41,494 bases of DNA from a virus: the IMG/VR virus record IMGVR_UViG_3300035701_000091, positions 1 through 41,494 of that record. The stretch is one strand, 5' to 3'. Shown here in pieces: positions 1 through 41,494 of this stretch. Below the pieces are notes generated by a model. The model was not told the DNA's origin. It did no database searches and saw only the letters and a list, made by a program, of their open reading frames with translations. Positions within the stretch are counted from its first letter, which is position 1. Every line of letters starts with the position of its first letter. The translations under genes and the position numbers were made by a program.

Positions 1-48
1 ATAATAAAAAAATGGTGGGAAGAAAGGAAATTATGCCTATCACAATAA
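1..48 (+). CDS. 3' end of the GIY-YIG homing endonuclease gene (partial, cut by window edge)
   Basis: The first base is in frame with the last 15 codons of the gene that is complete at 40648-41289. It reads IIKKWWEERKLCLSQ and stops with TAA at 46-48. This is the same gene seen through the circular overlap, not a second copy. Its end overlaps the start of the pentapeptide-repeat gene at 33. Confidence 0.9.
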   Translation: MIKKWWEERKLCLSQ

Positions 49-253
49 AATCTAACCAAGAAGCGGAAAAACTAATCAAAAATGGCATCTTGGCGATAAA
101 TGATGACCTTGAGATTGCCTTTGACGACTTTAGTATTGAGGCGGATATTAAGTGCCACAATATCTACTCTAAAGATGGTAGAAGGGGTATAGACGCTCGG
201 AATATAAGCGCTGGGGATATAACCGCTTGGGATATAAACGCTCGGGATATAGA
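1..253. repeat. Left copy of terminal direct repeat
   Basis: Positions 1-253 match 41242-41494 with a constant offset of 41241. I found one difference, A at 127 versus G at 41368. It changes an Asp to a Gly codon in the pentapeptide protein. The overlap shows that the contig closes into a circle or has terminally redundant, permuted ends. Confidence 0.97.
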
Positions 254-485
254 TGCTGGGGATATAACCGCTGGGAATATAAACGCTCGGAATATAAGCT
301 ATTTTGCGGTTTGTTTCGCCTACGAGAATATCGTTTGTAAATCAATTGAAGGGGGGCGGGAAAACGCCAAGCATTTTTGTTTAGACGGGAAGATAACATA
401 TAAAGAAGAAGAACCTCAAACTGGTAAGAAGGTGAGAATTAAAATAAATTCTGGGCAAGAAATTGAAGGAATTTTAATAGAATAA
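33..485 (+). CDS. Pentapeptide-repeat protein
   Basis: A 150-residue protein. Residues of roughly 50-90 consist of about seven five-residue units of the form A-x-[D/N]-I-x, encoded by a 15-bp tandem DNA repeat around 190-300. Pentapeptide repeats fold as a right-handed quadrilateral beta-helix. A short conserved tail follows, containing YFAVCFAYEN and a C-terminal SH3-like stretch. I chose the ATG at 33, with SD AAAGGA just upstream, over the ATG at 12, which lacks a good SD and lies inside the GIY-YIG gene. No function can be assigned. Known pentapeptide proteins include DNA mimics that bind gyrase, but nothing here shows that activity. It sits between a homing endonuclease and the holin candidate. 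Confidence 0.85.
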   Translation: MPITIKSNQEAEKLIKNGILAINDDLEIAFDDFSIEADIKCHNIYSKDGRRGIDARNISAGDITAWDINARDIDAGDITAGNINARNISYFAVCFAYENIVCKSIEGGRENAKHFCLDGKITYKEEEPQTGKKVRIKINSGQEIEGILIE

Positions 486-503
486 TAAAAGAAAGCAGGT
501 AAA

Positions 504-716
504 ATGTTTTATTTCAACCGTGCGGGACTGGATGCTGGAGCGGTAAAATTTGTTAAGGTTATCGCTTATGTAGCGGCATCGGGGGCATTAGTGGCGATTG
601 CGGATTATCTAAAAGGAATGAGTTTAGACCAGCAAAATTACATTTTGATTGCGATTGTTGGACTTGTCAATGCCTTGATTGCTGGGGCTTTGAAAATATT
701 AAGTATTAAAAAATAA
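504..716 (+). CDS. Small two-helix membrane protein, holin candidate
   Basis: Seventy residues with two hydrophobic segments, about residues 17-37 (VKVIAYVAASGALVAIADYL) and 46-66 (YILIAIVGLVNALIAGALKI). They are separated by a short polar turn, and the tail is basic (LSIKK). That size and topology fit small class II-like phage holins, which permeabilise the inner membrane so that endolysin reaches the wall. The SD AGCAGGT precedes the ATG. Its place in the lysis region, one gene after the pentapeptide protein and two before the CHAP amidase, supports the role. No sequence motif defines holins, so this is inferred from topology and context. Confidence 0.6.
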   Translation: MFYFNRAGLDAGAVKFVKVIAYVAASGALVAIADYLKGMSLDQQNYILIAIVGLVNALIAGALKILSIKK

Positions 717-724
717 GGAGTTAA

Positions 725-907
725 ATGCCTGGCAAAAGCGGCAGTAGAAAATATGGCAGGGCTAAAATTAAATGCCAGAAATATCGGGATGCTAAAACCC
801 GCTTGAAAAACAAAATCCGTAAGATTAAACGGCATTTAAAAAAACATTTACGCGATAATTGGGCAGGTAAGACCTTAAGAGAATTGGAGTTGCTTATGAC
901 AAAATAG
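725..907 (+). CDS. Small, very basic hypothetical protein
   Basis: Sixty residues, strongly Lys/Arg-rich from about residue 5 to 47 (KIRKIKRHLKKHLRDN), with no hydrophobic segment. A strong SD (AAGGAG) lies seven bases before the ATG. It follows the holin candidate by eight bases. The composition suggests nucleic-acid or phospholipid binding, but no family is recognised. Confidence 0.6.
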   Translation: MPGKSGSRKYGRAKIKCQKYRDAKTRLKNKIRKIKRHLKKHLRDNWAGKTLRELELLMTK

Positions 908-992
908 TTTTCCGTCTAATAGTTGCCAAATAATTCTAACAATTCCTGGCAACAGAAAGTGAAGGACAATTATTTTATCACTTAAAATCTTA

Positions 993-1517
993 TTGGTCTT
1001 GACGCTTTTCAGTATTATCCAAGCGGCAACACCAAACCCAAACATAAAAACGAACTTGCACCTTACGAAAAATGAGACAATAATCGCCCCTCAAACGCCC
1101 CAGATAGTGGTAGGCGAGAGCGAGGCAATGAGACAGGAAAGAGAGGCGAAAGCTCAACAGGAAGCCGCTGAAGCCCAAAAACGGGTGGTTTTAGCACGAG
1201 AGAGGCAAGACAAGGGCGGTGGCGATTACATCATCATCGGCTTGGCTAAAAGCAACAACTGCTATGATTATGTGCGTGAGCAAGGCAAATCACTGCCCAG
1301 CGGATACCACTACGCCAAATACCTGCCCGTAAGCAAACAGACGCCAAGTGTTGGTGAGGCGATGGTAACCTACGAGGGGGCGATGGGACACGTGGTTTAT
1401 ATTATAACGGTTGATGGTGAATACCTGACCTTGCGGGAAAGCGGTTATTCTGCGCCGTATGTTACCCAAAGAACAATTAAGTGGAAAAATAACAGTTTAG
1501 TGAAGGGGTTTTTATGA
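993..1517 (+). CDS. CHAP-domain amidase/endopeptidase (secreted peptidoglycan hydrolase)
   Basis: The C-terminal ~95 residues look like a CHAP (NlpC/P60-type cysteine) domain. They have a Cys at residue 90 in NNCYDYVRE and a His at residue 133 in AMGHVVYI, the expected catalytic pair, followed by beta-strands. CHAP enzymes cut amide bonds in peptidoglycan. Residues ~45-70 form a Gln/Glu/Arg-rich coiled-coil linker. The annotated TTG at 993 has no SD. The same frame continues upstream to a stop at 960, and an ATT at 972, just after an AAGGA SD, would add a typical signal peptide (LSLKILLVLTLFSIIQA). The true start is therefore uncertain. The gene belongs to the lysis region with the holin candidate upstream. 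Confidence 0.75.
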   Translation: MVLTLFSIIQAATPNPNIKTNLHLTKNETIIAPQTPQIVVGESEAMRQEREAKAQQEAAEAQKRVVLARERQDKGGGDYIIIGLAKSNNCYDYVREQGKSLPSGYHYAKYLPVSKQTPSVGEAMVTYEGAMGHVVYIITVDGEYLTLRESGYSAPYVTQRTIKWKNNSLVKGFL

Positions 1518-1536
1518 AAACTAATAGGAGGAGAAG

Positions 1537-1719
1537 ATGAGTTTTTTACACCTTCACCACTGGATTTATGAAGATAAAGAATTTCCAACTTACCGAAAAT
1601 GTAGGTGTGGTTTGGAGCAAAAAAGATATAAAGACGATATGTGTCAAATGGCTTGTGCCTATGATGAGTATTCCCAACTTTATCCCTGCTGGGGTAATTG
1701 GCGAGAATTTATTAAATGA
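1537..1719 (+). CDS. Small Cys/His-rich hypothetical protein
   Basis: Sixty residues with strong SD AGGAGGAG before the ATG. Metal-binding candidates are HLHH near the start, CRC at about 23-25 and Cys residues at about 36, 40 and 51, so it may be a small zinc-binding protein. Its stop overlaps the next gene's start (ATGA at 1716-1719), indicating coupled translation. The family is unknown. Confidence 0.6.
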   Translation: MSFLHLHHWIYEDKEFPTYRKCRCGLEQKRYKDDMCQMACAYDEYSQLYPCWGNWREFIK

Positions 1720-1871
1720 AAACTAAACCCCTTAAAACCCTTAAAATATGTCCAATCTGTAAACAAAGAGTAACCCTTGATGTCTCGTTTCGGGTTGATA
1801 AAGCGGGGCAGTATTGGCATCACGATTGTTGGTTTAGACCGAAGGAAATAATTAAAAGTTTAGGAGGTTAG
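1716..1871 (+). CDS. 51-residue zinc-ribbon-like protein
   Basis: A short gene starting in an ATGA overlap with the preceding stop. It has one CPIC motif at about residues 12-15 and HHDC at about 35-38, a CxxC/HxxC arrangement typical of single zinc knuckles. Its last codons contain the SD (AGGAGG) of the next gene, and its TAG stop abuts that start. The coding frame is open and tightly packed, which supports reality despite its size. The role is unknown. Confidence 0.65.
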   Translation: MKTKPLKTLKICPICKQRVTLDVSFRVDKAGQYWHHDCWFRPKEIIKSLGG

Positions 1872-1873
1872 TG

Positions 1874-2188
1874 ATGAAAATCCAATTGGATACAACTAAC
1901 AAAACCATCAAGGTTGAGGACAATGTCAAATTTAGCGAGTTGATTAAAGTATTGGAGAAAATTTTACCCAAAGGAGAATGGAAGGAATTTATCCTTGAGA
2001 CAAATGTAACGATTACTTATTGGCACGAACCGATTTATATTTGGACTTCCCCAAGAGCGGACAACACAAATAGAGACCCATATCCATATCCTTGGTATGT
2101 GAGGGATACAAGTGCGACTTATTTGGCGAACAACACAAATCAAGTTGATTATAAATTACAGGCAGGAACTTTCAATATTGAATATTAA
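1874..2188 (+). CDS. Hypothetical protein
   Basis: A 104-residue protein. I chose the ATG at 1874 because AGGAGG lies six bases upstream; the in-frame GTG at 1871 is too close. The N-terminal half (to about residue 45) looks like a small alpha/beta unit (KTIKVEDNVKFSELIKVLEK). The C-terminal half is rich in Tyr, Pro, Asn and Trp (YPYPWYVRD). No recognised family. The stop codon is the first base pair region of the structured RNA that follows. Confidence 0.65.
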   Translation: MKIQLDTTNKTIKVEDNVKFSELIKVLEKILPKGEWKEFILETNVTITYWHEPIYIWTSPRADNTNRDPYPYPWYVRDTSATYLANNTNQVDYKLQAGTFNIEY

Positions 2189-2310
2189 CTCATCAGGCGG
2201 CGGTGAAAGCCCGCATTGTTAATTTATAACGGCGTTCCCAAGTAGCGTAGTCCAGAGGACTATCAGCCTATGGCTGAGGAAATCTGCTTGGGCTTCGCCG
2301 TGTGATGAGT
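2188..2310 (+). ncRNA. Structured RNA element, likely 5' regulatory leader of the 2325 gene
   Basis: A 123-nt stretch folds by eye into nested perfect helices. The closing stem is ACTCATCA 2188-2195 with TGATGAGT 2303-2310. There is a GCGG/CCGC hairpin at 2197-2214. An arm pairs ACGGCG 2229-2234 with 2296-2301 and CCCAAG 2237-2242 with 2287-2292. The arm carries two terminal hairpins, TAGTCC/GGACTA (2248-2262) and TCAGCC/GGCTGA (2263-2277). The downstream SD starts right after the closing stem, which suggests cis-regulation. The RNA class is not recognised. Confidence 0.65.
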
Positions 2311-2324
2311 AGGAAGGGAGAGAA

Positions 2325-2582
2325 ATGAAAAACAAAGAAACGTGGGAAGAAAAGTTTGATAAAGAGTTTGGACATCACGGAGAAACTTGGAATGGGAAAA
2401 AAGGAAGTAAAGATGAATTAGAAATTAGACAATTCATCCGAACCCAAATCGAGCAGGCAGAGAGAAGGGGGTTTTTAGAAGCAATTAGGGGATATACAAG
2501 TAAAACCTATGCGGAGACGATTGAGGAAGCCGAGAAACGGGGGGCGAAAGAGACGATTGCTTATATGGGGAAACTGAAATGA
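2325..2582 (+). CDS. Hypothetical charged helical protein
   Basis: Eighty-five residues, highly charged and probably largely helical (TQIEQAERRGFLEAIRG, then ETIEEAEKRGAKETIAY). SD AGGAAGGG follows the structured RNA directly, so expression may be controlled by that RNA. It ends in an ATGA overlap with the next gene. No family recognised. Confidence 0.65.
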   Translation: MKNKETWEEKFDKEFGHHGETWNGKKGSKDELEIRQFIRTQIEQAERRGFLEAIRGYTSKTYAETIEEAEKRGAKETIAYMGKLK

Positions 2583-2803
2583 GCGCCGATAATTATCTAT
2601 ACATAAACCCTAAAAATTACGAAGTTTGGGATTGCGTGGCGTCGTGTGTGAGCAAAAACCTAAAAGACCAAAAATTATCTTTAATCGGCAAAGGTAAAAA
2701 CATTAACGAGGCATTAAAAATAACAGAAAAGTTTGAAAATGAATTAGAAGATAACGGCAGTTATTTGGAATATGGTTTGCACTTTAAGATTTGGTGTAAG
2801 TAA
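2579..2803 (+). CDS. Hypothetical protein
   Basis: Seventy-four residues, translationally coupled to the upstream gene by an ATGA overlap. It begins MSADNYLYINPKNYEVWDC, a start seen in small phage proteins of unknown role, and has two nearby Cys (DCVASC) and a final Cys. The end of the gene is followed at once by RNA element A. No function can be assigned. Confidence 0.65.
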   Translation: MSADNYLYINPKNYEVWDCVASCVSKNLKDQKLSLIGKGKNINEALKITEKFENELEDNGSYLEYGLHFKIWCK

Positions 2804-2888
2804 CGGCTTGGAGCGGTTTATTTGAGGGTTCTGGCTCTCTCGCGGTTATATTAAACTGCAGATATAAACTGCTCCAACTTGTTCCTTA
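2797..2888 (+). ncRNA. Structured RNA element, copy A
   Basis: The outer stem pairs GGAGCGGTTT 2810-2819 with AAACTGCTCC 2866-2875 (one G-U). Inside are hairpins GAGGG/CTCTC (2824-2839) and GCGGTT/AACTGC (2842-2859), giving a three-way junction. Its left flank 2797-2817 and right flank 2871-2888 recur around copy B at 3323-3439 with only two and one mismatches, while the interior differs. Conserved ends with a variable but foldable interior argue for a functional RNA family. It is not a tRNA: there is no T-loop or CCA-compatible acceptor layout. Confidence 0.6.
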
Positions 2889-2948
2889 GTTAACATATGT
2901 TAACTCACGAGTATTGCGTTACTGTTAAATATATGTTATAGTTAACTT
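2889..2948 (+). promoter_or_regulatory. Palindromic operator and probable promoter of the HNH gene
   Basis: GTTAACATATGTTAAC at 2889-2904 is a perfect 16-bp palindrome. A related half-site GTTAAC recurs at 2941-2946, just before the HNH start. Between them TTGCGT (2914-2919) and TTATAG (2936-2941) are 16 bp apart, a weak sigma-70-like pair. The HNH ATG at 2949 has no SD, so a leaderless or nearly leaderless transcript is likely. The protein binding the palindrome is unknown. Confidence 0.45.
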
Positions 2949-3317
2949 ATGAGAATTATTGAACCACAACGCAAGAAATATTTTCAAGATTATTGGAAAA
3001 AAAATAAGAATTTAATATACAAAAATAGAAAAAATTATCATCTGGTAAAGAGGAAATTTTTATTGAAAATGCTTGGTAATAAATGTGCTTTTTGTGGTTT
3101 TTCTGATACTCGCGCTTTACAGATTGACCATATAAATGGTGGTGGATGTAGAGAGATTAAAGGTTTGGGCGGTATGGGAAATTATAAAAATGAACTTTTT
3201 AAACTTGCTAAACTTGATAAAAAAAAATTCTTTTCTAAATATCAATTATTATGTGCTAATTGTAATTGGATTAAAATAGATACTAATAATGAACGTAAAA
3301 AGGGGAACTGCCTATAA
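2949..3317 (+). CDS. Small free-standing HNH endonuclease
   Basis: A 122-residue basic protein. It has CAFCGF at about residues 46-51, then DHINGGG at about 61-67 (catalytic DH), and CANCNWIK at about 101-108. These give two zinc CxxC pairs around an HNH fold, typical of phage HNH nucleases. The N-terminus is Lys/Tyr-rich and probably binds DNA. The gene is more AT-rich than its right-hand neighbours, lacks an SD and has its own promoter-like region. It sits between RNA element copies A and B, which suggests that it entered the genome as a unit. It is too short for IscB-type nucleases and has no RuvC motifs. Confidence 0.85.
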   Translation: MRIIEPQRKKYFQDYWKKNKNLIYKNRKNYHLVKRKFLLKMLGNKCAFCGFSDTRALQIDHINGGGCREIKGLGGMGNYKNELFKLAKLDKKKFFSKYQLLCANCNWIKIDTNNERKKGNCL

Positions 3318-3322
3318 CAAAA

Positions 3323-3439
3323 TAAGTAACAGTTTGGAGCGGTAAACGTTCCTTAATGGCGATAAGCCCCCCTGGGGACTTCATATCGATAGTTATTAAG
3401 GTCAGCAATGCTGAATTGCCCGCTCCACCTTGTTCCTTA
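3323..3439 (+). ncRNA. Structured RNA element, copy B, upstream of zinc-ribbon operon
   Basis: GGAGCGG 3336-3342 pairs with CCGCTCC 3420-3426. Inside, CCTTAAT 3351-3357 pairs with ATTAAGG 3395-3401. That arm also contains CGATA/TATCG and CCCC/GGGG helices, and CAGC/GCTG forms a hairpin at 3403-3413. The conserved tail TTCCTT (3433-3438) is complementary to the AAGGA of the SD at 3448-3452. The element could therefore mask the ribosome site of the next gene like a translational riboswitch. Flanks match copy A. Confidence 0.6.
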
Positions 3440-3462
3440 ACCAAAAGAAGGAGTGATGAGCC

Positions 3463-3576
3463 GTGCATTGTAAGAGAAAGTCCTTCAGACACTGGCAAAG
3501 TGCCACCAGACGCCGCCGCAGGCGTTCCAACAAACGCCGTCCCGCAAGGAGGTGGAAAAAATGTTCGTCTGCTTAA
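3463..3576 (+). CDS. Arg-rich protamine-like micro-protein (candidate)
   Basis: A GTG-started frame of 37 codons preceded by AAGGAG nine bases upstream. It encodes a strongly basic peptide: six consecutive arginines at residues 16-21 (TRRRRRRS), then NKRRPARRWKK, and no acidic residues at all. It overlaps the next gene's start by 16 bases, suggesting coupled translation. The composition would fit DNA condensation or RNA binding, as in protamines or Arg-rich RNA-binding peptides, but that is inference. The same DNA is open in another frame (3356-3625), so the choice of frame rests on the SD and coupling. Confidence 0.45.
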   Translation: MHCKRKSFRHWQSATRRRRRRSNKRRPARRWKKCSSA

Positions 3577-3731
3577 GTTGCGGAAGTTCGCTCTGGTGGG
3601 AAGGCGAGGTGGGTTTTTGCGATAAGTGTCGGAAAGTCCACATCTGGGACAAGAAACTGGGTATCTTCCGCCAACTTAACAAGATGGAAACGCTACGGCT
3701 CATCAAGACCCTGAAAGGGAAAGTGAGGTGA
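3561..3731 (+). CDS. 56-residue zinc-ribbon protein
   Basis: Starts at an ATG with an excellent SD (AAGGAGGT) eight bases upstream. It has CLSCG at residues 4-8 and CDKC at about 19-22, a CxxC-CxxC treble-clef or ribbon pair, followed by a basic helix. Codons are richer in G and C (CTG, CTC, GTC) than in the rest of the genome, so this stretch was probably acquired. Its stop overlaps the next start (TGATG). Function unknown; it probably binds nucleic acid or protein through zinc. Confidence 0.7.
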   Translation: MFVCLSCGSSLWWEGEVGFCDKCRKVHIWDKKLGIFRQLNKMETLRLIKTLKGKVR

Positions 3732-3937
3732 TGGATACTAACTTCTGCCGTGATTGTATCCACAAGCCATTCGTGCCAACCTGCACTTACTGCGGGAAGC
3801 TCTGCGTGATGACGGAGTCCAACGGTGTCTACGAGACCTACCAGTGCCCAGACGGTTGCCGGCTCATCATCGTCTTTCGGGTTCACCAAAAACCCAAACC
3901 CTCCGATCAAACCCAACTCCCTCTCTCTACGACTTAG
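3731..3937 (+). CDS. Cys-rich zinc-binding protein
   Basis: A 68-residue protein with CRDC at about residues 6-9, CTYCGKLC at about 18-25 and CPDGC at about 39-43, enough for two zinc sites. I chose the ATG at 3731, which overlaps the previous stop; an in-frame GTG lies one codon upstream. It is part of the GC-richer two-gene zinc-ribbon island, and its 3' end forms the left arm of a long hairpin (3917-3950). Function unknown. Confidence 0.65.
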   Translation: MDTNFCRDCIHKPFVPTCTYCGKLCVMTESNGVYETYQCPDGCRLIIVFRVHQKPKPSDQTQLPLSTT

Positions 3938-3950
3938 TGGGGAGAGGGAG
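3917..3950 (+). terminator. Long GA/CT-rich hairpin at the end of the zinc-ribbon genes
   Basis: CTCCCTCTC 3917-3925 pairs perfectly with GAGAGGGAG 3942-3950. The stem can extend to 13 pairs with G-U wobbles and a loop of about 8 nt. There is only a weak T-run (ATTTCCTTT) after it, so it may be a transcript-end protector or partial terminator. Confidence 0.4.
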
Positions 3951-3967
3951 AATTTCCTTTAAGGAGT

Positions 3968-3997
3968 CGTGCCAGAGGGGTTGTTTTAAGGTCAATT
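3968..3997. repeat. Direct repeat, left of methyltransferase gene
   Basis: Matches 4591-4620 over 30 bases with one difference; the first 23 bases are identical. It contains a tiny frame GTG CCA GAG GGG TTG TTT TAA preceded by AAGGAG. Together with its partner it brackets the methyltransferase gene. Confidence 0.8.
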
Positions 3998-4013
3998 TCT
4001 TTTAAGGAGAGGA

Positions 4014-4553
4014 ATGAAAATAGACAGAGTGTGGAGTATGCCATCATCGGCAACTTTTACAATAAAACCAATAAAAGAACTTTTACAACGATATAATGTT
4101 GGTGTTGGTTGGATTGACCCATTTGCAGGTAACTACTCCCCGGCTGAATATACAAACGACTTGAATCCTAATACTAAAGCAATATGTCACAAAGACGCAA
4201 AGGAATTTTTAGAGGGGGTGGGAAGTTTCGGATATGTCGGTGGATTATATGACCCGCCATATTCTCTTAGACAGATAATCGAGTGTTACGATGGTTTTGG
4301 AATGACGGTTGATAAAAAATGGGCAACAACCAAATTTTATACAGATACTAAAAATCTTTTAGCAAAACTTATTGAACCGGGCGGGCTAGCAATATCATTT
4401 GGTTGGAACTCAATCGGACTGGGCAAAAAAAGAGGATTTGAAATTATAGAGATATTACTTGTATCACACGGCAGATTACACAACGACACGATTGTAACAG
4501 TAGAGAGAAGGTTACCCCCCAAAGGGGAGCAATTAGATAAAGGAGAGAGATGA
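4014..4553 (+). CDS. DNA N6-adenine methyltransferase (phage type)
   Basis: A 179-residue protein with the two hallmark motifs of amino-methyltransferases. A motif I-like stretch WIDPFAGN (Asp at residue 35) binds S-adenosylmethionine. Motif IV DPPY is at residues 80-83, the signature of N6-adenine (or N4-cytosine) transfer. It is short and has no obvious target-recognition domain, as is common for orphan phage methylases that protect against host restriction. No restriction partner is nearby. SD AAGGAGAGG precedes the ATG. The gene is bracketed by 30-bp direct repeats, and its stop overlaps (ATGA) the start of a broken second methyltransferase-like frame. Confidence 0.85.
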   Translation: MKIDRVWSMPSSATFTIKPIKELLQRYNVGVGWIDPFAGNYSPAEYTNDLNPNTKAICHKDAKEFLEGVGSFGYVGGLYDPPYSLRQIIECYDGFGMTVDKKWATTKFYTDTKNLLAKLIEPGGLAISFGWNSIGLGKKRGFEIIEILLVSHGRLHNDTIVTVERRLPPKGEQLDKGER

Positions 4554-4612
4554 AAATACTTAACCTTTGCGCTTGAATTGGTGGCAAAGCCGTGCCAGAG
4601 GGGTTGTTTTAA
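4550..4612 (+). pseudogene. Remnant of a second DNA methyltransferase N-terminus, interrupted by TGA
   Basis: From an ATG coupled to the upstream stop, with good SD AGGAGAG, the frame reads MKILNLCA, TGA, then IGGKAVPEGLF and TAA. MKILNLxAGIGG is the familiar opening of phage methyltransferases, with TGA standing exactly where a glycine codon (GGA) is expected. The frame then ends within 12 codons. I read it as a decayed or recombination-truncated gene. Sense reading of TGA is rejected elsewhere because many genes here stop at TGA. Confidence 0.55.
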
Positions 4613-4620
4613 GCTCAATT
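4591..4620. repeat. Direct repeat, right of methyltransferase gene
   Basis: Partner of 3968-3997, about 623 bp away. It falls inside the methyltransferase remnant and keeps the same VPEGLF-stop reading. Confidence 0.8.
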
Positions 4621-4622
4621 CC

Positions 4623-4666
4623 TCTCTCTCGGTAGTTTTTTGGCCTCTCCTGGCTACCGAGAGAGA
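4623..4666 (+). other. Perfect 13-bp inverted repeat with 18-nt loop
   Basis: The arms at 4623-4635 and 4654-4666 pair completely (CTCTCTCGGTAG with CTACCGAGAGAG plus one A-T). Four adenines follow the right arm and no T-run, so it is not a plain intrinsic terminator on this strand. It lies just before the first DnaA box and could be an origin or RNA structure. Confidence 0.55.
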
Positions 4667-4677
4667 AAAGTTGGGCT

Positions 4678-4686
4678 TGTGGATAA
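4678..4686 (-). promoter_or_regulatory. DnaA box (perfect consensus)
   Basis: TGTGGATAA is the complement of the bacterial DnaA consensus TTATCCACA. A second perfect copy is at 5479-5487 on the other side of the initiator gene, and a one-mismatch copy (AGTGGATAA) is at 39500-39508. Confidence 0.7.
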
Positions 4687-4714
4687 CTTTTATGATAAGA
4701 TGAATATAGTGAGA

Positions 4715-4800
4715 AGATGCCGGCTATAATTATATCTAATTGCGCAATAAGATATGCCCTATATAGACAAAGCCGGCAACGGTTCTCACCTATATAGGGC
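4715..4800. other. Nested inverted repeats of the putative replication origin
   Basis: GCCCTATATAG at 4756-4766 is perfectly inverted at 4790-4800 (23-nt loop). Around it, GCCGGC occurs twice, with GAGAA to the left and TTCTC to the right, forming an outer imperfect inverted repeat. AT-rich sequence (TATAATTATATC) lies between. Next to a DnaA box and directly upstream of an initiator gene, this is the likely melting/initiation site or the initiator's own operator. Confidence 0.5.
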
Positions 4801-4822
4801 TATTTTATTACAAGGAGCGGTG

Positions 4823-5242
4823 GTGATAAATAATGGCTGGATAAAATTATATCGTAAAATATTAAGTTGCGATGATTTATTTCGTTCAGCTCACACCTTT
4901 CCAGTTTTTATATTATTATTATTATTAGCAGAACACGAAACTGGTAAATTAACGATTGGTAGGTTTCAAATAGCCAAGTGGCTAAAAATAAATCCAAGTG
5001 CGGCTTATAGGGCATTATGTCGTCTTCAAACCGAACACCGTATTGTAATGAAACCGAACAACAAATGGACAACAATTTCTATCTGTAATTGGCATAAGTA
5101 TCAAACCAAATCGAACAACAAACGAACAACAAACGAACAACAAACGAACACACTACAAGAATTAAGAATTAAGAATAAAGAAAAAGAATTAATTAATAAG
5201 AAGGTTAAAAAATTTAAAAGAAATTTTGGAATATCTAAATGA
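4823..5242 (+). CDS. Replication initiation protein, winged-helix (replisome organiser type)
   Basis: The protein opens with INNGWIKLYRKILSCDDLF, close to the usual start of phage replication proteins (GWIKLxRK). A winged-helix domain follows over about residues 25-90: LTIGRFQIAKWLKINPSAAYRALCRLQTEH, then KWTTISICNWHKY. Such proteins bind origin DNA and help load helicase. I prefer GTG 4823, five bases after AAGGAG; the frame extends to an ATG at 4754 that has no SD and lies inside an inverted repeat. The tail (residues ~95-110) is encoded by 11-bp iterons and gives an Asn/Thr/Gln repeat, as in phages whose origin lies inside the initiator gene. It ends basic (KKVKKFKRNF) with an ATGA overlap. 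Confidence 0.7.
   Translation: MINNGWIKLYRKILSCDDLFRSAHTFPVFILLLLLAEHETGKLTIGRFQIAKWLKINPSAAYRALCRLQTEHRIVMKPNNKWTTISICNWHKYQTKSNNKRTTNEQQTNTLQELRIKNKEKELINKKVKKFKRNFGISK
5032..5150. repeat. Iterons (11-bp repeats) inside the initiator gene
   Basis: The unit CGAACAACAAA occurs exactly at 5055-5065 and three times in tandem at 5112-5144. Partial copies (CGAACA) are at 5032 and 5145-5150. The coding frame alone does not require identical 11-bp units, because 11 is not a multiple of three and the same DNA is read in all three frames. Selection on the DNA, as at initiator-binding iterons, is therefore the simpler reading. Confidence 0.65.
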
Positions 5243-5418
5243 ACAAAGAAAATTTATTAAAACTCGATCCCGGCACTTTCTATATCCGCCTTTCTAAGAA
5301 CTTCTTGCGTAACCGTATTACTAAACCACAAATGGAAGCGTTGGCAAGTTTTTATGAAGCCCACCAACCCAAAGAAAGTTTAGAAAAGAAAATGCAAGAT
5401 GTTTTTGATTTGGACTAA
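5239..5418 (+). CDS. 59-residue hypothetical protein downstream of initiator
   Basis: Begins in an ATGA overlap with the initiator stop and reads MNKENLLKLDPGTFYIRLSK, then a helical charged stretch to the end (EKKMQDVFDLD). Coupled translation suggests work in the same process, perhaps as a replication accessory. No family recognised. Confidence 0.6.
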   Translation: MNKENLLKLDPGTFYIRLSKNFLRNRITKPQMEALASFYEAHQPKESLEKKMQDVFDLD

Positions 5419-5429
5419 GTTGTCCGCTA

Positions 5430-5459
5430 TTGACAACAAGCCGATGTTCGTGGTATAAT
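5430..5459 (+). promoter_or_regulatory. Consensus sigma-70 promoter for the recombination operon
   Basis: TTGACA (5430-5435) and TATAAT (5454-5459) match the consensus exactly with an 18-bp spacer. The -10 is preceded by GTGG. The start would fall near 5466, 40 bases before the ERF gene, and the leader contains a DnaA box. Confidence 0.8.
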
Positions 5460-5478
5460 GAATTTAAGGTTAATAAGT

Positions 5479-5487
5479 TGTGGATAA
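5479..5487 (-). promoter_or_regulatory. DnaA box (perfect consensus)
   Basis: TGTGGATAA again, between the promoter at 5430 and the ERF start. DnaA bound here could also adjust transcription of the operon. Confidence 0.65.
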
Positions 5488-5508
5488 CTTAATTTAAGGG
5501 GAGGCAAA

Positions 5509-6117
5509 ATGAACGACAAAATTATCAGGATTCAAAACGAGCTCAAAGTGCCAAAGGCGCAATTTAACAAATTTGGCGGTTATGCCTACCGCAGTTGCGA
5601 AGATATTTTGGAAGCATTAAAACCACTTCTTGCCAAAGAAAAACTACTTTTGTTTTTAACTGATAGAATGGTTAATGTTGGCAATCGAAATTATGTGAGG
5701 GCTTGCGCAACTTTAGTTAATAGTGAAGGAAATATCCTCAAGTGTTTTGCTTATGCCCGTGAAGACGAAATGAAAAAGGGAATGAGCGGGGATCAACTTA
5801 CCGGCTCGGCTTCAAGTTATGCCCGCAAATATGCCCTTAACGGTTTATTCCTAATTGACGACACTAAAGATAGCGATTCTAATGGTAAAGGCACAACCCA
5901 AAAAGAGGTTAAAAACGTCCCACAAGCGACGGTAGAGCCAAATGAAGCCGAAGAACAAGCGGTCTGTACTCTCTGCCAAGAACTAATAACTATTGCTGAA
6001 AAAAAATACTCACTAAAGTATTACAACAAACCACTTTGCCGTGATTGCCAGAAAATAGACACGGGTGAACCGGAACCTTTTAAAGATAATTATGAAGATA
6101 ACAAGGAGGAAGAATGA
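5509..6117 (+). CDS. ERF-family single-strand annealing recombinase
   Basis: A 202-residue protein. Residues 1-125 are a clear ERF domain: QNELKVPKAQFNKFGGYAYR near the start, and the diagnostic GDQLTGSASSYARKYALNGL followed by FLIDDTKDSD. ERF proteins form rings that anneal complementary DNA strands during phage recombination and replication. A second part, about residues 150-185, carries a CTLC and CRDC zinc pair (VCTLCQELI and LCRDCQK), a common C-terminal addition. The gene follows a consensus promoter and a strong SD (AAGGGGAGG). It opens a run of coupled small genes and ends in an ATGA overlap. Confidence 0.9.
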   Translation: MNDKIIRIQNELKVPKAQFNKFGGYAYRSCEDILEALKPLLAKEKLLLFLTDRMVNVGNRNYVRACATLVNSEGNILKCFAYAREDEMKKGMSGDQLTGSASSYARKYALNGLFLIDDTKDSDSNGKGTTQKEVKNVPQATVEPNEAEEQAVCTLCQELITIAEKKYSLKYYNKPLCRDCQKIDTGEPEPFKDNYEDNKEEE

Positions 6118-6269
6118 AATCAACAAAATTATTAATGGCGCAAGCGGTTAGAGACAGTATTTTATCAGCGGATTTTGGCACTTTGTATCCGATTATCCGG
6201 AAAGTTAATTTTTATAGATTTGCAAATTATTGCCAAAAATTAGCAAATGTGGAAATGGAGTATGAATGA
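6114..6269 (+). CDS. 51-residue hypothetical protein
   Basis: Starts in an ATGA overlap with the ERF gene after SD AAGGAGGA. It is mostly helical in appearance (MKSTKLLMAQAVRDSILSAD) with one Cys. It overlaps the next start in the same way. Function unknown. Confidence 0.55.
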   Translation: MKSTKLLMAQAVRDSILSADFGTLYPIIRKVNFYRFANYCQKLANVEMEYE

Positions 6270-6379
6270 ATGGCGAAGAAGAAATAACCAGTGATCCCCG
6301 GCAAGAGGCTTTAGATTATGAACGTGATTTATCTTTGGCTAATGATAGGCGAGACGAAGAAATGATGGCGGAGGACTAA
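6266..6379 (+). CDS. 37-residue acidic peptide
   Basis: An ATG overlapping the previous stop gives a very acidic peptide (NGEEEITSDPRQEALDYERD, then RRDEEMMAED). There is no separate SD, so it depends on coupling. Its TAA overlaps the next ATG (TAATG). Reality rests mainly on the unbroken chain of overlaps. Confidence 0.5.
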   Translation: MNGEEEITSDPRQEALDYERDLSLANDRRDEEMMAED

Positions 6380-6552
6380 TGGTTTGTCCTAATTGTTTGA
6401 CTCAAATGATTCAAAAAGATAAACTGGGCGGTGGTGTTAGTCAAGAGAATTATTATGAAACTTGGGAAATAAAGATATGCCCAAATTGCAAAAGAGTTTA
6501 TAGGGAATTTTATTCGGTTAAATTGGTCGGAGAGCGGGGGAAAATAAAATGA
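6379..6552 (+). CDS. 57-residue zinc-ribbon protein
   Basis: CPNC at residues 3-6 and CPNC at about 34-37 make a two-knuckle zinc ribbon (MVCPNCLTQM and IKICPNCKRVY). It starts in TAATG and ends in ATGA, so it is coupled on both sides. Small zinc ribbons in phage early operons often modulate host or phage enzymes; no partner can be named. Confidence 0.65.
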   Translation: MVCPNCLTQMIQKDKLGGGVSQENYYETWEIKICPNCKRVYREFYSVKLVGERGKIK

Positions 6553-6773
6553 ACTGTCCTAAACATCCCCAACAAAAATTGCTTTTAAATTATATGACTA
6601 AAAAAATAGATTTTTGTTACAGGTGCGCGGCCGAAAAGTTAGTTAGAGATGATTGCAAAGTAAAATGGTCAAAATATGATATACATCAAGATTTAATAAA
6701 GAATTTTGGAAAGCATATTCCCGACAAGGAACTTGAAAATATATTAGAGGCTAATTACAAGGAGGAGATATGA
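6549..6773 (+). CDS. 74-residue zinc-binding hypothetical protein
   Basis: CPKH at residues 3-6 and CYRC at about 23-26 form a likely zinc site, followed by a charged helical tail (KYDIHQDLIKNFGKHIPD). Coupled to both neighbours by ATGA overlaps. Function unknown. Confidence 0.65.
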   Translation: MNCPKHPQQKLLLNYMTKKIDFCYRCAAEKLVRDDCKVKWSKYDIHQDLIKNFGKHIPDKELENILEANYKEEI

Positions 6774-6871
6774 AAACTAATTTATTGGATAAGTTTATGT
6801 GGTTGGTGCTAATCGCCGCCGGGATCGTAGTTGTGGCGATGTGGTATCAGATAGTTAAATGGATATTTTAA
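6770..6871 (+). CDS. 33-residue single-pass membrane peptide
   Basis: SD AAGGAGGAG and an ATGA overlap mark the start. Residues about 9-28 (MWLVLIAAGIVVVAMWYQIV) form one transmembrane helix with basic residues on both sides. It could be a small membrane modulator of the host; nothing more can be said. Confidence 0.6.
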   Translation: MKTNLLDKFMWLVLIAAGIVVVAMWYQIVKWIF

Positions 6872-6881
6872 GGGAGATAAT

Positions 6882-7052
6882 ATGAAAAAAGATTTAAAGA
6901 TTGAGGCCAGAAACAAAGAGATTTATCGTTTGAGCCAAGAAGGCATAAATGCTTATGATTTAGGGGCGAAGTATAATCTTCACTACACTAACATTTACCA
7001 TATTATGGCGGCGGAAAAAGCCAAGAAAAAGTTGCAATCTATTGACATTTGA
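6882..7052 (+). CDS. 56-residue helix-turn-helix DNA-binding protein
   Basis: Residues about 10-42 (IYRLSQEGINAYDLGAKYNL, then HYTNIYHIM) match a helix-turn-helix of the sigma-region-4/resolvase type, with an EG-turn-YDLG pattern and a recognition helix. A basic tail follows (AEKAKKKLQ). SD AGGGAG precedes the ATG. Its last codons contain the -35 box of the next promoter, so it could act on that site. It is a probable transcriptional regulator with unknown target. Confidence 0.65.
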   Translation: MKKDLKIEARNKEIYRLSQEGINAYDLGAKYNLHYTNIYHIMAAEKAKKKLQSIDI

Positions 7053-7070
7053 TCCATTTCGTGGTATAAT
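7042..7070 (+). promoter_or_regulatory. Consensus sigma-70 promoter before the lysozyme-like gene
   Basis: TTGACA (7042-7047) and TATAAT (7065-7070) with the ideal 17-bp spacer. The -35 box overlaps the end of the HTH gene. It would drive the muralytic gene and probably groES-groEL. Confidence 0.85.
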
Positions 7071-7087
7071 GTAGGTAGGAGGATAAA

Positions 7088-7660
7088 TTGAAATTAACTT
7101 ATAACAAACAATTAGCGGGACGATTACTTGGCACCGCGTTTGTTTTTATGGCTCTATCCGTTCCTGCCTACAATCAAATCAACAAACAAGCAAGGGCTTT
7201 TAACGGCCAGTATTGCCTTAAACCGGCTACTTGGAGTATTTCTAATAAACCCATAACTAAAGAAACGCTTAAAACTGAAGCTAAACAAGAAACCCCGGCG
7301 GCGGAGACCGCTGAACCCTCCAGTATTGAGCCCGAAAGGGCAGCAGAACCAAAAGAAGTGGACACACGCGCTTACATAACGGAAATAAAGCGATATTTCC
7401 CTGCGAGTGCGGTAGAGACAGCATATAAGGTGATGATAGCAGAATCTGGGGCAATACCCGACGCCATCGGCAACAACCGTAATGGCACGCGAGATCGAGG
7501 TTTGTTCCAGATTAACTCCATACACTTAAAGAGGGTGGAGGGAGACCTTTCAACTTTGCTCGTGCCTGAAGTGAATGTCAAAGTAGCGGCTGAATTGCAG
7601 GGCGAGCAGGGTTGGGGCATTTGGTCAGTTTGCCGAAGCCATAAAGTAAACTGTGATTAA
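7088..7660 (+). CDS. Secreted lysozyme-like / lytic transglycosylase
   Basis: A 190-residue protein. Residues ~9-28 are hydrophobic (LAGRLLGTAFVFMALSVPAY), a signal peptide or anchor. Residues ~60-95 are an Ala/Glu/Pro linker (AETAEPSSIEPERAAEPKEV). The C-terminal ~85 residues hold a lysozyme-like fold with VMIAESG (Glu at residue 119 as catalytic acid), then GNNRNGTRDRGLFQIN, the SLT/Rpf-like GLFQIN signature, and WGIWSVC at the end. Such domains cleave the glycan strand. It starts at TTG, but AGGAGG lies five bases upstream, so the start is convincing. It is distant from the lysis region, so it may act in entry, or as a virion enzyme. Confidence 0.8.
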   Translation: MKLTYNKQLAGRLLGTAFVFMALSVPAYNQINKQARAFNGQYCLKPATWSISNKPITKETLKTEAKQETPAAETAEPSSIEPERAAEPKEVDTRAYITEIKRYFPASAVETAYKVMIAESGAIPDAIGNNRNGTRDRGLFQINSIHLKRVEGDLSTLLVPEVNVKVAAELQGEQGWGIWSVCRSHKVNCD

Positions 7661-7670
7661 AGGAAATGAG

Positions 7671-7781
7671 ATGAGTAAAAAGAATGGAAAAATTAAGAAA
7701 TGTGATTTATGTAATAAAGAATTTTATGTTTCTATGGCAAAGTGGAATTTGGGACGACAGGGGCAGAATGGAAGAGCTTAG
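7671..7781 (+). CDS. 36-residue truncated zinc-finger peptide
   Basis: SD AGGAAATGAG precedes the ATG. The peptide has one CDLC motif at about residues 11-14 followed by NKEFYVSMAKWNLGRQG, the start of a typical Cys-x2-Cys ... Cys-x2-Cys finger, and stops where the second pair should follow. It may be a decayed fragment of a larger zinc-finger protein. Confidence 0.45.
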   Translation: MSKKNGKIKKCDLCNKEFYVSMAKWNLGRQGQNGRA

Positions 7782-7815
7782 ATAATAAGTAACTTGTGAT
7801 TACTAAAGGAGAAAA

Positions 7816-8088
7816 ATGCTTATAATACCAGTCGGTAACCGGATTCTTGTCAAACCAAATGAGCGAGAAGAAAAGACCAAAAGCGGCCTGATCTTGGCTG
7901 GGGGAGAGGATGAGAAACAGGATCAAGGTATTATTATGGGGATTGGGGATGGGGAAGAGGTGAAGAGATTTACAGTTGGTGATATCGTTGTCTACCAAAA
8001 GTTCGGGCCAGCGGAGATAAAGATTGATAAAGAAAAATATGTTATAATAAATTTAGACGAAATACTTGGAATTATTAAGGAGGATTAG
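7816..8088 (+). CDS. groES: Co-chaperonin GroES
   Basis: Ninety residues, within the usual 90-100 of GroES. It begins MLIIPVGNRILVKPNEREEK, then the mobile loop TKSGLILAGGEDEKQD that contacts GroEL, then GIIMGIGDGE and GDIVVYQKFGPAEIKID. It ends DEILGIIKED, matching the family order throughout. GroES caps the GroEL cage so that a substrate can fold inside. SD AAAGGAG lies before the ATG. It abuts groEL with no gap: the TAG stop is followed immediately by the groEL ATG, the classical operon order. It probably shares the consensus promoter at 7042. Its presence together with groEL suggests a self-sufficient phage chaperonin. Confidence 0.93.
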   Translation: MLIIPVGNRILVKPNEREEKTKSGLILAGGEDEKQDQGIIMGIGDGEEVKRFTVGDIVVYQKFGPAEIKIDKEKYVIINLDEILGIIKED

Positions 8089-9672
8089 ATGTCAAAAGAA
8101 ATTTTATTTTCAGACGAAGCTCGGCAGAAATTGCTTGAAGGTATCAATTTAGTCGCAAAAGCAGTCACTAAAACTTTAGGTCCGTGCGGCAAGAACTCAA
8201 TCCTATCGCGTGATACTGCTCCCCCGTTGGTTACAAACGATGGCGTTTCTATTGCCTCGTTTTTTAATAAAGTGGCGGATCCTTGGATTAATACTGGCAT
8301 ACAGATGATAAAGGAAGTAGCCACCAAACAAAACGAACCCGGTGATGGAACGACAACAGCGACCCTTTTAGCGGCTTCGCTAGTCAATGAAGGAGTTAAA
8401 AGTTTATCAGCTGGCGCCGATCCAGTAATTATTCAAGAAGGTATTAAACAAGCATCTCTTGAAACAATTGAAAAACTTAAAAAAATCGCTAAGTCAATTA
8501 CTGGCCAAGAAGAATTAGTTCAGGTGGCAACTATTGCCGTTGAAGATGAAGAATCTGGTCAGTTAATTGGCGAAATGATGCAAGAGGTAGGTAAAGACGG
8601 TGCTATCACTGTTGAAGTTTATAATAATATTCGGCTCGAAAAGGAAATGGCCGATGGAATGAAGATTGAACAGGGATTTATCTTGCCATATTTTATGACC
8701 AATCCTTTTCGTCAGGAAGCAGTTTTCGAAGGAATGCCTATTTTAGTTACCGATCATCTTATTTCGACCAATACAGAATTGATTCCGATTGTCGATAAAC
8801 TAACACAAAAAGGAATTAAAGGTTTAGTAATTATTTGCGATAATATGAGGGGCGAAGCCTTAGCAACTGCCCTTAAAAATACTTTAGAGAAAAATTTCTT
8901 TTTCTTGGTAATTCAACTTCCCGGTTTAGACGAAAAAAGAACTGATAATGGCGAGGATATTGCCATCGTCTGCGGGGCGAGATTTATAAATAAAAATATC
9001 AATAAATTAGAAGATATTCGAATCGAAGATCTCGGCTCGGCTGATAAAGTAATTAGTAAATCAGATAATACGATTATTGTTAAAGGCGCGGGGAAAAATA
9101 AAGATATTGTTTCAAGACTTAAAATTCTTAAAGAAAAATATAAAAGTGTTATTTCTGATTTTGAACGCGACCAAATTAAAGAAAGAATAGCCAGAATTGT
9201 TGGTAAAATCGGCGTCATTAAAGTTGGCGCGCCTACTGAACAAGAATTAAATTATAAAAAATATAAGATTGAAGATGCTTTGGCGGCGACCCGGGCGGCG
9301 ATGGAAGAAGGAATCGTGCCGGGAGGAGGAATTTCACTTTTAAGAATCGCTGATGAGAATCTTAAAAATAAAGAATTGGAAATTGGTAAAAAGATATTTT
9401 ATGAAGCAATAACAATGCCAATCAAAAAAATAGCTGAAAATGCTGGTAAAAATCCCGATACGATTATTGATTATATTTTAAGAAACAATAATTTTAATTA
9501 TGGCTGGGATGCCAAAACCGATAAATATGTTGATATGGTTGAAGCCGGAATAATTGATCCTTTGAAGGTAGTTAGAACTGAAATTGAAAATGCAGTTAGT
9601 ATGGCGACTATATTTTTATCAACAGAGAGCCTAATTTGTGAGATTCTAGAAGAAAATAAAGATAAAAAATAA
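8089..9672 (+). CDS. groEL: Chaperonin GroEL
   Basis: A full-length 527-residue GroEL (family about 530-550). The ATP-binding and hydrolysis residues appear intact. The TLGPCGKN loop is at about 29-36, NDGVS has Asp at 51, GDGTTTAT has Asp at 86, and IEDALAATRAAMEEG has Asp at 396 (E. coli 52, 87, 398). VPGGG is present. The Gly-Gly-Met tail is absent and the protein ends ILEENKDKK. The apical domain has hydrophobic GroES/substrate-contact stretches but is divergent (YFMTNPFRQEAVFEG). It forms a folding cage with GroES for proteins such as capsid or tail components. Phage GroELs are known, mainly from large phages. A groES-groEL pair in a 41-kb podovirus-like genome is unusual. Confidence 0.96.
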   Translation: MSKEILFSDEARQKLLEGINLVAKAVTKTLGPCGKNSILSRDTAPPLVTNDGVSIASFFNKVADPWINTGIQMIKEVATKQNEPGDGTTTATLLAASLVNEGVKSLSAGADPVIIQEGIKQASLETIEKLKKIAKSITGQEELVQVATIAVEDEESGQLIGEMMQEVGKDGAITVEVYNNIRLEKEMADGMKIEQGFILPYFMTNPFRQEAVFEGMPILVTDHLISTNTELIPIVDKLTQKGIKGLVIICDNMRGEALATALKNTLEKNFFFLVIQLPGLDEKRTDNGEDIAIVCGARFINKNINKLEDIRIEDLGSADKVISKSDNTIIVKGAGKNKDIVSRLKILKEKYKSVISDFERDQIKERIARIVGKIGVIKVGAPTEQELNYKKYKIEDALAATRAAMEEGIVPGGGISLLRIADENLKNKELEIGKKIFYEAITMPIKKIAENAGKNPDTIIDYILRNNNFNYGWDAKTDKYVDMVEAGIIDPLKVVRTEIENAVSMATIFLSTESLICEILEENKDKK

Positions 9673-9682
9673 ATGAGGGGTT

Positions 9683-9853
9683 ATGGATATTTTAGAAGCA
9701 CAAGATACTTGCCTTGAAGATAGAAGATTGATTGGAGTTATTAGAAGTGTTAAATTTGGCGAAATAACCATTAAGATACGCGCTGGCAAGCCGGTAGTGG
9801 TCGAAAAGGGAGTGGTAACGATTAAATTAGAAGAAGATCGGAGGATGGGATGA
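9683..9853 (+). CDS. DUF2292-like small protein
   Basis: Fifty-six residues with the pattern LIGVIRSVKFGEITIKIRAG then KPVVVEKGVVTIKLEED, which resembles the DUF2292 family (YezG-like; ILxALxxIxYGxVxIxVQDGKVVQI). These are small proteins of unknown function found in bacteria and phages. SD GAGGGG is four bases upstream. It follows groEL by 10 bases, so it is probably the last or second-last gene of the chaperonin operon. Confidence 0.65.
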   Translation: MDILEAQDTCLEDRRLIGVIRSVKFGEITIKIRAGKPVVVEKGVVTIKLEEDRRMG

Positions 9854-9955
9854 TTGATTTTTGTTAGGGGCGGAAGAAGGGACGTCTTTGCTCGATTAAT
9901 TATTTACAAAGATGTCTTTGGCCGAACTTATCCGCCACTAAAAGGAATTAAATAA
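9854..9955 (+). CDS. 33-residue basic peptide (candidate), overlapping an RNA hairpin
   Basis: A TTG immediately after the previous TGA stop opens a 33-codon frame (MIFVRGGRRDVFARLIIYKD), with GGAGG about nine bases upstream. The same DNA folds strongly: TTAGGGGCGGA 9864-9874 with TCCGCCACTAA 9931-9941 (one mismatch) and GACGTCTTTG 9881-9890 with CAAAGATGTC 9907-9916 (one G-U). It may therefore be a structured RNA, a coding gene, or both. I leave both open. Confidence 0.35.
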   Translation: MIFVRGGRRDVFARLIIYKDVFGRTYPPLKGIK

Positions 9956-9971
9956 AATCCGCAAGAGAAGA

Positions 9972-10000
9972 ACTCAAAGGGTCTAACTTTGGGTTTTTTT
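9972..10000 (+). terminator. Intrinsic terminator between groESL operon and terminase genes
   Basis: ACTCAAAG (9972-9979) pairs with CTTTGGGT (9987-9994), one G-U, with a 7-nt loop and seven T after the stem. The preceding AGAAGAACT resembles the leader text of the other attenuators at 15240 and 27322. The terminase SD follows 5-15 bases later. Confidence 0.75.
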
Positions 10001-10015
10001 AGAAAGGTTGAAATT

Positions 10016-10435
10016 ATGGGTGAAGAACCATCAAATAATGGAATTATAAGGGACGAAAAAGGCAGATTTGTAAAAGGAAGCACGGCACAGGGAAAAGGCA
10101 GACCAAAAGGAAGTTTGTCTCTTATCGGTTTACTAAAAAAGAAACTTGAAGAAATAGAACCGCAAACCAAAAGGCAATATGCTTATCTTTTAATAGAGAG
10201 AATAGTTAAAAAGGCAATTTCCGAGGGTGATGATGCTCAAATTAAAAACATCTTACAATACATAGAAGGTATGCCGAAACAACCAATTGAACATTCTGGA
10301 GAAATAAAAACCAATGAACCTTTGTCGGAAAAGGAGTTAGATGCAAAACTCAGAGAACTCGATAAGAAACTTGAGAGAGATAAAAGAAGAAAAGGTAAGA
10401 CTACAGCTACAGTTAATGCTATTGAAGGCAAGTAA
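10016..10435 (+). CDS. Terminase small subunit-like DNA-binding protein (DUF5681-type)
   Basis: A 139-residue protein next to the large terminase. Residues ~12-30 carry EKGRFVKGSTAQGKGRPKGS, the GRFxKGxxGNPxGRPKGS-like motif of DUF5681 proteins that usually sit beside terL. A helical middle follows (IGLLKKKLEEIEPQTKRQYA). The C-terminus is charged and coiled-coil-like (LREIDKKLE-type heptads), suited to oligomerisation. Small terminases recognise the packaging site and stimulate the motor. I chose ATG 10016 with AAAGG upstream over the TTG at 9989, which lies in the terminator. It overlaps terL by 95 bases. Confidence 0.7.
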   Translation: MGEEPSNNGIIRDEKGRFVKGSTAQGKGRPKGSLSLIGLLKKKLEEIEPQTKRQYAYLLIERIVKKAISEGDDAQIKNILQYIEGMPKQPIEHSGEIKTNEPLSEKELDAKLRELDKKLERDKRRKGKTTATVNAIEGK

Positions 10436-11924
10436 AGACCCGATTTACTTCATCAACAATTTCCTTTGGACTTTCAACCCCAAACAAGAACCTTATCATT
10501 TTGAGTTCAAATTATTCCCCTTTCAATATGATTTGGTCTGGGAGATTAAAGAAGCGATCGAAAAAGGAAATGATCTCTTTATCGAGAAGTGCCGGGAGAT
10601 GGGCGCGACTTATACTATTTTGGCAGTTTTCCTTTGGTTTTGGCGTTTTGTGCCAGGTTCTAACTTTTTAGTTGGTTCTCGCAAAGAGGACTATGTTGAT
10701 AATACCAAAGGCGAATCAGGAGAACTTTCCAATAAAGAAGAATCTTTATTCGGGAAAATAGAGTATTTTCTAAATCATCTTGATCCAATTGCGCTACCAG
10801 TAGGGTTTAGAATTAATAAACATCTAAATTATATGTCTTTACTTAATCCGGAGAATGGGAACTCAATTGCCGGTGAATCTTCTAATCCTAATTTCTCAAG
10901 AGGTGGCCGGCACAAAGCAATTCTGTTAGATGAGTTTGGTTTTTGGGATAATGGAAGTCAGGTTTGGGGCGCGACTGCTGATACTACTTCTTGTCGAATA
11001 GTTTTGACTACTCCTGGCGATAGACCCTCCAAGGCGAAAAGATTACGATTTGGCACTGATGGCGAGAAGATAAAGGTAATCACCTTAAATCACGAATTAG
11101 ATCCCAGAAAGACCCCCGAATGGCTTGAGAGGCAACGAGAGCGCCGCAGTGCCGAGGATTTTGCTCGGGAGATAATGATTAACTGGGAGGGTTCAATCGA
11201 GGGGCGAGTATATCCTGAAGTAAAACAAGCCGAATTTGATTTCTTTCCTTATGATCCGGCTTGGGGCTTATATTTCAGTTGGGACTTTGGGCTTGATGGT
11301 GTGGGATTAGGCGCTTGGCAAATTAATCCCCTAAATGGTAAATTGAGATTGGTTGATTCTTATGAGAATAATAATGTGCCAATTCAATTCTATTTTCCTT
11401 TACTCGGTCAACCGACAGATTCAGTATTCCAATATAATGATAAGGATTTAGAGGCGATTCAGGCCTTTAAGGATTTCAAAAAGGCAATTCATTATGGCGA
11501 TCCGGACGTTTCTAAAAGAAGTTTCTCATCGCAAGATATGAAATCTACCCGTCGCGCCTTAACTGATATTGGCGTGTATATTCAAACCAGACCCGATTCA
11601 AACACCTTTGTTGTCAGGCGAGAGAAAACAAAGATTTGGCTTCAAAGAGGAATTGAGGTTAATAATACGCCTCGAAATGAACAATGGTTAGAATGTATCA
11701 AAAATGCCCGGTATCCACAGAGGACAGAGAATAGCCAACAAACTTCGGAAGTTAATCTACCGATCCACGATTTTACTTCCCATCACCGCACTTCTTTAGA
11801 ATATCTTTGTGTTAATCTTGATCCCCCCAAACAGTTAGTTGAGATGCCTTTGACAATTCAGGAGAAAATAAGGCGGAATATAACTAGCGCTTATGATGCG
11901 CGGGGCGATGGAATTAATGACTAG
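10341..11924 (+). CDS. terL: Terminase large subunit (packaging ATPase-nuclease)
   Basis: A 527-residue protein with both terminase domains. The N-terminal ATPase has the viral-type Walker A EKCREMGATYT at residues 82-92 (K-x-R-x-x-G-x-T pattern), and Walker B ILLDEF with Asp 197 and Glu 198. TTPGD, a coupling motif (motif III), follows. The C-terminal RNase H-like nuclease has FSWDFGLDG (Asp 315) and HYGDPDVS (Asp 387). The protein translocates DNA into the prohead and cuts the concatemer. The start at 10341 is set by AAAGGAG five bases upstream, inside terS. The termination region is followed by a promoter for the portal operon. Confidence 0.93.
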   Translation: MQNSENSIRNLREIKEEKVRLQLQLMLLKASKDPIYFINNFLWTFNPKQEPYHFEFKLFPFQYDLVWEIKEAIEKGNDLFIEKCREMGATYTILAVFLWFWRFVPGSNFLVGSRKEDYVDNTKGESGELSNKEESLFGKIEYFLNHLDPIALPVGFRINKHLNYMSLLNPENGNSIAGESSNPNFSRGGRHKAILLDEFGFWDNGSQVWGATADTTSCRIVLTTPGDRPSKAKRLRFGTDGEKIKVITLNHELDPRKTPEWLERQRERRSAEDFAREIMINWEGSIEGRVYPEVKQAEFDFFPYDPAWGLYFSWDFGLDGVGLGAWQINPLNGKLRLVDSYENNNVPIQFYFPLLGQPTDSVFQYNDKDLEAIQAFKDFKKAIHYGDPDVSKRSFSSQDMKSTRRALTDIGVYIQTRPDSNTFVVRREKTKIWLQRGIEVNNTPRNEQWLECIKNARYPQRTENSQQTSEVNLPIHDFTSHHRTSLEYLCVNLDPPKQLVEMPLTIQEKIRRNITSAYDARGDGIND

Positions 11925-11982
11925 TTGACATCAAATCAATCTTGTAGAATGGCTTTGTAGTTCCTGTCATAAACTCAAACAT

Positions 11983-12010
11983 TTGACAAAATAAAATAAA
12001 AGTTTATAAT
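11983..12010 (+). promoter_or_regulatory. Consensus sigma-70 promoter of the portal operon
   Basis: TTGACA (11983-11988) and TATAAT (12005-12010), both perfect, 16-bp spacer. The predicted start near 12017 lies only about 12 bases before a terminator hairpin. A second TTGACA at 11925 lacks a well-spaced -10. Confidence 0.85.
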
Positions 12011-12028
12011 TTTAGTTAAGCACGGGAG

Positions 12029-12052
12029 AACCGCAATAACTGCGGTTTTTTT
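12029..12052 (+). terminator. Leader attenuator of the portal operon
   Basis: AACCGCA (12029-12035) pairs perfectly with TGCGGTT (12041-12047), loop ATAAC, followed by seven T. It lies between the promoter and the SD AAGGAG of the first gene, so transcripts must pass it to express the operon. Confidence 0.8.
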
Positions 12053-12065
12053 GTAAGGAGTATCT

Positions 12066-12302
12066 ATGGTTGAACTAATCATCGTAATTGTCTTTCTTAT
12101 TTATCTTGGATTTAGAGAATGGGATGTCTCCAAACATATTCGAGATTTAGAACTCAAACTAATGGCGAAAGATCCTCAAGAGTATGCGGCTCTCAAAAGA
12201 TTAGAGAAACCAATCAAAGAAATAAAAAAAGAGAATGAAGATTTAATTGAACCGGAAGATGCAAATCCAGCTGATGCCATAAGAGGTATACTAAAGGAGT
12301 AA
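12066..12302 (+). CDS. Small membrane-anchored protein
   Basis: Seventy-eight residues. Residues 2-17 (VELIIVIVFLIYLGFR) form a transmembrane helix, followed by a charged coiled-coil (IRDLELKLMAKDPQEYAALK) and an acidic tail. First gene after the attenuator, with SD AAGGAG, four bases before the portal gene. Small membrane proteins beside portals are common in phages of this type, but the role is unknown. Confidence 0.7.
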   Translation: MVELIIVIVFLIYLGFREWDVSKHIRDLELKLMAKDPQEYAALKRLEKPIKEIKKENEDLIEPEDANPADAIRGILKE

Positions 12303-12306
12303 TATA

Positions 12307-14373
12307 ATGGAAGGAATTGACTCGACTGACGAGGTATTACAAGGTTCTGATGAAGAATTTTTAGCCAAATTGAAAGTTTGGCACGATGCGGCCAAGAAAA
12401 ATCGTCAGATAATGGATTGGAATTGGTATCTCTACGACAATTATTATCGCGGCAATCACTATATTCAATTTAATAAACGAACTAATCAGATTGTCACCCC
12501 GCCCCGACCCAAAGGGCAAATCAGATTAACAGTTAATGTAATTTATTCTATTTGCCGGGCAATTAGAAACTTTGCTACTTCTTATCGTCCCAAGTGGGAA
12601 GTGGCGACGGATTCTACTACTGAAGATGAGATAAACAATAGTCGTAAATCGGCTGATACTTTGGATTTTTATTACGATCATCTCGAACTGCCCAAAAAGA
12701 TTAAAGGAATTGCAAATTACATTATCAAATATGGAATCGGATATTTCCAGTATGGCTGGGACGAGGAAGCCACCGGACTCGATAATCAAAAAGGTGAAGT
12801 TGATGTTTGGACAAGAGATCCTTTCGATGTTTATCTTGACCCGGCTGGAATGGAGACCGGTGATATTCAAAATTGTCGTTATATTGATATTGCCGTTTCA
12901 AAACCAATTCAAGATATTATCAACAACAAGGTGTATGAGGCAAAACTTAAAGCCGCCAATCTTCAAGCAGAGGATATTTCTGGTTCAACGACTCGCGCCG
13001 CTTCAGAATTTAAACAAATCTTGATTCAAAACCAATATGCGGGCAGTTTCGGGAGCGAAGACGAATTCAAAACTGTTATTTTGCACGAGACACTTTATAA
13101 AAAATTAGTTAAAGACGACACTCAAGTTTGGGTGGCTTCTTGGATCGAAGGACACTTGCTTCGAAATGAGCAAACAGAATTTAATAAATATAATCTTATC
13201 CCCATCCCTTCTGATGATAATCCAAATGAAATCTATGGCGAGGGATACATTAAAAATTTAGTGCCGCTTAATAAAGTGCTTAATCGTTTAGAATCTCAAG
13301 TGGTAGAATATAATAATTTGGTAAATCGGGGTCGGATAATCGCCGATAAAGATGCCGGCATAAATAAGATTACCAATGAAACCGGGGAAATAATCGAAAA
13401 GAATGCTGGTGCTGATGTCCACGATATGCAGCCAGCTGGTTTAGCGCCCGATATGAATGCTCAAATTAACAGAATGAGAGATTATATCAAAGAAATTTCA
13501 GGGGTGCTTGATGCCTTTATGGGTAAAGTTCCTGAAGGAGTAAAGTCAGGAGTGGCGCTTGAATCGCTTAAAGCCCAAACTGCCAATAATCTACAGGATA
13601 TAAAAGATAATTTAGAAGTTGGTTTGGGTCAATTAGGTGAAGGAATCTTGGAAACGTTGGCTAATGAAGTGGTGGCACCAAGACAACTCAAAACTGCAGG
13701 TAAAGATGGTAAATCCGAATACTTTAAGATTAAAGGTCAGGTGGGAGTGGGAGCAAATGAGGAACTGTCCGACGATACCTATGTCATTGGCAATCAAAAT
13801 CAAGTTAAAGTTATTATTGGGTCTGGACTTGCCTATACCAGAGAAGGTAGAATTACCCGGCTTGATAAATTATTAGAACAAAAGGTAATTGGTCCCGAAG
13901 CATATTTGAAAGGGATTGAATTTGGTAATATTGATGAGGTTGTCCAAGAAGCTACTAAAGCTAAATTTAATGATGCGATGTTATCTAATATTGAAAAGAA
14001 TGGTTTGCGTGGGCCGGTTCAGGGCGCGCCAGAGATGCCAATGGCGGGAGGCGCTCCAACTGGTCAACCGGCTGGGCAAATGCCTCCACAAGGCGCACAG
14101 GGGCAAGTAGGTGGTCAAGCACCACAACCACCTAATCCCGAAGATCCTAATTTCTGGCCGGCATTGGCGGAATATGAGAATTATCAAATGTTGAATGGTC
14201 AGAATCTCCCTCCAACTAAAAATGCCACTAAAGAGCATACCGCGATCCATATTGCTTTTTCACAAAGCGATGATGCTCAAACGAATGAGCAACTATTGGC
14301 AATGTTGCTTGAGCATATAAAAGGGGAAGAAAAAATGTCTGGAATGCCAACTAAAGGGAAACAAAATGTTTGA
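12307..14373 (+). CDS. Portal protein (P22/podovirus-like)
   Basis: A 688-residue protein in the usual place between terminase and scaffold/capsid. Typical portal text includes RLTVNVIYSICRAIRNFATS at about 75-95, VWTRDPFDVYLDPAG at about 170-185 and a long helical stem. MNAQINRMRDYIKEISGVLD then SGVALESLKAQ (about 385-425) matches the GVSGVALxxLQ-like stretch of P22-type portals. Residues ~575-620 are a Gly/Pro/Gln-rich linker (PAGQMPPQGAQGQVGG), followed by a short tail. Twelve copies would form the DNA channel and packaging docking site. The last eight bases overlap an inserted HNH endonuclease gene, so the natural C-terminus may have been altered by the insertion. Confidence 0.88.
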   Translation: MEGIDSTDEVLQGSDEEFLAKLKVWHDAAKKNRQIMDWNWYLYDNYYRGNHYIQFNKRTNQIVTPPRPKGQIRLTVNVIYSICRAIRNFATSYRPKWEVATDSTTEDEINNSRKSADTLDFYYDHLELPKKIKGIANYIIKYGIGYFQYGWDEEATGLDNQKGEVDVWTRDPFDVYLDPAGMETGDIQNCRYIDIAVSKPIQDIINNKVYEAKLKAANLQAEDISGSTTRAASEFKQILIQNQYAGSFGSEDEFKTVILHETLYKKLVKDDTQVWVASWIEGHLLRNEQTEFNKYNLIPIPSDDNPNEIYGEGYIKNLVPLNKVLNRLESQVVEYNNLVNRGRIIADKDAGINKITNETGEIIEKNAGADVHDMQPAGLAPDMNAQINRMRDYIKEISGVLDAFMGKVPEGVKSGVALESLKAQTANNLQDIKDNLEVGLGQLGEGILETLANEVVAPRQLKTAGKDGKSEYFKIKGQVGVGANEELSDDTYVIGNQNQVKVIIGSGLAYTREGRITRLDKLLEQKVIGPEAYLKGIEFGNIDEVVQEATKAKFNDAMLSNIEKNGLRGPVQGAPEMPMAGGAPTGQPAGQMPPQGAQGQVGGQAPQPPNPEDPNFWPALAEYENYQMLNGQNLPPTKNATKEHTAIHIAFSQSDDAQTNEQLLAMLLEHIKGEEKMSGMPTKGKQNV

Positions 14374-15013
14374 AAAAGGATACATTCCTTGGAATAAAGG
14401 ATTAAAATGCCCATACATAAGTATCTTTAATAAAGGTCGCAAATTATCCGAAGAAACAAAGTTAAAGATAAGTGAAATAGCTAAACAAAAAGGTTTTGGT
14501 AAATGGATGAAAGGTAAAAAACTCACAGACGAACATAAAAAAAATATTGGCATTGCAAGCGGAAAAAGAAAATATGGTGAAAAATTCAAAGAAAAAATGA
14601 GAATTATAACAAAGGGTAGATTTTTAGGAAAAAAACAAAGTTTAGAAACAAGGTTGAAAAGAAGCGAGGCTACTAAAGGAACACGAACAGGGAAAAGTAA
14701 TCCAAATTGGAATGGGGGAATTACTAACGAGACCGCAAAAATAAGAACAAGTATAGAAAATAGATTATGGCGCGAATCAGTATTTGCACGAGACAACTGG
14801 ACTTGTCAAAAAACAGGTATAAAAGGTGAAAGATTGGCGGCACATCACATTAAAAACTTCTCTCTATATCCAGAATTACGCTTTGCAATAGATAACGGAA
14901 TTACATTATCAAAAGAAACTCACGACGAATTTCATAGAATATACGGTAAGAAAAATAACACAATTGAACAAATAATAGAATTTATGGGAGGCCAAAATGC
15001 CACACGAGTTTGA
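14366..15013 (+). CDS. HNH homing endonuclease with NUMOD3 DNA-binding repeats
   Basis: A 215-residue protein. Residues ~1-125 contain three or more NUMOD3-like repeats (GYIPWNKGLK, GRKLSEETKLKISE, GKKLTDEHKKNIGIASG, KKQSLETRLKRSEATKG), the DNA-contact module of homing endonucleases. The HNH domain follows: WRESVFARDNWTCQKTG, AAHHIKNFSLYPELRFAIDN with the catalytic His pair, then GITLSKETHDEFH. It is free-standing. It begins inside the portal gene's last codons and ends 17 bases inside the next gene, packed with almost no loss, which is typical of mobile intergenic endonucleases. It uses SD AAAGGG. AT-richer than its neighbours. Confidence 0.9.
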   Translation: MFEKGYIPWNKGLKCPYISIFNKGRKLSEETKLKISEIAKQKGFGKWMKGKKLTDEHKKNIGIASGKRKYGEKFKEKMRIITKGRFLGKKQSLETRLKRSEATKGTRTGKSNPNWNGGITNETAKIRTSIENRLWRESVFARDNWTCQKTGIKGERLAAHHIKNFSLYPELRFAIDNGITLSKETHDEFHRIYGKKNNTIEQIIEFMGGQNATRV

Positions 15014-15182
15014 ATCTTGCGTATCTAATGGCGGACGAGTCCGAACCAAAAAACTTGGTGGTGGAAAATATATGCACCTCTGCTGGGATAAATCGGGCAA
15101 ATCACACGCCGGTGAAGTTAAAACTGCTGAAACCAAAGCCAAAACTACTAAGGGTGCTTTTATTAGAGCCGCTTCTAAATAA
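14997..15182 (+). CDS. Small hypothetical protein of the head operon
   Basis: Sixty-one residues: PHEFESCVSNGGRVRTKKLG, then HLCWDKSGKSHAGEV and a Lys/Ala tail ending FIRAASK. The C-SNGGRVRT ... H-LC pattern is reminiscent of short phage proteins found near portal genes, but I know no function. SD GGGAGG lies inside the end of the homing endonuclease gene. Confidence 0.6.
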   Translation: MPHEFESCVSNGGRVRTKKLGGGKYMHLCWDKSGKSHAGEVKTAETKAKTTKGAFIRAASK

Positions 15183-15185
15183 GTA

Positions 15186-15213
15186 TTGACATACAATTTA
15201 ATAGTATTATAAT
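15186..15213 (+). promoter_or_regulatory. Consensus sigma-70 promoter of the scaffold-capsid operon
   Basis: TTGACA (15186-15191) and TATAAT (15208-15213) with a 16-bp spacer, identical in geometry to the promoters at 11983 and 39530. Confidence 0.85.
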
Positions 15214-15239
15214 TAAATTAAATAAATAGCTAACAGAAG

Positions 15240-15267
15240 AACTGCAGCTAACCCTGCGGTTTTTTTT
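15240..15267 (+). terminator. Leader attenuator of the scaffold-capsid operon
   Basis: AACTGCAG (15240-15247) pairs with CTGCGGTT (15254-15261), one G-U, then a T-run to 15267. The 14 bases TAACAGAAGAACTG at 15231-15244 are identical to 27313-27326 in the next such module. The first gene lies 87 bases downstream. Confidence 0.8.
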
Positions 15268-15353
15268 AATAATAGAATAGTTAAGTAAATAATTGACGAA
15301 ACTTTCAGCGGCAGTCGCAAGACCAACCGCAGGAGGAAGTCAAAGGAGTTACA

Positions 15354-16013
15354 ATGGCTGACGAAACACCAGATGGTGAAGTCAACAATGACGATCAGAA
15401 AATCGTTATCGGGGATGTTGAATTAAGTCCCGATGAGGCGAAGGATCTGGTCACAAAGGGTAAAACTTTTAAGGAGTTGTCGGAGAAATATCCCGACATC
15501 AACTTCGAAGAATTACCAAAGAGTTTTACAAAGACCCGACAGGAACTTGCGGACTTGAAAAAGCCCAAAAGCAAGGAAACCGACGAAGGTCTCTCTGACG
15601 AAGAAGTTGCAAGACGAAAAAGCATTAAGGATTTCTTTGCAGACCCGCTAGTCAAAGAAGAGCTTAAAAATATGACCAGTGCGGACAGTAAGACCCTTAA
15701 AGAGGATTTGGAATTTCAAAAAGTGATGGAATCACTTGAGTCCGAATTCGACGGTGCTGATGGCAGACCGAAGTTTGTCGCAAAGGATGTTTTGGTTTAT
15801 GGTCAGGGACACAACATTTTTAATCCTCGAACCGCTTACAATGAATTGCACGCTACGGAATTAGATGAGTGGAAGATTAAAAATGCGATGTCTAAACCTC
15901 GACCCTCAACTTTCTTTGAGAAAAAGGGTGGCGCAGGAAGCAAACAACCCGAACCAAAAGAACCGACAAATTTTAGGGAAGCCACCGCCGCCGCTCTAGA
16001 AAACGAAGAATAA
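15354..16013 (+). CDS. Scaffolding protein
   Basis: A 219-residue acidic, low-complexity helical protein directly before the major capsid gene, the standard place for a scaffold. The N-terminal third is Asp/Glu-rich (DGEVNNDDQKIVIGDVELSP). The middle is charged helix (LSDEEVARRKSIKDFFADPL). The C-terminus is Lys/Pro-rich and then helical (FFEKKGGAGSKQPEPKEPTN, then FREATAAALENEE), which could be the capsid-binding end. It has no protease motif. Scaffolds direct shell assembly and leave before DNA packaging. SD AAAGGAG. This is inferred from position and composition. Confidence 0.75.
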   Translation: MADETPDGEVNNDDQKIVIGDVELSPDEAKDLVTKGKTFKELSEKYPDINFEELPKSFTKTRQELADLKKPKSKETDEGLSDEEVARRKSIKDFFADPLVKEELKNMTSADSKTLKEDLEFQKVMESLESEFDGADGRPKFVAKDVLVYGQGHNIFNPRTAYNELHATELDEWKIKNAMSKPRPSTFFEKKGGAGSKQPEPKEPTNFREATAAALENEE

Positions 16014-16047
16014 GAAGTATGAAGAGTATTATAAATTAAAAATAGGA

Positions 16048-16075
16048 AGATTATCTGAATAAATAAAGATAATCT
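16048..16075 (+). promoter_or_regulatory. 5' UTR hairpin that brings a distant SD to the capsid gene start
   Basis: AGATTATC (16048-16055) pairs perfectly with GATAATCT (16068-16075). There is no SD within 25 bases of the capsid ATG at 16085, but AGGA is at 16044-16047, immediately before the stem. If the 28-nt hairpin is folded, AGGA is nine bases from the ATG. The hairpin probably completes the ribosome site and may also stabilise the mRNA end. Confidence 0.6.
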
Positions 16076-16084
16076 AAAAATATT

Positions 16085-17356
16085 ATGGCAACAAGTTTAG
16101 AAGGTCAGCAAGTAGGTGCAACTGCTGGTACCTATTTTGATGATGCTTTAAGGATTCATTATCAACCAGCTATTAGGACGCAATTTCCTCAGAAATCAGT
16201 CCTTTTGCAGAACCTTGAAAAAGGCGATGCGAAAAAGATTGACACTTCTGGAAATTTTGCTCGTATAACCCTTCAGAAAGCTTTGCATCCTTCAGTTGGT
16301 GCGAAACCAGAAGGTTATGCACTGCCGGGCAAGGATTATACACGACTTGAAACCACTGATGTGTATATGCGTTATAATTATGGAAGAATTGAGATTTCAG
16401 GACCAGTTATGAGAGCTTCACGCGACGATCGTGGTGCGGTGATGAAGGCTTTGGAAGTTGAAACAGAATCAGTCACCAAATCAATGAGAAACGATGTCAA
16501 CCGACAATTGGCTTGTGGAACTGGTGTAGGTACATTGGCACAGATCAATGGTGCTACTCCGACCACAACTTGGACTTTGGATCACCTTCTGGGTATCGCT
16601 TTCACCACCCCATCAAGTATTGGTTCAGAGGTTGCTCCGACCAAGTATTTTGTTGCGGGTATGAAAGTTGACTCATTCGCTACCGCCGGGACACCGACAG
16701 AAACGACAGCGGGCAAAGTAACGACAGTTGATTCGGCTACTTCTATCACAGGTACAACTATCACAGCGGCCGCAGATGATCAGTATCTATGCCGAGAAAA
16801 TGCCGGTGCCGCTGAAATGATGGGACTTCGAGGTATTATCGATGACTCCGGTCATCTTGATACTCTCCAGACCATCACCCGAGCAACTGCAGGAAACGCT
16901 TATTGGAAAGCATCTGTGGTTGATTATGGATCAGCGGCCGCTCCTGCGACTTTGGTAGAAGCTTATATGCAGGAAGCCACTACTCTTAGTGAGAAAAACG
17001 ATGGCGAAGTTTCCTTTGTGCTTACCACCTTTGGCCTTCGAGATTCTTATGTCTCGATCCTTCAGTCAGACAAACGCTTCGTAAATACGACTGAGTTAAA
17101 AGGTGGCTTCAAATCGATCGACTTCAACGGAACACCACTTACCCCAGATAAAGACTGCACACCCTATACGATGTATTTCGTTGATAAAAGCACCCTGGAA
17201 CTTTTTGAACAATCCCCAATTTCTTGGGCTAATGAGGATGGTTCGGTTCTTTCACGAGTTGCTAACTATGACGCTTATGAGGCCTTCCTTTACTACTACG
17301 CCAACTTGGGTGTCAACAACTGTGTGAAAAATTCCTGTTTATCTTACTGCCAATAA
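16085..17356 (+). CDS. Major capsid protein (HK97-like fold expected)
   Basis: A 423-residue protein right after the scaffold. Family-like features are a helical N-arm ending FPQKSVLLQNLEKGDAKKID, YGRIEISGPVMRASRDDRGA then VMKALEVETESVTKSMRNDV, resembling the E-loop and spine helix, and a C-terminal Gly/Tyr-rich part. An insertion of about 70 residues rich in Thr and Ala (residues ~185-240, TAGTPTETTAGKVTTVDSAT) may form a surface domain. It assembles the icosahedral shell. Its translation start seems to depend on a looped-out hairpin. Clean stop TAA; the next gene is 170 bases away behind structured RNA. Confidence 0.85.
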   Translation: MATSLEGQQVGATAGTYFDDALRIHYQPAIRTQFPQKSVLLQNLEKGDAKKIDTSGNFARITLQKALHPSVGAKPEGYALPGKDYTRLETTDVYMRYNYGRIEISGPVMRASRDDRGAVMKALEVETESVTKSMRNDVNRQLACGTGVGTLAQINGATPTTTWTLDHLLGIAFTTPSSIGSEVAPTKYFVAGMKVDSFATAGTPTETTAGKVTTVDSATSITGTTITAAADDQYLCRENAGAAEMMGLRGIIDDSGHLDTLQTITRATAGNAYWKASVVDYGSAAAPATLVEAYMQEATTLSEKNDGEVSFVLTTFGLRDSYVSILQSDKRFVNTTELKGGFKSIDFNGTPLTPDKDCTPYTMYFVDKSTLELFEQSPISWANEDGSVLSRVANYDAYEAFLYYYANLGVNNCVKNSCLSYCQ

Positions 17357-17384
17357 TATCCTTTTGTAGGATTTGGAGATGTTT

Positions 17385-17505
17385 GGCGGAGTTCATCTCA
17401 AAACAAACCGCCGTGAAAAGTAATTTAATTAAAGTATCTTGAGGCGTCTAAAAAGGGTTGGAGGTTTCCCCCTCCTTGCCTCCAACTCCTCTCAAACGTC
17501 TCAAG
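17385..17505 (+). other. Structured intergenic RNA after the capsid gene
   Basis: GGCGG/CCGCC pairs at 17385-17412. A larger stem pairs CTTGAGGCGT 17438-17447 with ACGTCTCAAG 17496-17505 (one G-U) and encloses GTTGGAGG 17457-17464 with CCTCCAAC 17479-17486. No T-run follows, so it is more likely an RNA-stabilising or processing structure that separates very high capsid expression from the next gene. Confidence 0.55.
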
Positions 17506-17528
17506 GGTAAACTATCGAAAGGAACAAA

Positions 17529-18437
17529 ATGATTAAGAACAGAAATATCGCCTCTGATGCAGGAATAGACGTGACTAAAATAATTGGGTCAGATATTGGC
17601 GAAGTTAGATATGTGTGCAGAGAAAATACCAATTCACATGCAATGTTAAAAGGTAGAGTTCCAAGTAGCATGTTATATCTTTGCGACGGAACAGCTGACG
17701 AAGTTCAGATTAACCAAGCTATAGCAGCTTCAAAAGGTGGCACAAACTCTTACATCTATGTATTTCCAGGTTCATATACCTTGGCGGCGGCGATATCCTT
17801 CTCGGGAAAATCATCAATGCACTTGATTGGCGCAAATGGTTTGAATAGAACAGTTGGTACTAACGGTGCTGTTGCTTTAACGCAAGGTGGTAGTTGTGTG
17901 GGTATTACAATGGAAGCATATGGAGAAGTTGCAGGATTACAGATAATCAACAAAGCTGGATATGCAGCAATAGATGTTCCTGCGAATATTTGGAGAACTA
18001 ACATCCATCACAACACATTCTGGATGACACAAGGTTCAGCGTGTTATATCGTTGCTGTTGGTAATGCCGCTTCTTATGGAAATATAAGTTACAACAGATT
18101 CTCTACTGGCACAGGTGGTAATTTTACGGCTGTTATAGGTTCATCAACGGGAACTGGTATAGATATCATTGGAAATCACATAACTATTGTATCTGGGACA
18201 GTTACCTATGGTATTTATGCACAAGGTGCTCAATGTATGGTTGCAGATAACTACATTTCTACTTGTGGTAGTTTATGCACAATCACTCATGCTATTGATA
18301 TCTGGGAGTCAGGCGCTGCGGTGAATAACAGATGTGCGGTTGCTACTACATTAGGTATTAATGGTGGAACTGCATCTGTATCATTTGTCGATAACAGAGA
18401 TGGTGCTTCTGGTGGTGCTGCTGCGGTAACCACATAG
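17529..18437 (+). CDS. Right-handed beta-helix protein (pectate-lyase-like fold), virion protein
   Basis: A 302-residue protein. Residues ~50-65 contain DGTADEVQINQAIAASKGGT, the usual lead-in of a pectate-lyase-type beta-helix (DGTxDxVxIQxAI). Coils rich in Asn, Gly, Ile and Val follow (IHHNTFWMTQG, ISYNRFSTG, IIGNHITIVSG, VADNYISTCG), typical stacked turns. It could be a head-attached decoration or fibre that binds host sugars; no catalytic residues are evident. SD GAAAGGAA. The place next to the capsid gene favours a head or neck attachment over a tail tip, but this is inference. Confidence 0.75.
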   Translation: MIKNRNIASDAGIDVTKIIGSDIGEVRYVCRENTNSHAMLKGRVPSSMLYLCDGTADEVQINQAIAASKGGTNSYIYVFPGSYTLAAAISFSGKSSMHLIGANGLNRTVGTNGAVALTQGGSCVGITMEAYGEVAGLQIINKAGYAAIDVPANIWRTNIHHNTFWMTQGSACYIVAVGNAASYGNISYNRFSTGTGGNFTAVIGSSTGTGIDIIGNHITIVSGTVTYGIYAQGAQCMVADNYISTCGSLCTITHAIDIWESGAAVNNRCAVATTLGINGGTASVSFVDNRDGASGGAAAVTT

Positions 18438-18452
18438 AATTAGGAGATAATT

Positions 18453-18662
18453 ATGACCAACTTAGACATTAAATTTATGTGTCCAAGATGCATGGGAACT
18501 GGTTATGATTCTACAAGCGCAAACCCTGGAAGTTGTCTGCCATGTGCAGGTTTAGGTTATATAGCAAAAGATAAGATAGATATTACTTCCCTACAAGCAG
18601 ACATCGATAAAATCCTCCGCAGATTAAAAAAGATAATGGATAAATTAGAAATAACAGAATAG
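18453..18662 (+). CDS. DnaJ-type zinc-knuckle plus coiled-coil protein
   Basis: Sixty-nine residues. Two CxxCxGxG-like knuckles, CPRCMGTGY at 10-18 and CLPCAGLGY at 29-37, form one zinc site like half of the DnaJ zinc domain. A coiled-coil follows (LQADIDKILRRLKKIMDKLE). With GroESL also encoded, a folding-related role is possible but unproven. It has SD AGGAGA and lies within the head operon. Confidence 0.65.
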   Translation: MTNLDIKFMCPRCMGTGYDSTSANPGSCLPCAGLGYIAKDKIDITSLQADIDKILRRLKKIMDKLEITE

Positions 18663-18669
18663 GAGAATT

Positions 18670-18972
18670 ATGAAAACAGTTGTAAACACAAATGTCGAAA
18701 AAGTGGAAGCTTATTTCGATGGGAAAAACATCATCTTCGGGGCTGGACAGAAGAAATTTTTTGAAGATGGGATTGCTTCAGAGATAGTCCGCGAGAATGA
18801 AGGGCTTGTTTTTGAGGAAGATGTTCCAGTCGCGGAAGTGGCCGAAGAGGCGCCTGAAGCACCCGTAGAGGCAAAGGGCGATGTTTATAAAGAGACCACG
18901 ACCAAAAAGGGCATTGTCCAGTATCGTAAGAACGGCAAAATCATCAGTAAAGAAGAATATGAGAATCGATGA
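18670..18972 (+). CDS. Hypothetical head-operon protein
   Basis: A 100-residue protein with an N-terminal beta-rich part (VNTNVEKVEAYFDGKNIIFG), a central acidic Ala/Pro/Val stretch (VAEVAEEAPEAPVEAKGD) and a basic C-terminal part (KNGKIISKEEYENR). It overlaps the next gene by four bases (ATGA), and is probably a structural or assembly protein of the head-neck operon. No family recognised. Confidence 0.6.
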   Translation: MKTVVNTNVEKVEAYFDGKNIIFGAGQKKFFEDGIASEIVRENEGLVFEEDVPVAEVAEEAPEAPVEAKGDVYKETTTKKGIVQYRKNGKIISKEEYENR

Positions 18973-19301
18973 TTTCCGTAGACTTCATTAACCAATTAAG
19001 GCGGCTTGATCGCACTTTGGTATTGAGGTTAAATCGCGAAAAACAAAGGTATGTAATATACCGCAAGGATAGACAGAATGTTCCTCGCGAGATTCTTGTT
19101 ATTGAGAACCCTGACGGGGAGTTCTGTTATCCTAACCGAGAACATATAGTGCAGTTGTATAAGGCAGACCTTTGGCAAAACCCCGATATGATTAAAAAAA
19201 TGGATGAGCATAACGAAAGATTGGATGAGGAGAGTGATAGACATATCCATTTTTTATCAGACGAAATGAGTAAATTGGCCACGAGGACAAAATATTATTG
19301 A
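18969..19301 (+). CDS. Hypothetical head-operon protein
   Basis: A 110-residue protein, coupled to the upstream gene by ATGA. A strand-rich middle (YVIYRKDRQNVPREILVIEN, then PDGEFCYPNREHIV) is followed by a charged helix (MDEHNERLDEESDRHIHFLS). The pattern resembles conserved phage proteins of unknown role that sit between capsid and tail genes. No closer assignment. Confidence 0.6.
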   Translation: MISVDFINQLRRLDRTLVLRLNREKQRYVIYRKDRQNVPREILVIENPDGEFCYPNREHIVQLYKADLWQNPDMIKKMDEHNERLDEESDRHIHFLSDEMSKLATRTKYY

Positions 19302-19315
19302 GAAAGTGAGGTCAA

Positions 19316-19804
19316 ATGCAAAAACAAATTCCTGCCTTAGATGGTTATGAGGTGGCAGTTTCCACACCGGCCGCTTTCACGGGTGCAACTGGTGAGAGAG
19401 GTGATAAGGATGGTGCCAGCGGCGCTTGGACTATTTTTCAAGTTAATGGCGAGGTCGTAGTTAGGATTTTTGGCGTCTCCAGTTTAACTCCTGTAGGAAC
19501 TTCTGGAACTCTTGAAGTTGGTGTCGCTGGGAATACGGCCGGTCTAATAGCATTGACAACCGCGACTGGTATTGCTACTGGGGACTTATGGAGCGATTCA
19601 ACTCCATCAGTAGGAGTTGATCTTTGGTCAACAGTTCTTGGACCTTATGTAATTGTTAATGGCGCAGATATTATTGAAACCACTAAAACCACTGATTTGA
19701 CGGCTGGTAATATTTATTATGTTTGTCTTTATAAGCCACTAAGTCCGGGTTCGTCTGTAAAAGGAGTTCCTATCACTGGCGGTGCGACCATAAGGGGGTA
19801 CTAA
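19316..19804 (+). CDS. Beta-rich virion protein, paralog 1
   Basis: A 162-residue protein, rich in Gly, Ala, Thr and Val and lacking Cys in most of its length, beta-sandwich in appearance. It is clearly homologous along its whole length to the next gene. Shared blocks are IPxLDGYE, FQVNGEV, VRIFGV, LEVGVAGNTA, GPYxIVNGADIIETT and ATIRGY/ADIRGY. A tandem pair of this kind could supply head decoration or neck subunits. SD GTGAGG. It ends in a TAATG overlap. Confidence 0.7.
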   Translation: MQKQIPALDGYEVAVSTPAAFTGATGERGDKDGASGAWTIFQVNGEVVVRIFGVSSLTPVGTSGTLEVGVAGNTAGLIALTTATGIATGDLWSDSTPSVGVDLWSTVLGPYVIVNGADIIETTKTTDLTAGNIYYVCLYKPLSPGSSVKGVPITGGATIRGY

Positions 19805-20295
19805 TGCTTACACAAATTCCTTCTTTAGATGGATACGAGATTGCCGTTGCCTCACCAGATGCCTTTGCCGGGGCGACTCTTGATGCCCGAGGTGATGTAG
19901 ATGGTGCAAATGTTGCTTATACTCTTTTTCAAGTTAATGGCGAGGTTCTAGTGAGGATATTTGGTGTCTGCACAGTCGATTTAGCTGGCGCCGCGACACT
20001 CGAAATCGGAGTGGCAGGAAACACCGCTAAGCTAATCGCCCAAACGACGGCTACCGGTATTGATGCCAATGATATTTGGAATGATGCCACCCCAACGGCG
20101 GTAGGTATGGATACTTTGGCGGCGGTTACTGGCCCATATTTGATAGTCAATGGGGCGGATATTATCGAAACTACTGCGTCGGCGAATATAACTTCAGGTC
20201 AGATTTATTATATTTGTTTATGGAAAGCAATAACACCCGGTTCAAATGTAATCGCACTTCCGATACAAGAAGGTGCGGATATTAGGGGGTATTAA
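19804..20295 (+). CDS. Beta-rich virion protein, paralog 2
   Basis: A 163-residue paralog of the previous gene, started in TAATG with SD AGGGGGT. It keeps the same blocks (DGYEIAVASP, LFQVNGEVLVRIFGV, VAGNTAKLIA, VNGADIIETT) but about half the residues differ, so the duplication is old. The two proteins may form a hetero-oligomer or alternate on the particle. Confidence 0.7.
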   Translation: MLTQIPSLDGYEIAVASPDAFAGATLDARGDVDGANVAYTLFQVNGEVLVRIFGVCTVDLAGAATLEIGVAGNTAKLIAQTTATGIDANDIWNDATPTAVGMDTLAAVTGPYLIVNGADIIETTASANITSGQIYYICLWKAITPGSNVIALPIQEGADIRGY

Positions 20296-20475
20296 ATGAA
20301 TTTTAAAGCAAAAATAGTCAATGGGAAACCTGTCGTTCAAACAAAGGTCGAAAGAAAAAGAAACAAGAATGGCGGTTGGGATGTCATAGTCCATGCACCA
20401 AGTTTGAAAATTATCAATAAATTTGAAGAAAGGAACGAAAATGGCAAGCGGAATTTACAACCGATTCAAAGCTAA
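20296..20475 (+). CDS. 59-residue basic hypothetical protein
   Basis: ATG directly after the previous TAA, with SD AGGGGGT upstream. It reads MNFKAKIVNGKPVVQTKVER then a basic stretch (KRNKNGGWDVIVHAP). Its 3' end overlaps the next gene by 35 bases and contains that gene's SD. Function unknown. Confidence 0.55.
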   Translation: MNFKAKIVNGKPVVQTKVERKRNKNGGWDVIVHAPSLKIINKFEERNENGKRNLQPIQS

Positions 20476-20854
20476 TTTAATGAATAAGATAGTTGATTTG
20501 GAAGCAGATAATATCTATGTGGCTTTATATAACGATAGCCATGCTTTTACGGCGACTGATACTGCCTATACGACTACTAATGAATTAGCAACTGCCGGTG
20601 GATACACACGAGGTGAGGATGCTTCCAACTTATTGGCGAATAAAGCAGTTACAGAAGCGGCAACAACTAAGTGGGATGCTGATAACCAGGCTTGGACTTC
20701 AGCAACTTTTACCGCTTATCATGCAGTTATATTTGATGGTACATTAGCAGGAAATGATTTGATAGCTTCGATTGACTTTGGTGGAGCACAAACCGTATCT
20801 TCAGGGACATTTACCATACAATGGCACGGAGATGGCATAATTACGTTAGCCTGA
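20441..20854 (+). CDS. Hypothetical virion protein
   Basis: A 138-residue protein starting MASGIYNRFKANLMNKIVDL. I chose this ATG because GAAAGGAA is upstream; the frame also offers a TTG at 20423. The sequence DNIYVALYNDSHAFTATDTA, then GGYTRGEDASN and IASIDFGGAQTVSSGTFTIQ, resembles conserved phage proteins found near head-tail genes. Beta-rich, probably structural. No proven role. Confidence 0.7.
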   Translation: MASGIYNRFKANLMNKIVDLEADNIYVALYNDSHAFTATDTAYTTTNELATAGGYTRGEDASNLLANKAVTEAATTKWDADNQAWTSATFTAYHAVIFDGTLAGNDLIASIDFGGAQTVSSGTFTIQWHGDGIITLA

Positions 20855-20916
20855 ACCTGTTTAAAGGCAGGGGCGGGAGAACCTTGACAAAAGCTCCTGT
20901 ATTATGAGGGAGTAAT

Positions 20917-22902
20917 ATGAATTATACAAAACTGAACAACACATACTTTGCTACACCACAAGAAAATCCAAAAGATTTGATTACTATTGAAGTTGGGGAT
21001 TCTAAACAAGTAGAATTCTATCCTCAATTAAAAGTAATGCGTTGGAATAATGAGGTTAATGTTTCGATACGCTTAAAAACTGATATAAAGCAAATTCCCT
21101 TAAAGGTTGGTGATAAAATATCAACCGAGAATATAGAATTTTACGAATTAGAAAATGGCTATGAATTTAATGTTGTCTTAAAAGAAAAACCCTTAACTAA
21201 TGTAATTGAATTTACCCTAGAAAATAAGGGTGTTAATTATTTCTACCAACCAGAACTTACCGAAGAAGAAATAGACAGAGGTTCGGTAAGACCAGATAAT
21301 GTAGTCGGTTCTTATGCGGTTTATGCTTCGGAAAACAAAACAAACTATGTCGGCGGTAAAGAATACAAATGCGGAAAAGTCGGACATATTTATAGACCAA
21401 GAATTGAAGACGCTGAAGGAACGAAAGTTTGGGGAGATTTGCACATTGAAAATGGAATACTCTCGGTTACTATTCCTCAAGAGTTTTTAGACAAAGCGGT
21501 TTATCCAGTCAGACACGCCGCAGGATTAACTTTTGGATATACGAGTGCAGGAGCAAGTGAACAAGTATTTTACAACCCCGACTATGGATGGGGAATAAAA
21601 GCCGCACCAGCTTCAAGCGGTTCAGCAACAAAAATTACAGTTTGGTGTAAAAATGGGACTGGAAGTTATGCTGGATATATTAAAGGAGTCCTTTGGGGAA
21701 CTGATTTAGCGATTATAACAAACGGAGTGGGCGGCACTAGTGCGGAAATAGCTGCGACTTCAATGACAGAATATGACAGTACCTTTGGGACTAGTCCAGA
21801 TGTGGTTGGTAGTACGAATTATTGGGTTGGTTTGATTGATAATGCAGGTGGTGCAGGTGCTTCTGATTTAATTGCTTATGATACTGGTTCGACTGGGGAC
21901 GGCATAAGAGATTATAGTAATAGTTATACAACTCCAATAGCCATTAATGCTCCTTATGAGGAAGTTCTTTACCAATACTCCATCTACTGCACCTATGAAG
22001 CAGGAGGGGGCGATAAAACTGTTACTCCATCCGCATTATCTTTGACTTCATCCTTAAAAGCCCCAACTATAACTAAAGTATGGAGCAAGACCGTCGCTAT
22101 AACTGCGGCATTGGCGTTATCACTCACTTTGCAAGTAATAACACCAAAAGTTACAAATTTACCTTCTGCACAAGAATTATCATTATCATTAAATGCACCA
22201 ATTCCTAAAGTAACAAAAATCCCCACAGCACAAACATTGAATTTATCCCTTAAAAGCCCTGTTGTTGTTTTAGGTCAAACCGTTACTGCTACCCCCGATG
22301 CAAGTGCCTTAACTTTGACATTAAATAGTCCATCATATAAGACCGATGATTCATACACCCCAGCGACTCAACAACTTCAACTGACGCTTAACAATCCATT
22401 GGTTTCGATAAAAGTATTACCAGACAGTCAACCATTGTCTTTAAGTCTTGGCAGTCCTTCTTACAAAACCAATGATTCTTTTACCTCATCTGCGCAAGTT
22501 TTAAGTTTATTACTGAAAAGCCCGACAATATCAATTATCCAAAGTAATTCTGTATCAGTAAATGCTTTAAACCTTAGTTTAACAATCAATACCCCGACTT
22601 ATTCTTCGGTTAGAATAATATCTGTTATACCATCAGATAGAGCAAGAATTGGTTTATCCAACCGGAGATCAAAAATATTAATAGATAATAAGAAATCTTT
22701 AATATCGGGAAGTATGGCGGCTGTTTCTAGTATTGGCCATAAACAACTATTTGATAGCGGATTATTATTTGATAGCGGATTATATTTTGATGATTATGGC
22801 GGCAGTCCGATTGATGGCGAAAAGGCAAAAATAGAAATAGCAAATAAAAGAAGTTTAATAAATAAAAGTAAAGATAAGGCAAAAATAAGTATTGGGAGAT
22901 AA
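20917..22902 (+). CDS. Large fibre-like virion protein with Leu/Ser/Pro repeats
   Basis: A 661-residue protein. Residues 1-200 are mixed (a beta-sandwich-like part, KAVYPVRHAAGLTFGYTSAG at the end). Residues ~205-360 look like a jelly-roll lectin-type domain (GWGIKAAPASSGSATKITVW, then YWVGLIDNAGG). Residues ~370-570 hold about eight degenerate repeats of ~24 residues with core LxLSLxxPxxK (ELSLSLNAPIPKV, TLNLSLKSPVVV, PLSLSLGSPSYKT). The C-terminus has two short homologous basic segments (DRARIGLSNRRSKILIDNKK and EKAKIEIANKRSLINKSKDK). This fits a fibre or adhesin stalk. SD GAGGGAG. Confidence 0.65.
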   Translation: MNYTKLNNTYFATPQENPKDLITIEVGDSKQVEFYPQLKVMRWNNEVNVSIRLKTDIKQIPLKVGDKISTENIEFYELENGYEFNVVLKEKPLTNVIEFTLENKGVNYFYQPELTEEEIDRGSVRPDNVVGSYAVYASENKTNYVGGKEYKCGKVGHIYRPRIEDAEGTKVWGDLHIENGILSVTIPQEFLDKAVYPVRHAAGLTFGYTSAGASEQVFYNPDYGWGIKAAPASSGSATKITVWCKNGTGSYAGYIKGVLWGTDLAIITNGVGGTSAEIAATSMTEYDSTFGTSPDVVGSTNYWVGLIDNAGGAGASDLIAYDTGSTGDGIRDYSNSYTTPIAINAPYEEVLYQYSIYCTYEAGGGDKTVTPSALSLTSSLKAPTITKVWSKTVAITAALALSLTLQVITPKVTNLPSAQELSLSLNAPIPKVTKIPTAQTLNLSLKSPVVVLGQTVTATPDASALTLTLNSPSYKTDDSYTPATQQLQLTLNNPLVSIKVLPDSQPLSLSLGSPSYKTNDSFTSSAQVLSLLLKSPTISIIQSNSVSVNALNLSLTINTPTYSSVRIISVIPSDRARIGLSNRRSKILIDNKKSLISGSMAAVSSIGHKQLFDSGLLFDSGLYFDDYGGSPIDGEKAKIEIANKRSLINKSKDKAKISIGR

Positions 22903-22904
22903 TT

Positions 22905-23552
22905 ATGGCAGCCAACTTTCCCACTAATTTACCCGCTACTAAAACTGATTATGATGGAAATGATGAAATCGCCTCGAGTATTATAAATAGTCAAGCAGTA
23001 GAAATAAATGCTCTCGGCACTAAAGTTGGGATTGATAGTTCAGCAGTTACGACCTCACACGATTTCAAATTATCTGGTGTTACTGGGACTGATAAAGCGG
23101 TTTCAAAAACAGGTGAAGAGACTTTAACAAATAAAACCTTGACTAGTCCTATAATCAATCAATTTGGGACAGCGTCTGGGCTTGGTGCGGCTTGGACGGC
23201 TTATACCCCCTCACTTTACAAAAACGATGGCACGACTGCCTTATCGGGGACAATCGGTTTAGCCAAATACACCCAAATTGGCAAAACCGTAATTATATCT
23301 TTTGTTTTTACGGCGATGGCTAACCCAGGCGGAACTCAAATATTTTTCACTTTGCCAGTAGCGACTAAAAGTGAAACCATTAACCAAGTAATTGGTGCTG
23401 GTTATACTGTTAATGGCACAACCACTCTTGTGGGGATGTGTTATATCTTAGCCAATACGACTACCAAAGGAACTCTATATTATGGGGCTGGTAGTGCTTG
23501 GGGGGCTTCGGGAAATGCGGCGGTAATGACGGTTAGTTATGAGGCGGCTTAA
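22905..23552 (+). CDS. Tail-fibre-like protein
   Basis: A 215-residue protein. Residues ~10-40 read NDEIASSIINSQAVEINALG, and ~65-85 carry GEETLTNKTLTSPIIN, a motif frequent in phage fibre proteins (TLTNKTLTSP). A Gly/Thr-rich beta-sandwich follows (IGLAKYTQIGKTVIISFVFT, VSYEAA at the end). It is probably attached to the preceding large protein or is a short fibre. SD GGGAGA. No enzyme motif. Confidence 0.65.
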   Translation: MAANFPTNLPATKTDYDGNDEIASSIINSQAVEINALGTKVGIDSSAVTTSHDFKLSGVTGTDKAVSKTGEETLTNKTLTSPIINQFGTASGLGAAWTAYTPSLYKNDGTTALSGTIGLAKYTQIGKTVIISFVFTAMANPGGTQIFFTLPVATKSETINQVIGAGYTVNGTTTLVGMCYILANTTTKGTLYYGAGSAWGASGNAAVMTVSYEAA

Positions 23553-23564
23553 TAAAGGAGTAAA

Positions 23565-24908
23565 ATGCAAATCACATCTTTTTTACCAGACATTGACGAA
23601 CCAAAAACGTATTTAACGGCTTCAGTGGCGGCCGCCGGGACGGCTTTAACAGTTGCCAATAACGCTCAATTTGCCGCCAATGATTATATTGTCATTGGTA
23701 AACCCAGACAAGAAGGGGCGGAATTACATAAAATTTCAACAGTTTCGGGGGCGACGACAATAAATATCGCTGGCGATGCTATGGATCTGGCCGCTTCAAT
23801 AAATACTCCCGTAACCTATATTAAATACAATCAAGTCAAGTTCTATATGGGTGATTGGTCAACAAGATATTATACTGGCACAGTCGCTATCAACAAGAAC
23901 TCGGCGACTTTAACAGGCACTGGCACCACTTGGACTGCTATTACTACTGCCTATGCACTTTTATTAAACGGCAAATGGTATGATATCAAATCAGTTGACT
24001 CGACGACTCAAATTACCTTGACCGAAAATTATGTTGATGAGGATCTTGAAAGCGCCTCTTATGCTTTAGTTTTATTTGCGGTTCAAAGTGGTTCAACAGT
24101 TGATATTGCGATTACTCAGGAATTTACCATCTGGGACGACACTGATGCGATAACAGAAGATTATTACCGAAGTGAATATTATAATGCCACCTCAACGGCC
24201 GCTTCAACTAAATCAAGCATAATTTCGGCCGCTGAAGAAGAAGGTTATAGCGAATATGCTTTGAGAAGTTTGGAAGATCAGGTTTTATCTGATTTGCGTG
24301 ATGTAGGCGCGAAACGAAGAACAAGACCCGAAATCGACAGGGATATCAACGATGGTATTAAAGAACTTATCAATACGATTGTCTCTGATGTTCAGGAAGA
24401 TTATCTAAATACTTATGACACAATAGATTTTAACGCCAACCGGGGAGAGTATCCTTTATTTGATGATTTTAGGAAATTAACCGCAGTTTGGATTTCTTAT
24501 AATGGCACTGATTACGAAAAAGCGACCGCAATGAAAATAAGTGATGATGTGCCAGATGCCGATTATGATGAAAGTTATCCGATGTATTATTTACGGGATA
24601 ATAATATGGGGATCAGACCAGAACCAACCGCGGCGGTAACTGCCGGGGCGAAGGTATGGTATGAACGCCGCATTCCTTCTCTCAAATATGAGGGAGACGA
24701 AATCCCCTATATCTTACGAGATTGGAAGCGCGCTTTAATAGATTATGCTTTAGAAAAGGCGTTTTTAGCTGATGATCAACAAAAAGCATCTATTTACGGA
24801 GCGGCTTTCAAAATTGCTAAAAAAGATATGGCCAAGACCCTCAAGGATCGGGACTTGGAGGCGACTAAAGTCATCGAAGCAGTTAATGATTCCGATTTAT
24901 ATCTTTAG
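23565..24908 (+). CDS. Head-tail adaptor protein (with fused N-terminal beta domain)
   Basis: A 447-residue protein. The N-terminal ~200 residues are beta-rich (TALTVANNAQFAANDYIVIG is a typical fibre/tail motif). The C-terminal half is helical and fits the gp4/gp16-like adaptor group: RTRPEIDRDINDGIKELINT, then a strand part (ISYNGTDYEKATAMKISDDV), YPMYYLRDNNMGIRPEPTAA and a final helix (WKRALIDYALEKAFLADDQQ). Adaptors extend the portal channel. It lies directly before the nozzle-like protein. Fusion to a beta domain is unusual. Confidence 0.65.
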   Translation: MQITSFLPDIDEPKTYLTASVAAAGTALTVANNAQFAANDYIVIGKPRQEGAELHKISTVSGATTINIAGDAMDLAASINTPVTYIKYNQVKFYMGDWSTRYYTGTVAINKNSATLTGTGTTWTAITTAYALLLNGKWYDIKSVDSTTQITLTENYVDEDLESASYALVLFAVQSGSTVDIAITQEFTIWDDTDAITEDYYRSEYYNATSTAASTKSSIISAAEEEGYSEYALRSLEDQVLSDLRDVGAKRRTRPEIDRDINDGIKELINTIVSDVQEDYLNTYDTIDFNANRGEYPLFDDFRKLTAVWISYNGTDYEKATAMKISDDVPDADYDESYPMYYLRDNNMGIRPEPTAAVTAGAKVWYERRIPSLKYEGDEIPYILRDWKRALIDYALEKAFLADDQQKASIYGAAFKIAKKDMAKTLKDRDLEATKVIEAVNDSDLYL

Positions 24909-24915
24909 GAGATAA

Positions 24916-26301
24916 ATGCCACAAATTCTTTTTTCTAATTTTAACCAAAGCCAAGGCCTCAATATTGGAGTCAACCAATATCTTAATAAAGATGGTGAAT
25001 GCCGGGAAGCCCTTAACTGTGATTTTTCTGAAGTGGGAACACTCCAAAGACATTTGGGATATACCACTTATGGGGATAAAATCTCAACTTCGGCAATCTT
25101 GGGTTTATATGATTTCAAAACTATTGCTACCGGTGTTACCAAATGGATCGCCAAAAATGCCACCAAACTTTATTATGATAACGCCGGCACTTGGACAGAT
25201 ACTGGCGCGACCGTAACTACTGCTGAAGATATAACATTCTGCACTCATTTGGATACTTTAATTGGGGGAAGTATTTCAGACGCACCAGTTAAATCAACCA
25301 ATGGCACCTCATTTTCTACCCTTAGCGGTTCACCGCCAAAAGCCAAATACTGGTTGACTTTTGATAACAAAGTTTATGCTCTAAATCTCAAAACTTATCC
25401 CTATAGAATAAGATGGTCAGATGATGGAACTATCGAAACTTGGACATCAACCAATATCCAAGATGTCGCTACCAATATCGGAATTGGCGATCAGATTACG
25501 GGCGGAACAGTTAATAATAATAATTTATTAGTTTTCAAAAATTATTCAACTTGGAAATGGGATACTTACGAACTTAGGACTTTGCATAGTTCAATAGGTT
25601 GTCGCGCGCCCAAGTCAATTGCCACGATTGATGATTGGTCTTTTTGGCTTTCTCATCAAGGGATTTATGCCACCAATGGTGGCAAACCTTTCCGAATTTC
25701 TAAACCAGTTAAAGCCTTTATTGAGGGGATAACGGATATTACCACCCCGGTTGGTTGGGCGGAAGATAATTTTTATTATCTTTATATCGGCACTTCAAAC
25801 GGAATTACTAATTGTCTTTTAATTTACGATTATGATAATAATGTTTGGTCTTATAAATCAATGGCCGATGTGATTAAACAGGCCGCAGTCCTCACTACTT
25901 CAGGCAATGTTCGTTCTGCTTATATTGGGGACGATGCTGGTCAAGTTTATAAATTTAAAACCGGCAATAATGATAATGGCGATCCAATTCCTTTTAAATG
26001 GGTGGGCGCGCCACAAATGTCTGGCAATGCCCACTTGCAGAAGGATTATAAATATTTTTATGTCTTTTTAGACAGAACCGCTAAATATGGCATAGATGTT
26101 TCTTATTCAGTGGATTTTGAGGATTTCAAACCTCTTGGGACGGCTTATAATGCCATTTCAGAACTTCCTTTTCCAGCCGGGACACCAGGGCATAATATCC
26201 GGATAATGTATTCGACAAATCTTACCACCGATCAGCAGAAGATCCTTGGCCACCTGGCCGTTGGAGATGTTCTCCGTGGGCGTCTTGGGGAGGTCGTATG
26301 A
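24916..26301 (+). CDS. Tail nozzle / DNA-stabilisation protein (P22 gp10-like beta-propeller)
   Basis: A 461-residue protein. It begins NFNQSQGLNIGVNQYLNKDG then EALNCDFSEVGTLQRHLGYT, the GGLN...D..EA.....D....G....R.G opening typical of podovirus nozzle proteins. It continues with propeller-like blades (VYALNLKTYPYRIRWSDDGT, FWLSHQGIYATNGGKPFRIS, LLIYDYDNNVWSYKSMADVI, SAYIGDDAGQVYKF). Such proteins close the neck and hold the DNA. It strongly supports a short-tailed virion. Its stop overlaps the next start (ATGA). Confidence 0.8.
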   Translation: MPQILFSNFNQSQGLNIGVNQYLNKDGECREALNCDFSEVGTLQRHLGYTTYGDKISTSAILGLYDFKTIATGVTKWIAKNATKLYYDNAGTWTDTGATVTTAEDITFCTHLDTLIGGSISDAPVKSTNGTSFSTLSGSPPKAKYWLTFDNKVYALNLKTYPYRIRWSDDGTIETWTSTNIQDVATNIGIGDQITGGTVNNNNLLVFKNYSTWKWDTYELRTLHSSIGCRAPKSIATIDDWSFWLSHQGIYATNGGKPFRISKPVKAFIEGITDITTPVGWAEDNFYYLYIGTSNGITNCLLIYDYDNNVWSYKSMADVIKQAAVLTTSGNVRSAYIGDDAGQVYKFKTGNNDNGDPIPFKWVGAPQMSGNAHLQKDYKYFYVFLDRTAKYGIDVSYSVDFEDFKPLGTAYNAISELPFPAGTPGHNIRIMYSTNLTTDQQKILGHLAVGDVLRGRLGEVV

Positions 26302-26981
26302 GAATAAAAGACCCGAGTTGGGATCAAAAAGAATATGGATATAATAGATTTTTGACTCAACCTCTAAAATCGAAAGATCCTAATTATAGATCAAGTGAAG
26401 AATTTGATTTAGAAAGCGAAGATGCTTCGGTTAAAACTTCTAAGGTGAGTGATGTTGCTACCAATAAAGTTAAGGTTGCGCCAAAAGGAATATCATCTTC
26501 AAAAATAAGGGTTTGGGAAATTTGGTATTTAGGTTTAATTTCAACCGTTATTGTTGGTGGAGAAATAGATGGAACTCCAGACATAGGCTATATCTTAAAT
26601 GTATACGTACACCATAGTTTTAGTGATTTTATTACTGACGCTATTCCTTTTTATATGATGTGGGGATATAAGCAAGCTGACGCAGGCGTAAATGTGGGAA
26701 CTTGGAAAAAAGCTAATTCATTATATAGTTTAGCTGTTTCTGGCGGAAGTTCTACTCAAAGTACCAGTCACGAATCATATAAAGTGGGACCACCTAATAC
26801 CAGCGAATATATACATTTTCAGTGGACGGTTATGTGGGTTAGCGGAACCGTTACTATTCCCGTGCAAACCGTAAAGGCATATCTTTGTATAATGTATTCC
26901 CGAATTGCTGAAACGCTTCCGGCAACCGCCCAGGGTGGTGGTGGCGGCTATCTTATTGAAGATATTAATATTTATATTTAA
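26298..26981 (+). CDS. Hypothetical structural protein
   Basis: A 227-residue protein coupled to the nozzle gene (ATGA, SD GGGGAGGT). The N-terminal 65 residues are polar and probably disordered or an attachment arm (LTQPLKSKDPNYRSSEEFDL). The rest is beta-rich and aromatic (RVWEIWYLGLISTVIVGGEI, then YIHFQWTVMWVSGTVTIPVQ). It ends with a Gly run (AQGGGGGYLIEDINIYI). Probably a tail or fibre component. No family recognised. Confidence 0.6.
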   Translation: MRIKDPSWDQKEYGYNRFLTQPLKSKDPNYRSSEEFDLESEDASVKTSKVSDVATNKVKVAPKGISSSKIRVWEIWYLGLISTVIVGGEIDGTPDIGYILNVYVHHSFSDFITDAIPFYMMWGYKQADAGVNVGTWKKANSLYSLAVSGGSSTQSTSHESYKVGPPNTSEYIHFQWTVMWVSGTVTIPVQTVKAYLCIMYSRIAETLPATAQGGGGGYLIEDINIYI

Positions 26982-26989
26982 AGGTTATT

Positions 26990-27277
26990 ATGAATAAAAC
27001 CGAACAATTAAAAAAAGATTATTTTGATCACGGATACAAACTGGTAAAAGAAAAAAATGGTATTTTATTTTTTGAAACTGAAAAAGATTATAATATAAAA
27101 CACAATATTTACCACAAAACCCACCCAATTTTTACTGATAAATCTAGAGGCACCAGAAGTCGAGTAATTACTCAAAATATTTGCGGTTGGTGTAGGGTTA
27201 ATCTTGAAGATGATACTTGTCCAAAATGTCATCGGAAATATAATATCGTAACTAAAAAACCTCATTATAATACTTAA
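26990..27277 (+). CDS. Zinc-ribbon hypothetical protein
   Basis: A 95-residue protein. The C-terminal part has CGWC at about 64-67 and CPKCHRKY at about 76-83, a two-knuckle zinc ribbon. The N-terminal part is Lys/Asp-rich (KKDYFDHGYKLVKEKNGILF). It closes the operon before the next promoter-attenuator module. Function unknown. Confidence 0.65.
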   Translation: MNKTEQLKKDYFDHGYKLVKEKNGILFFETEKDYNIKHNIYHKTHPIFTDKSRGTRSRVITQNICGWCRVNLEDDTCPKCHRKYNIVTKKPHYNT

Positions 27278-27295
27278 AATAATTTTTTAAAAATA

Positions 27296-27304
27296 TGATA
27301 TAAT
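27296..27304 (+). promoter_or_regulatory. Extended -10 promoter of the ejection-protein operon
   Basis: TGATATAAT is a perfect extended -10 element (TG-N-TATAAT). A -35 match is weak (TTAAAA at 27274, 19-bp spacing), which extended -10 promoters tolerate. The leader then runs about 10 bases to the 14-mer shared with 15231. Confidence 0.6.
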
Positions 27305-27321
27305 AAGGGCGATAACAGAAG

Positions 27322-27348
27322 AACTGAGTCGCGAAACTCAGTTTTTTT
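27322..27348 (+). terminator. Leader attenuator of the ejection-protein operon
   Basis: AACTGAGT (27322-27329) pairs perfectly with ACTCAGTT (27336-27343), loop CGCGAA, then T to 27348. An SD (AAAGG) and the first gene follow within 20 bases. Confidence 0.85.
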
Positions 27349-27366
27349 GTAAAAGAAAGGATTGCT

Positions 27367-28059
27367 ATGACGCTTGATGAACTGAAAGACGCCTATAGAG
27401 CTATGCACGGCCGGGAACTGACGGCTGAAGATCTTCAATCTCTTGGCGGAGAGAATGGCGGTTGGCGGAATATGTCTAAGGCTCAATTTGAAGAAGAAGT
27501 TATCAAACCTTCTGAAGAATACATTTGGGCGCCTACTAAAAAATTGATTTCTGATTGGTATGGAATGAAACCAGCTACCCCGACTACTTTTTCTTTTACT
27601 CCCGAAGCAGAAACGGCCGCGAAACTTTCTGTTGGTCAAGAATATCGTCCTTTTTATCAGGAACAAGCGACTCAATCCGGCGAAGATTTTAAAACCGCCC
27701 TCGCCAATGCCAGACAGGGTTTTTCTCGTCGTGGACTTTGGGGGGCGGCGGCTGGAACTCAAACAACTATTGATCCGGCTACTGGTTTAGCAACAACAAA
27801 TATTGGTGCTGGTGCGCCCACGGGTGGTCCCGTTTCGGGCTTAAGGCAAGCAGGAGAGGAACAACTTGGTAGGGTTCAAGGAGAACGTGGGACGGCCTTT
27901 GGGAGGGCATATACTGAAGCGGTCGCGGGTGGAGTTCAAGGTAGGCAAACCGAAGCCCAAGATGTCTGGCAGAAAACAATTCAAGACCCTTACGATCAAG
28001 CTTATCAACAATGGCTAACTCAATTAAATTTGTTACAATCGCAACAACCCAAGCGATAG
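27367..28059 (+). CDS. Internal virion (ejection) protein candidate 1
   Basis: A 230-residue protein opening the operon of four successive large virion-like genes. The N-terminus TLDELKDAYRAMHGRELTAE is reminiscent of short phage interaction domains. The rest is Gln/Ala/Gly-rich and helical (EDFKTALANARQGFSRRGLW, then TEAQDVWQKTIQDPYDQAYQ), as in P22/T7-type ejection proteins. It lacks membrane segments and enzyme motifs. The role is inferred from composition and position between the neck genes and the fibre genes. Confidence 0.55.
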   Translation: MTLDELKDAYRAMHGRELTAEDLQSLGGENGGWRNMSKAQFEEEVIKPSEEYIWAPTKKLISDWYGMKPATPTTFSFTPEAETAAKLSVGQEYRPFYQEQATQSGEDFKTALANARQGFSRRGLWGAAAGTQTTIDPATGLATTNIGAGAPTGGPVSGLRQAGEEQLGRVQGERGTAFGRAYTEAVAGGVQGRQTEAQDVWQKTIQDPYDQAYQQWLTQLNLLQSQQPKR

Positions 28060-28071
28060 AAAGAGGTAAAA

Positions 28072-28821
28072 ATGCCAACTTCAACTGAATTGGAACAACG
28101 GTTAGAACAGCAACAGCGTGATTATCTTTCTCGCCTTGAAAAGGCAGGGCAATTACCAACAATTATCTCTCAAGAATGGAATAAGGCCGGTGGCACCGAA
28201 ACTACTGCTTTGCGCGGTCAAGAAGCTGAACTTCTAAAAAATTATGTTTCTGCTGGCGCGGAAGCAAGAGAGAAATATAAAGATGTTTGGAATCCTTTTA
28301 GCAGAGATGTTTTGGCATCTAAACAGGTGGGATTGAACTATGCGCCAATCGCCAGTATAAGAAATGAACTCGCGATGAGAGCTGAAGCACTTGGAGTGGC
28401 AACTACCAGTGCAACTTCTATGTATCAAGCTGGGACTCAAGCCGCTGAAACTGGTTTGGGATTTACTCAAGATGCTTATTCAAGGGCTTTGGCAAGAGAA
28501 GAAAAAGCCGCTGCTGAAGCGACCGCCTTGGCAAAAACTTCGTCTAAATCAAGTGGTGGTGGGGGCGGTGGAGGCGGGGGCAAACAACCTTCCGTTAAAG
28601 AACAACTATCACAAGATATTCAACAAGGAATTAACGATATTATTGGTCGTGCTAAACCCGGTCAGAAATATAATTTGCAACCTTGGGCAACAGAACAATT
28701 GATTGAAGAATTAAAAAAACTTTATGGCGAATCTGTTGTTAAAGGAGGTTATAGTGACGAAGAAATTAAAAATATGGTTTATGATTATCGCAAACCTCTT
28801 GAAAAAGATTATTATTTTTAA
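28072..28821 (+). CDS. Internal virion (ejection) protein candidate 2
   Basis: A 249-residue, largely helical protein (ELEQRLEQQQRDYLSRLEKA, later ATTSATSMYQAGTQAAETGL). A run of nine glycines at about residues 162-170 (SGGGGGGGGGK) forms a flexible linker to a C-terminal ~70-residue domain (QLSQDIQQGINDIIGRAKPG). Same composition class as its upstream neighbour. SD AGAGG. Probably ejected or internal to the capsid; not proven. Confidence 0.55.
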   Translation: MPTSTELEQRLEQQQRDYLSRLEKAGQLPTIISQEWNKAGGTETTALRGQEAELLKNYVSAGAEAREKYKDVWNPFSRDVLASKQVGLNYAPIASIRNELAMRAEALGVATTSATSMYQAGTQAAETGLGFTQDAYSRALAREEKAAAEATALAKTSSKSSGGGGGGGGGKQPSVKEQLSQDIQQGINDIIGRAKPGQKYNLQPWATEQLIEELKKLYGESVVKGGYSDEEIKNMVYDYRKPLEKDYYF

Positions 28822-28829
28822 AGGATAAA

Positions 28830-31529
28830 ATGCCATACGCAAGATTATCTTCTGATTGGAAAAAAAACATAAAGCCAACTTCTTATTATACAGAACCCAA
28901 AGAAGAAGTTGCACCAACTCCTCAACCTGCTCAACCAGCCAAAACTGGTTTAATTTCTCGTATGGTTTCGGGTGCTAAAAATTTATATGGAAAAGCAAAA
29001 CAAATAGAAACAAAATATGAACCAATTAAAAGAGCTATGCTTGCTCCAATGATTCCAATCCCCTTACAAAAACCAATAGAATCGGCAGGAAAAGCAATTA
29101 TAGGAGAAGGGACAAAACTTATGAGGGGGATTGCCGAAACCGCCACTGCTCCAGCCGCTTCAAGAATAAATATTGAAACTAATAAACAAATCCAGCAATC
29201 CCAAGATGAAATCAATAAAACTATTTTAGACCGAATCAAAAAAGAAAAAGATCCTCAAAAGAAATTAAAGTTAATTAATATTGCCAAAAAATATCAACCA
29301 AGTGAACTGATTGATGTTGGAAAAGAAATTACTACGGCAACCGAACAACTTAAAAAACCAGCCGAAACTCTTTTCCCTTTTATCAAAGAAGCATATCCAG
29401 AACGAATAAAACAACGAGAAGAAACAAGAAAAAAGACAATATCTCTTTTAAAACAAGGAAAAATCAAGGAAGCAATTAAAACCGAATTGCCAGAACAAGT
29501 AAAACTTGCTGGAACTGGTCTTGAAATTGCTTCTTTCGTCGCTCCCGAAGCAAAAGGTTTAAAAGCGATGACTCCATTAGCTCGTGCGGGTATGAGATCG
29601 GTGACTGGTGGACTTGGTTTTGGTGGTTATATGGGAGGGGAAGCCCTCCGAGAAGAAAAACCCGCTGGAGAAGTTGCTAAAGAGACTGGCAAGGGAATTT
29701 TAACGGGAATGATAGTTAATCCACTTTTAGGTGGTGCTGGTGATATTTTAAGAGCTAAACCGAAAATAAAACCAGAATTACCTGCGGTTGTAAAAACTGG
29801 TGAAAAAATAATTACACCTAAAATAGAAACGACTCCCGAAATTGATAAATATTTGGAATCAAAAGGCACTAAATTTCGAGAAAGAATTTATTTAAGAGAT
29901 GAACTTGAGCGTTATGCTGGAAGTGAAGTGATGCCCCCTATTTATGATGAACATCTTGGGACTCTTAAAGATTGGCAATCAATGGAAAAAGGGAAATATC
30001 ATCCCAGCATTGAAAAATCTTATGAATTGACTAATGATATGAAGGCACTTACTAAACGTTATGGTATAAATATTAAAAATAAAACTCCTAAGGAAATTTC
30101 TGATAATATTAATAAGTTCATTGAAAAAAACAAAAAAGGAATAGTACCATTTGAAAGCCCTGATAAAGTATTGGGTGATGTAGAAAATATTCCCATTAAT
30201 AAACTTAATCCAATTGAGGGCGATCGTGAAATAGCCGCCAAGGATTTTGGAACCAGTGAGTCAACTAAAACAAATCTTCCAGTACTTGCCAGAAAAGAGA
30301 CCGATGGCTCAATTACTATTTTAGATGGTAATGGTAGAATCTTAAAAGCTCAATCAGAAGGAAAAACAAGTATTCCGGTTACTTTTAACGAAAGTGAATA
30401 TAGAAAATTAACCGAAGAAACTAAATTTAGATTAAAAGATGACTTTCAAAAGAATACTGGTATCACAATTTCCGATCAACAAGAAAAAAGAATAACCGAG
30501 TTTAATAAAAAAATATTTGGGGACGAAGATGTAAAAATCACCGCCCAAATTTTGACTCCAAAGGGACAGGAAGCACTTGGTTCATATAAAAATGGCATTA
30601 TTAGGGTCGTAGATGGGCGAGGTAACGTTGATGATACTTTCTATCACGAATCGGTTCATAAAGCTTTGGATTTATTTACAACCCGTGATGAACACGCCGG
30701 ATTGCTTCAAGCCGGAATGGATAAATATGGAATAAGTGATTTAGGCAAAGTAGAAGAAAGATTATCAGAGGATTTTATCAACTACGCCAAAAATCGGGAA
30801 GGGATTACCGGACAATTAAAAATTGGCTTTGATAAGGTTATCAATCGTGTTAAATCTTATTTCGGCAACGAAGATACGATTAAAAGTTTCTATACAGAAT
30901 TGGCTTCGGGCGAGAAAAATATTCTTAAAGGTGGAGAAGTAAAAACTACCGCTAAAGTCGCAATACCAAAACCCGAAATTACCAAAGTTCCCGGTGAACA
31001 ACTTCCCGTGGGTGCGGGAAAAGAAAAAGTTAGCCGCTTAGAAACAAGAATAAAGGGCATCCTTGGAAAGGTAAGTGAAGAAGATAAAACAAAACTTTCA
31101 ACCTATAATCAAATGAATAAAGAAAGCCAAATTAAAAATGCTTCTAAATATGTTTCTGAAAATCCTGATGAAGCCCTAAAAGTGTTGGAAGGTAAACAAG
31201 AACCGCCTGAAGGAATTTTACATAATTCAATCGCTTTGGCAATGCAGGAAAAAGCGGTTGCGGATGCTGATGCTGATTTAGCTTTGAAATTAGCCAGTTT
31301 GCGTTCCACTCGGGCTGGTCAGGAAATCAGCATTTTGACTGAAGTTGATAAAAACAATCCGGTAAGGCATATTGATGATTTGATTCAAAGAAGAATCGAG
31401 GCAAAGGGTGGTGAAGAAAAAATTAAAACCGCCAGAGTAAAAACAACCGAAGAAGTAAAAAATATAATTAAAAAATCTGCTCCGACGAGGCAGAACTGGA
31501 CAGAATTTATTTCGTCGCTGAGGTGTTGA
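28830..31529 (+). CDS. Polyvalent ejection protein with ParB-like and zincin (HExxH) domains
   Basis: An 899-residue protein. Residues 1-300 are helical with Gly/Ala-rich, possibly membrane-active segments (LARAGMRSVTGGLGFGGYMG). Residues ~445-530 match a ParB/sulfiredoxin-like domain (IPINKLNP, then LPVLARKETDGSITILDGNG with the DGNGR signature). Residues ~560-680 form a zincin-like metallopeptidase domain with HESVH at 606-610 (HExxH) and EERLSEDFINYAK downstream as possible third ligand region. The C-terminus is helical (IDDLIQRRIEAKGGEEKIKT). Such multi-domain proteins are injected with DNA to act early in the host. The next gene starts two bases after its stop. Confidence 0.75.
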   Translation: MPYARLSSDWKKNIKPTSYYTEPKEEVAPTPQPAQPAKTGLISRMVSGAKNLYGKAKQIETKYEPIKRAMLAPMIPIPLQKPIESAGKAIIGEGTKLMRGIAETATAPAASRINIETNKQIQQSQDEINKTILDRIKKEKDPQKKLKLINIAKKYQPSELIDVGKEITTATEQLKKPAETLFPFIKEAYPERIKQREETRKKTISLLKQGKIKEAIKTELPEQVKLAGTGLEIASFVAPEAKGLKAMTPLARAGMRSVTGGLGFGGYMGGEALREEKPAGEVAKETGKGILTGMIVNPLLGGAGDILRAKPKIKPELPAVVKTGEKIITPKIETTPEIDKYLESKGTKFRERIYLRDELERYAGSEVMPPIYDEHLGTLKDWQSMEKGKYHPSIEKSYELTNDMKALTKRYGINIKNKTPKEISDNINKFIEKNKKGIVPFESPDKVLGDVENIPINKLNPIEGDREIAAKDFGTSESTKTNLPVLARKETDGSITILDGNGRILKAQSEGKTSIPVTFNESEYRKLTEETKFRLKDDFQKNTGITISDQQEKRITEFNKKIFGDEDVKITAQILTPKGQEALGSYKNGIIRVVDGRGNVDDTFYHESVHKALDLFTTRDEHAGLLQAGMDKYGISDLGKVEERLSEDFINYAKNREGITGQLKIGFDKVINRVKSYFGNEDTIKSFYTELASGEKNILKGGEVKTTAKVAIPKPEITKVPGEQLPVGAGKEKVSRLETRIKGILGKVSEEDKTKLSTYNQMNKESQIKNASKYVSENPDEALKVLEGKQEPPEGILHNSIALAMQEKAVADADADLALKLASLRSTRAGQEISILTEVDKNNPVRHIDDLIQRRIEAKGGEEKIKTARVKTTEEVKNIIKKSAPTRQNWTEFISSLRC

Positions 31530-31530
31530 A

Positions 31531-33525
31531 ATGGCATTTTGTCTTTTGCCAAAACAAACTGATGACTTTTTAGCCAAATTAAAAGATGGCTCTATTGATC
31601 CTGAAAAATTATCTAATATGTCATCTTCAGAAAGGCATAATTTTCTGGGTGAAATAGTCGGGAAAGATAATGCTTTAGAAGTTAATAAATTATTTGAAAG
31701 TAAATTACTTCTAAAAGACCAGCAAAGAGGGCTGGTTACTTGGGCCAAAAAAGTATCAGGTATCACTAAAGAGGCCAGACGAGATATTATTTCAAGAATT
31801 GAAAGAATGGAAACCGCCTTAAGCCCCAAAGATGAACAAGGATTTTTGAAAGATTTGGTTGATACTAGATTAGGAGTGAATGTCACTTCTGATGAAGCTA
31901 AACATATCATGGAATTAAGCAAAAATATAGAATCGGCTAGTCATATTCAAGATAAAAATAAAATGAGTCCATTTGGCAGAGCCACTCACGAATTGATGGA
32001 TTATATCCAAGAAAAAACTCCCAATAAAAAGGGTATAGTTGAAATTGCGGCTAACATTCCATCAATCCAAAGAGCTGTTCAAACTGGATTTGACGTTTCT
32101 GCTATTGGCAGGCAAGGCGCCGCCTATTTTGGTCGCAAAGAATGGTTTGGGGCAACTAAAAGAATGGCCGGCTATATGAAAAGTTCAAAAAATATGGACG
32201 AATTGGCAATAAAAATGTATTCAGATAAAAATTGGGATATTATTTCAAAATTTAGAAAACAACTTGGACTTACCAATTTAGGCGAAAAAATGACTCAGAG
32301 AGAAGAGCAATTTGCCTCTAAATTGATTAAAAAGATACCTGGGCTAAATATTTCTGAACGTGCCTATACTGGATTTTTAAGTGATTTGAGATATCATCGC
32401 TTTACCAACACGATCAATGCTTTAGAAAAGCGTGGTATTGAGATGAATGATGAAGCATTAAAATCATTGGCAGAAGAAATCGCCGTTGGTACTGGCAGAG
32501 GACATCTTGGTGCTTTAGAACCGGCCGCTAACTCTCTTGCCACGGTCTTATTTTCTCCCAGATGGTTTGCTTCTAAAATTCAAATAGTGTCTGATCCTTT
32601 TAGAAAAAATATCCCAAAACCGGCAAGAATAGAAGCCGCCAAGAATTTGGCGACAATGGCAGGACTTGCAACCGGTTTGATTTTAGGAATAAGAGCATCG
32701 GGTGCAAGTGTAGAAATTGATCCACGCAGTTCTGATTTTGGGAAATTAAAAGTAGGCAATACCAGAATAGATTTAACTTTTGGGCAAGGACAATATATTA
32801 GAGCAATAGTCCAAGCCGCCACTGGAACATATAAAAGCACAACTACTGGTGAAATAAAAAAACTAAATACCGGAGAATTTGGCGGCAGAACCAGTAAAGA
32901 CATTATTGAGGATTTTTTGGCCGGAAAAGCCGCTCCTAATATATCTTTAATAATGGATTTTGCAAAACACGAAGATAGAAATAAAAATAAACTTGGTATT
33001 GATTGGACAAATTTGGGAGCAGAAAAAAATAAAAATTCTTTGGCGCGGGTTCTTAATATGTATATGCCTCTTGTCGGCAATGATTCTTTAGATGCTTTCT
33101 ATGATGCTTCAGGGAATACGACTGAAGGAATTAGACAGGCATTATTATCTTTTGGTCTTTCAGAGGTGGGTATCGGAGTTCAAACTTATTCGGGTTATCA
33201 AAAAGATTTAGAGAAAGCCGGTTTGGAAGATACAAGAAATATCTTCGAAAGAATGATCGGCAAACCAGTTGAACCTAAAATAAAGAACGAATACGATTTT
33301 GGAAAAATGCTTTATAATATGACTGATAAAAATGCTACCGATCAAGCGAAAAAGACCGATCTTGAAATAATAAAAAAGATAAATAAAAACCCGGCTGATA
33401 TAAAAAGTATTTTGAATAAATACTTTTCAGAAGAAGAAAAGGGATTGAAAGATAAATACTCAAACTCACATCGAAAAATGAAACGAGAAAGATTTGACAG
33501 ATTAGATCAATTATTAAAAAAATAA
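31531..33525 (+). CDS. Large polyvalent-type ejection protein, C-terminal partner
   Basis: A 664-residue protein. Residues ~170-190 (RAVQTGFDVSAIGRQGAAYF) and ~335-350 (TVLFSPRWFASKIQ), then ~395-425 (VEIDPRSSDFGKLKVGNTRI, then GQGQYIRAIVQAATG) match the large polyvalent-protein-associated C-terminal region found in many phage ejection proteins. One membrane segment lies at about 371-389 (NLATMAGLATGLILGIRASG). In related phages this region is often the end of the same long chain as the ParB/zincin part. Here a stop and a new ATG two bases later split them, and the frame shifts by one. SD GAGGTG. Confidence 0.7.
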   Translation: MAFCLLPKQTDDFLAKLKDGSIDPEKLSNMSSSERHNFLGEIVGKDNALEVNKLFESKLLLKDQQRGLVTWAKKVSGITKEARRDIISRIERMETALSPKDEQGFLKDLVDTRLGVNVTSDEAKHIMELSKNIESASHIQDKNKMSPFGRATHELMDYIQEKTPNKKGIVEIAANIPSIQRAVQTGFDVSAIGRQGAAYFGRKEWFGATKRMAGYMKSSKNMDELAIKMYSDKNWDIISKFRKQLGLTNLGEKMTQREEQFASKLIKKIPGLNISERAYTGFLSDLRYHRFTNTINALEKRGIEMNDEALKSLAEEIAVGTGRGHLGALEPAANSLATVLFSPRWFASKIQIVSDPFRKNIPKPARIEAAKNLATMAGLATGLILGIRASGASVEIDPRSSDFGKLKVGNTRIDLTFGQGQYIRAIVQAATGTYKSTTTGEIKKLNTGEFGGRTSKDIIEDFLAGKAAPNISLIMDFAKHEDRNKNKLGIDWTNLGAEKNKNSLARVLNMYMPLVGNDSLDAFYDASGNTTEGIRQALLSFGLSEVGIGVQTYSGYQKDLEKAGLEDTRNIFERMIGKPVEPKIKNEYDFGKMLYNMTDKNATDQAKKTDLEIIKKINKNPADIKSILNKYFSEEEKGLKDKYSNSHRKMKRERFDRLDQLLKK

Positions 33526-33537
33526 AGAAAGGAAATT

Positions 33538-33867
33538 ATGGACACAAACATGAGCGTCCCAAAAGTAGAAGTAGAAAATCCCTCAACCCTTGATATTTGC
33601 GAACATCTTTTGCCGGCCATTAAGGACTGGGAAATCGGCAAAAAATACTTTGTTAAATTAGAAGTTGAAGTTGCCTCTTTAAATCAAGGTGGTATGTATA
33701 ATCCCAATGATTCAAAAGAAGTTCGGGCGAGTTTTAGAGTTTTAGGCGCGCAATCTTTGGAAGCAGAAGAATCACCAAAAGTAGAAGAAAACAATGGCAA
33801 AAATAATAGTAAAGAAGCTTTTGTAAGAGCCGTCGTAAAAGCGGCTAATGATTATACGGAGAATTAA
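33538..33867 (+). CDS. Hypothetical protein
   Basis: A 109-residue protein. A strand-rich core (WEIGKKYFVKLEVEVASLNQ, then RASFRVLGAQS) ends in an acidic Asn-rich segment and a short helix (FVRAVVKAANDYTEN). SD AAAGGAA. It stops one base before the next start. Lies between the ejection and fibre genes; function unknown. Confidence 0.6.
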   Translation: MDTNMSVPKVEVENPSTLDICEHLLPAIKDWEIGKKYFVKLEVEVASLNQGGMYNPNDSKEVRASFRVLGAQSLEAEESPKVEENNGKNNSKEAFVRAVVKAANDYTEN

Positions 33868-34155
33868 ATGGGTTTAAGATTTAGTACTGGAGCTAATGGG
33901 GATGTAGATACATCTGCCGAACAATTAGTCACTTCAAGCATCGCTCCGAGCGTTGGAATTCTCATTAAAGCATCTAATACCAATACAGGAATAATTTATG
34001 TGGGAGGCCCTACTGTTACCGCGGGATCAAATGACGCCACCGACGGTTTTGAGTTAAACGCCGGGGAATCCCTAATGGTTGAAGGCCGTGATGCTAACGA
34101 AGTGTATGTTAGGGCTTCCGTAATAAATCAGCGCGTTTGTTACCTAGTCATATAG
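33868..34155 (+). CDS. Small beta-barrel virion protein
   Basis: A 95-residue protein starting directly after the previous stop. GVGILIKASNTNTGIIYVGG-like text (ILIKASNTNTGIIYVGGPTV), then FELNAGESLMVEGRDANEVY and YLVI at the end, fits a small jelly-roll or SH3-like fold often seen in phage structural proteins. Possibly a fibre cap or baseplate-like part. No direct evidence of function. Confidence 0.65.
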   Translation: MGLRFSTGANGDVDTSAEQLVTSSIAPSVGILIKASNTNTGIIYVGGPTVTAGSNDATDGFELNAGESLMVEGRDANEVYVRASVINQRVCYLVI

Positions 34156-34197
34156 AGAAGATTGGATAAATTATTTTAATAAAAGGAAATTTTAAAA

Positions 34198-35769
34198 ATG
34201 CCACGACATCAAATTGGAAAAACAGATTTATCAGATTACGCCACAACAGACTATGTTGATGAGGGCACTTGGTTAATGCCCCCTATAATAGACTGGTATG
34301 ATCCTACGGGAGGATTGCCAGTAGATCCTGAAGTGGGCGATAGATATGGGGCAGACGCAACTGCAAATGGTTGGGAAGTAGATCATATTTACGAGTGGAC
34401 TGGTGCAGAATGGGAAGAATCAGACCCCGTAGAAGGATGGATGTTGTGGTGTTTAGTGGAGATGCTATTTTATATTTTCTTGGGTTCAGGCGGTTGGGAG
34501 GAAGTAGGTTCAGATTCTTATCTTAAACTCGACCAAACCACACCTCAAACCACAGTCGGGACTTTTATTTTTCCGCGTGTGGAGATTCTTGCTGGTCTGG
34601 GATTGCCAGCAGACTTTTCTGACCAAACCCGTTTAATGGTAATGAATAATGATTTTGGCGCAAGTTCTTATATCGCCATCAATTCTTACGATACGGGAAT
34701 AGCGGGCATCAAGTTTGGCGATGGCGACCACGAAAGAACGGGTTGGATTGATTACCAAAATAGTGCTATCGGGACAGATTGGTTTTCCTTTGGAATAAAT
34801 GATACCGAAGTTGCTATTTGGACAAAATCCCATATCTCATGTTTGGTTCCGTTTGGAATCAGGGAAACTGGTTCGAACCCGCAATACTATACTTGGATTC
34901 AAGGTGGAGACCAAACCGCAGATATGACTTGGACATTTCCAACTGGCTTACCTTCCGGAACAGGATTCCCAACGGGACCTAAAAGACCCTTGACTGGAGC
35001 AGTAGCTGGTACACCAGGGGCAGTGGTTATGAATTGGTGCGACCAATCCGTGGAGACGACTTCCGATGTAACTTTTAATACTTTAATAGCTAATGGACTT
35101 ATTACTGCTAATGCGGGTTTTACTTCTTCAACGATGACATCTGGGTCGGTTTTATTTGCGGGGACAGCCGGACTCATTTCACAAGATAATTCAAACTTTT
35201 TCTGGAATAACATAGATAAAAGACTCGGTCTTGGTTTGTCAACGAATATAAATGCAAAACTTACTTTTGCGGCAGCAACGAATGCCGCCGGAGGAATTCT
35301 TTTTGGCACTGATACCACCTTGTATCGAGCTGCCGCCGATATGTTAAAAACTGATGATGCTTTTACTTGTGGTGGATTACAGGTCGGACAATCTATTATC
35401 GCTTCTGGATTGGTTGTAAATGAAGATGGGTTGGGAACGGCGGTTGATGATTTTAGGGTAGAAAGTGATAACGCCTCCAGCGCTTTTGAAGTTGACGCTT
35501 CGGCAGATCAGATAAATATAAATGTTAATACGCAAATAGTTGATAAGAATATAATTTTGGGAGTAACTACTGGCACGAAAATAGGCACAGCAATTACACA
35601 AAAAATGGGATTCTATAATGCTACTCCGATTGTCCAACCAGCAACATATACTGCCAGCAATGTTAGTGCCGATAGAAATTATGACGCCAATGCTACCATG
35701 ATTGACGAAATAGCTGATGTTTTAGGAACTTTAATAACAGACCTAAAGGCATTAGGTCTGGTAGGATAG
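34198..35769 (+). CDS. Tail fibre / receptor-binding protein
   Basis: A 523-residue protein. Residues ~1-25 (LSDYATTDYVDEGTW) form a fibre N-terminus. Residues ~30-100 resemble a DUF2793-like head (PVDPEVGDRYGADATANGWE, IYEWTGAEWEES). YLKLDQTTPQTTVGTFIFPR at ~110-130 is a recurring fibre shaft motif. The remainder is a long beta-rich shaft with TSDVTFNTLIANGLI, then a short C-terminal helix (IDEIADVLGTLITDLKALGL), a likely trimerisation coil. SD AAAGGAAA. It would bind the host surface. Confidence 0.75.
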   Translation: MPRHQIGKTDLSDYATTDYVDEGTWLMPPIIDWYDPTGGLPVDPEVGDRYGADATANGWEVDHIYEWTGAEWEESDPVEGWMLWCLVEMLFYIFLGSGGWEEVGSDSYLKLDQTTPQTTVGTFIFPRVEILAGLGLPADFSDQTRLMVMNNDFGASSYIAINSYDTGIAGIKFGDGDHERTGWIDYQNSAIGTDWFSFGINDTEVAIWTKSHISCLVPFGIRETGSNPQYYTWIQGGDQTADMTWTFPTGLPSGTGFPTGPKRPLTGAVAGTPGAVVMNWCDQSVETTSDVTFNTLIANGLITANAGFTSSTMTSGSVLFAGTAGLISQDNSNFFWNNIDKRLGLGLSTNINAKLTFAAATNAAGGILFGTDTTLYRAAADMLKTDDAFTCGGLQVGQSIIASGLVVNEDGLGTAVDDFRVESDNASSAFEVDASADQININVNTQIVDKNIILGVTTGTKIGTAITQKMGFYNATPIVQPATYTASNVSADRNYDANATMIDEIADVLGTLITDLKALGLVG

Positions 35770-35776
35770 GAGTAAA

Positions 35777-36010
35777 ATGGCTTGGACAAAAATTGACGAT
35801 GACAACTACAAACGGATTATCACCACCGAAGAACGGGTGAATTTGAAACAATTAAAACAGGATATTCAGCAACTTCGAGCGGATATCTTGACATCGCAAA
35901 AACTATCCGATAAAGACAAACTGGCGGAATATGACCGAATGGTTGTTTTGCCCGCTCAACAAACCCTACAAGGATTATTACAGCAAGTTAAAGAAATAAC
36001 AGGAGTTTAA
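35777..36010 (+). CDS. Small coiled-coil protein (fibre chaperone-like)
   Basis: Seventy-seven residues, mostly helical and polar (NLKQLKQDIQQLRADILTSQ, then LQGLLQQVKEITGV). It lies eight bases after the fibre gene with SD AGGAG, a place where small fibre-assembly proteins often sit; that role is not shown by any motif. Its stop overlaps the region where a homing-endonuclease remnant begins. Confidence 0.6.
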   Translation: MAWTKIDDDNYKRIITTEERVNLKQLKQDIQQLRADILTSQKLSDKDKLAEYDRMVVLPAQQTLQGLLQQVKEITGV

Positions 36011-36011
36011 G

Positions 36012-36146
36012 GTGACATTTATTAAAGGAAATACTTCTTGGATGAAAGGAAAAAAACATTCCAAAGAAGCCAAAGAAAAAAACAGACAGAAACATATTGG
36101 TAAAACACATACAGAAGATTTTAAGAAAAAAATGTCTATTGGATAG
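36012..36146 (+). pseudogene. NUMOD3-only remnant of a homing endonuclease
   Basis: A GTG with AGGAG upstream opens 44 codons: VTFIKGNTSWMKGKKHSKEA, then a second repeat KHIGKTHTEDFKKKMSIG. These are two NUMOD3 DNA-binding repeats like those in the genes at 14366 and 40648, but no nuclease domain follows. It is therefore a decayed or truncated homing endonuclease between two fibre-region genes. Confidence 0.7.
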
Positions 36147-36186
36147 AGTATTATAAAAATAAATTAGATGAAAGGATTTTTTAATA

Positions 36187-37971
36187 ATGGCAATCACCGT
36201 TACAACCCCCTTGGCAATTCCAACTACGGTAGTAGCAACACCTGGCGCGGGTGGTTCTTTGACCGCTTCCATTACCTATTATTATGTGGTGGTGGCAATC
36301 GGCGGCGGGTCTGACTATCCAGCAAAAGAATTTCAGGTTACTTCTAATCCTTGTGCCGAAGGGACTTGGGTAACTACTGATGTTAATAAACAAGTAGTTA
36401 TCACTTGGGATGCGGTGACAGGAGCGAATAAATATGTGGTTTGGTTTTCAAAGACAACGGCGGGTTACAAAACTAATACTAATGCTTGGACTTATCGTGC
36501 CAGCACTAATTCAGCCACGATTACTGCTCACGGCGATGCCAATCAGGGAGACTCTTGGTCTGATTTCGGTTATGGCAGGGTTTCAATAGATTCTGGCACG
36601 GAAACACCAGCCACGGTCTTTGCGGCGGTGGCAACCGCGGGTTATACCTATGGCACCGAGGCGGGTTGCCTTTATTGGCCATCTATTTCCACTGGCAATA
36701 CTCTTCAAAGAAATCAAGGTGATTATTTCTTGAGGGGAACTTTTAAAGTTGTGGCGGGGGCAACTTTTAATATCGGCGCCGGTATTTACTTTTATGTAGA
36801 AAGTCCCTCAACCCTAACAATCCAAAATCTTGGCATAATTAACTCGGGTTCGGCTTCGGGAGAGACAGGTTATAATGGCGGTACGCTTGAATGCCGCAAG
36901 TCGGGCGGCGGGTCTAACGAATATGGTTTTGATAACGGAGCCGATGGTGTTGCGGGAATAATAAATTGTTATGGCTCGGAAATAACCGCGGATGCGGCTG
37001 GTGGTCAAAGTTACCGCGCTTGGCCTACTTCAATAGACTTGGTCTTGAATAGTTTATGGAAACAGTTCACTTCGTCTTCAGCATTTAGGTTTGCTGGAAA
37101 AAGTTATTTCAAGAATTCGGTCATCGTAGGTAGTCTTTCCTTCGGTTTTACCAGCACAGGCACGGGTTTTGCTTGCGATAACTTGACCATTAGCGCTTAC
37201 GGCAAAACAGAGGCGATTAGACTGTTTAACGATAACAAAAATGTGATTTTACGCAATCTAACGATTATTGGCAATCCTACAAAACTTTTCTATCTTCAAA
37301 GTTATAATGACGCGGGTTGGATTTATTTGGTTAATTTTGGCAATACTCTTGCTTCAACTTCATTCGCCACCGCCGGAACAGCCAAAAAATATGTCTATGA
37401 CGACAAGGAATTATATTTCAAAGTAGTAGATAGCGGCGCTAATGCTATTTCTGGGGTAACAATGTCGTGGACGGATAATGCTGTTCACTCTTTAACTTCT
37501 AACGCAACAGGGAATTTCTGGGAAGATTCAGGAACGGCTGAAAGCGCCACCGCTTCCACACTAACTGATACTGATAAAAGCTGGACAACCGACCAATGGC
37601 TCGGATATATAATCAGAATTACGGGTGGAACTGGGATAGACCAAGAACGAAGTGTTTTGTCTAACACGGGCACGATTCTAACCCTAAACGCCAACTGGAT
37701 AACTAATCCTTCCAGCGATTCCACTTATGTAATAATCCCCAAAGCCAGAAATCAAGTTTGGGATAATGGGGTGGTGGCGCAAGGAATGACGGTTTATCCA
37801 CCATATAATATTACTTTTTCTAAGGTGGGATATAAGTCGGTTGTTTATCCGATAATAAAGGATTTTCAAAAAGTGGGTAGCTATGATCAACTAAACCAAC
37901 CGAATATAATGTTAGTAACCGGCGATACGGTTATAAATAATTCGACAATTTACGATAGCACATTTTATTAG
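36187..37971 (+). CDS. Tail spike/fibre with fibronectin-like and beta-helix regions
   Basis: A 594-residue protein. Residues ~1-100 form a fibronectin-III-like domain (LTASITYYYVVVAIGGGSDY, then ITWDAVTGANKYVVWFSKTT). Residues ~115-390 are beta-helix-like, rich in Ile/Asn/Gly coils (STLTIQNLGIINSGSAS, FACDNLTISAYGK, NVILRNLTIIGNP). Residues ~395-594 form C-terminal beta domains including a TADKxxWTTDQWLGYIIRIT motif (DTDKSWTTDQWLGYIIRITG), often seen in phage surface proteins. It probably binds or degrades host glycans; no catalytic residues are recognised. SD AAAGGA, 16 bases from the ATG. Confidence 0.7.
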   Translation: MAITVTTPLAIPTTVVATPGAGGSLTASITYYYVVVAIGGGSDYPAKEFQVTSNPCAEGTWVTTDVNKQVVITWDAVTGANKYVVWFSKTTAGYKTNTNAWTYRASTNSATITAHGDANQGDSWSDFGYGRVSIDSGTETPATVFAAVATAGYTYGTEAGCLYWPSISTGNTLQRNQGDYFLRGTFKVVAGATFNIGAGIYFYVESPSTLTIQNLGIINSGSASGETGYNGGTLECRKSGGGSNEYGFDNGADGVAGIINCYGSEITADAAGGQSYRAWPTSIDLVLNSLWKQFTSSSAFRFAGKSYFKNSVIVGSLSFGFTSTGTGFACDNLTISAYGKTEAIRLFNDNKNVILRNLTIIGNPTKLFYLQSYNDAGWIYLVNFGNTLASTSFATAGTAKKYVYDDKELYFKVVDSGANAISGVTMSWTDNAVHSLTSNATGNFWEDSGTAESATASTLTDTDKSWTTDQWLGYIIRITGGTGIDQERSVLSNTGTILTLNANWITNPSSDSTYVIIPKARNQVWDNGVVAQGMTVYPPYNITFSKVGYKSVVYPIIKDFQKVGSYDQLNQPNIMLVTGDTVINNSTIYDSTFY

Positions 37972-37979
37972 GAGTTAAT

Positions 37980-38435
37980 ATGACAGGAACATTCGGAACG
38001 ATAGGCACAAATTTATCAATAGCCGCTAATCAATCACTGCGTCGGAATTCTGGCGATAGCGCTTTTGAAACATACACTCCCGTAACCACTTCGACTACTG
38101 ATACTTTTACTAATAAACGAATCACGCCAAGAATCGGAACAACTACCAGTTCGGCCACACCTACGCCTGCCGGAGATGATGTTGATATGTATACGGTTAC
38201 GGCTCTTGCAGAAGCGGCGACTTTTGGGGCCCCGACAGGTACGCCCGTAAATGGCCAGAAACTTATAATCCGTATTTTAGATGACGGCACAGCTCGGACT
38301 TTGGCTTGGAATGCAATTTACAAAGCGATTGTGGCTTTGCCAACAACGACAATTATTTCAAAATATCTATATGTTGGTTTTATATACTGCAGCGCTGACT
38401 CTAAATGGCATTGTGTAGCCACATCACAGGAGTAA
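37980..38435 (+). CDS. Small tail-fibre tip-like protein
   Basis: A 151-residue protein. FETYTPVTTSTTDTFTNKRI at about 30-50 is a fibre motif (TNKRITPR). It is followed by a compact beta domain (AEAATFGAPTGTPVNGQKLI, then YLYVGFIYCSADSKWHCVAT), a pattern repeated in many phage fibre C-termini. SD AGGAG. It probably acts with the two large spike proteins around it. Confidence 0.7.
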   Translation: MTGTFGTIGTNLSIAANQSLRRNSGDSAFETYTPVTTSTTDTFTNKRITPRIGTTTSSATPTPAGDDVDMYTVTALAEAATFGAPTGTPVNGQKLIIRILDDGTARTLAWNAIYKAIVALPTTTIISKYLYVGFIYCSADSKWHCVATSQE

Positions 38436-38436
38436 A

Positions 38437-39021
38437 ATGTCAACAACGGTTACTAAACAAGTTAGCGCCAGCGCCGATGATTGTGTAGTGATACCCTCAG
38501 CCAGTTACCTTGCCACGAACATAACTTATCAAATAGCGGGTAATTTATTGGTATTGCCGCCATCAATTATTTCAGAAGGCGGGATGAGATTCCAAACAAT
38601 GGCAGTGCCAAGGCACGCCACCATCGAGAGCGCTTATTTGAAACTTAAAGGGCAAGCGCTGGCGGGAACGGCTAAAACAATAATTTATGGCGAGGATGCT
38701 GATGATACCGCCACTTTTTCAACTTATGCCGATTACGCCGCCAGAACCCTTACCACCACTAATATTGCTTGGGAGATTTCTGCCTTTGTTGACGGCACTT
38801 GGTATGATTCGCCAGATATTAAAGATATTATCCAAGAAATAGTCAATCGGAGTGGCTGGAAAAAGGGTAATAACCTGGTGATATTTTGGAAGGATAATGG
38901 TTCAGGAGATGATAGTTATGCTTTGGCTGATTCTTATGATACTTTGGCGGCAGATGCCCCCCAACTGGAAATTACATATAGCGGCGGCGATGTGGATTCA
39001 AACTTTTTAATAATGCTTTAA
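38437..39021 (+). CDS. Jelly-roll carbohydrate-binding-like virion protein
   Basis: A 194-residue beta-sandwich protein. RHATIESAYLKLKGQALAGT at about 55-75, IKDIIQEIVNRSGWKKGNNL at about 130-150 and LADSYDTLAADAPQLEITYS near the end match the DNRLRE/jelly-roll group common in surface adhesins, which bind sugars. SD AGGAG overlaps the end of the previous gene. Likely a virion adhesin. Confidence 0.65.
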   Translation: MSTTVTKQVSASADDCVVIPSASYLATNITYQIAGNLLVLPPSIISEGGMRFQTMAVPRHATIESAYLKLKGQALAGTAKTIIYGEDADDTATFSTYADYAARTLTTTNIAWEISAFVDGTWYDSPDIKDIIQEIVNRSGWKKGNNLVIFWKDNGSGDDSYALADSYDTLAADAPQLEITYSGGDVDSNFLIML

Positions 39022-39031
39022 GGAGGTAAAA

Positions 39032-39220
39032 ATGACTTTGCAAGAATTGTATCAAGTTTATGGAAAATTGATGATTGAACAAGAAATCCTTAATGGGCAG
39101 ATTAACGAAGTAAAACGGAAGATTGCGACTGAATTAAATAAACCCGCCCCCAAGACCGAAGATTTAAGAAAACAGCACGAAATTACTCCGATTGCTTTAG
39201 ATAAAAAGAAGGAACGATAA
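39032..39220 (+). CDS. Small coiled-coil hypothetical protein
   Basis: Sixty-two residues, helical (LQELYQVYGKLMIEQEILNG, then QINEVKRKIATELN), with excellent SD AAGGAGGT. It ends in a TAATG overlap with the XhlA-like gene, so the two are probably made together. Function unknown. Confidence 0.6.
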   Translation: MTLQELYQVYGKLMIEQEILNGQINEVKRKIATELNKPAPKTEDLRKQHEITPIALDKKKER

Positions 39221-39501
39221 TGCCCAAAAACGATTTAGTAACTTCCCAAGAATTCAAAAAACACTGCCAAAGCAACGGACACGATTTTGGAATTCTTAAT
39301 AAAAAGTTAGAAAAACTTGAGCCATTAGCGGAGCTTGCGGAACTTATTGGACCGCTAAAAGCAATCGTAAAAGTCCAAGAATTTCAAACCGCTATCAGCA
39401 AAAAGATTGCTAAATGGATTGGTGTGGCGGCCTTGGTGGTAGGAATAATTGCTGGTATTTTGGCTTCATTAAAATATATTTTTGATATTTGGAAAAGGTA
39501 G
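39220..39501 (+). CDS. XhlA-like coiled-coil membrane protein (lysis accessory)
   Basis: A 93-residue protein. Residues ~24-60 form a coiled-coil (LNKKLEKLEPLAELAELIGP). Residues ~67-86 (IGVAALVVGIIAGILASLKY) form one transmembrane helix, with a basic end (WKR). That layout, a soluble coil followed by a C-terminal membrane helix, is that of hemolysin XhlA/holin-like lysis proteins. It opens the lysis region and starts in TAATG. Role inferred from topology and place. Confidence 0.55.
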   Translation: MPKNDLVTSQEFKKHCQSNGHDFGILNKKLEKLEPLAELAELIGPLKAIVKVQEFQTAISKKIAKWIGVAALVVGIIAGILASLKYIFDIWKR

Positions 39502-39529
39502 TGGATAACTTTGGTTTTACTTGGTTGGA

Positions 39530-39557
39530 TTGACAAAAGTAAAATAAATGATATAAT
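39530..39557 (+). promoter_or_regulatory. Consensus sigma-70 promoter of the regulator/endolysin unit
   Basis: TTGACA (39530-39535) and TATAAT (39552-39557) with a 16-bp spacer. The start is expected at about 39564, which is the A of the next ATG. A one-mismatch DnaA box lies 22 bases upstream at 39500-39508. Confidence 0.85.
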
Positions 39558-39563
39558 AAATTT

Positions 39564-39731
39564 ATGAATAGAGAAGAAAAATCAGCACGGCGAAAACTTA
39601 TAAGAAGACTAAAAAAACAGCGCTATACCTATCGTGAGATTGGCGAAAAATTGCAATTAACCAAGCAACGGGTACAACAGATATTTAAGGAGACGGATGA
39701 AATTTTACAGCCAAAAGAATTACAGCGATAA
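39564..39731 (+). CDS. Sigma-region-4-like HTH regulator, probably leaderless
   Basis: A 55-residue protein. An Arg/Lys-rich start (REEKSARRKLIRRLKKQR) is followed by YTYREIGEKLQLTKQRVQQI, a clear helix-turn-helix of the sigma-70 region 4 kind (LTYREIAExLGISxQRVxQI). It has no other sigma region, so it may act as an activator, anti-sigma or appropriator. The ATG is seven bases after the -10 box and no SD exists, so the mRNA is probably leaderless. Its 3' end overlaps the endolysin gene by 35 bases and contains that gene's SD (AAGGAG). Confidence 0.75.
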   Translation: MNREEKSARRKLIRRLKKQRYTYREIGEKLQLTKQRVQQIFKETDEILQPKELQR

Positions 39732-40551
39732 ACTCGGCACTTGCGGGGAGACAATCAAATCCGCAGGATGTTTTTTGGTTTCGCTTTCAATGCTAGTGGA
39801 TATAGACCCGACTGACGCTAACCGTCTGCTTTCGGCTAATGGTGGGTATTCAGGTGGTTGCAAGGATATGATAAATAGTGTTAATGCGGCGGAGATATTG
39901 GAACTTGATTTTATGGGTATATCTTTTAAAGATCCTAAACGGTCTTGCATTGCCGAAACCGACCATTTTAAGGAAAAAGGTACACCCCAGCATTTTTTTG
40001 TCTGGCTCGGCAATGGTTTAATTAACGACCCACTCTTACCTTATGGGAATACCGTTAATAATTATAATATCGTATCTTATCGGTTATTTAGCAGAAAGGA
40101 CGAAACTATGAAACTATCAGACCAGCAAGTCAAGGATATGGCGAGAAACATCGTCTATGAAGTCTACAAGGGGCTTTTACACGAACCCACCGAAAAGGAA
40201 ATTGAAGATTCGGCTAATTGGATTATTGCCGATTCGGGTGATTCGTTTAACTTCAAGGGTGCTGGAGAGTGGTTAAAAGGCGTCTTTGGTTCGATTGAAT
40301 TCAATAACAAGTGGATGAAGAAAATTGATTGTCAGAAAAGTATAGACGAGATGTATTTGTTAAAAGAAATATGCGTAAAATCATTAACTGAATGTAAAAA
40401 AAATTGTAAAGATTCTAACCCCCTCCCGCCACCAGTGGAAATAACACCAGAAACCCCTCCTACGCCACCACAGAGCCAAAAAAAGGGTATTTTAGCGACT
40501 ATCTGGGCGGGGATTAAGAAAGTATTGAAAGAAATTTGGTGGGGGAAATAA
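39697..40551 (+). CDS. Endolysin with C39-like peptidase domain
   Basis: A 284-residue protein. Residues ~1-130 resemble a C39/papain-like peptidase seen in phage endolysins: FYSQKNYSDKLGTCGETIKS, then AGCFLVSLSMLVDIDPTDAN with a candidate catalytic Cys at about 25, GGYSGGCKDM, and QHFFVWLGNGLINDPLLPYG with the His and Asp. These cut peptidoglycan peptides. Residues ~145-200 are a helical cell-wall or spacer region, and a Pro-rich linker (PLPPPVEITPETPPTPP) leads to a basic amphipathic C-terminal tail (IWAGIKKVLKEIWWGK) that could disturb outer or inner membranes. It lacks a signal peptide, so it needs a holin. It ends in TAATG. Confidence 0.75.
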   Translation: MKFYSQKNYSDKLGTCGETIKSAGCFLVSLSMLVDIDPTDANRLLSANGGYSGGCKDMINSVNAAEILELDFMGISFKDPKRSCIAETDHFKEKGTPQHFFVWLGNGLINDPLLPYGNTVNNYNIVSYRLFSRKDETMKLSDQQVKDMARNIVYEVYKGLLHEPTEKEIEDSANWIIADSGDSFNFKGAGEWLKGVFGSIEFNNKWMKKIDCQKSIDEMYLLKEICVKSLTECKKNCKDSNPLPPPVEITPETPPTPPQSQKKGILATIWAGIKKVLKEIWWGK

Positions 40552-40637
40552 TGATAGAAATTTTTTTACAAATAACCGCTATTGCCCTTGTCGTGGCGGC
40601 GATTGTGATAATAATTTTAGCGAATAATATAAAATAA
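40551..40637 (+). CDS. 28-residue membrane peptide (lysis accessory)
   Basis: An ATG overlapping the endolysin stop (TAATG) opens 28 codons, nearly all hydrophobic (LQITAIALVVAAIVIIILAN), one transmembrane helix with a short NIK tail. Such a peptide beside an endolysin may be a holin or antiholin. Length is the only weakness. Confidence 0.5.
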   Translation: MIEIFLQITAIALVVAAIVIIILANNIK

Positions 40638-40647
40638 AAGGGGAGGT

Positions 40648-41289
40648 TTGATGATTACTATTAGTTCTTCGAAAATTTATTCTGTTTATATAATAAAAAA
40701 TAAAATAAATAGAAAGGTTTATATTGGCTTTACAAGTAATAAAGTTTCGTGGAGGTTTAATCAACATATTTATGAGACCAATGGAGGCAGAAATCATCAT
40801 TTAAATAATGCCATAAGAAAGCATAAAAAGAATAATTTTTTTGTAGAAACAATATGTCAAAGCAAGGACAAAAAAACAGCGTTAAATTTAGAAAAGTTTT
40901 GGATAAAAGAATTCAACTCGCAGAATTGTAAATATGGATATAATATTACTGCTGGAGGAGAAGGAACGACTGGATTAACAGCGTTAAAAGGAAGAAAATT
41001 GACGAAAAATCATAGAAAAAAAATAAGCGAAGCAAAGAAAAGATATTTTGATGGAGGTGGAAAATCGTGGAATTTAGGGAAAACACATTCTCAAGAAACA
41101 AGGAATAAAATTAGTAAAGCACAAAAAGGAAGATGTTCTCCAATGAAAGGGAAAAAACATACAGAAATATCAAAAGAACTTAATAGAATAGTACATTTGG
41201 GTAAAAAATGGGATAATGAACGGAAAGAAAAACACTCAATAATAATAAAAAAATGGTGGGAAGAAAGGAAATTATGCCTATCACAATAA
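40648..41289 (+). CDS. GIY-YIG homing endonuclease with NUMOD3 repeats
   Basis: A 213-residue protein. Residues ~8-100 are the GIY-YIG nuclease: SVYIIKNKINRKVYIGFTSN (VYI in place of GIY, and YIG), then RFNQHI with the catalytic Arg and LEKFWIKEF with the catalytic Glu, and YGYNITAGGEG. Residues ~110-200 contain NUMOD3 repeats (GRKLTKNHRKKISEAKK, GKTHSQETRNKISKAQKGR, GKKHTEISKELNRI) for DNA binding. It is free-standing and inserted in the lysis region. Its last 16 bases overlap the start of the pentapeptide gene, with which it continues at positions 1-48. SD GGGGAGG. Confidence 0.9.
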   Translation: MMITISSSKIYSVYIIKNKINRKVYIGFTSNKVSWRFNQHIYETNGGRNHHLNNAIRKHKKNNFFVETICQSKDKKTALNLEKFWIKEFNSQNCKYGYNITAGGEGTTGLTALKGRKLTKNHRKKISEAKKRYFDGGGKSWNLGKTHSQETRNKISKAQKGRCSPMKGKKHTEISKELNRIVHLGKKWDNERKEKHSIIIKKWWEERKLCLSQ

Positions 41290-41494
41290 AATCTAACCAA
41301 GAAGCGGAAAAACTAATCAAAAATGGCATCTTGGCGATAAATGATGACCTTGAGATTGCCTTTGACGGCTTTAGTATTGAGGCGGATATTAAGTGCCACA
41401 ATATCTACTCTAAAGATGGTAGAAGGGGTATAGACGCTCGGAATATAAGCGCTGGGGATATAACCGCTTGGGATATAAACGCTCGGGATATAGA
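41242..41494. repeat. Right copy of terminal direct repeat
   Basis: Same as 1-253, one base different (G 41368 versus A 127). It marks the closure of the circular or permuted genome. Confidence 0.97.
41274..41494 (+). CDS. 5' part of the pentapeptide-repeat gene (cut by window edge)
   Basis: The same gene as 33-485 seen at the other end of the circular overlap; the first 73 codons are present before the window ends. It differs by one residue (FDGF instead of FDDF). Confidence 0.9.
   Translation, partial: MPITIKSNQEAEKLIKNGILAINDDLEIAFDGFSIEADIKCHNIYSKDGRRGIDARNISAGDITAWDINARDI

Follow-up and report, generated by a model that had tools for sequence, protein, structure and literature searches.

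The 41,494-nt virus record analysed here (IMG/VR record IMGVR_UViG_3300035701_000091, the whole of which we call the window) raises the question of how several late operons can be switched on together when each of them begins with a transcription terminator. To our knowledge, the timing of late-gene expression has hardly been worked out for phages of uncultured bacteria. Patescibacteria phages are hard to culture, and it is in Patescibacteria MAGs that the most similar terminases among bacterial genomes are found; GenBank phages include no close relative by DNA and, by protein, provide distant terminase and capsid matches only. The first-pass annotation had described a promoter, a terminator and a gene in succession at 11983-12052, 15186-15267 and 27296-27348, and in all three places we find both the terminator and the promoter, two promoters being perfect and one of the extended -10 type (Table 1).

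There are four canonical intrinsic terminators in the window (9970-10000, 12028-12052, 15239-15267 and 27321-27348), each within a late-operon 5' leader, and a search of both strands of the 41.5 kb yielded no other clean combination of a GC stem with a T7-8 tract. The terminators were found by a folding scan; the stem and loop limits of a fixed-rule scan missed them in this orientation. At each site a GC-rich stem folding at about -10 kcal/mol leads directly into the U run (T7-8), and three of the four terminators sit 8-20 nt past strong sigma70-type promoters. The remaining one, previously listed as a related terminator at 9972, proves to be a fourth module, albeit without a convincing promoter. 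All four terminators thus lie in late leaders, whereas none lies behind the perfect early promoters at 5430, 7042 and 39530. The stems had been said to begin after GAAC; this tetranucleotide is indeed present at all four, but in the predicted fold the GAA/AAGAA pairs with the U-tract and it is the C that opens the GC stem. No ATG, GTG or TTG occurs between the expected start and the terminator end in the three promoter-linked window leaders, which does not fit leader-peptide translational attenuation, and Rfam 15 (riboswitch, T-box and leader families) gives no match in the window at the gathering score, leaders 2 and 3 matching at sub-threshold level only.

Table 1. Late-operon modules of the window, contrasting promoters and the DUF2292 gene
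Feature	Positions	Strand	Parts	Context	Modules in relatives
Perfect early promoter without module	5430..5459	+		before ERF gene 5509	
Perfect early promoter without module	7042..7070	+		before 7088 and GroES/GroEL genes	
DUF2292 protein, 56 aa	9683..9853	+		beside module 1; candidate factor by association only	
Module 1	9964..10000	+	invariant A; arm GAG 9965-9967; loop AAGAA 9968-9972; arm CTC 9973-9975	ahead of gene upstream of terL (ATG 10016); no good promoter	same place in G001 (L098); degenerate in G002 (L101)
Module 1 terminator			stem 9973-9993 (foot = arm CTC); T7 9994-10000		
Module 2 promoter	11983..12010	+	TTGACA-16-TATAAT, 12/12 matches		
Module 2	12022..12052	+	CGG-GAGAA-CCG 12023-12033, overlapping terminator 12031-12045; T7 12046-12052	ahead of gene 12066 and portal 12307	L003, L004, L098, L011, L101, L096
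Module 3 promoter	15186..15213	+	TTGACA-16-TATAAT, 12/12 matches		
Module 3	15233..15267	+	CAG-AAGAA-CTG 15234-15244, overlapping terminator 15242-15259; T8 15260-15267	ahead of scaffold-position gene 15354 and major capsid 16085	L003, L098, L101
Module 4 -10 box	27299..27304	+	extended -10 TGATATAAT (TATAAT with TG extension); -35 weak		
Module 4	27315..27348	+	CAG-AAGAA-CTG 27316-27326, overlapping terminator 27324-27341; T7 27342-27348	ahead of gene 27367	L099, L100
Perfect promoter without module	39530..39557	+		before small HTH gene 39564	

Each leader also contains a 3-bp inverted repeat around a single five-base, A-rich loop, mostly AAGAA, according to the pattern A + NRG-AAGAA-CYN, and in near-clade leaders the 3' arm of this repeat (arm B) is at the same time the foot of the terminator stem. 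The competing mini-hairpin was missing from the earlier reading of the sequence and was revealed by the relatives. The 14-mer TAACAGAAGAACTG, reported earlier from two leaders, does occur exactly twice (15231 and 27313; shuffled sequences average 0.25 matches at up to 2 mismatches, and 3 of 100 shuffles reach 2), but rather than the new leader motif it was taken for, it is merely one version of the looser pattern. Extending the 14-mer to a T-run gave a search pattern with 13 matches, none of them a module.

Arm A is the exact Watson-Crick complement of arm B in 18/18 leaders from 7 contigs (54/54 pairs, neither G.U pairs nor one-sided changes), a count to be read with the shared ancestry of near-clade leaders, which are not fully independent, and with the origin of several later modules in search patterns that fixed part of the arms. 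The A preceding arm A is likewise invariant (18/18). The A:B covariation score is 0.80 vs 0.28 in shuffled data (reached in 0/500 shuffles) and collapses on sliding by 1-3 columns; with shuffling confined within each genome, the pairing retains p = 1.7e-4. Among other terminators, the same complementarity is seen in 2/196 (~1%), the background set having listed 3/197 before removal of one entry that was itself the L004 module. When the search required a -10 box, GGAAGAACC and a T-run, with the outer pair left free, seven of the eight hairpin-bearing matches had that pair, and the same seven carried the preceding A. The terminator's own 3' arm (C) exactly complements arm B in just 10 of the 18 leaders, which argues that A:B pairing is selected in its own right and is not a copy of the terminator arm. 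In the window leaders the mini-hairpin and terminator folds are mutually exclusive, and forcing the mini-hairpin costs 9.5-12.6 kcal/mol, so that a binder would be needed to hold it.

The search for the leader motif in related phages that the first-pass annotation had called for finds modules in diverged relatives, whose terminases are 60-81% identical, at the gene boundaries where the window has them, with different stem sequences. Phages with unrelated head genes have the same module at the head of portal, protease or capsid operons, with the promoter-terminator-gene order conserved; no convincing module was found in two distant Manatee Spring phages. In most leaders a few to ~25 nt separate the expected start from the motif, and for some modules the start codon is 70-86 nt away. 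Measured from the -10 box, the motif lies at 8-29 nt and in one case at 133 nt, and a good promoter is missing from three pre-terminase modules; the element therefore works at the RNA level rather than as part of the promoter DNA. Helical phasing to the -10 box was ruled out, the 8-29 nt spacings being evenly spread. A general host element was ruled out as well: among 240 chromosomes of the same host phylum, 9 score E <= 0.02 against the model, and one fits A:B and terminator by eye.

An antitermination leader would be expected to contain just such a covarying hairpin in competition with a terminator. The earlier suggestion of control by antitermination is accordingly retained for the promoter-proximal late terminators, given their competing hairpins and their recurrence at the same boundaries in diverged relatives; its comparison with lambda Q and HK022 put is not. 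On balance, the reading that we favour from the sequence, with somewhat better than even confidence, is that the late operons each begin with a conditional intrinsic terminator, which is excluded by the mini-hairpin when a trans-acting binder holds the latter. RNA polymerase would start at an ordinary strong sigma70-type promoter, or in the case of module 1 come in from upstream, and unless something intervenes would be released at the U-tract ~35-45 nt into the transcript, leaving the late genes off. Alternatively, the element's first ~12 nt could fold into the mini-hairpin of 3 bp and a 5-nt loop (arm A, AAGAA, arm B), and with arm B forming the foot of the terminator stem, the two structures would exclude each other. 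The mini-hairpin alone is predicted to be too weak, which makes a trans-acting binder probable; made during infection, it would probably read the A-rich loop and the preceding invariant A, and hold the mini-hairpin while the terminator 3' arm is synthesized, so that all late leaders would be read through together. The sequence itself shows the modules, their conservation, the strict A:B pairing, the competition and the early/late contrast in this genome, and from there we infer actual termination, its timing, the binder and the binder's phage origin. Points against a conditional terminator include the stem of 3 bp, which is very short for specific recognition by a protein, and the closeness to the start, where termination may be inefficient.

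An unlikely alternative is a loading site resembling lambda boxB, whose purine-rich loop of 5 nt likewise sits on a short stem: the mini-hairpin would recruit a factor to RNA polymerase, antitermination would be processive in the manner of lambda N, and the overlap between mini-hairpin and terminator would be incidental. Two mini-hairpins, namely those of G016 module 2 (L081 18397) and G024 (L256 10820), do abut the terminator stem without overlap, so mutual exclusion is not universal, and AAGGAATATATCC is common to both G016 leaders although their terminators differ. However, the 3' arm belongs to the terminator in the main clade, as it does in most of the other modules, the stems have 3 bp rather than 5, no boxA-like or Nus-type element was noticed in a non-systematic search, and a processive polymerase might need one loading site per genome, whereas every late operon has one. 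It is more doubtful still that the terminators are unregulated attenuators or insulators, ending the upstream operon or damping late promoters without any factor. Their position just past upstream gene ends would suit this, as would that of module 1 between two operons and with no promoter of its own, but an insulator is expected upstream of a promoter, contrary to the conserved order, and ordinary terminators lack the strict A:B pairing and the invariant A, which would both go unexplained.

Two further possibilities dispense with termination. The hairpin might be a 5' mRNA element for stability, processing or translation, considering that start sites often fall within a few nt of it and that a Shine-Dalgarno sequence closely follows; we regard this as improbable, since T7-8 tracts after GC stems are exactly terminator-like, the modules far from a start codon do not fit, and the competing A:B pairing would have no reason. 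Least credible is a DNA operator, in which a dimeric regulator would bind A-AAGAA-B at the late promoters as an 11-bp palindrome of double-stranded DNA. The arms are perfectly palindromic and free of G.U, as DNA symmetry would require, but they differ among the leaders of one genome (GAG, CGG and CAG in the window), a variation incompatible with base readout, and the promoter spacing is unphased where there is a promoter at all.

For the putative binder of the conditional terminator, the DUF2292 protein encoded beside module 1 is a weak candidate. It is present in the window, G001, G002, G003 and G026 and nowhere else in the 2.8 Mb of DNA compared, and in G026, a genome otherwise unrelated, it lies close upstream of a module. 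Its predicted fold, a helix and a beta-hairpin (pLDDT 75), has no meaningful structural neighbour, and GenBank phages contain no match to it. As a universal factor it was ruled out by its absence from G022, which has two modules. No protein was found to be conserved across all module-bearing phages; other small proteins common to them, a TM2-like membrane protein and one short unknown, are not obvious RNA binders. Neither the ANTAR domain (PF03861) nor CAT_RBD (PF03123) occurs in 8 module-bearing records, some of them fragments, and the part of the window ORFs scanned with Pfam/PHROGs includes no Q-family protein. CsrA-type ANGGA recognition was ruled out by the leaders whose arms are GAG or CAG.

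The module is readable from sequence alone at each late operon and shows compensatory changes, which makes it a direct handle on late regulation: in a group of uncultured bacterial viruses, the blocks of late (particle-building) genes look as if they share one on/off switch. From it one can predict the late genes, the places where short aborted RNAs should arise and the leader bases to mutate. If the proposal is true, the element is among the smallest antiterminator elements known, and a test in E. coli would need no promoters other than those of the host. More tentatively, and at rather less than even odds, the leaders may represent a new and widespread type of switch for phage late genes, in which a mini-hairpin of 11 nt is fused to a terminator close to the promoter. 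It would form a regulon at every late operon, be common to lineages with unrelated structural genes and be worked by a small RNA-binding antiterminator not known before, in some of them perhaps DUF2292.

Among known systems, HK022 put is a large two-hairpin RNA structure that acts without a factor. The present leader RNA could likewise act near the transcript 5' end, but the leaders are far too short for such a structure. Lambda N acts at boxB, a 5-bp hairpin with a GNRA-like pentaloop, together with boxA; common to both cases would be phage-controlled antitermination via a short hairpin with a purine-rich pentaloop, whereas here the loop is AAGAA, the hairpin is fused to the terminator itself, the operons are late rather than early and no N protein was recognised. 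In the BglG/SacY/LicT systems the RAT antiterminator (~29 nt) overlaps the 5' part of the leader terminator, as the mini-hairpin does in near-clade leaders, but the element here is 11 nt long and its targets are phage late genes, not sugar genes. With lambda Q and Q21, as in our phage, a terminator stands behind a strong late promoter, and the late genes therefore need antitermination, but Q loads through a DNA element of the promoter at a sigma-dependent pause (PMC7171158), unlike a conserved RNA hairpin at variable promoter distance, repeated at four operons. In ANTAR antitermination (EutV, eut operon), several terminators of one gene set are each overlapped by a small alternative hairpin, and a loop-reading protein holds that hairpin, terminator and antiterminator being mutually exclusive as proposed here (PMC8934654). 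ANTAR needs a tandem of two hexaloop hairpins in which A1 and G4 are conserved (PMC8934654), whereas the present element has one pentaloop and no room for an upstream hairpin; the overlap logic of the ANTAR/LicT type nevertheless fits these leaders better than lambda Q or HK022 put.

According to a folding-based scan of both strands, the window (41,494 bases) contains four clean terminators with T7-8 tails, each 13-86 nt upstream of a late gene start (the names of the late genes at modules 1, 3 and 4 are partly positional). Weaker hairpin-plus-T matches elsewhere in the window are mostly intragenic. The first-pass annotation had described leaders where a promoter is followed by a terminator, a 14-mer common to two of them, and a related terminator near 9972. 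The promoters, the four clean terminators and the two occurrences of the 14-mer bear this out, and the terminator near 9972, located at 9970, is added as a fourth module.

Coordinates of features in the window, with modules numbered 5' to 3'
Feature	Position	Remark
Terminal repeat, 253 bases	1-253, 41242-41494	exact
Tandem 15-base repeats (GGGATATAAACGCT type)	169-311	within ORF 12-485
Direct repeat, 36 bases	3965-4000, 4588-4623	92% identical; flanks DNA methyltransferase gene 4014-4553
Perfect promoters	5430, 7042, 39530	early-type genes behind; without such a terminator
Small helix-turn-helix proteins	6882-7052, 39564-39731	
GroES and GroEL	7816-9672	
DUF2292 protein	9683-9853	directly before module 1
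Module 1 terminator	9970	
Promoter	11983	12/12 consensus matches
Module 2 terminator	12028	
Homing-endonuclease-like gene	14366-15013	NUMOD3
Promoter	15186	12/12 consensus matches
Module 3 terminator	15239	
Second RNA fold (predicted)	15293-15345	between module 3 and scaffold start codon
Extended -10	27299	
Module 4 terminator	27321	
Homing-endonuclease-like gene	40648-41289	GIY-YIG with NUMOD3

Alignment of 18 near-clade leaders, which are related by descent, on AAGAA revealed the pattern A-[3 nt]-AAGAA-[3 nt]. Its triplets, arms A and B of a mini-hairpin, are exact complements in 18/18 leaders. The triplet pairs seen are GAG/CTC, CGG/CCG, CAG/CTG, GGG/CCC, TGG/CCA and CGA/TCG, i.e., 54/54 pairing cells with two-sided changes at all three pairs. 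The covariation score is 0.80, compared to 0.28 when shuffled (0/500), and sliding lowers it to 0.14 or less; if the arms are shuffled only among the leaders of one genome, p = 1.7e-4. Arm B doubles as the foot of the terminator stem, so arm A might in principle merely copy the terminator 3' arm. This is ruled out by the 8/18 leaders in which the 3' arm departs from complementarity by a G.U or mismatch and arm A nevertheless matches arm B exactly. An A immediately precedes arm A in 18/18 leaders. Such an arm A was found in 2/196 other terminators in the fetched DNA, excluding the L004 module, which the background terminator scan also listed.

Relatives were retrieved from IMG/VR with terminase, capsid and portal protein queries. 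In the near clade (contigs G001 (L098/L099), G002 (L100/L101), L003, L004, L011 and L096) a module occupies the matching site at every inspectable late boundary of four kinds: ahead of the pre-terminase gene (where G002 has a degenerate copy), the small gene preceding portal, the scaffold/capsid pair, and the homologue of gene 27367. G001 has a fifth module. The layout is constant and the stem sequences vary. The GAAGAAC-type module is absent from the more distant terminase relatives (13 of the 14 records of one search); three pattern matches among these are due to chance and are not terminators. The terminase relatives L052 (6644) and L055 (20018) also have promoter-terminator leaders, and in each the foot of the terminator reads GGC-N7-GCC; this may be the element in a form with a 7-nt loop. 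The second predicted fold, apparently conserved at L003 9097, L098 15679 and in L101 (reverse strand), consists of an outer stem (GAC/GUC), a middle stem whose sequence varies between phages without loss of pairing, and, at the tip, GUC-N4-GAC, which is GNRA-type in 3/4.

Modules beyond the clade were found with a covariance model, whose E-values are rough, and pattern scans, and the genes downstream were named from position and sequence reading rather than family searches. G022 (58.5 kb, HK97-type head) has two modules, one before a 785-aa gene similar to the portal-like protein of L276 and one before an apparent prohead protease gene. Single modules precede that portal-like gene in L276, scaffold- and capsid-like genes in L289, and, in both L304 and G026, a large common gene followed by structural-type genes; L302 also has one. 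Two leaders in G016/G025 carry the variant GGA-ATATA-TCC, and a capsid-like gene in G024 is preceded by TGG-AAAAA-CCA; in G024 and G016 module 2 the mini-hairpin adjoins the terminator without common bases. In the last viral scan, which left the outer pair and stem unspecified, the outer pair is complementary in 7/8 distinct matches with a real hairpin, the same 7 having the preceding A. Across all 28 modules 84/84 cells pair, a count partly biased by patterns that fixed the inner pairs.

For the window leaders, the terminator fold is predicted at -13 to -14 kcal/mol and forcing the mini-hairpin costs 9.5-12.6 kcal/mol; on its own the mini-hairpin has -2.5 to +0.6 kcal/mol (18 leaders). Unaided, it would therefore be unable to outcompete the terminator. 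Its synthesis, however, precedes that of the terminator 3' arm, so a binder present then could hold it. Judging from the sequence, late leaders are probably controlled by conditional termination: termination would be the default, and a binder holding the mini-hairpin before the 3' arm appears would let polymerase read through all late leaders. The variable distance from promoter to element (8-29 nt, once 133) and the promoterless pre-terminase modules show that the predicted element works as RNA. Promoter-linked leaders contain no start codons, which argues against a leader-peptide mechanism.

Besides GroES and GroEL, conserved directly upstream of it and module 1 in the near clade, DUF2292 is the only conserved non-structural protein in the 4/4 near-clade records covering the region. 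In G026, a genome with no other relationship to the clade, it recurs near the module, and it was found nowhere else in 2.8 Mb. Since module-bearing G022 lacks it, we regard DUF2292 as an improbable candidate binder; several records are fragments, where absence of a protein is weak evidence. Possible regulators of the late switch are the small helix-turn-helix proteins: one shows weak similarity to Mor/late activators, and the other, directly behind a perfect promoter, shows weak similarity to sigma-70 region 4.

By its genes for terminase, P22-like portal, major head protein, ERF recombinase, GroES and GroEL, the virus is a tailed phage, and the terminal repeat makes it probable that the genome, circular or terminally redundant, is complete in this record. 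NUMOD3 copies related to those of the window are dispersed at differing positions in relatives. No close relative was found among GenBank phages. The closest terminases in bacterial genome assemblies come from Candidatus Moraniibacteriota (62% identity) and Saccharibacteria (59%) MAGs, which makes a Patescibacteria host plausible.

Leaders in which an antiterminator and a terminator exclude each other are an established type of control, exemplified by BglG/LicT. They are also known for ANTAR (PMC8934654). The present element differs from both by protein, as judged from 8 module-bearing records, some of them fragments, and from ANTAR also by RNA signature. The likeness to lambda Q or HK022 put proposed earlier is not supported, as the leader layout fits neither. 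The element matches no Rfam family, and such a phage leader is undescribed in the literature searched (coverage incomplete). Taken together, these comparisons suggest that the putative leader switch is a new form within the known terminator/antiterminator leaders.
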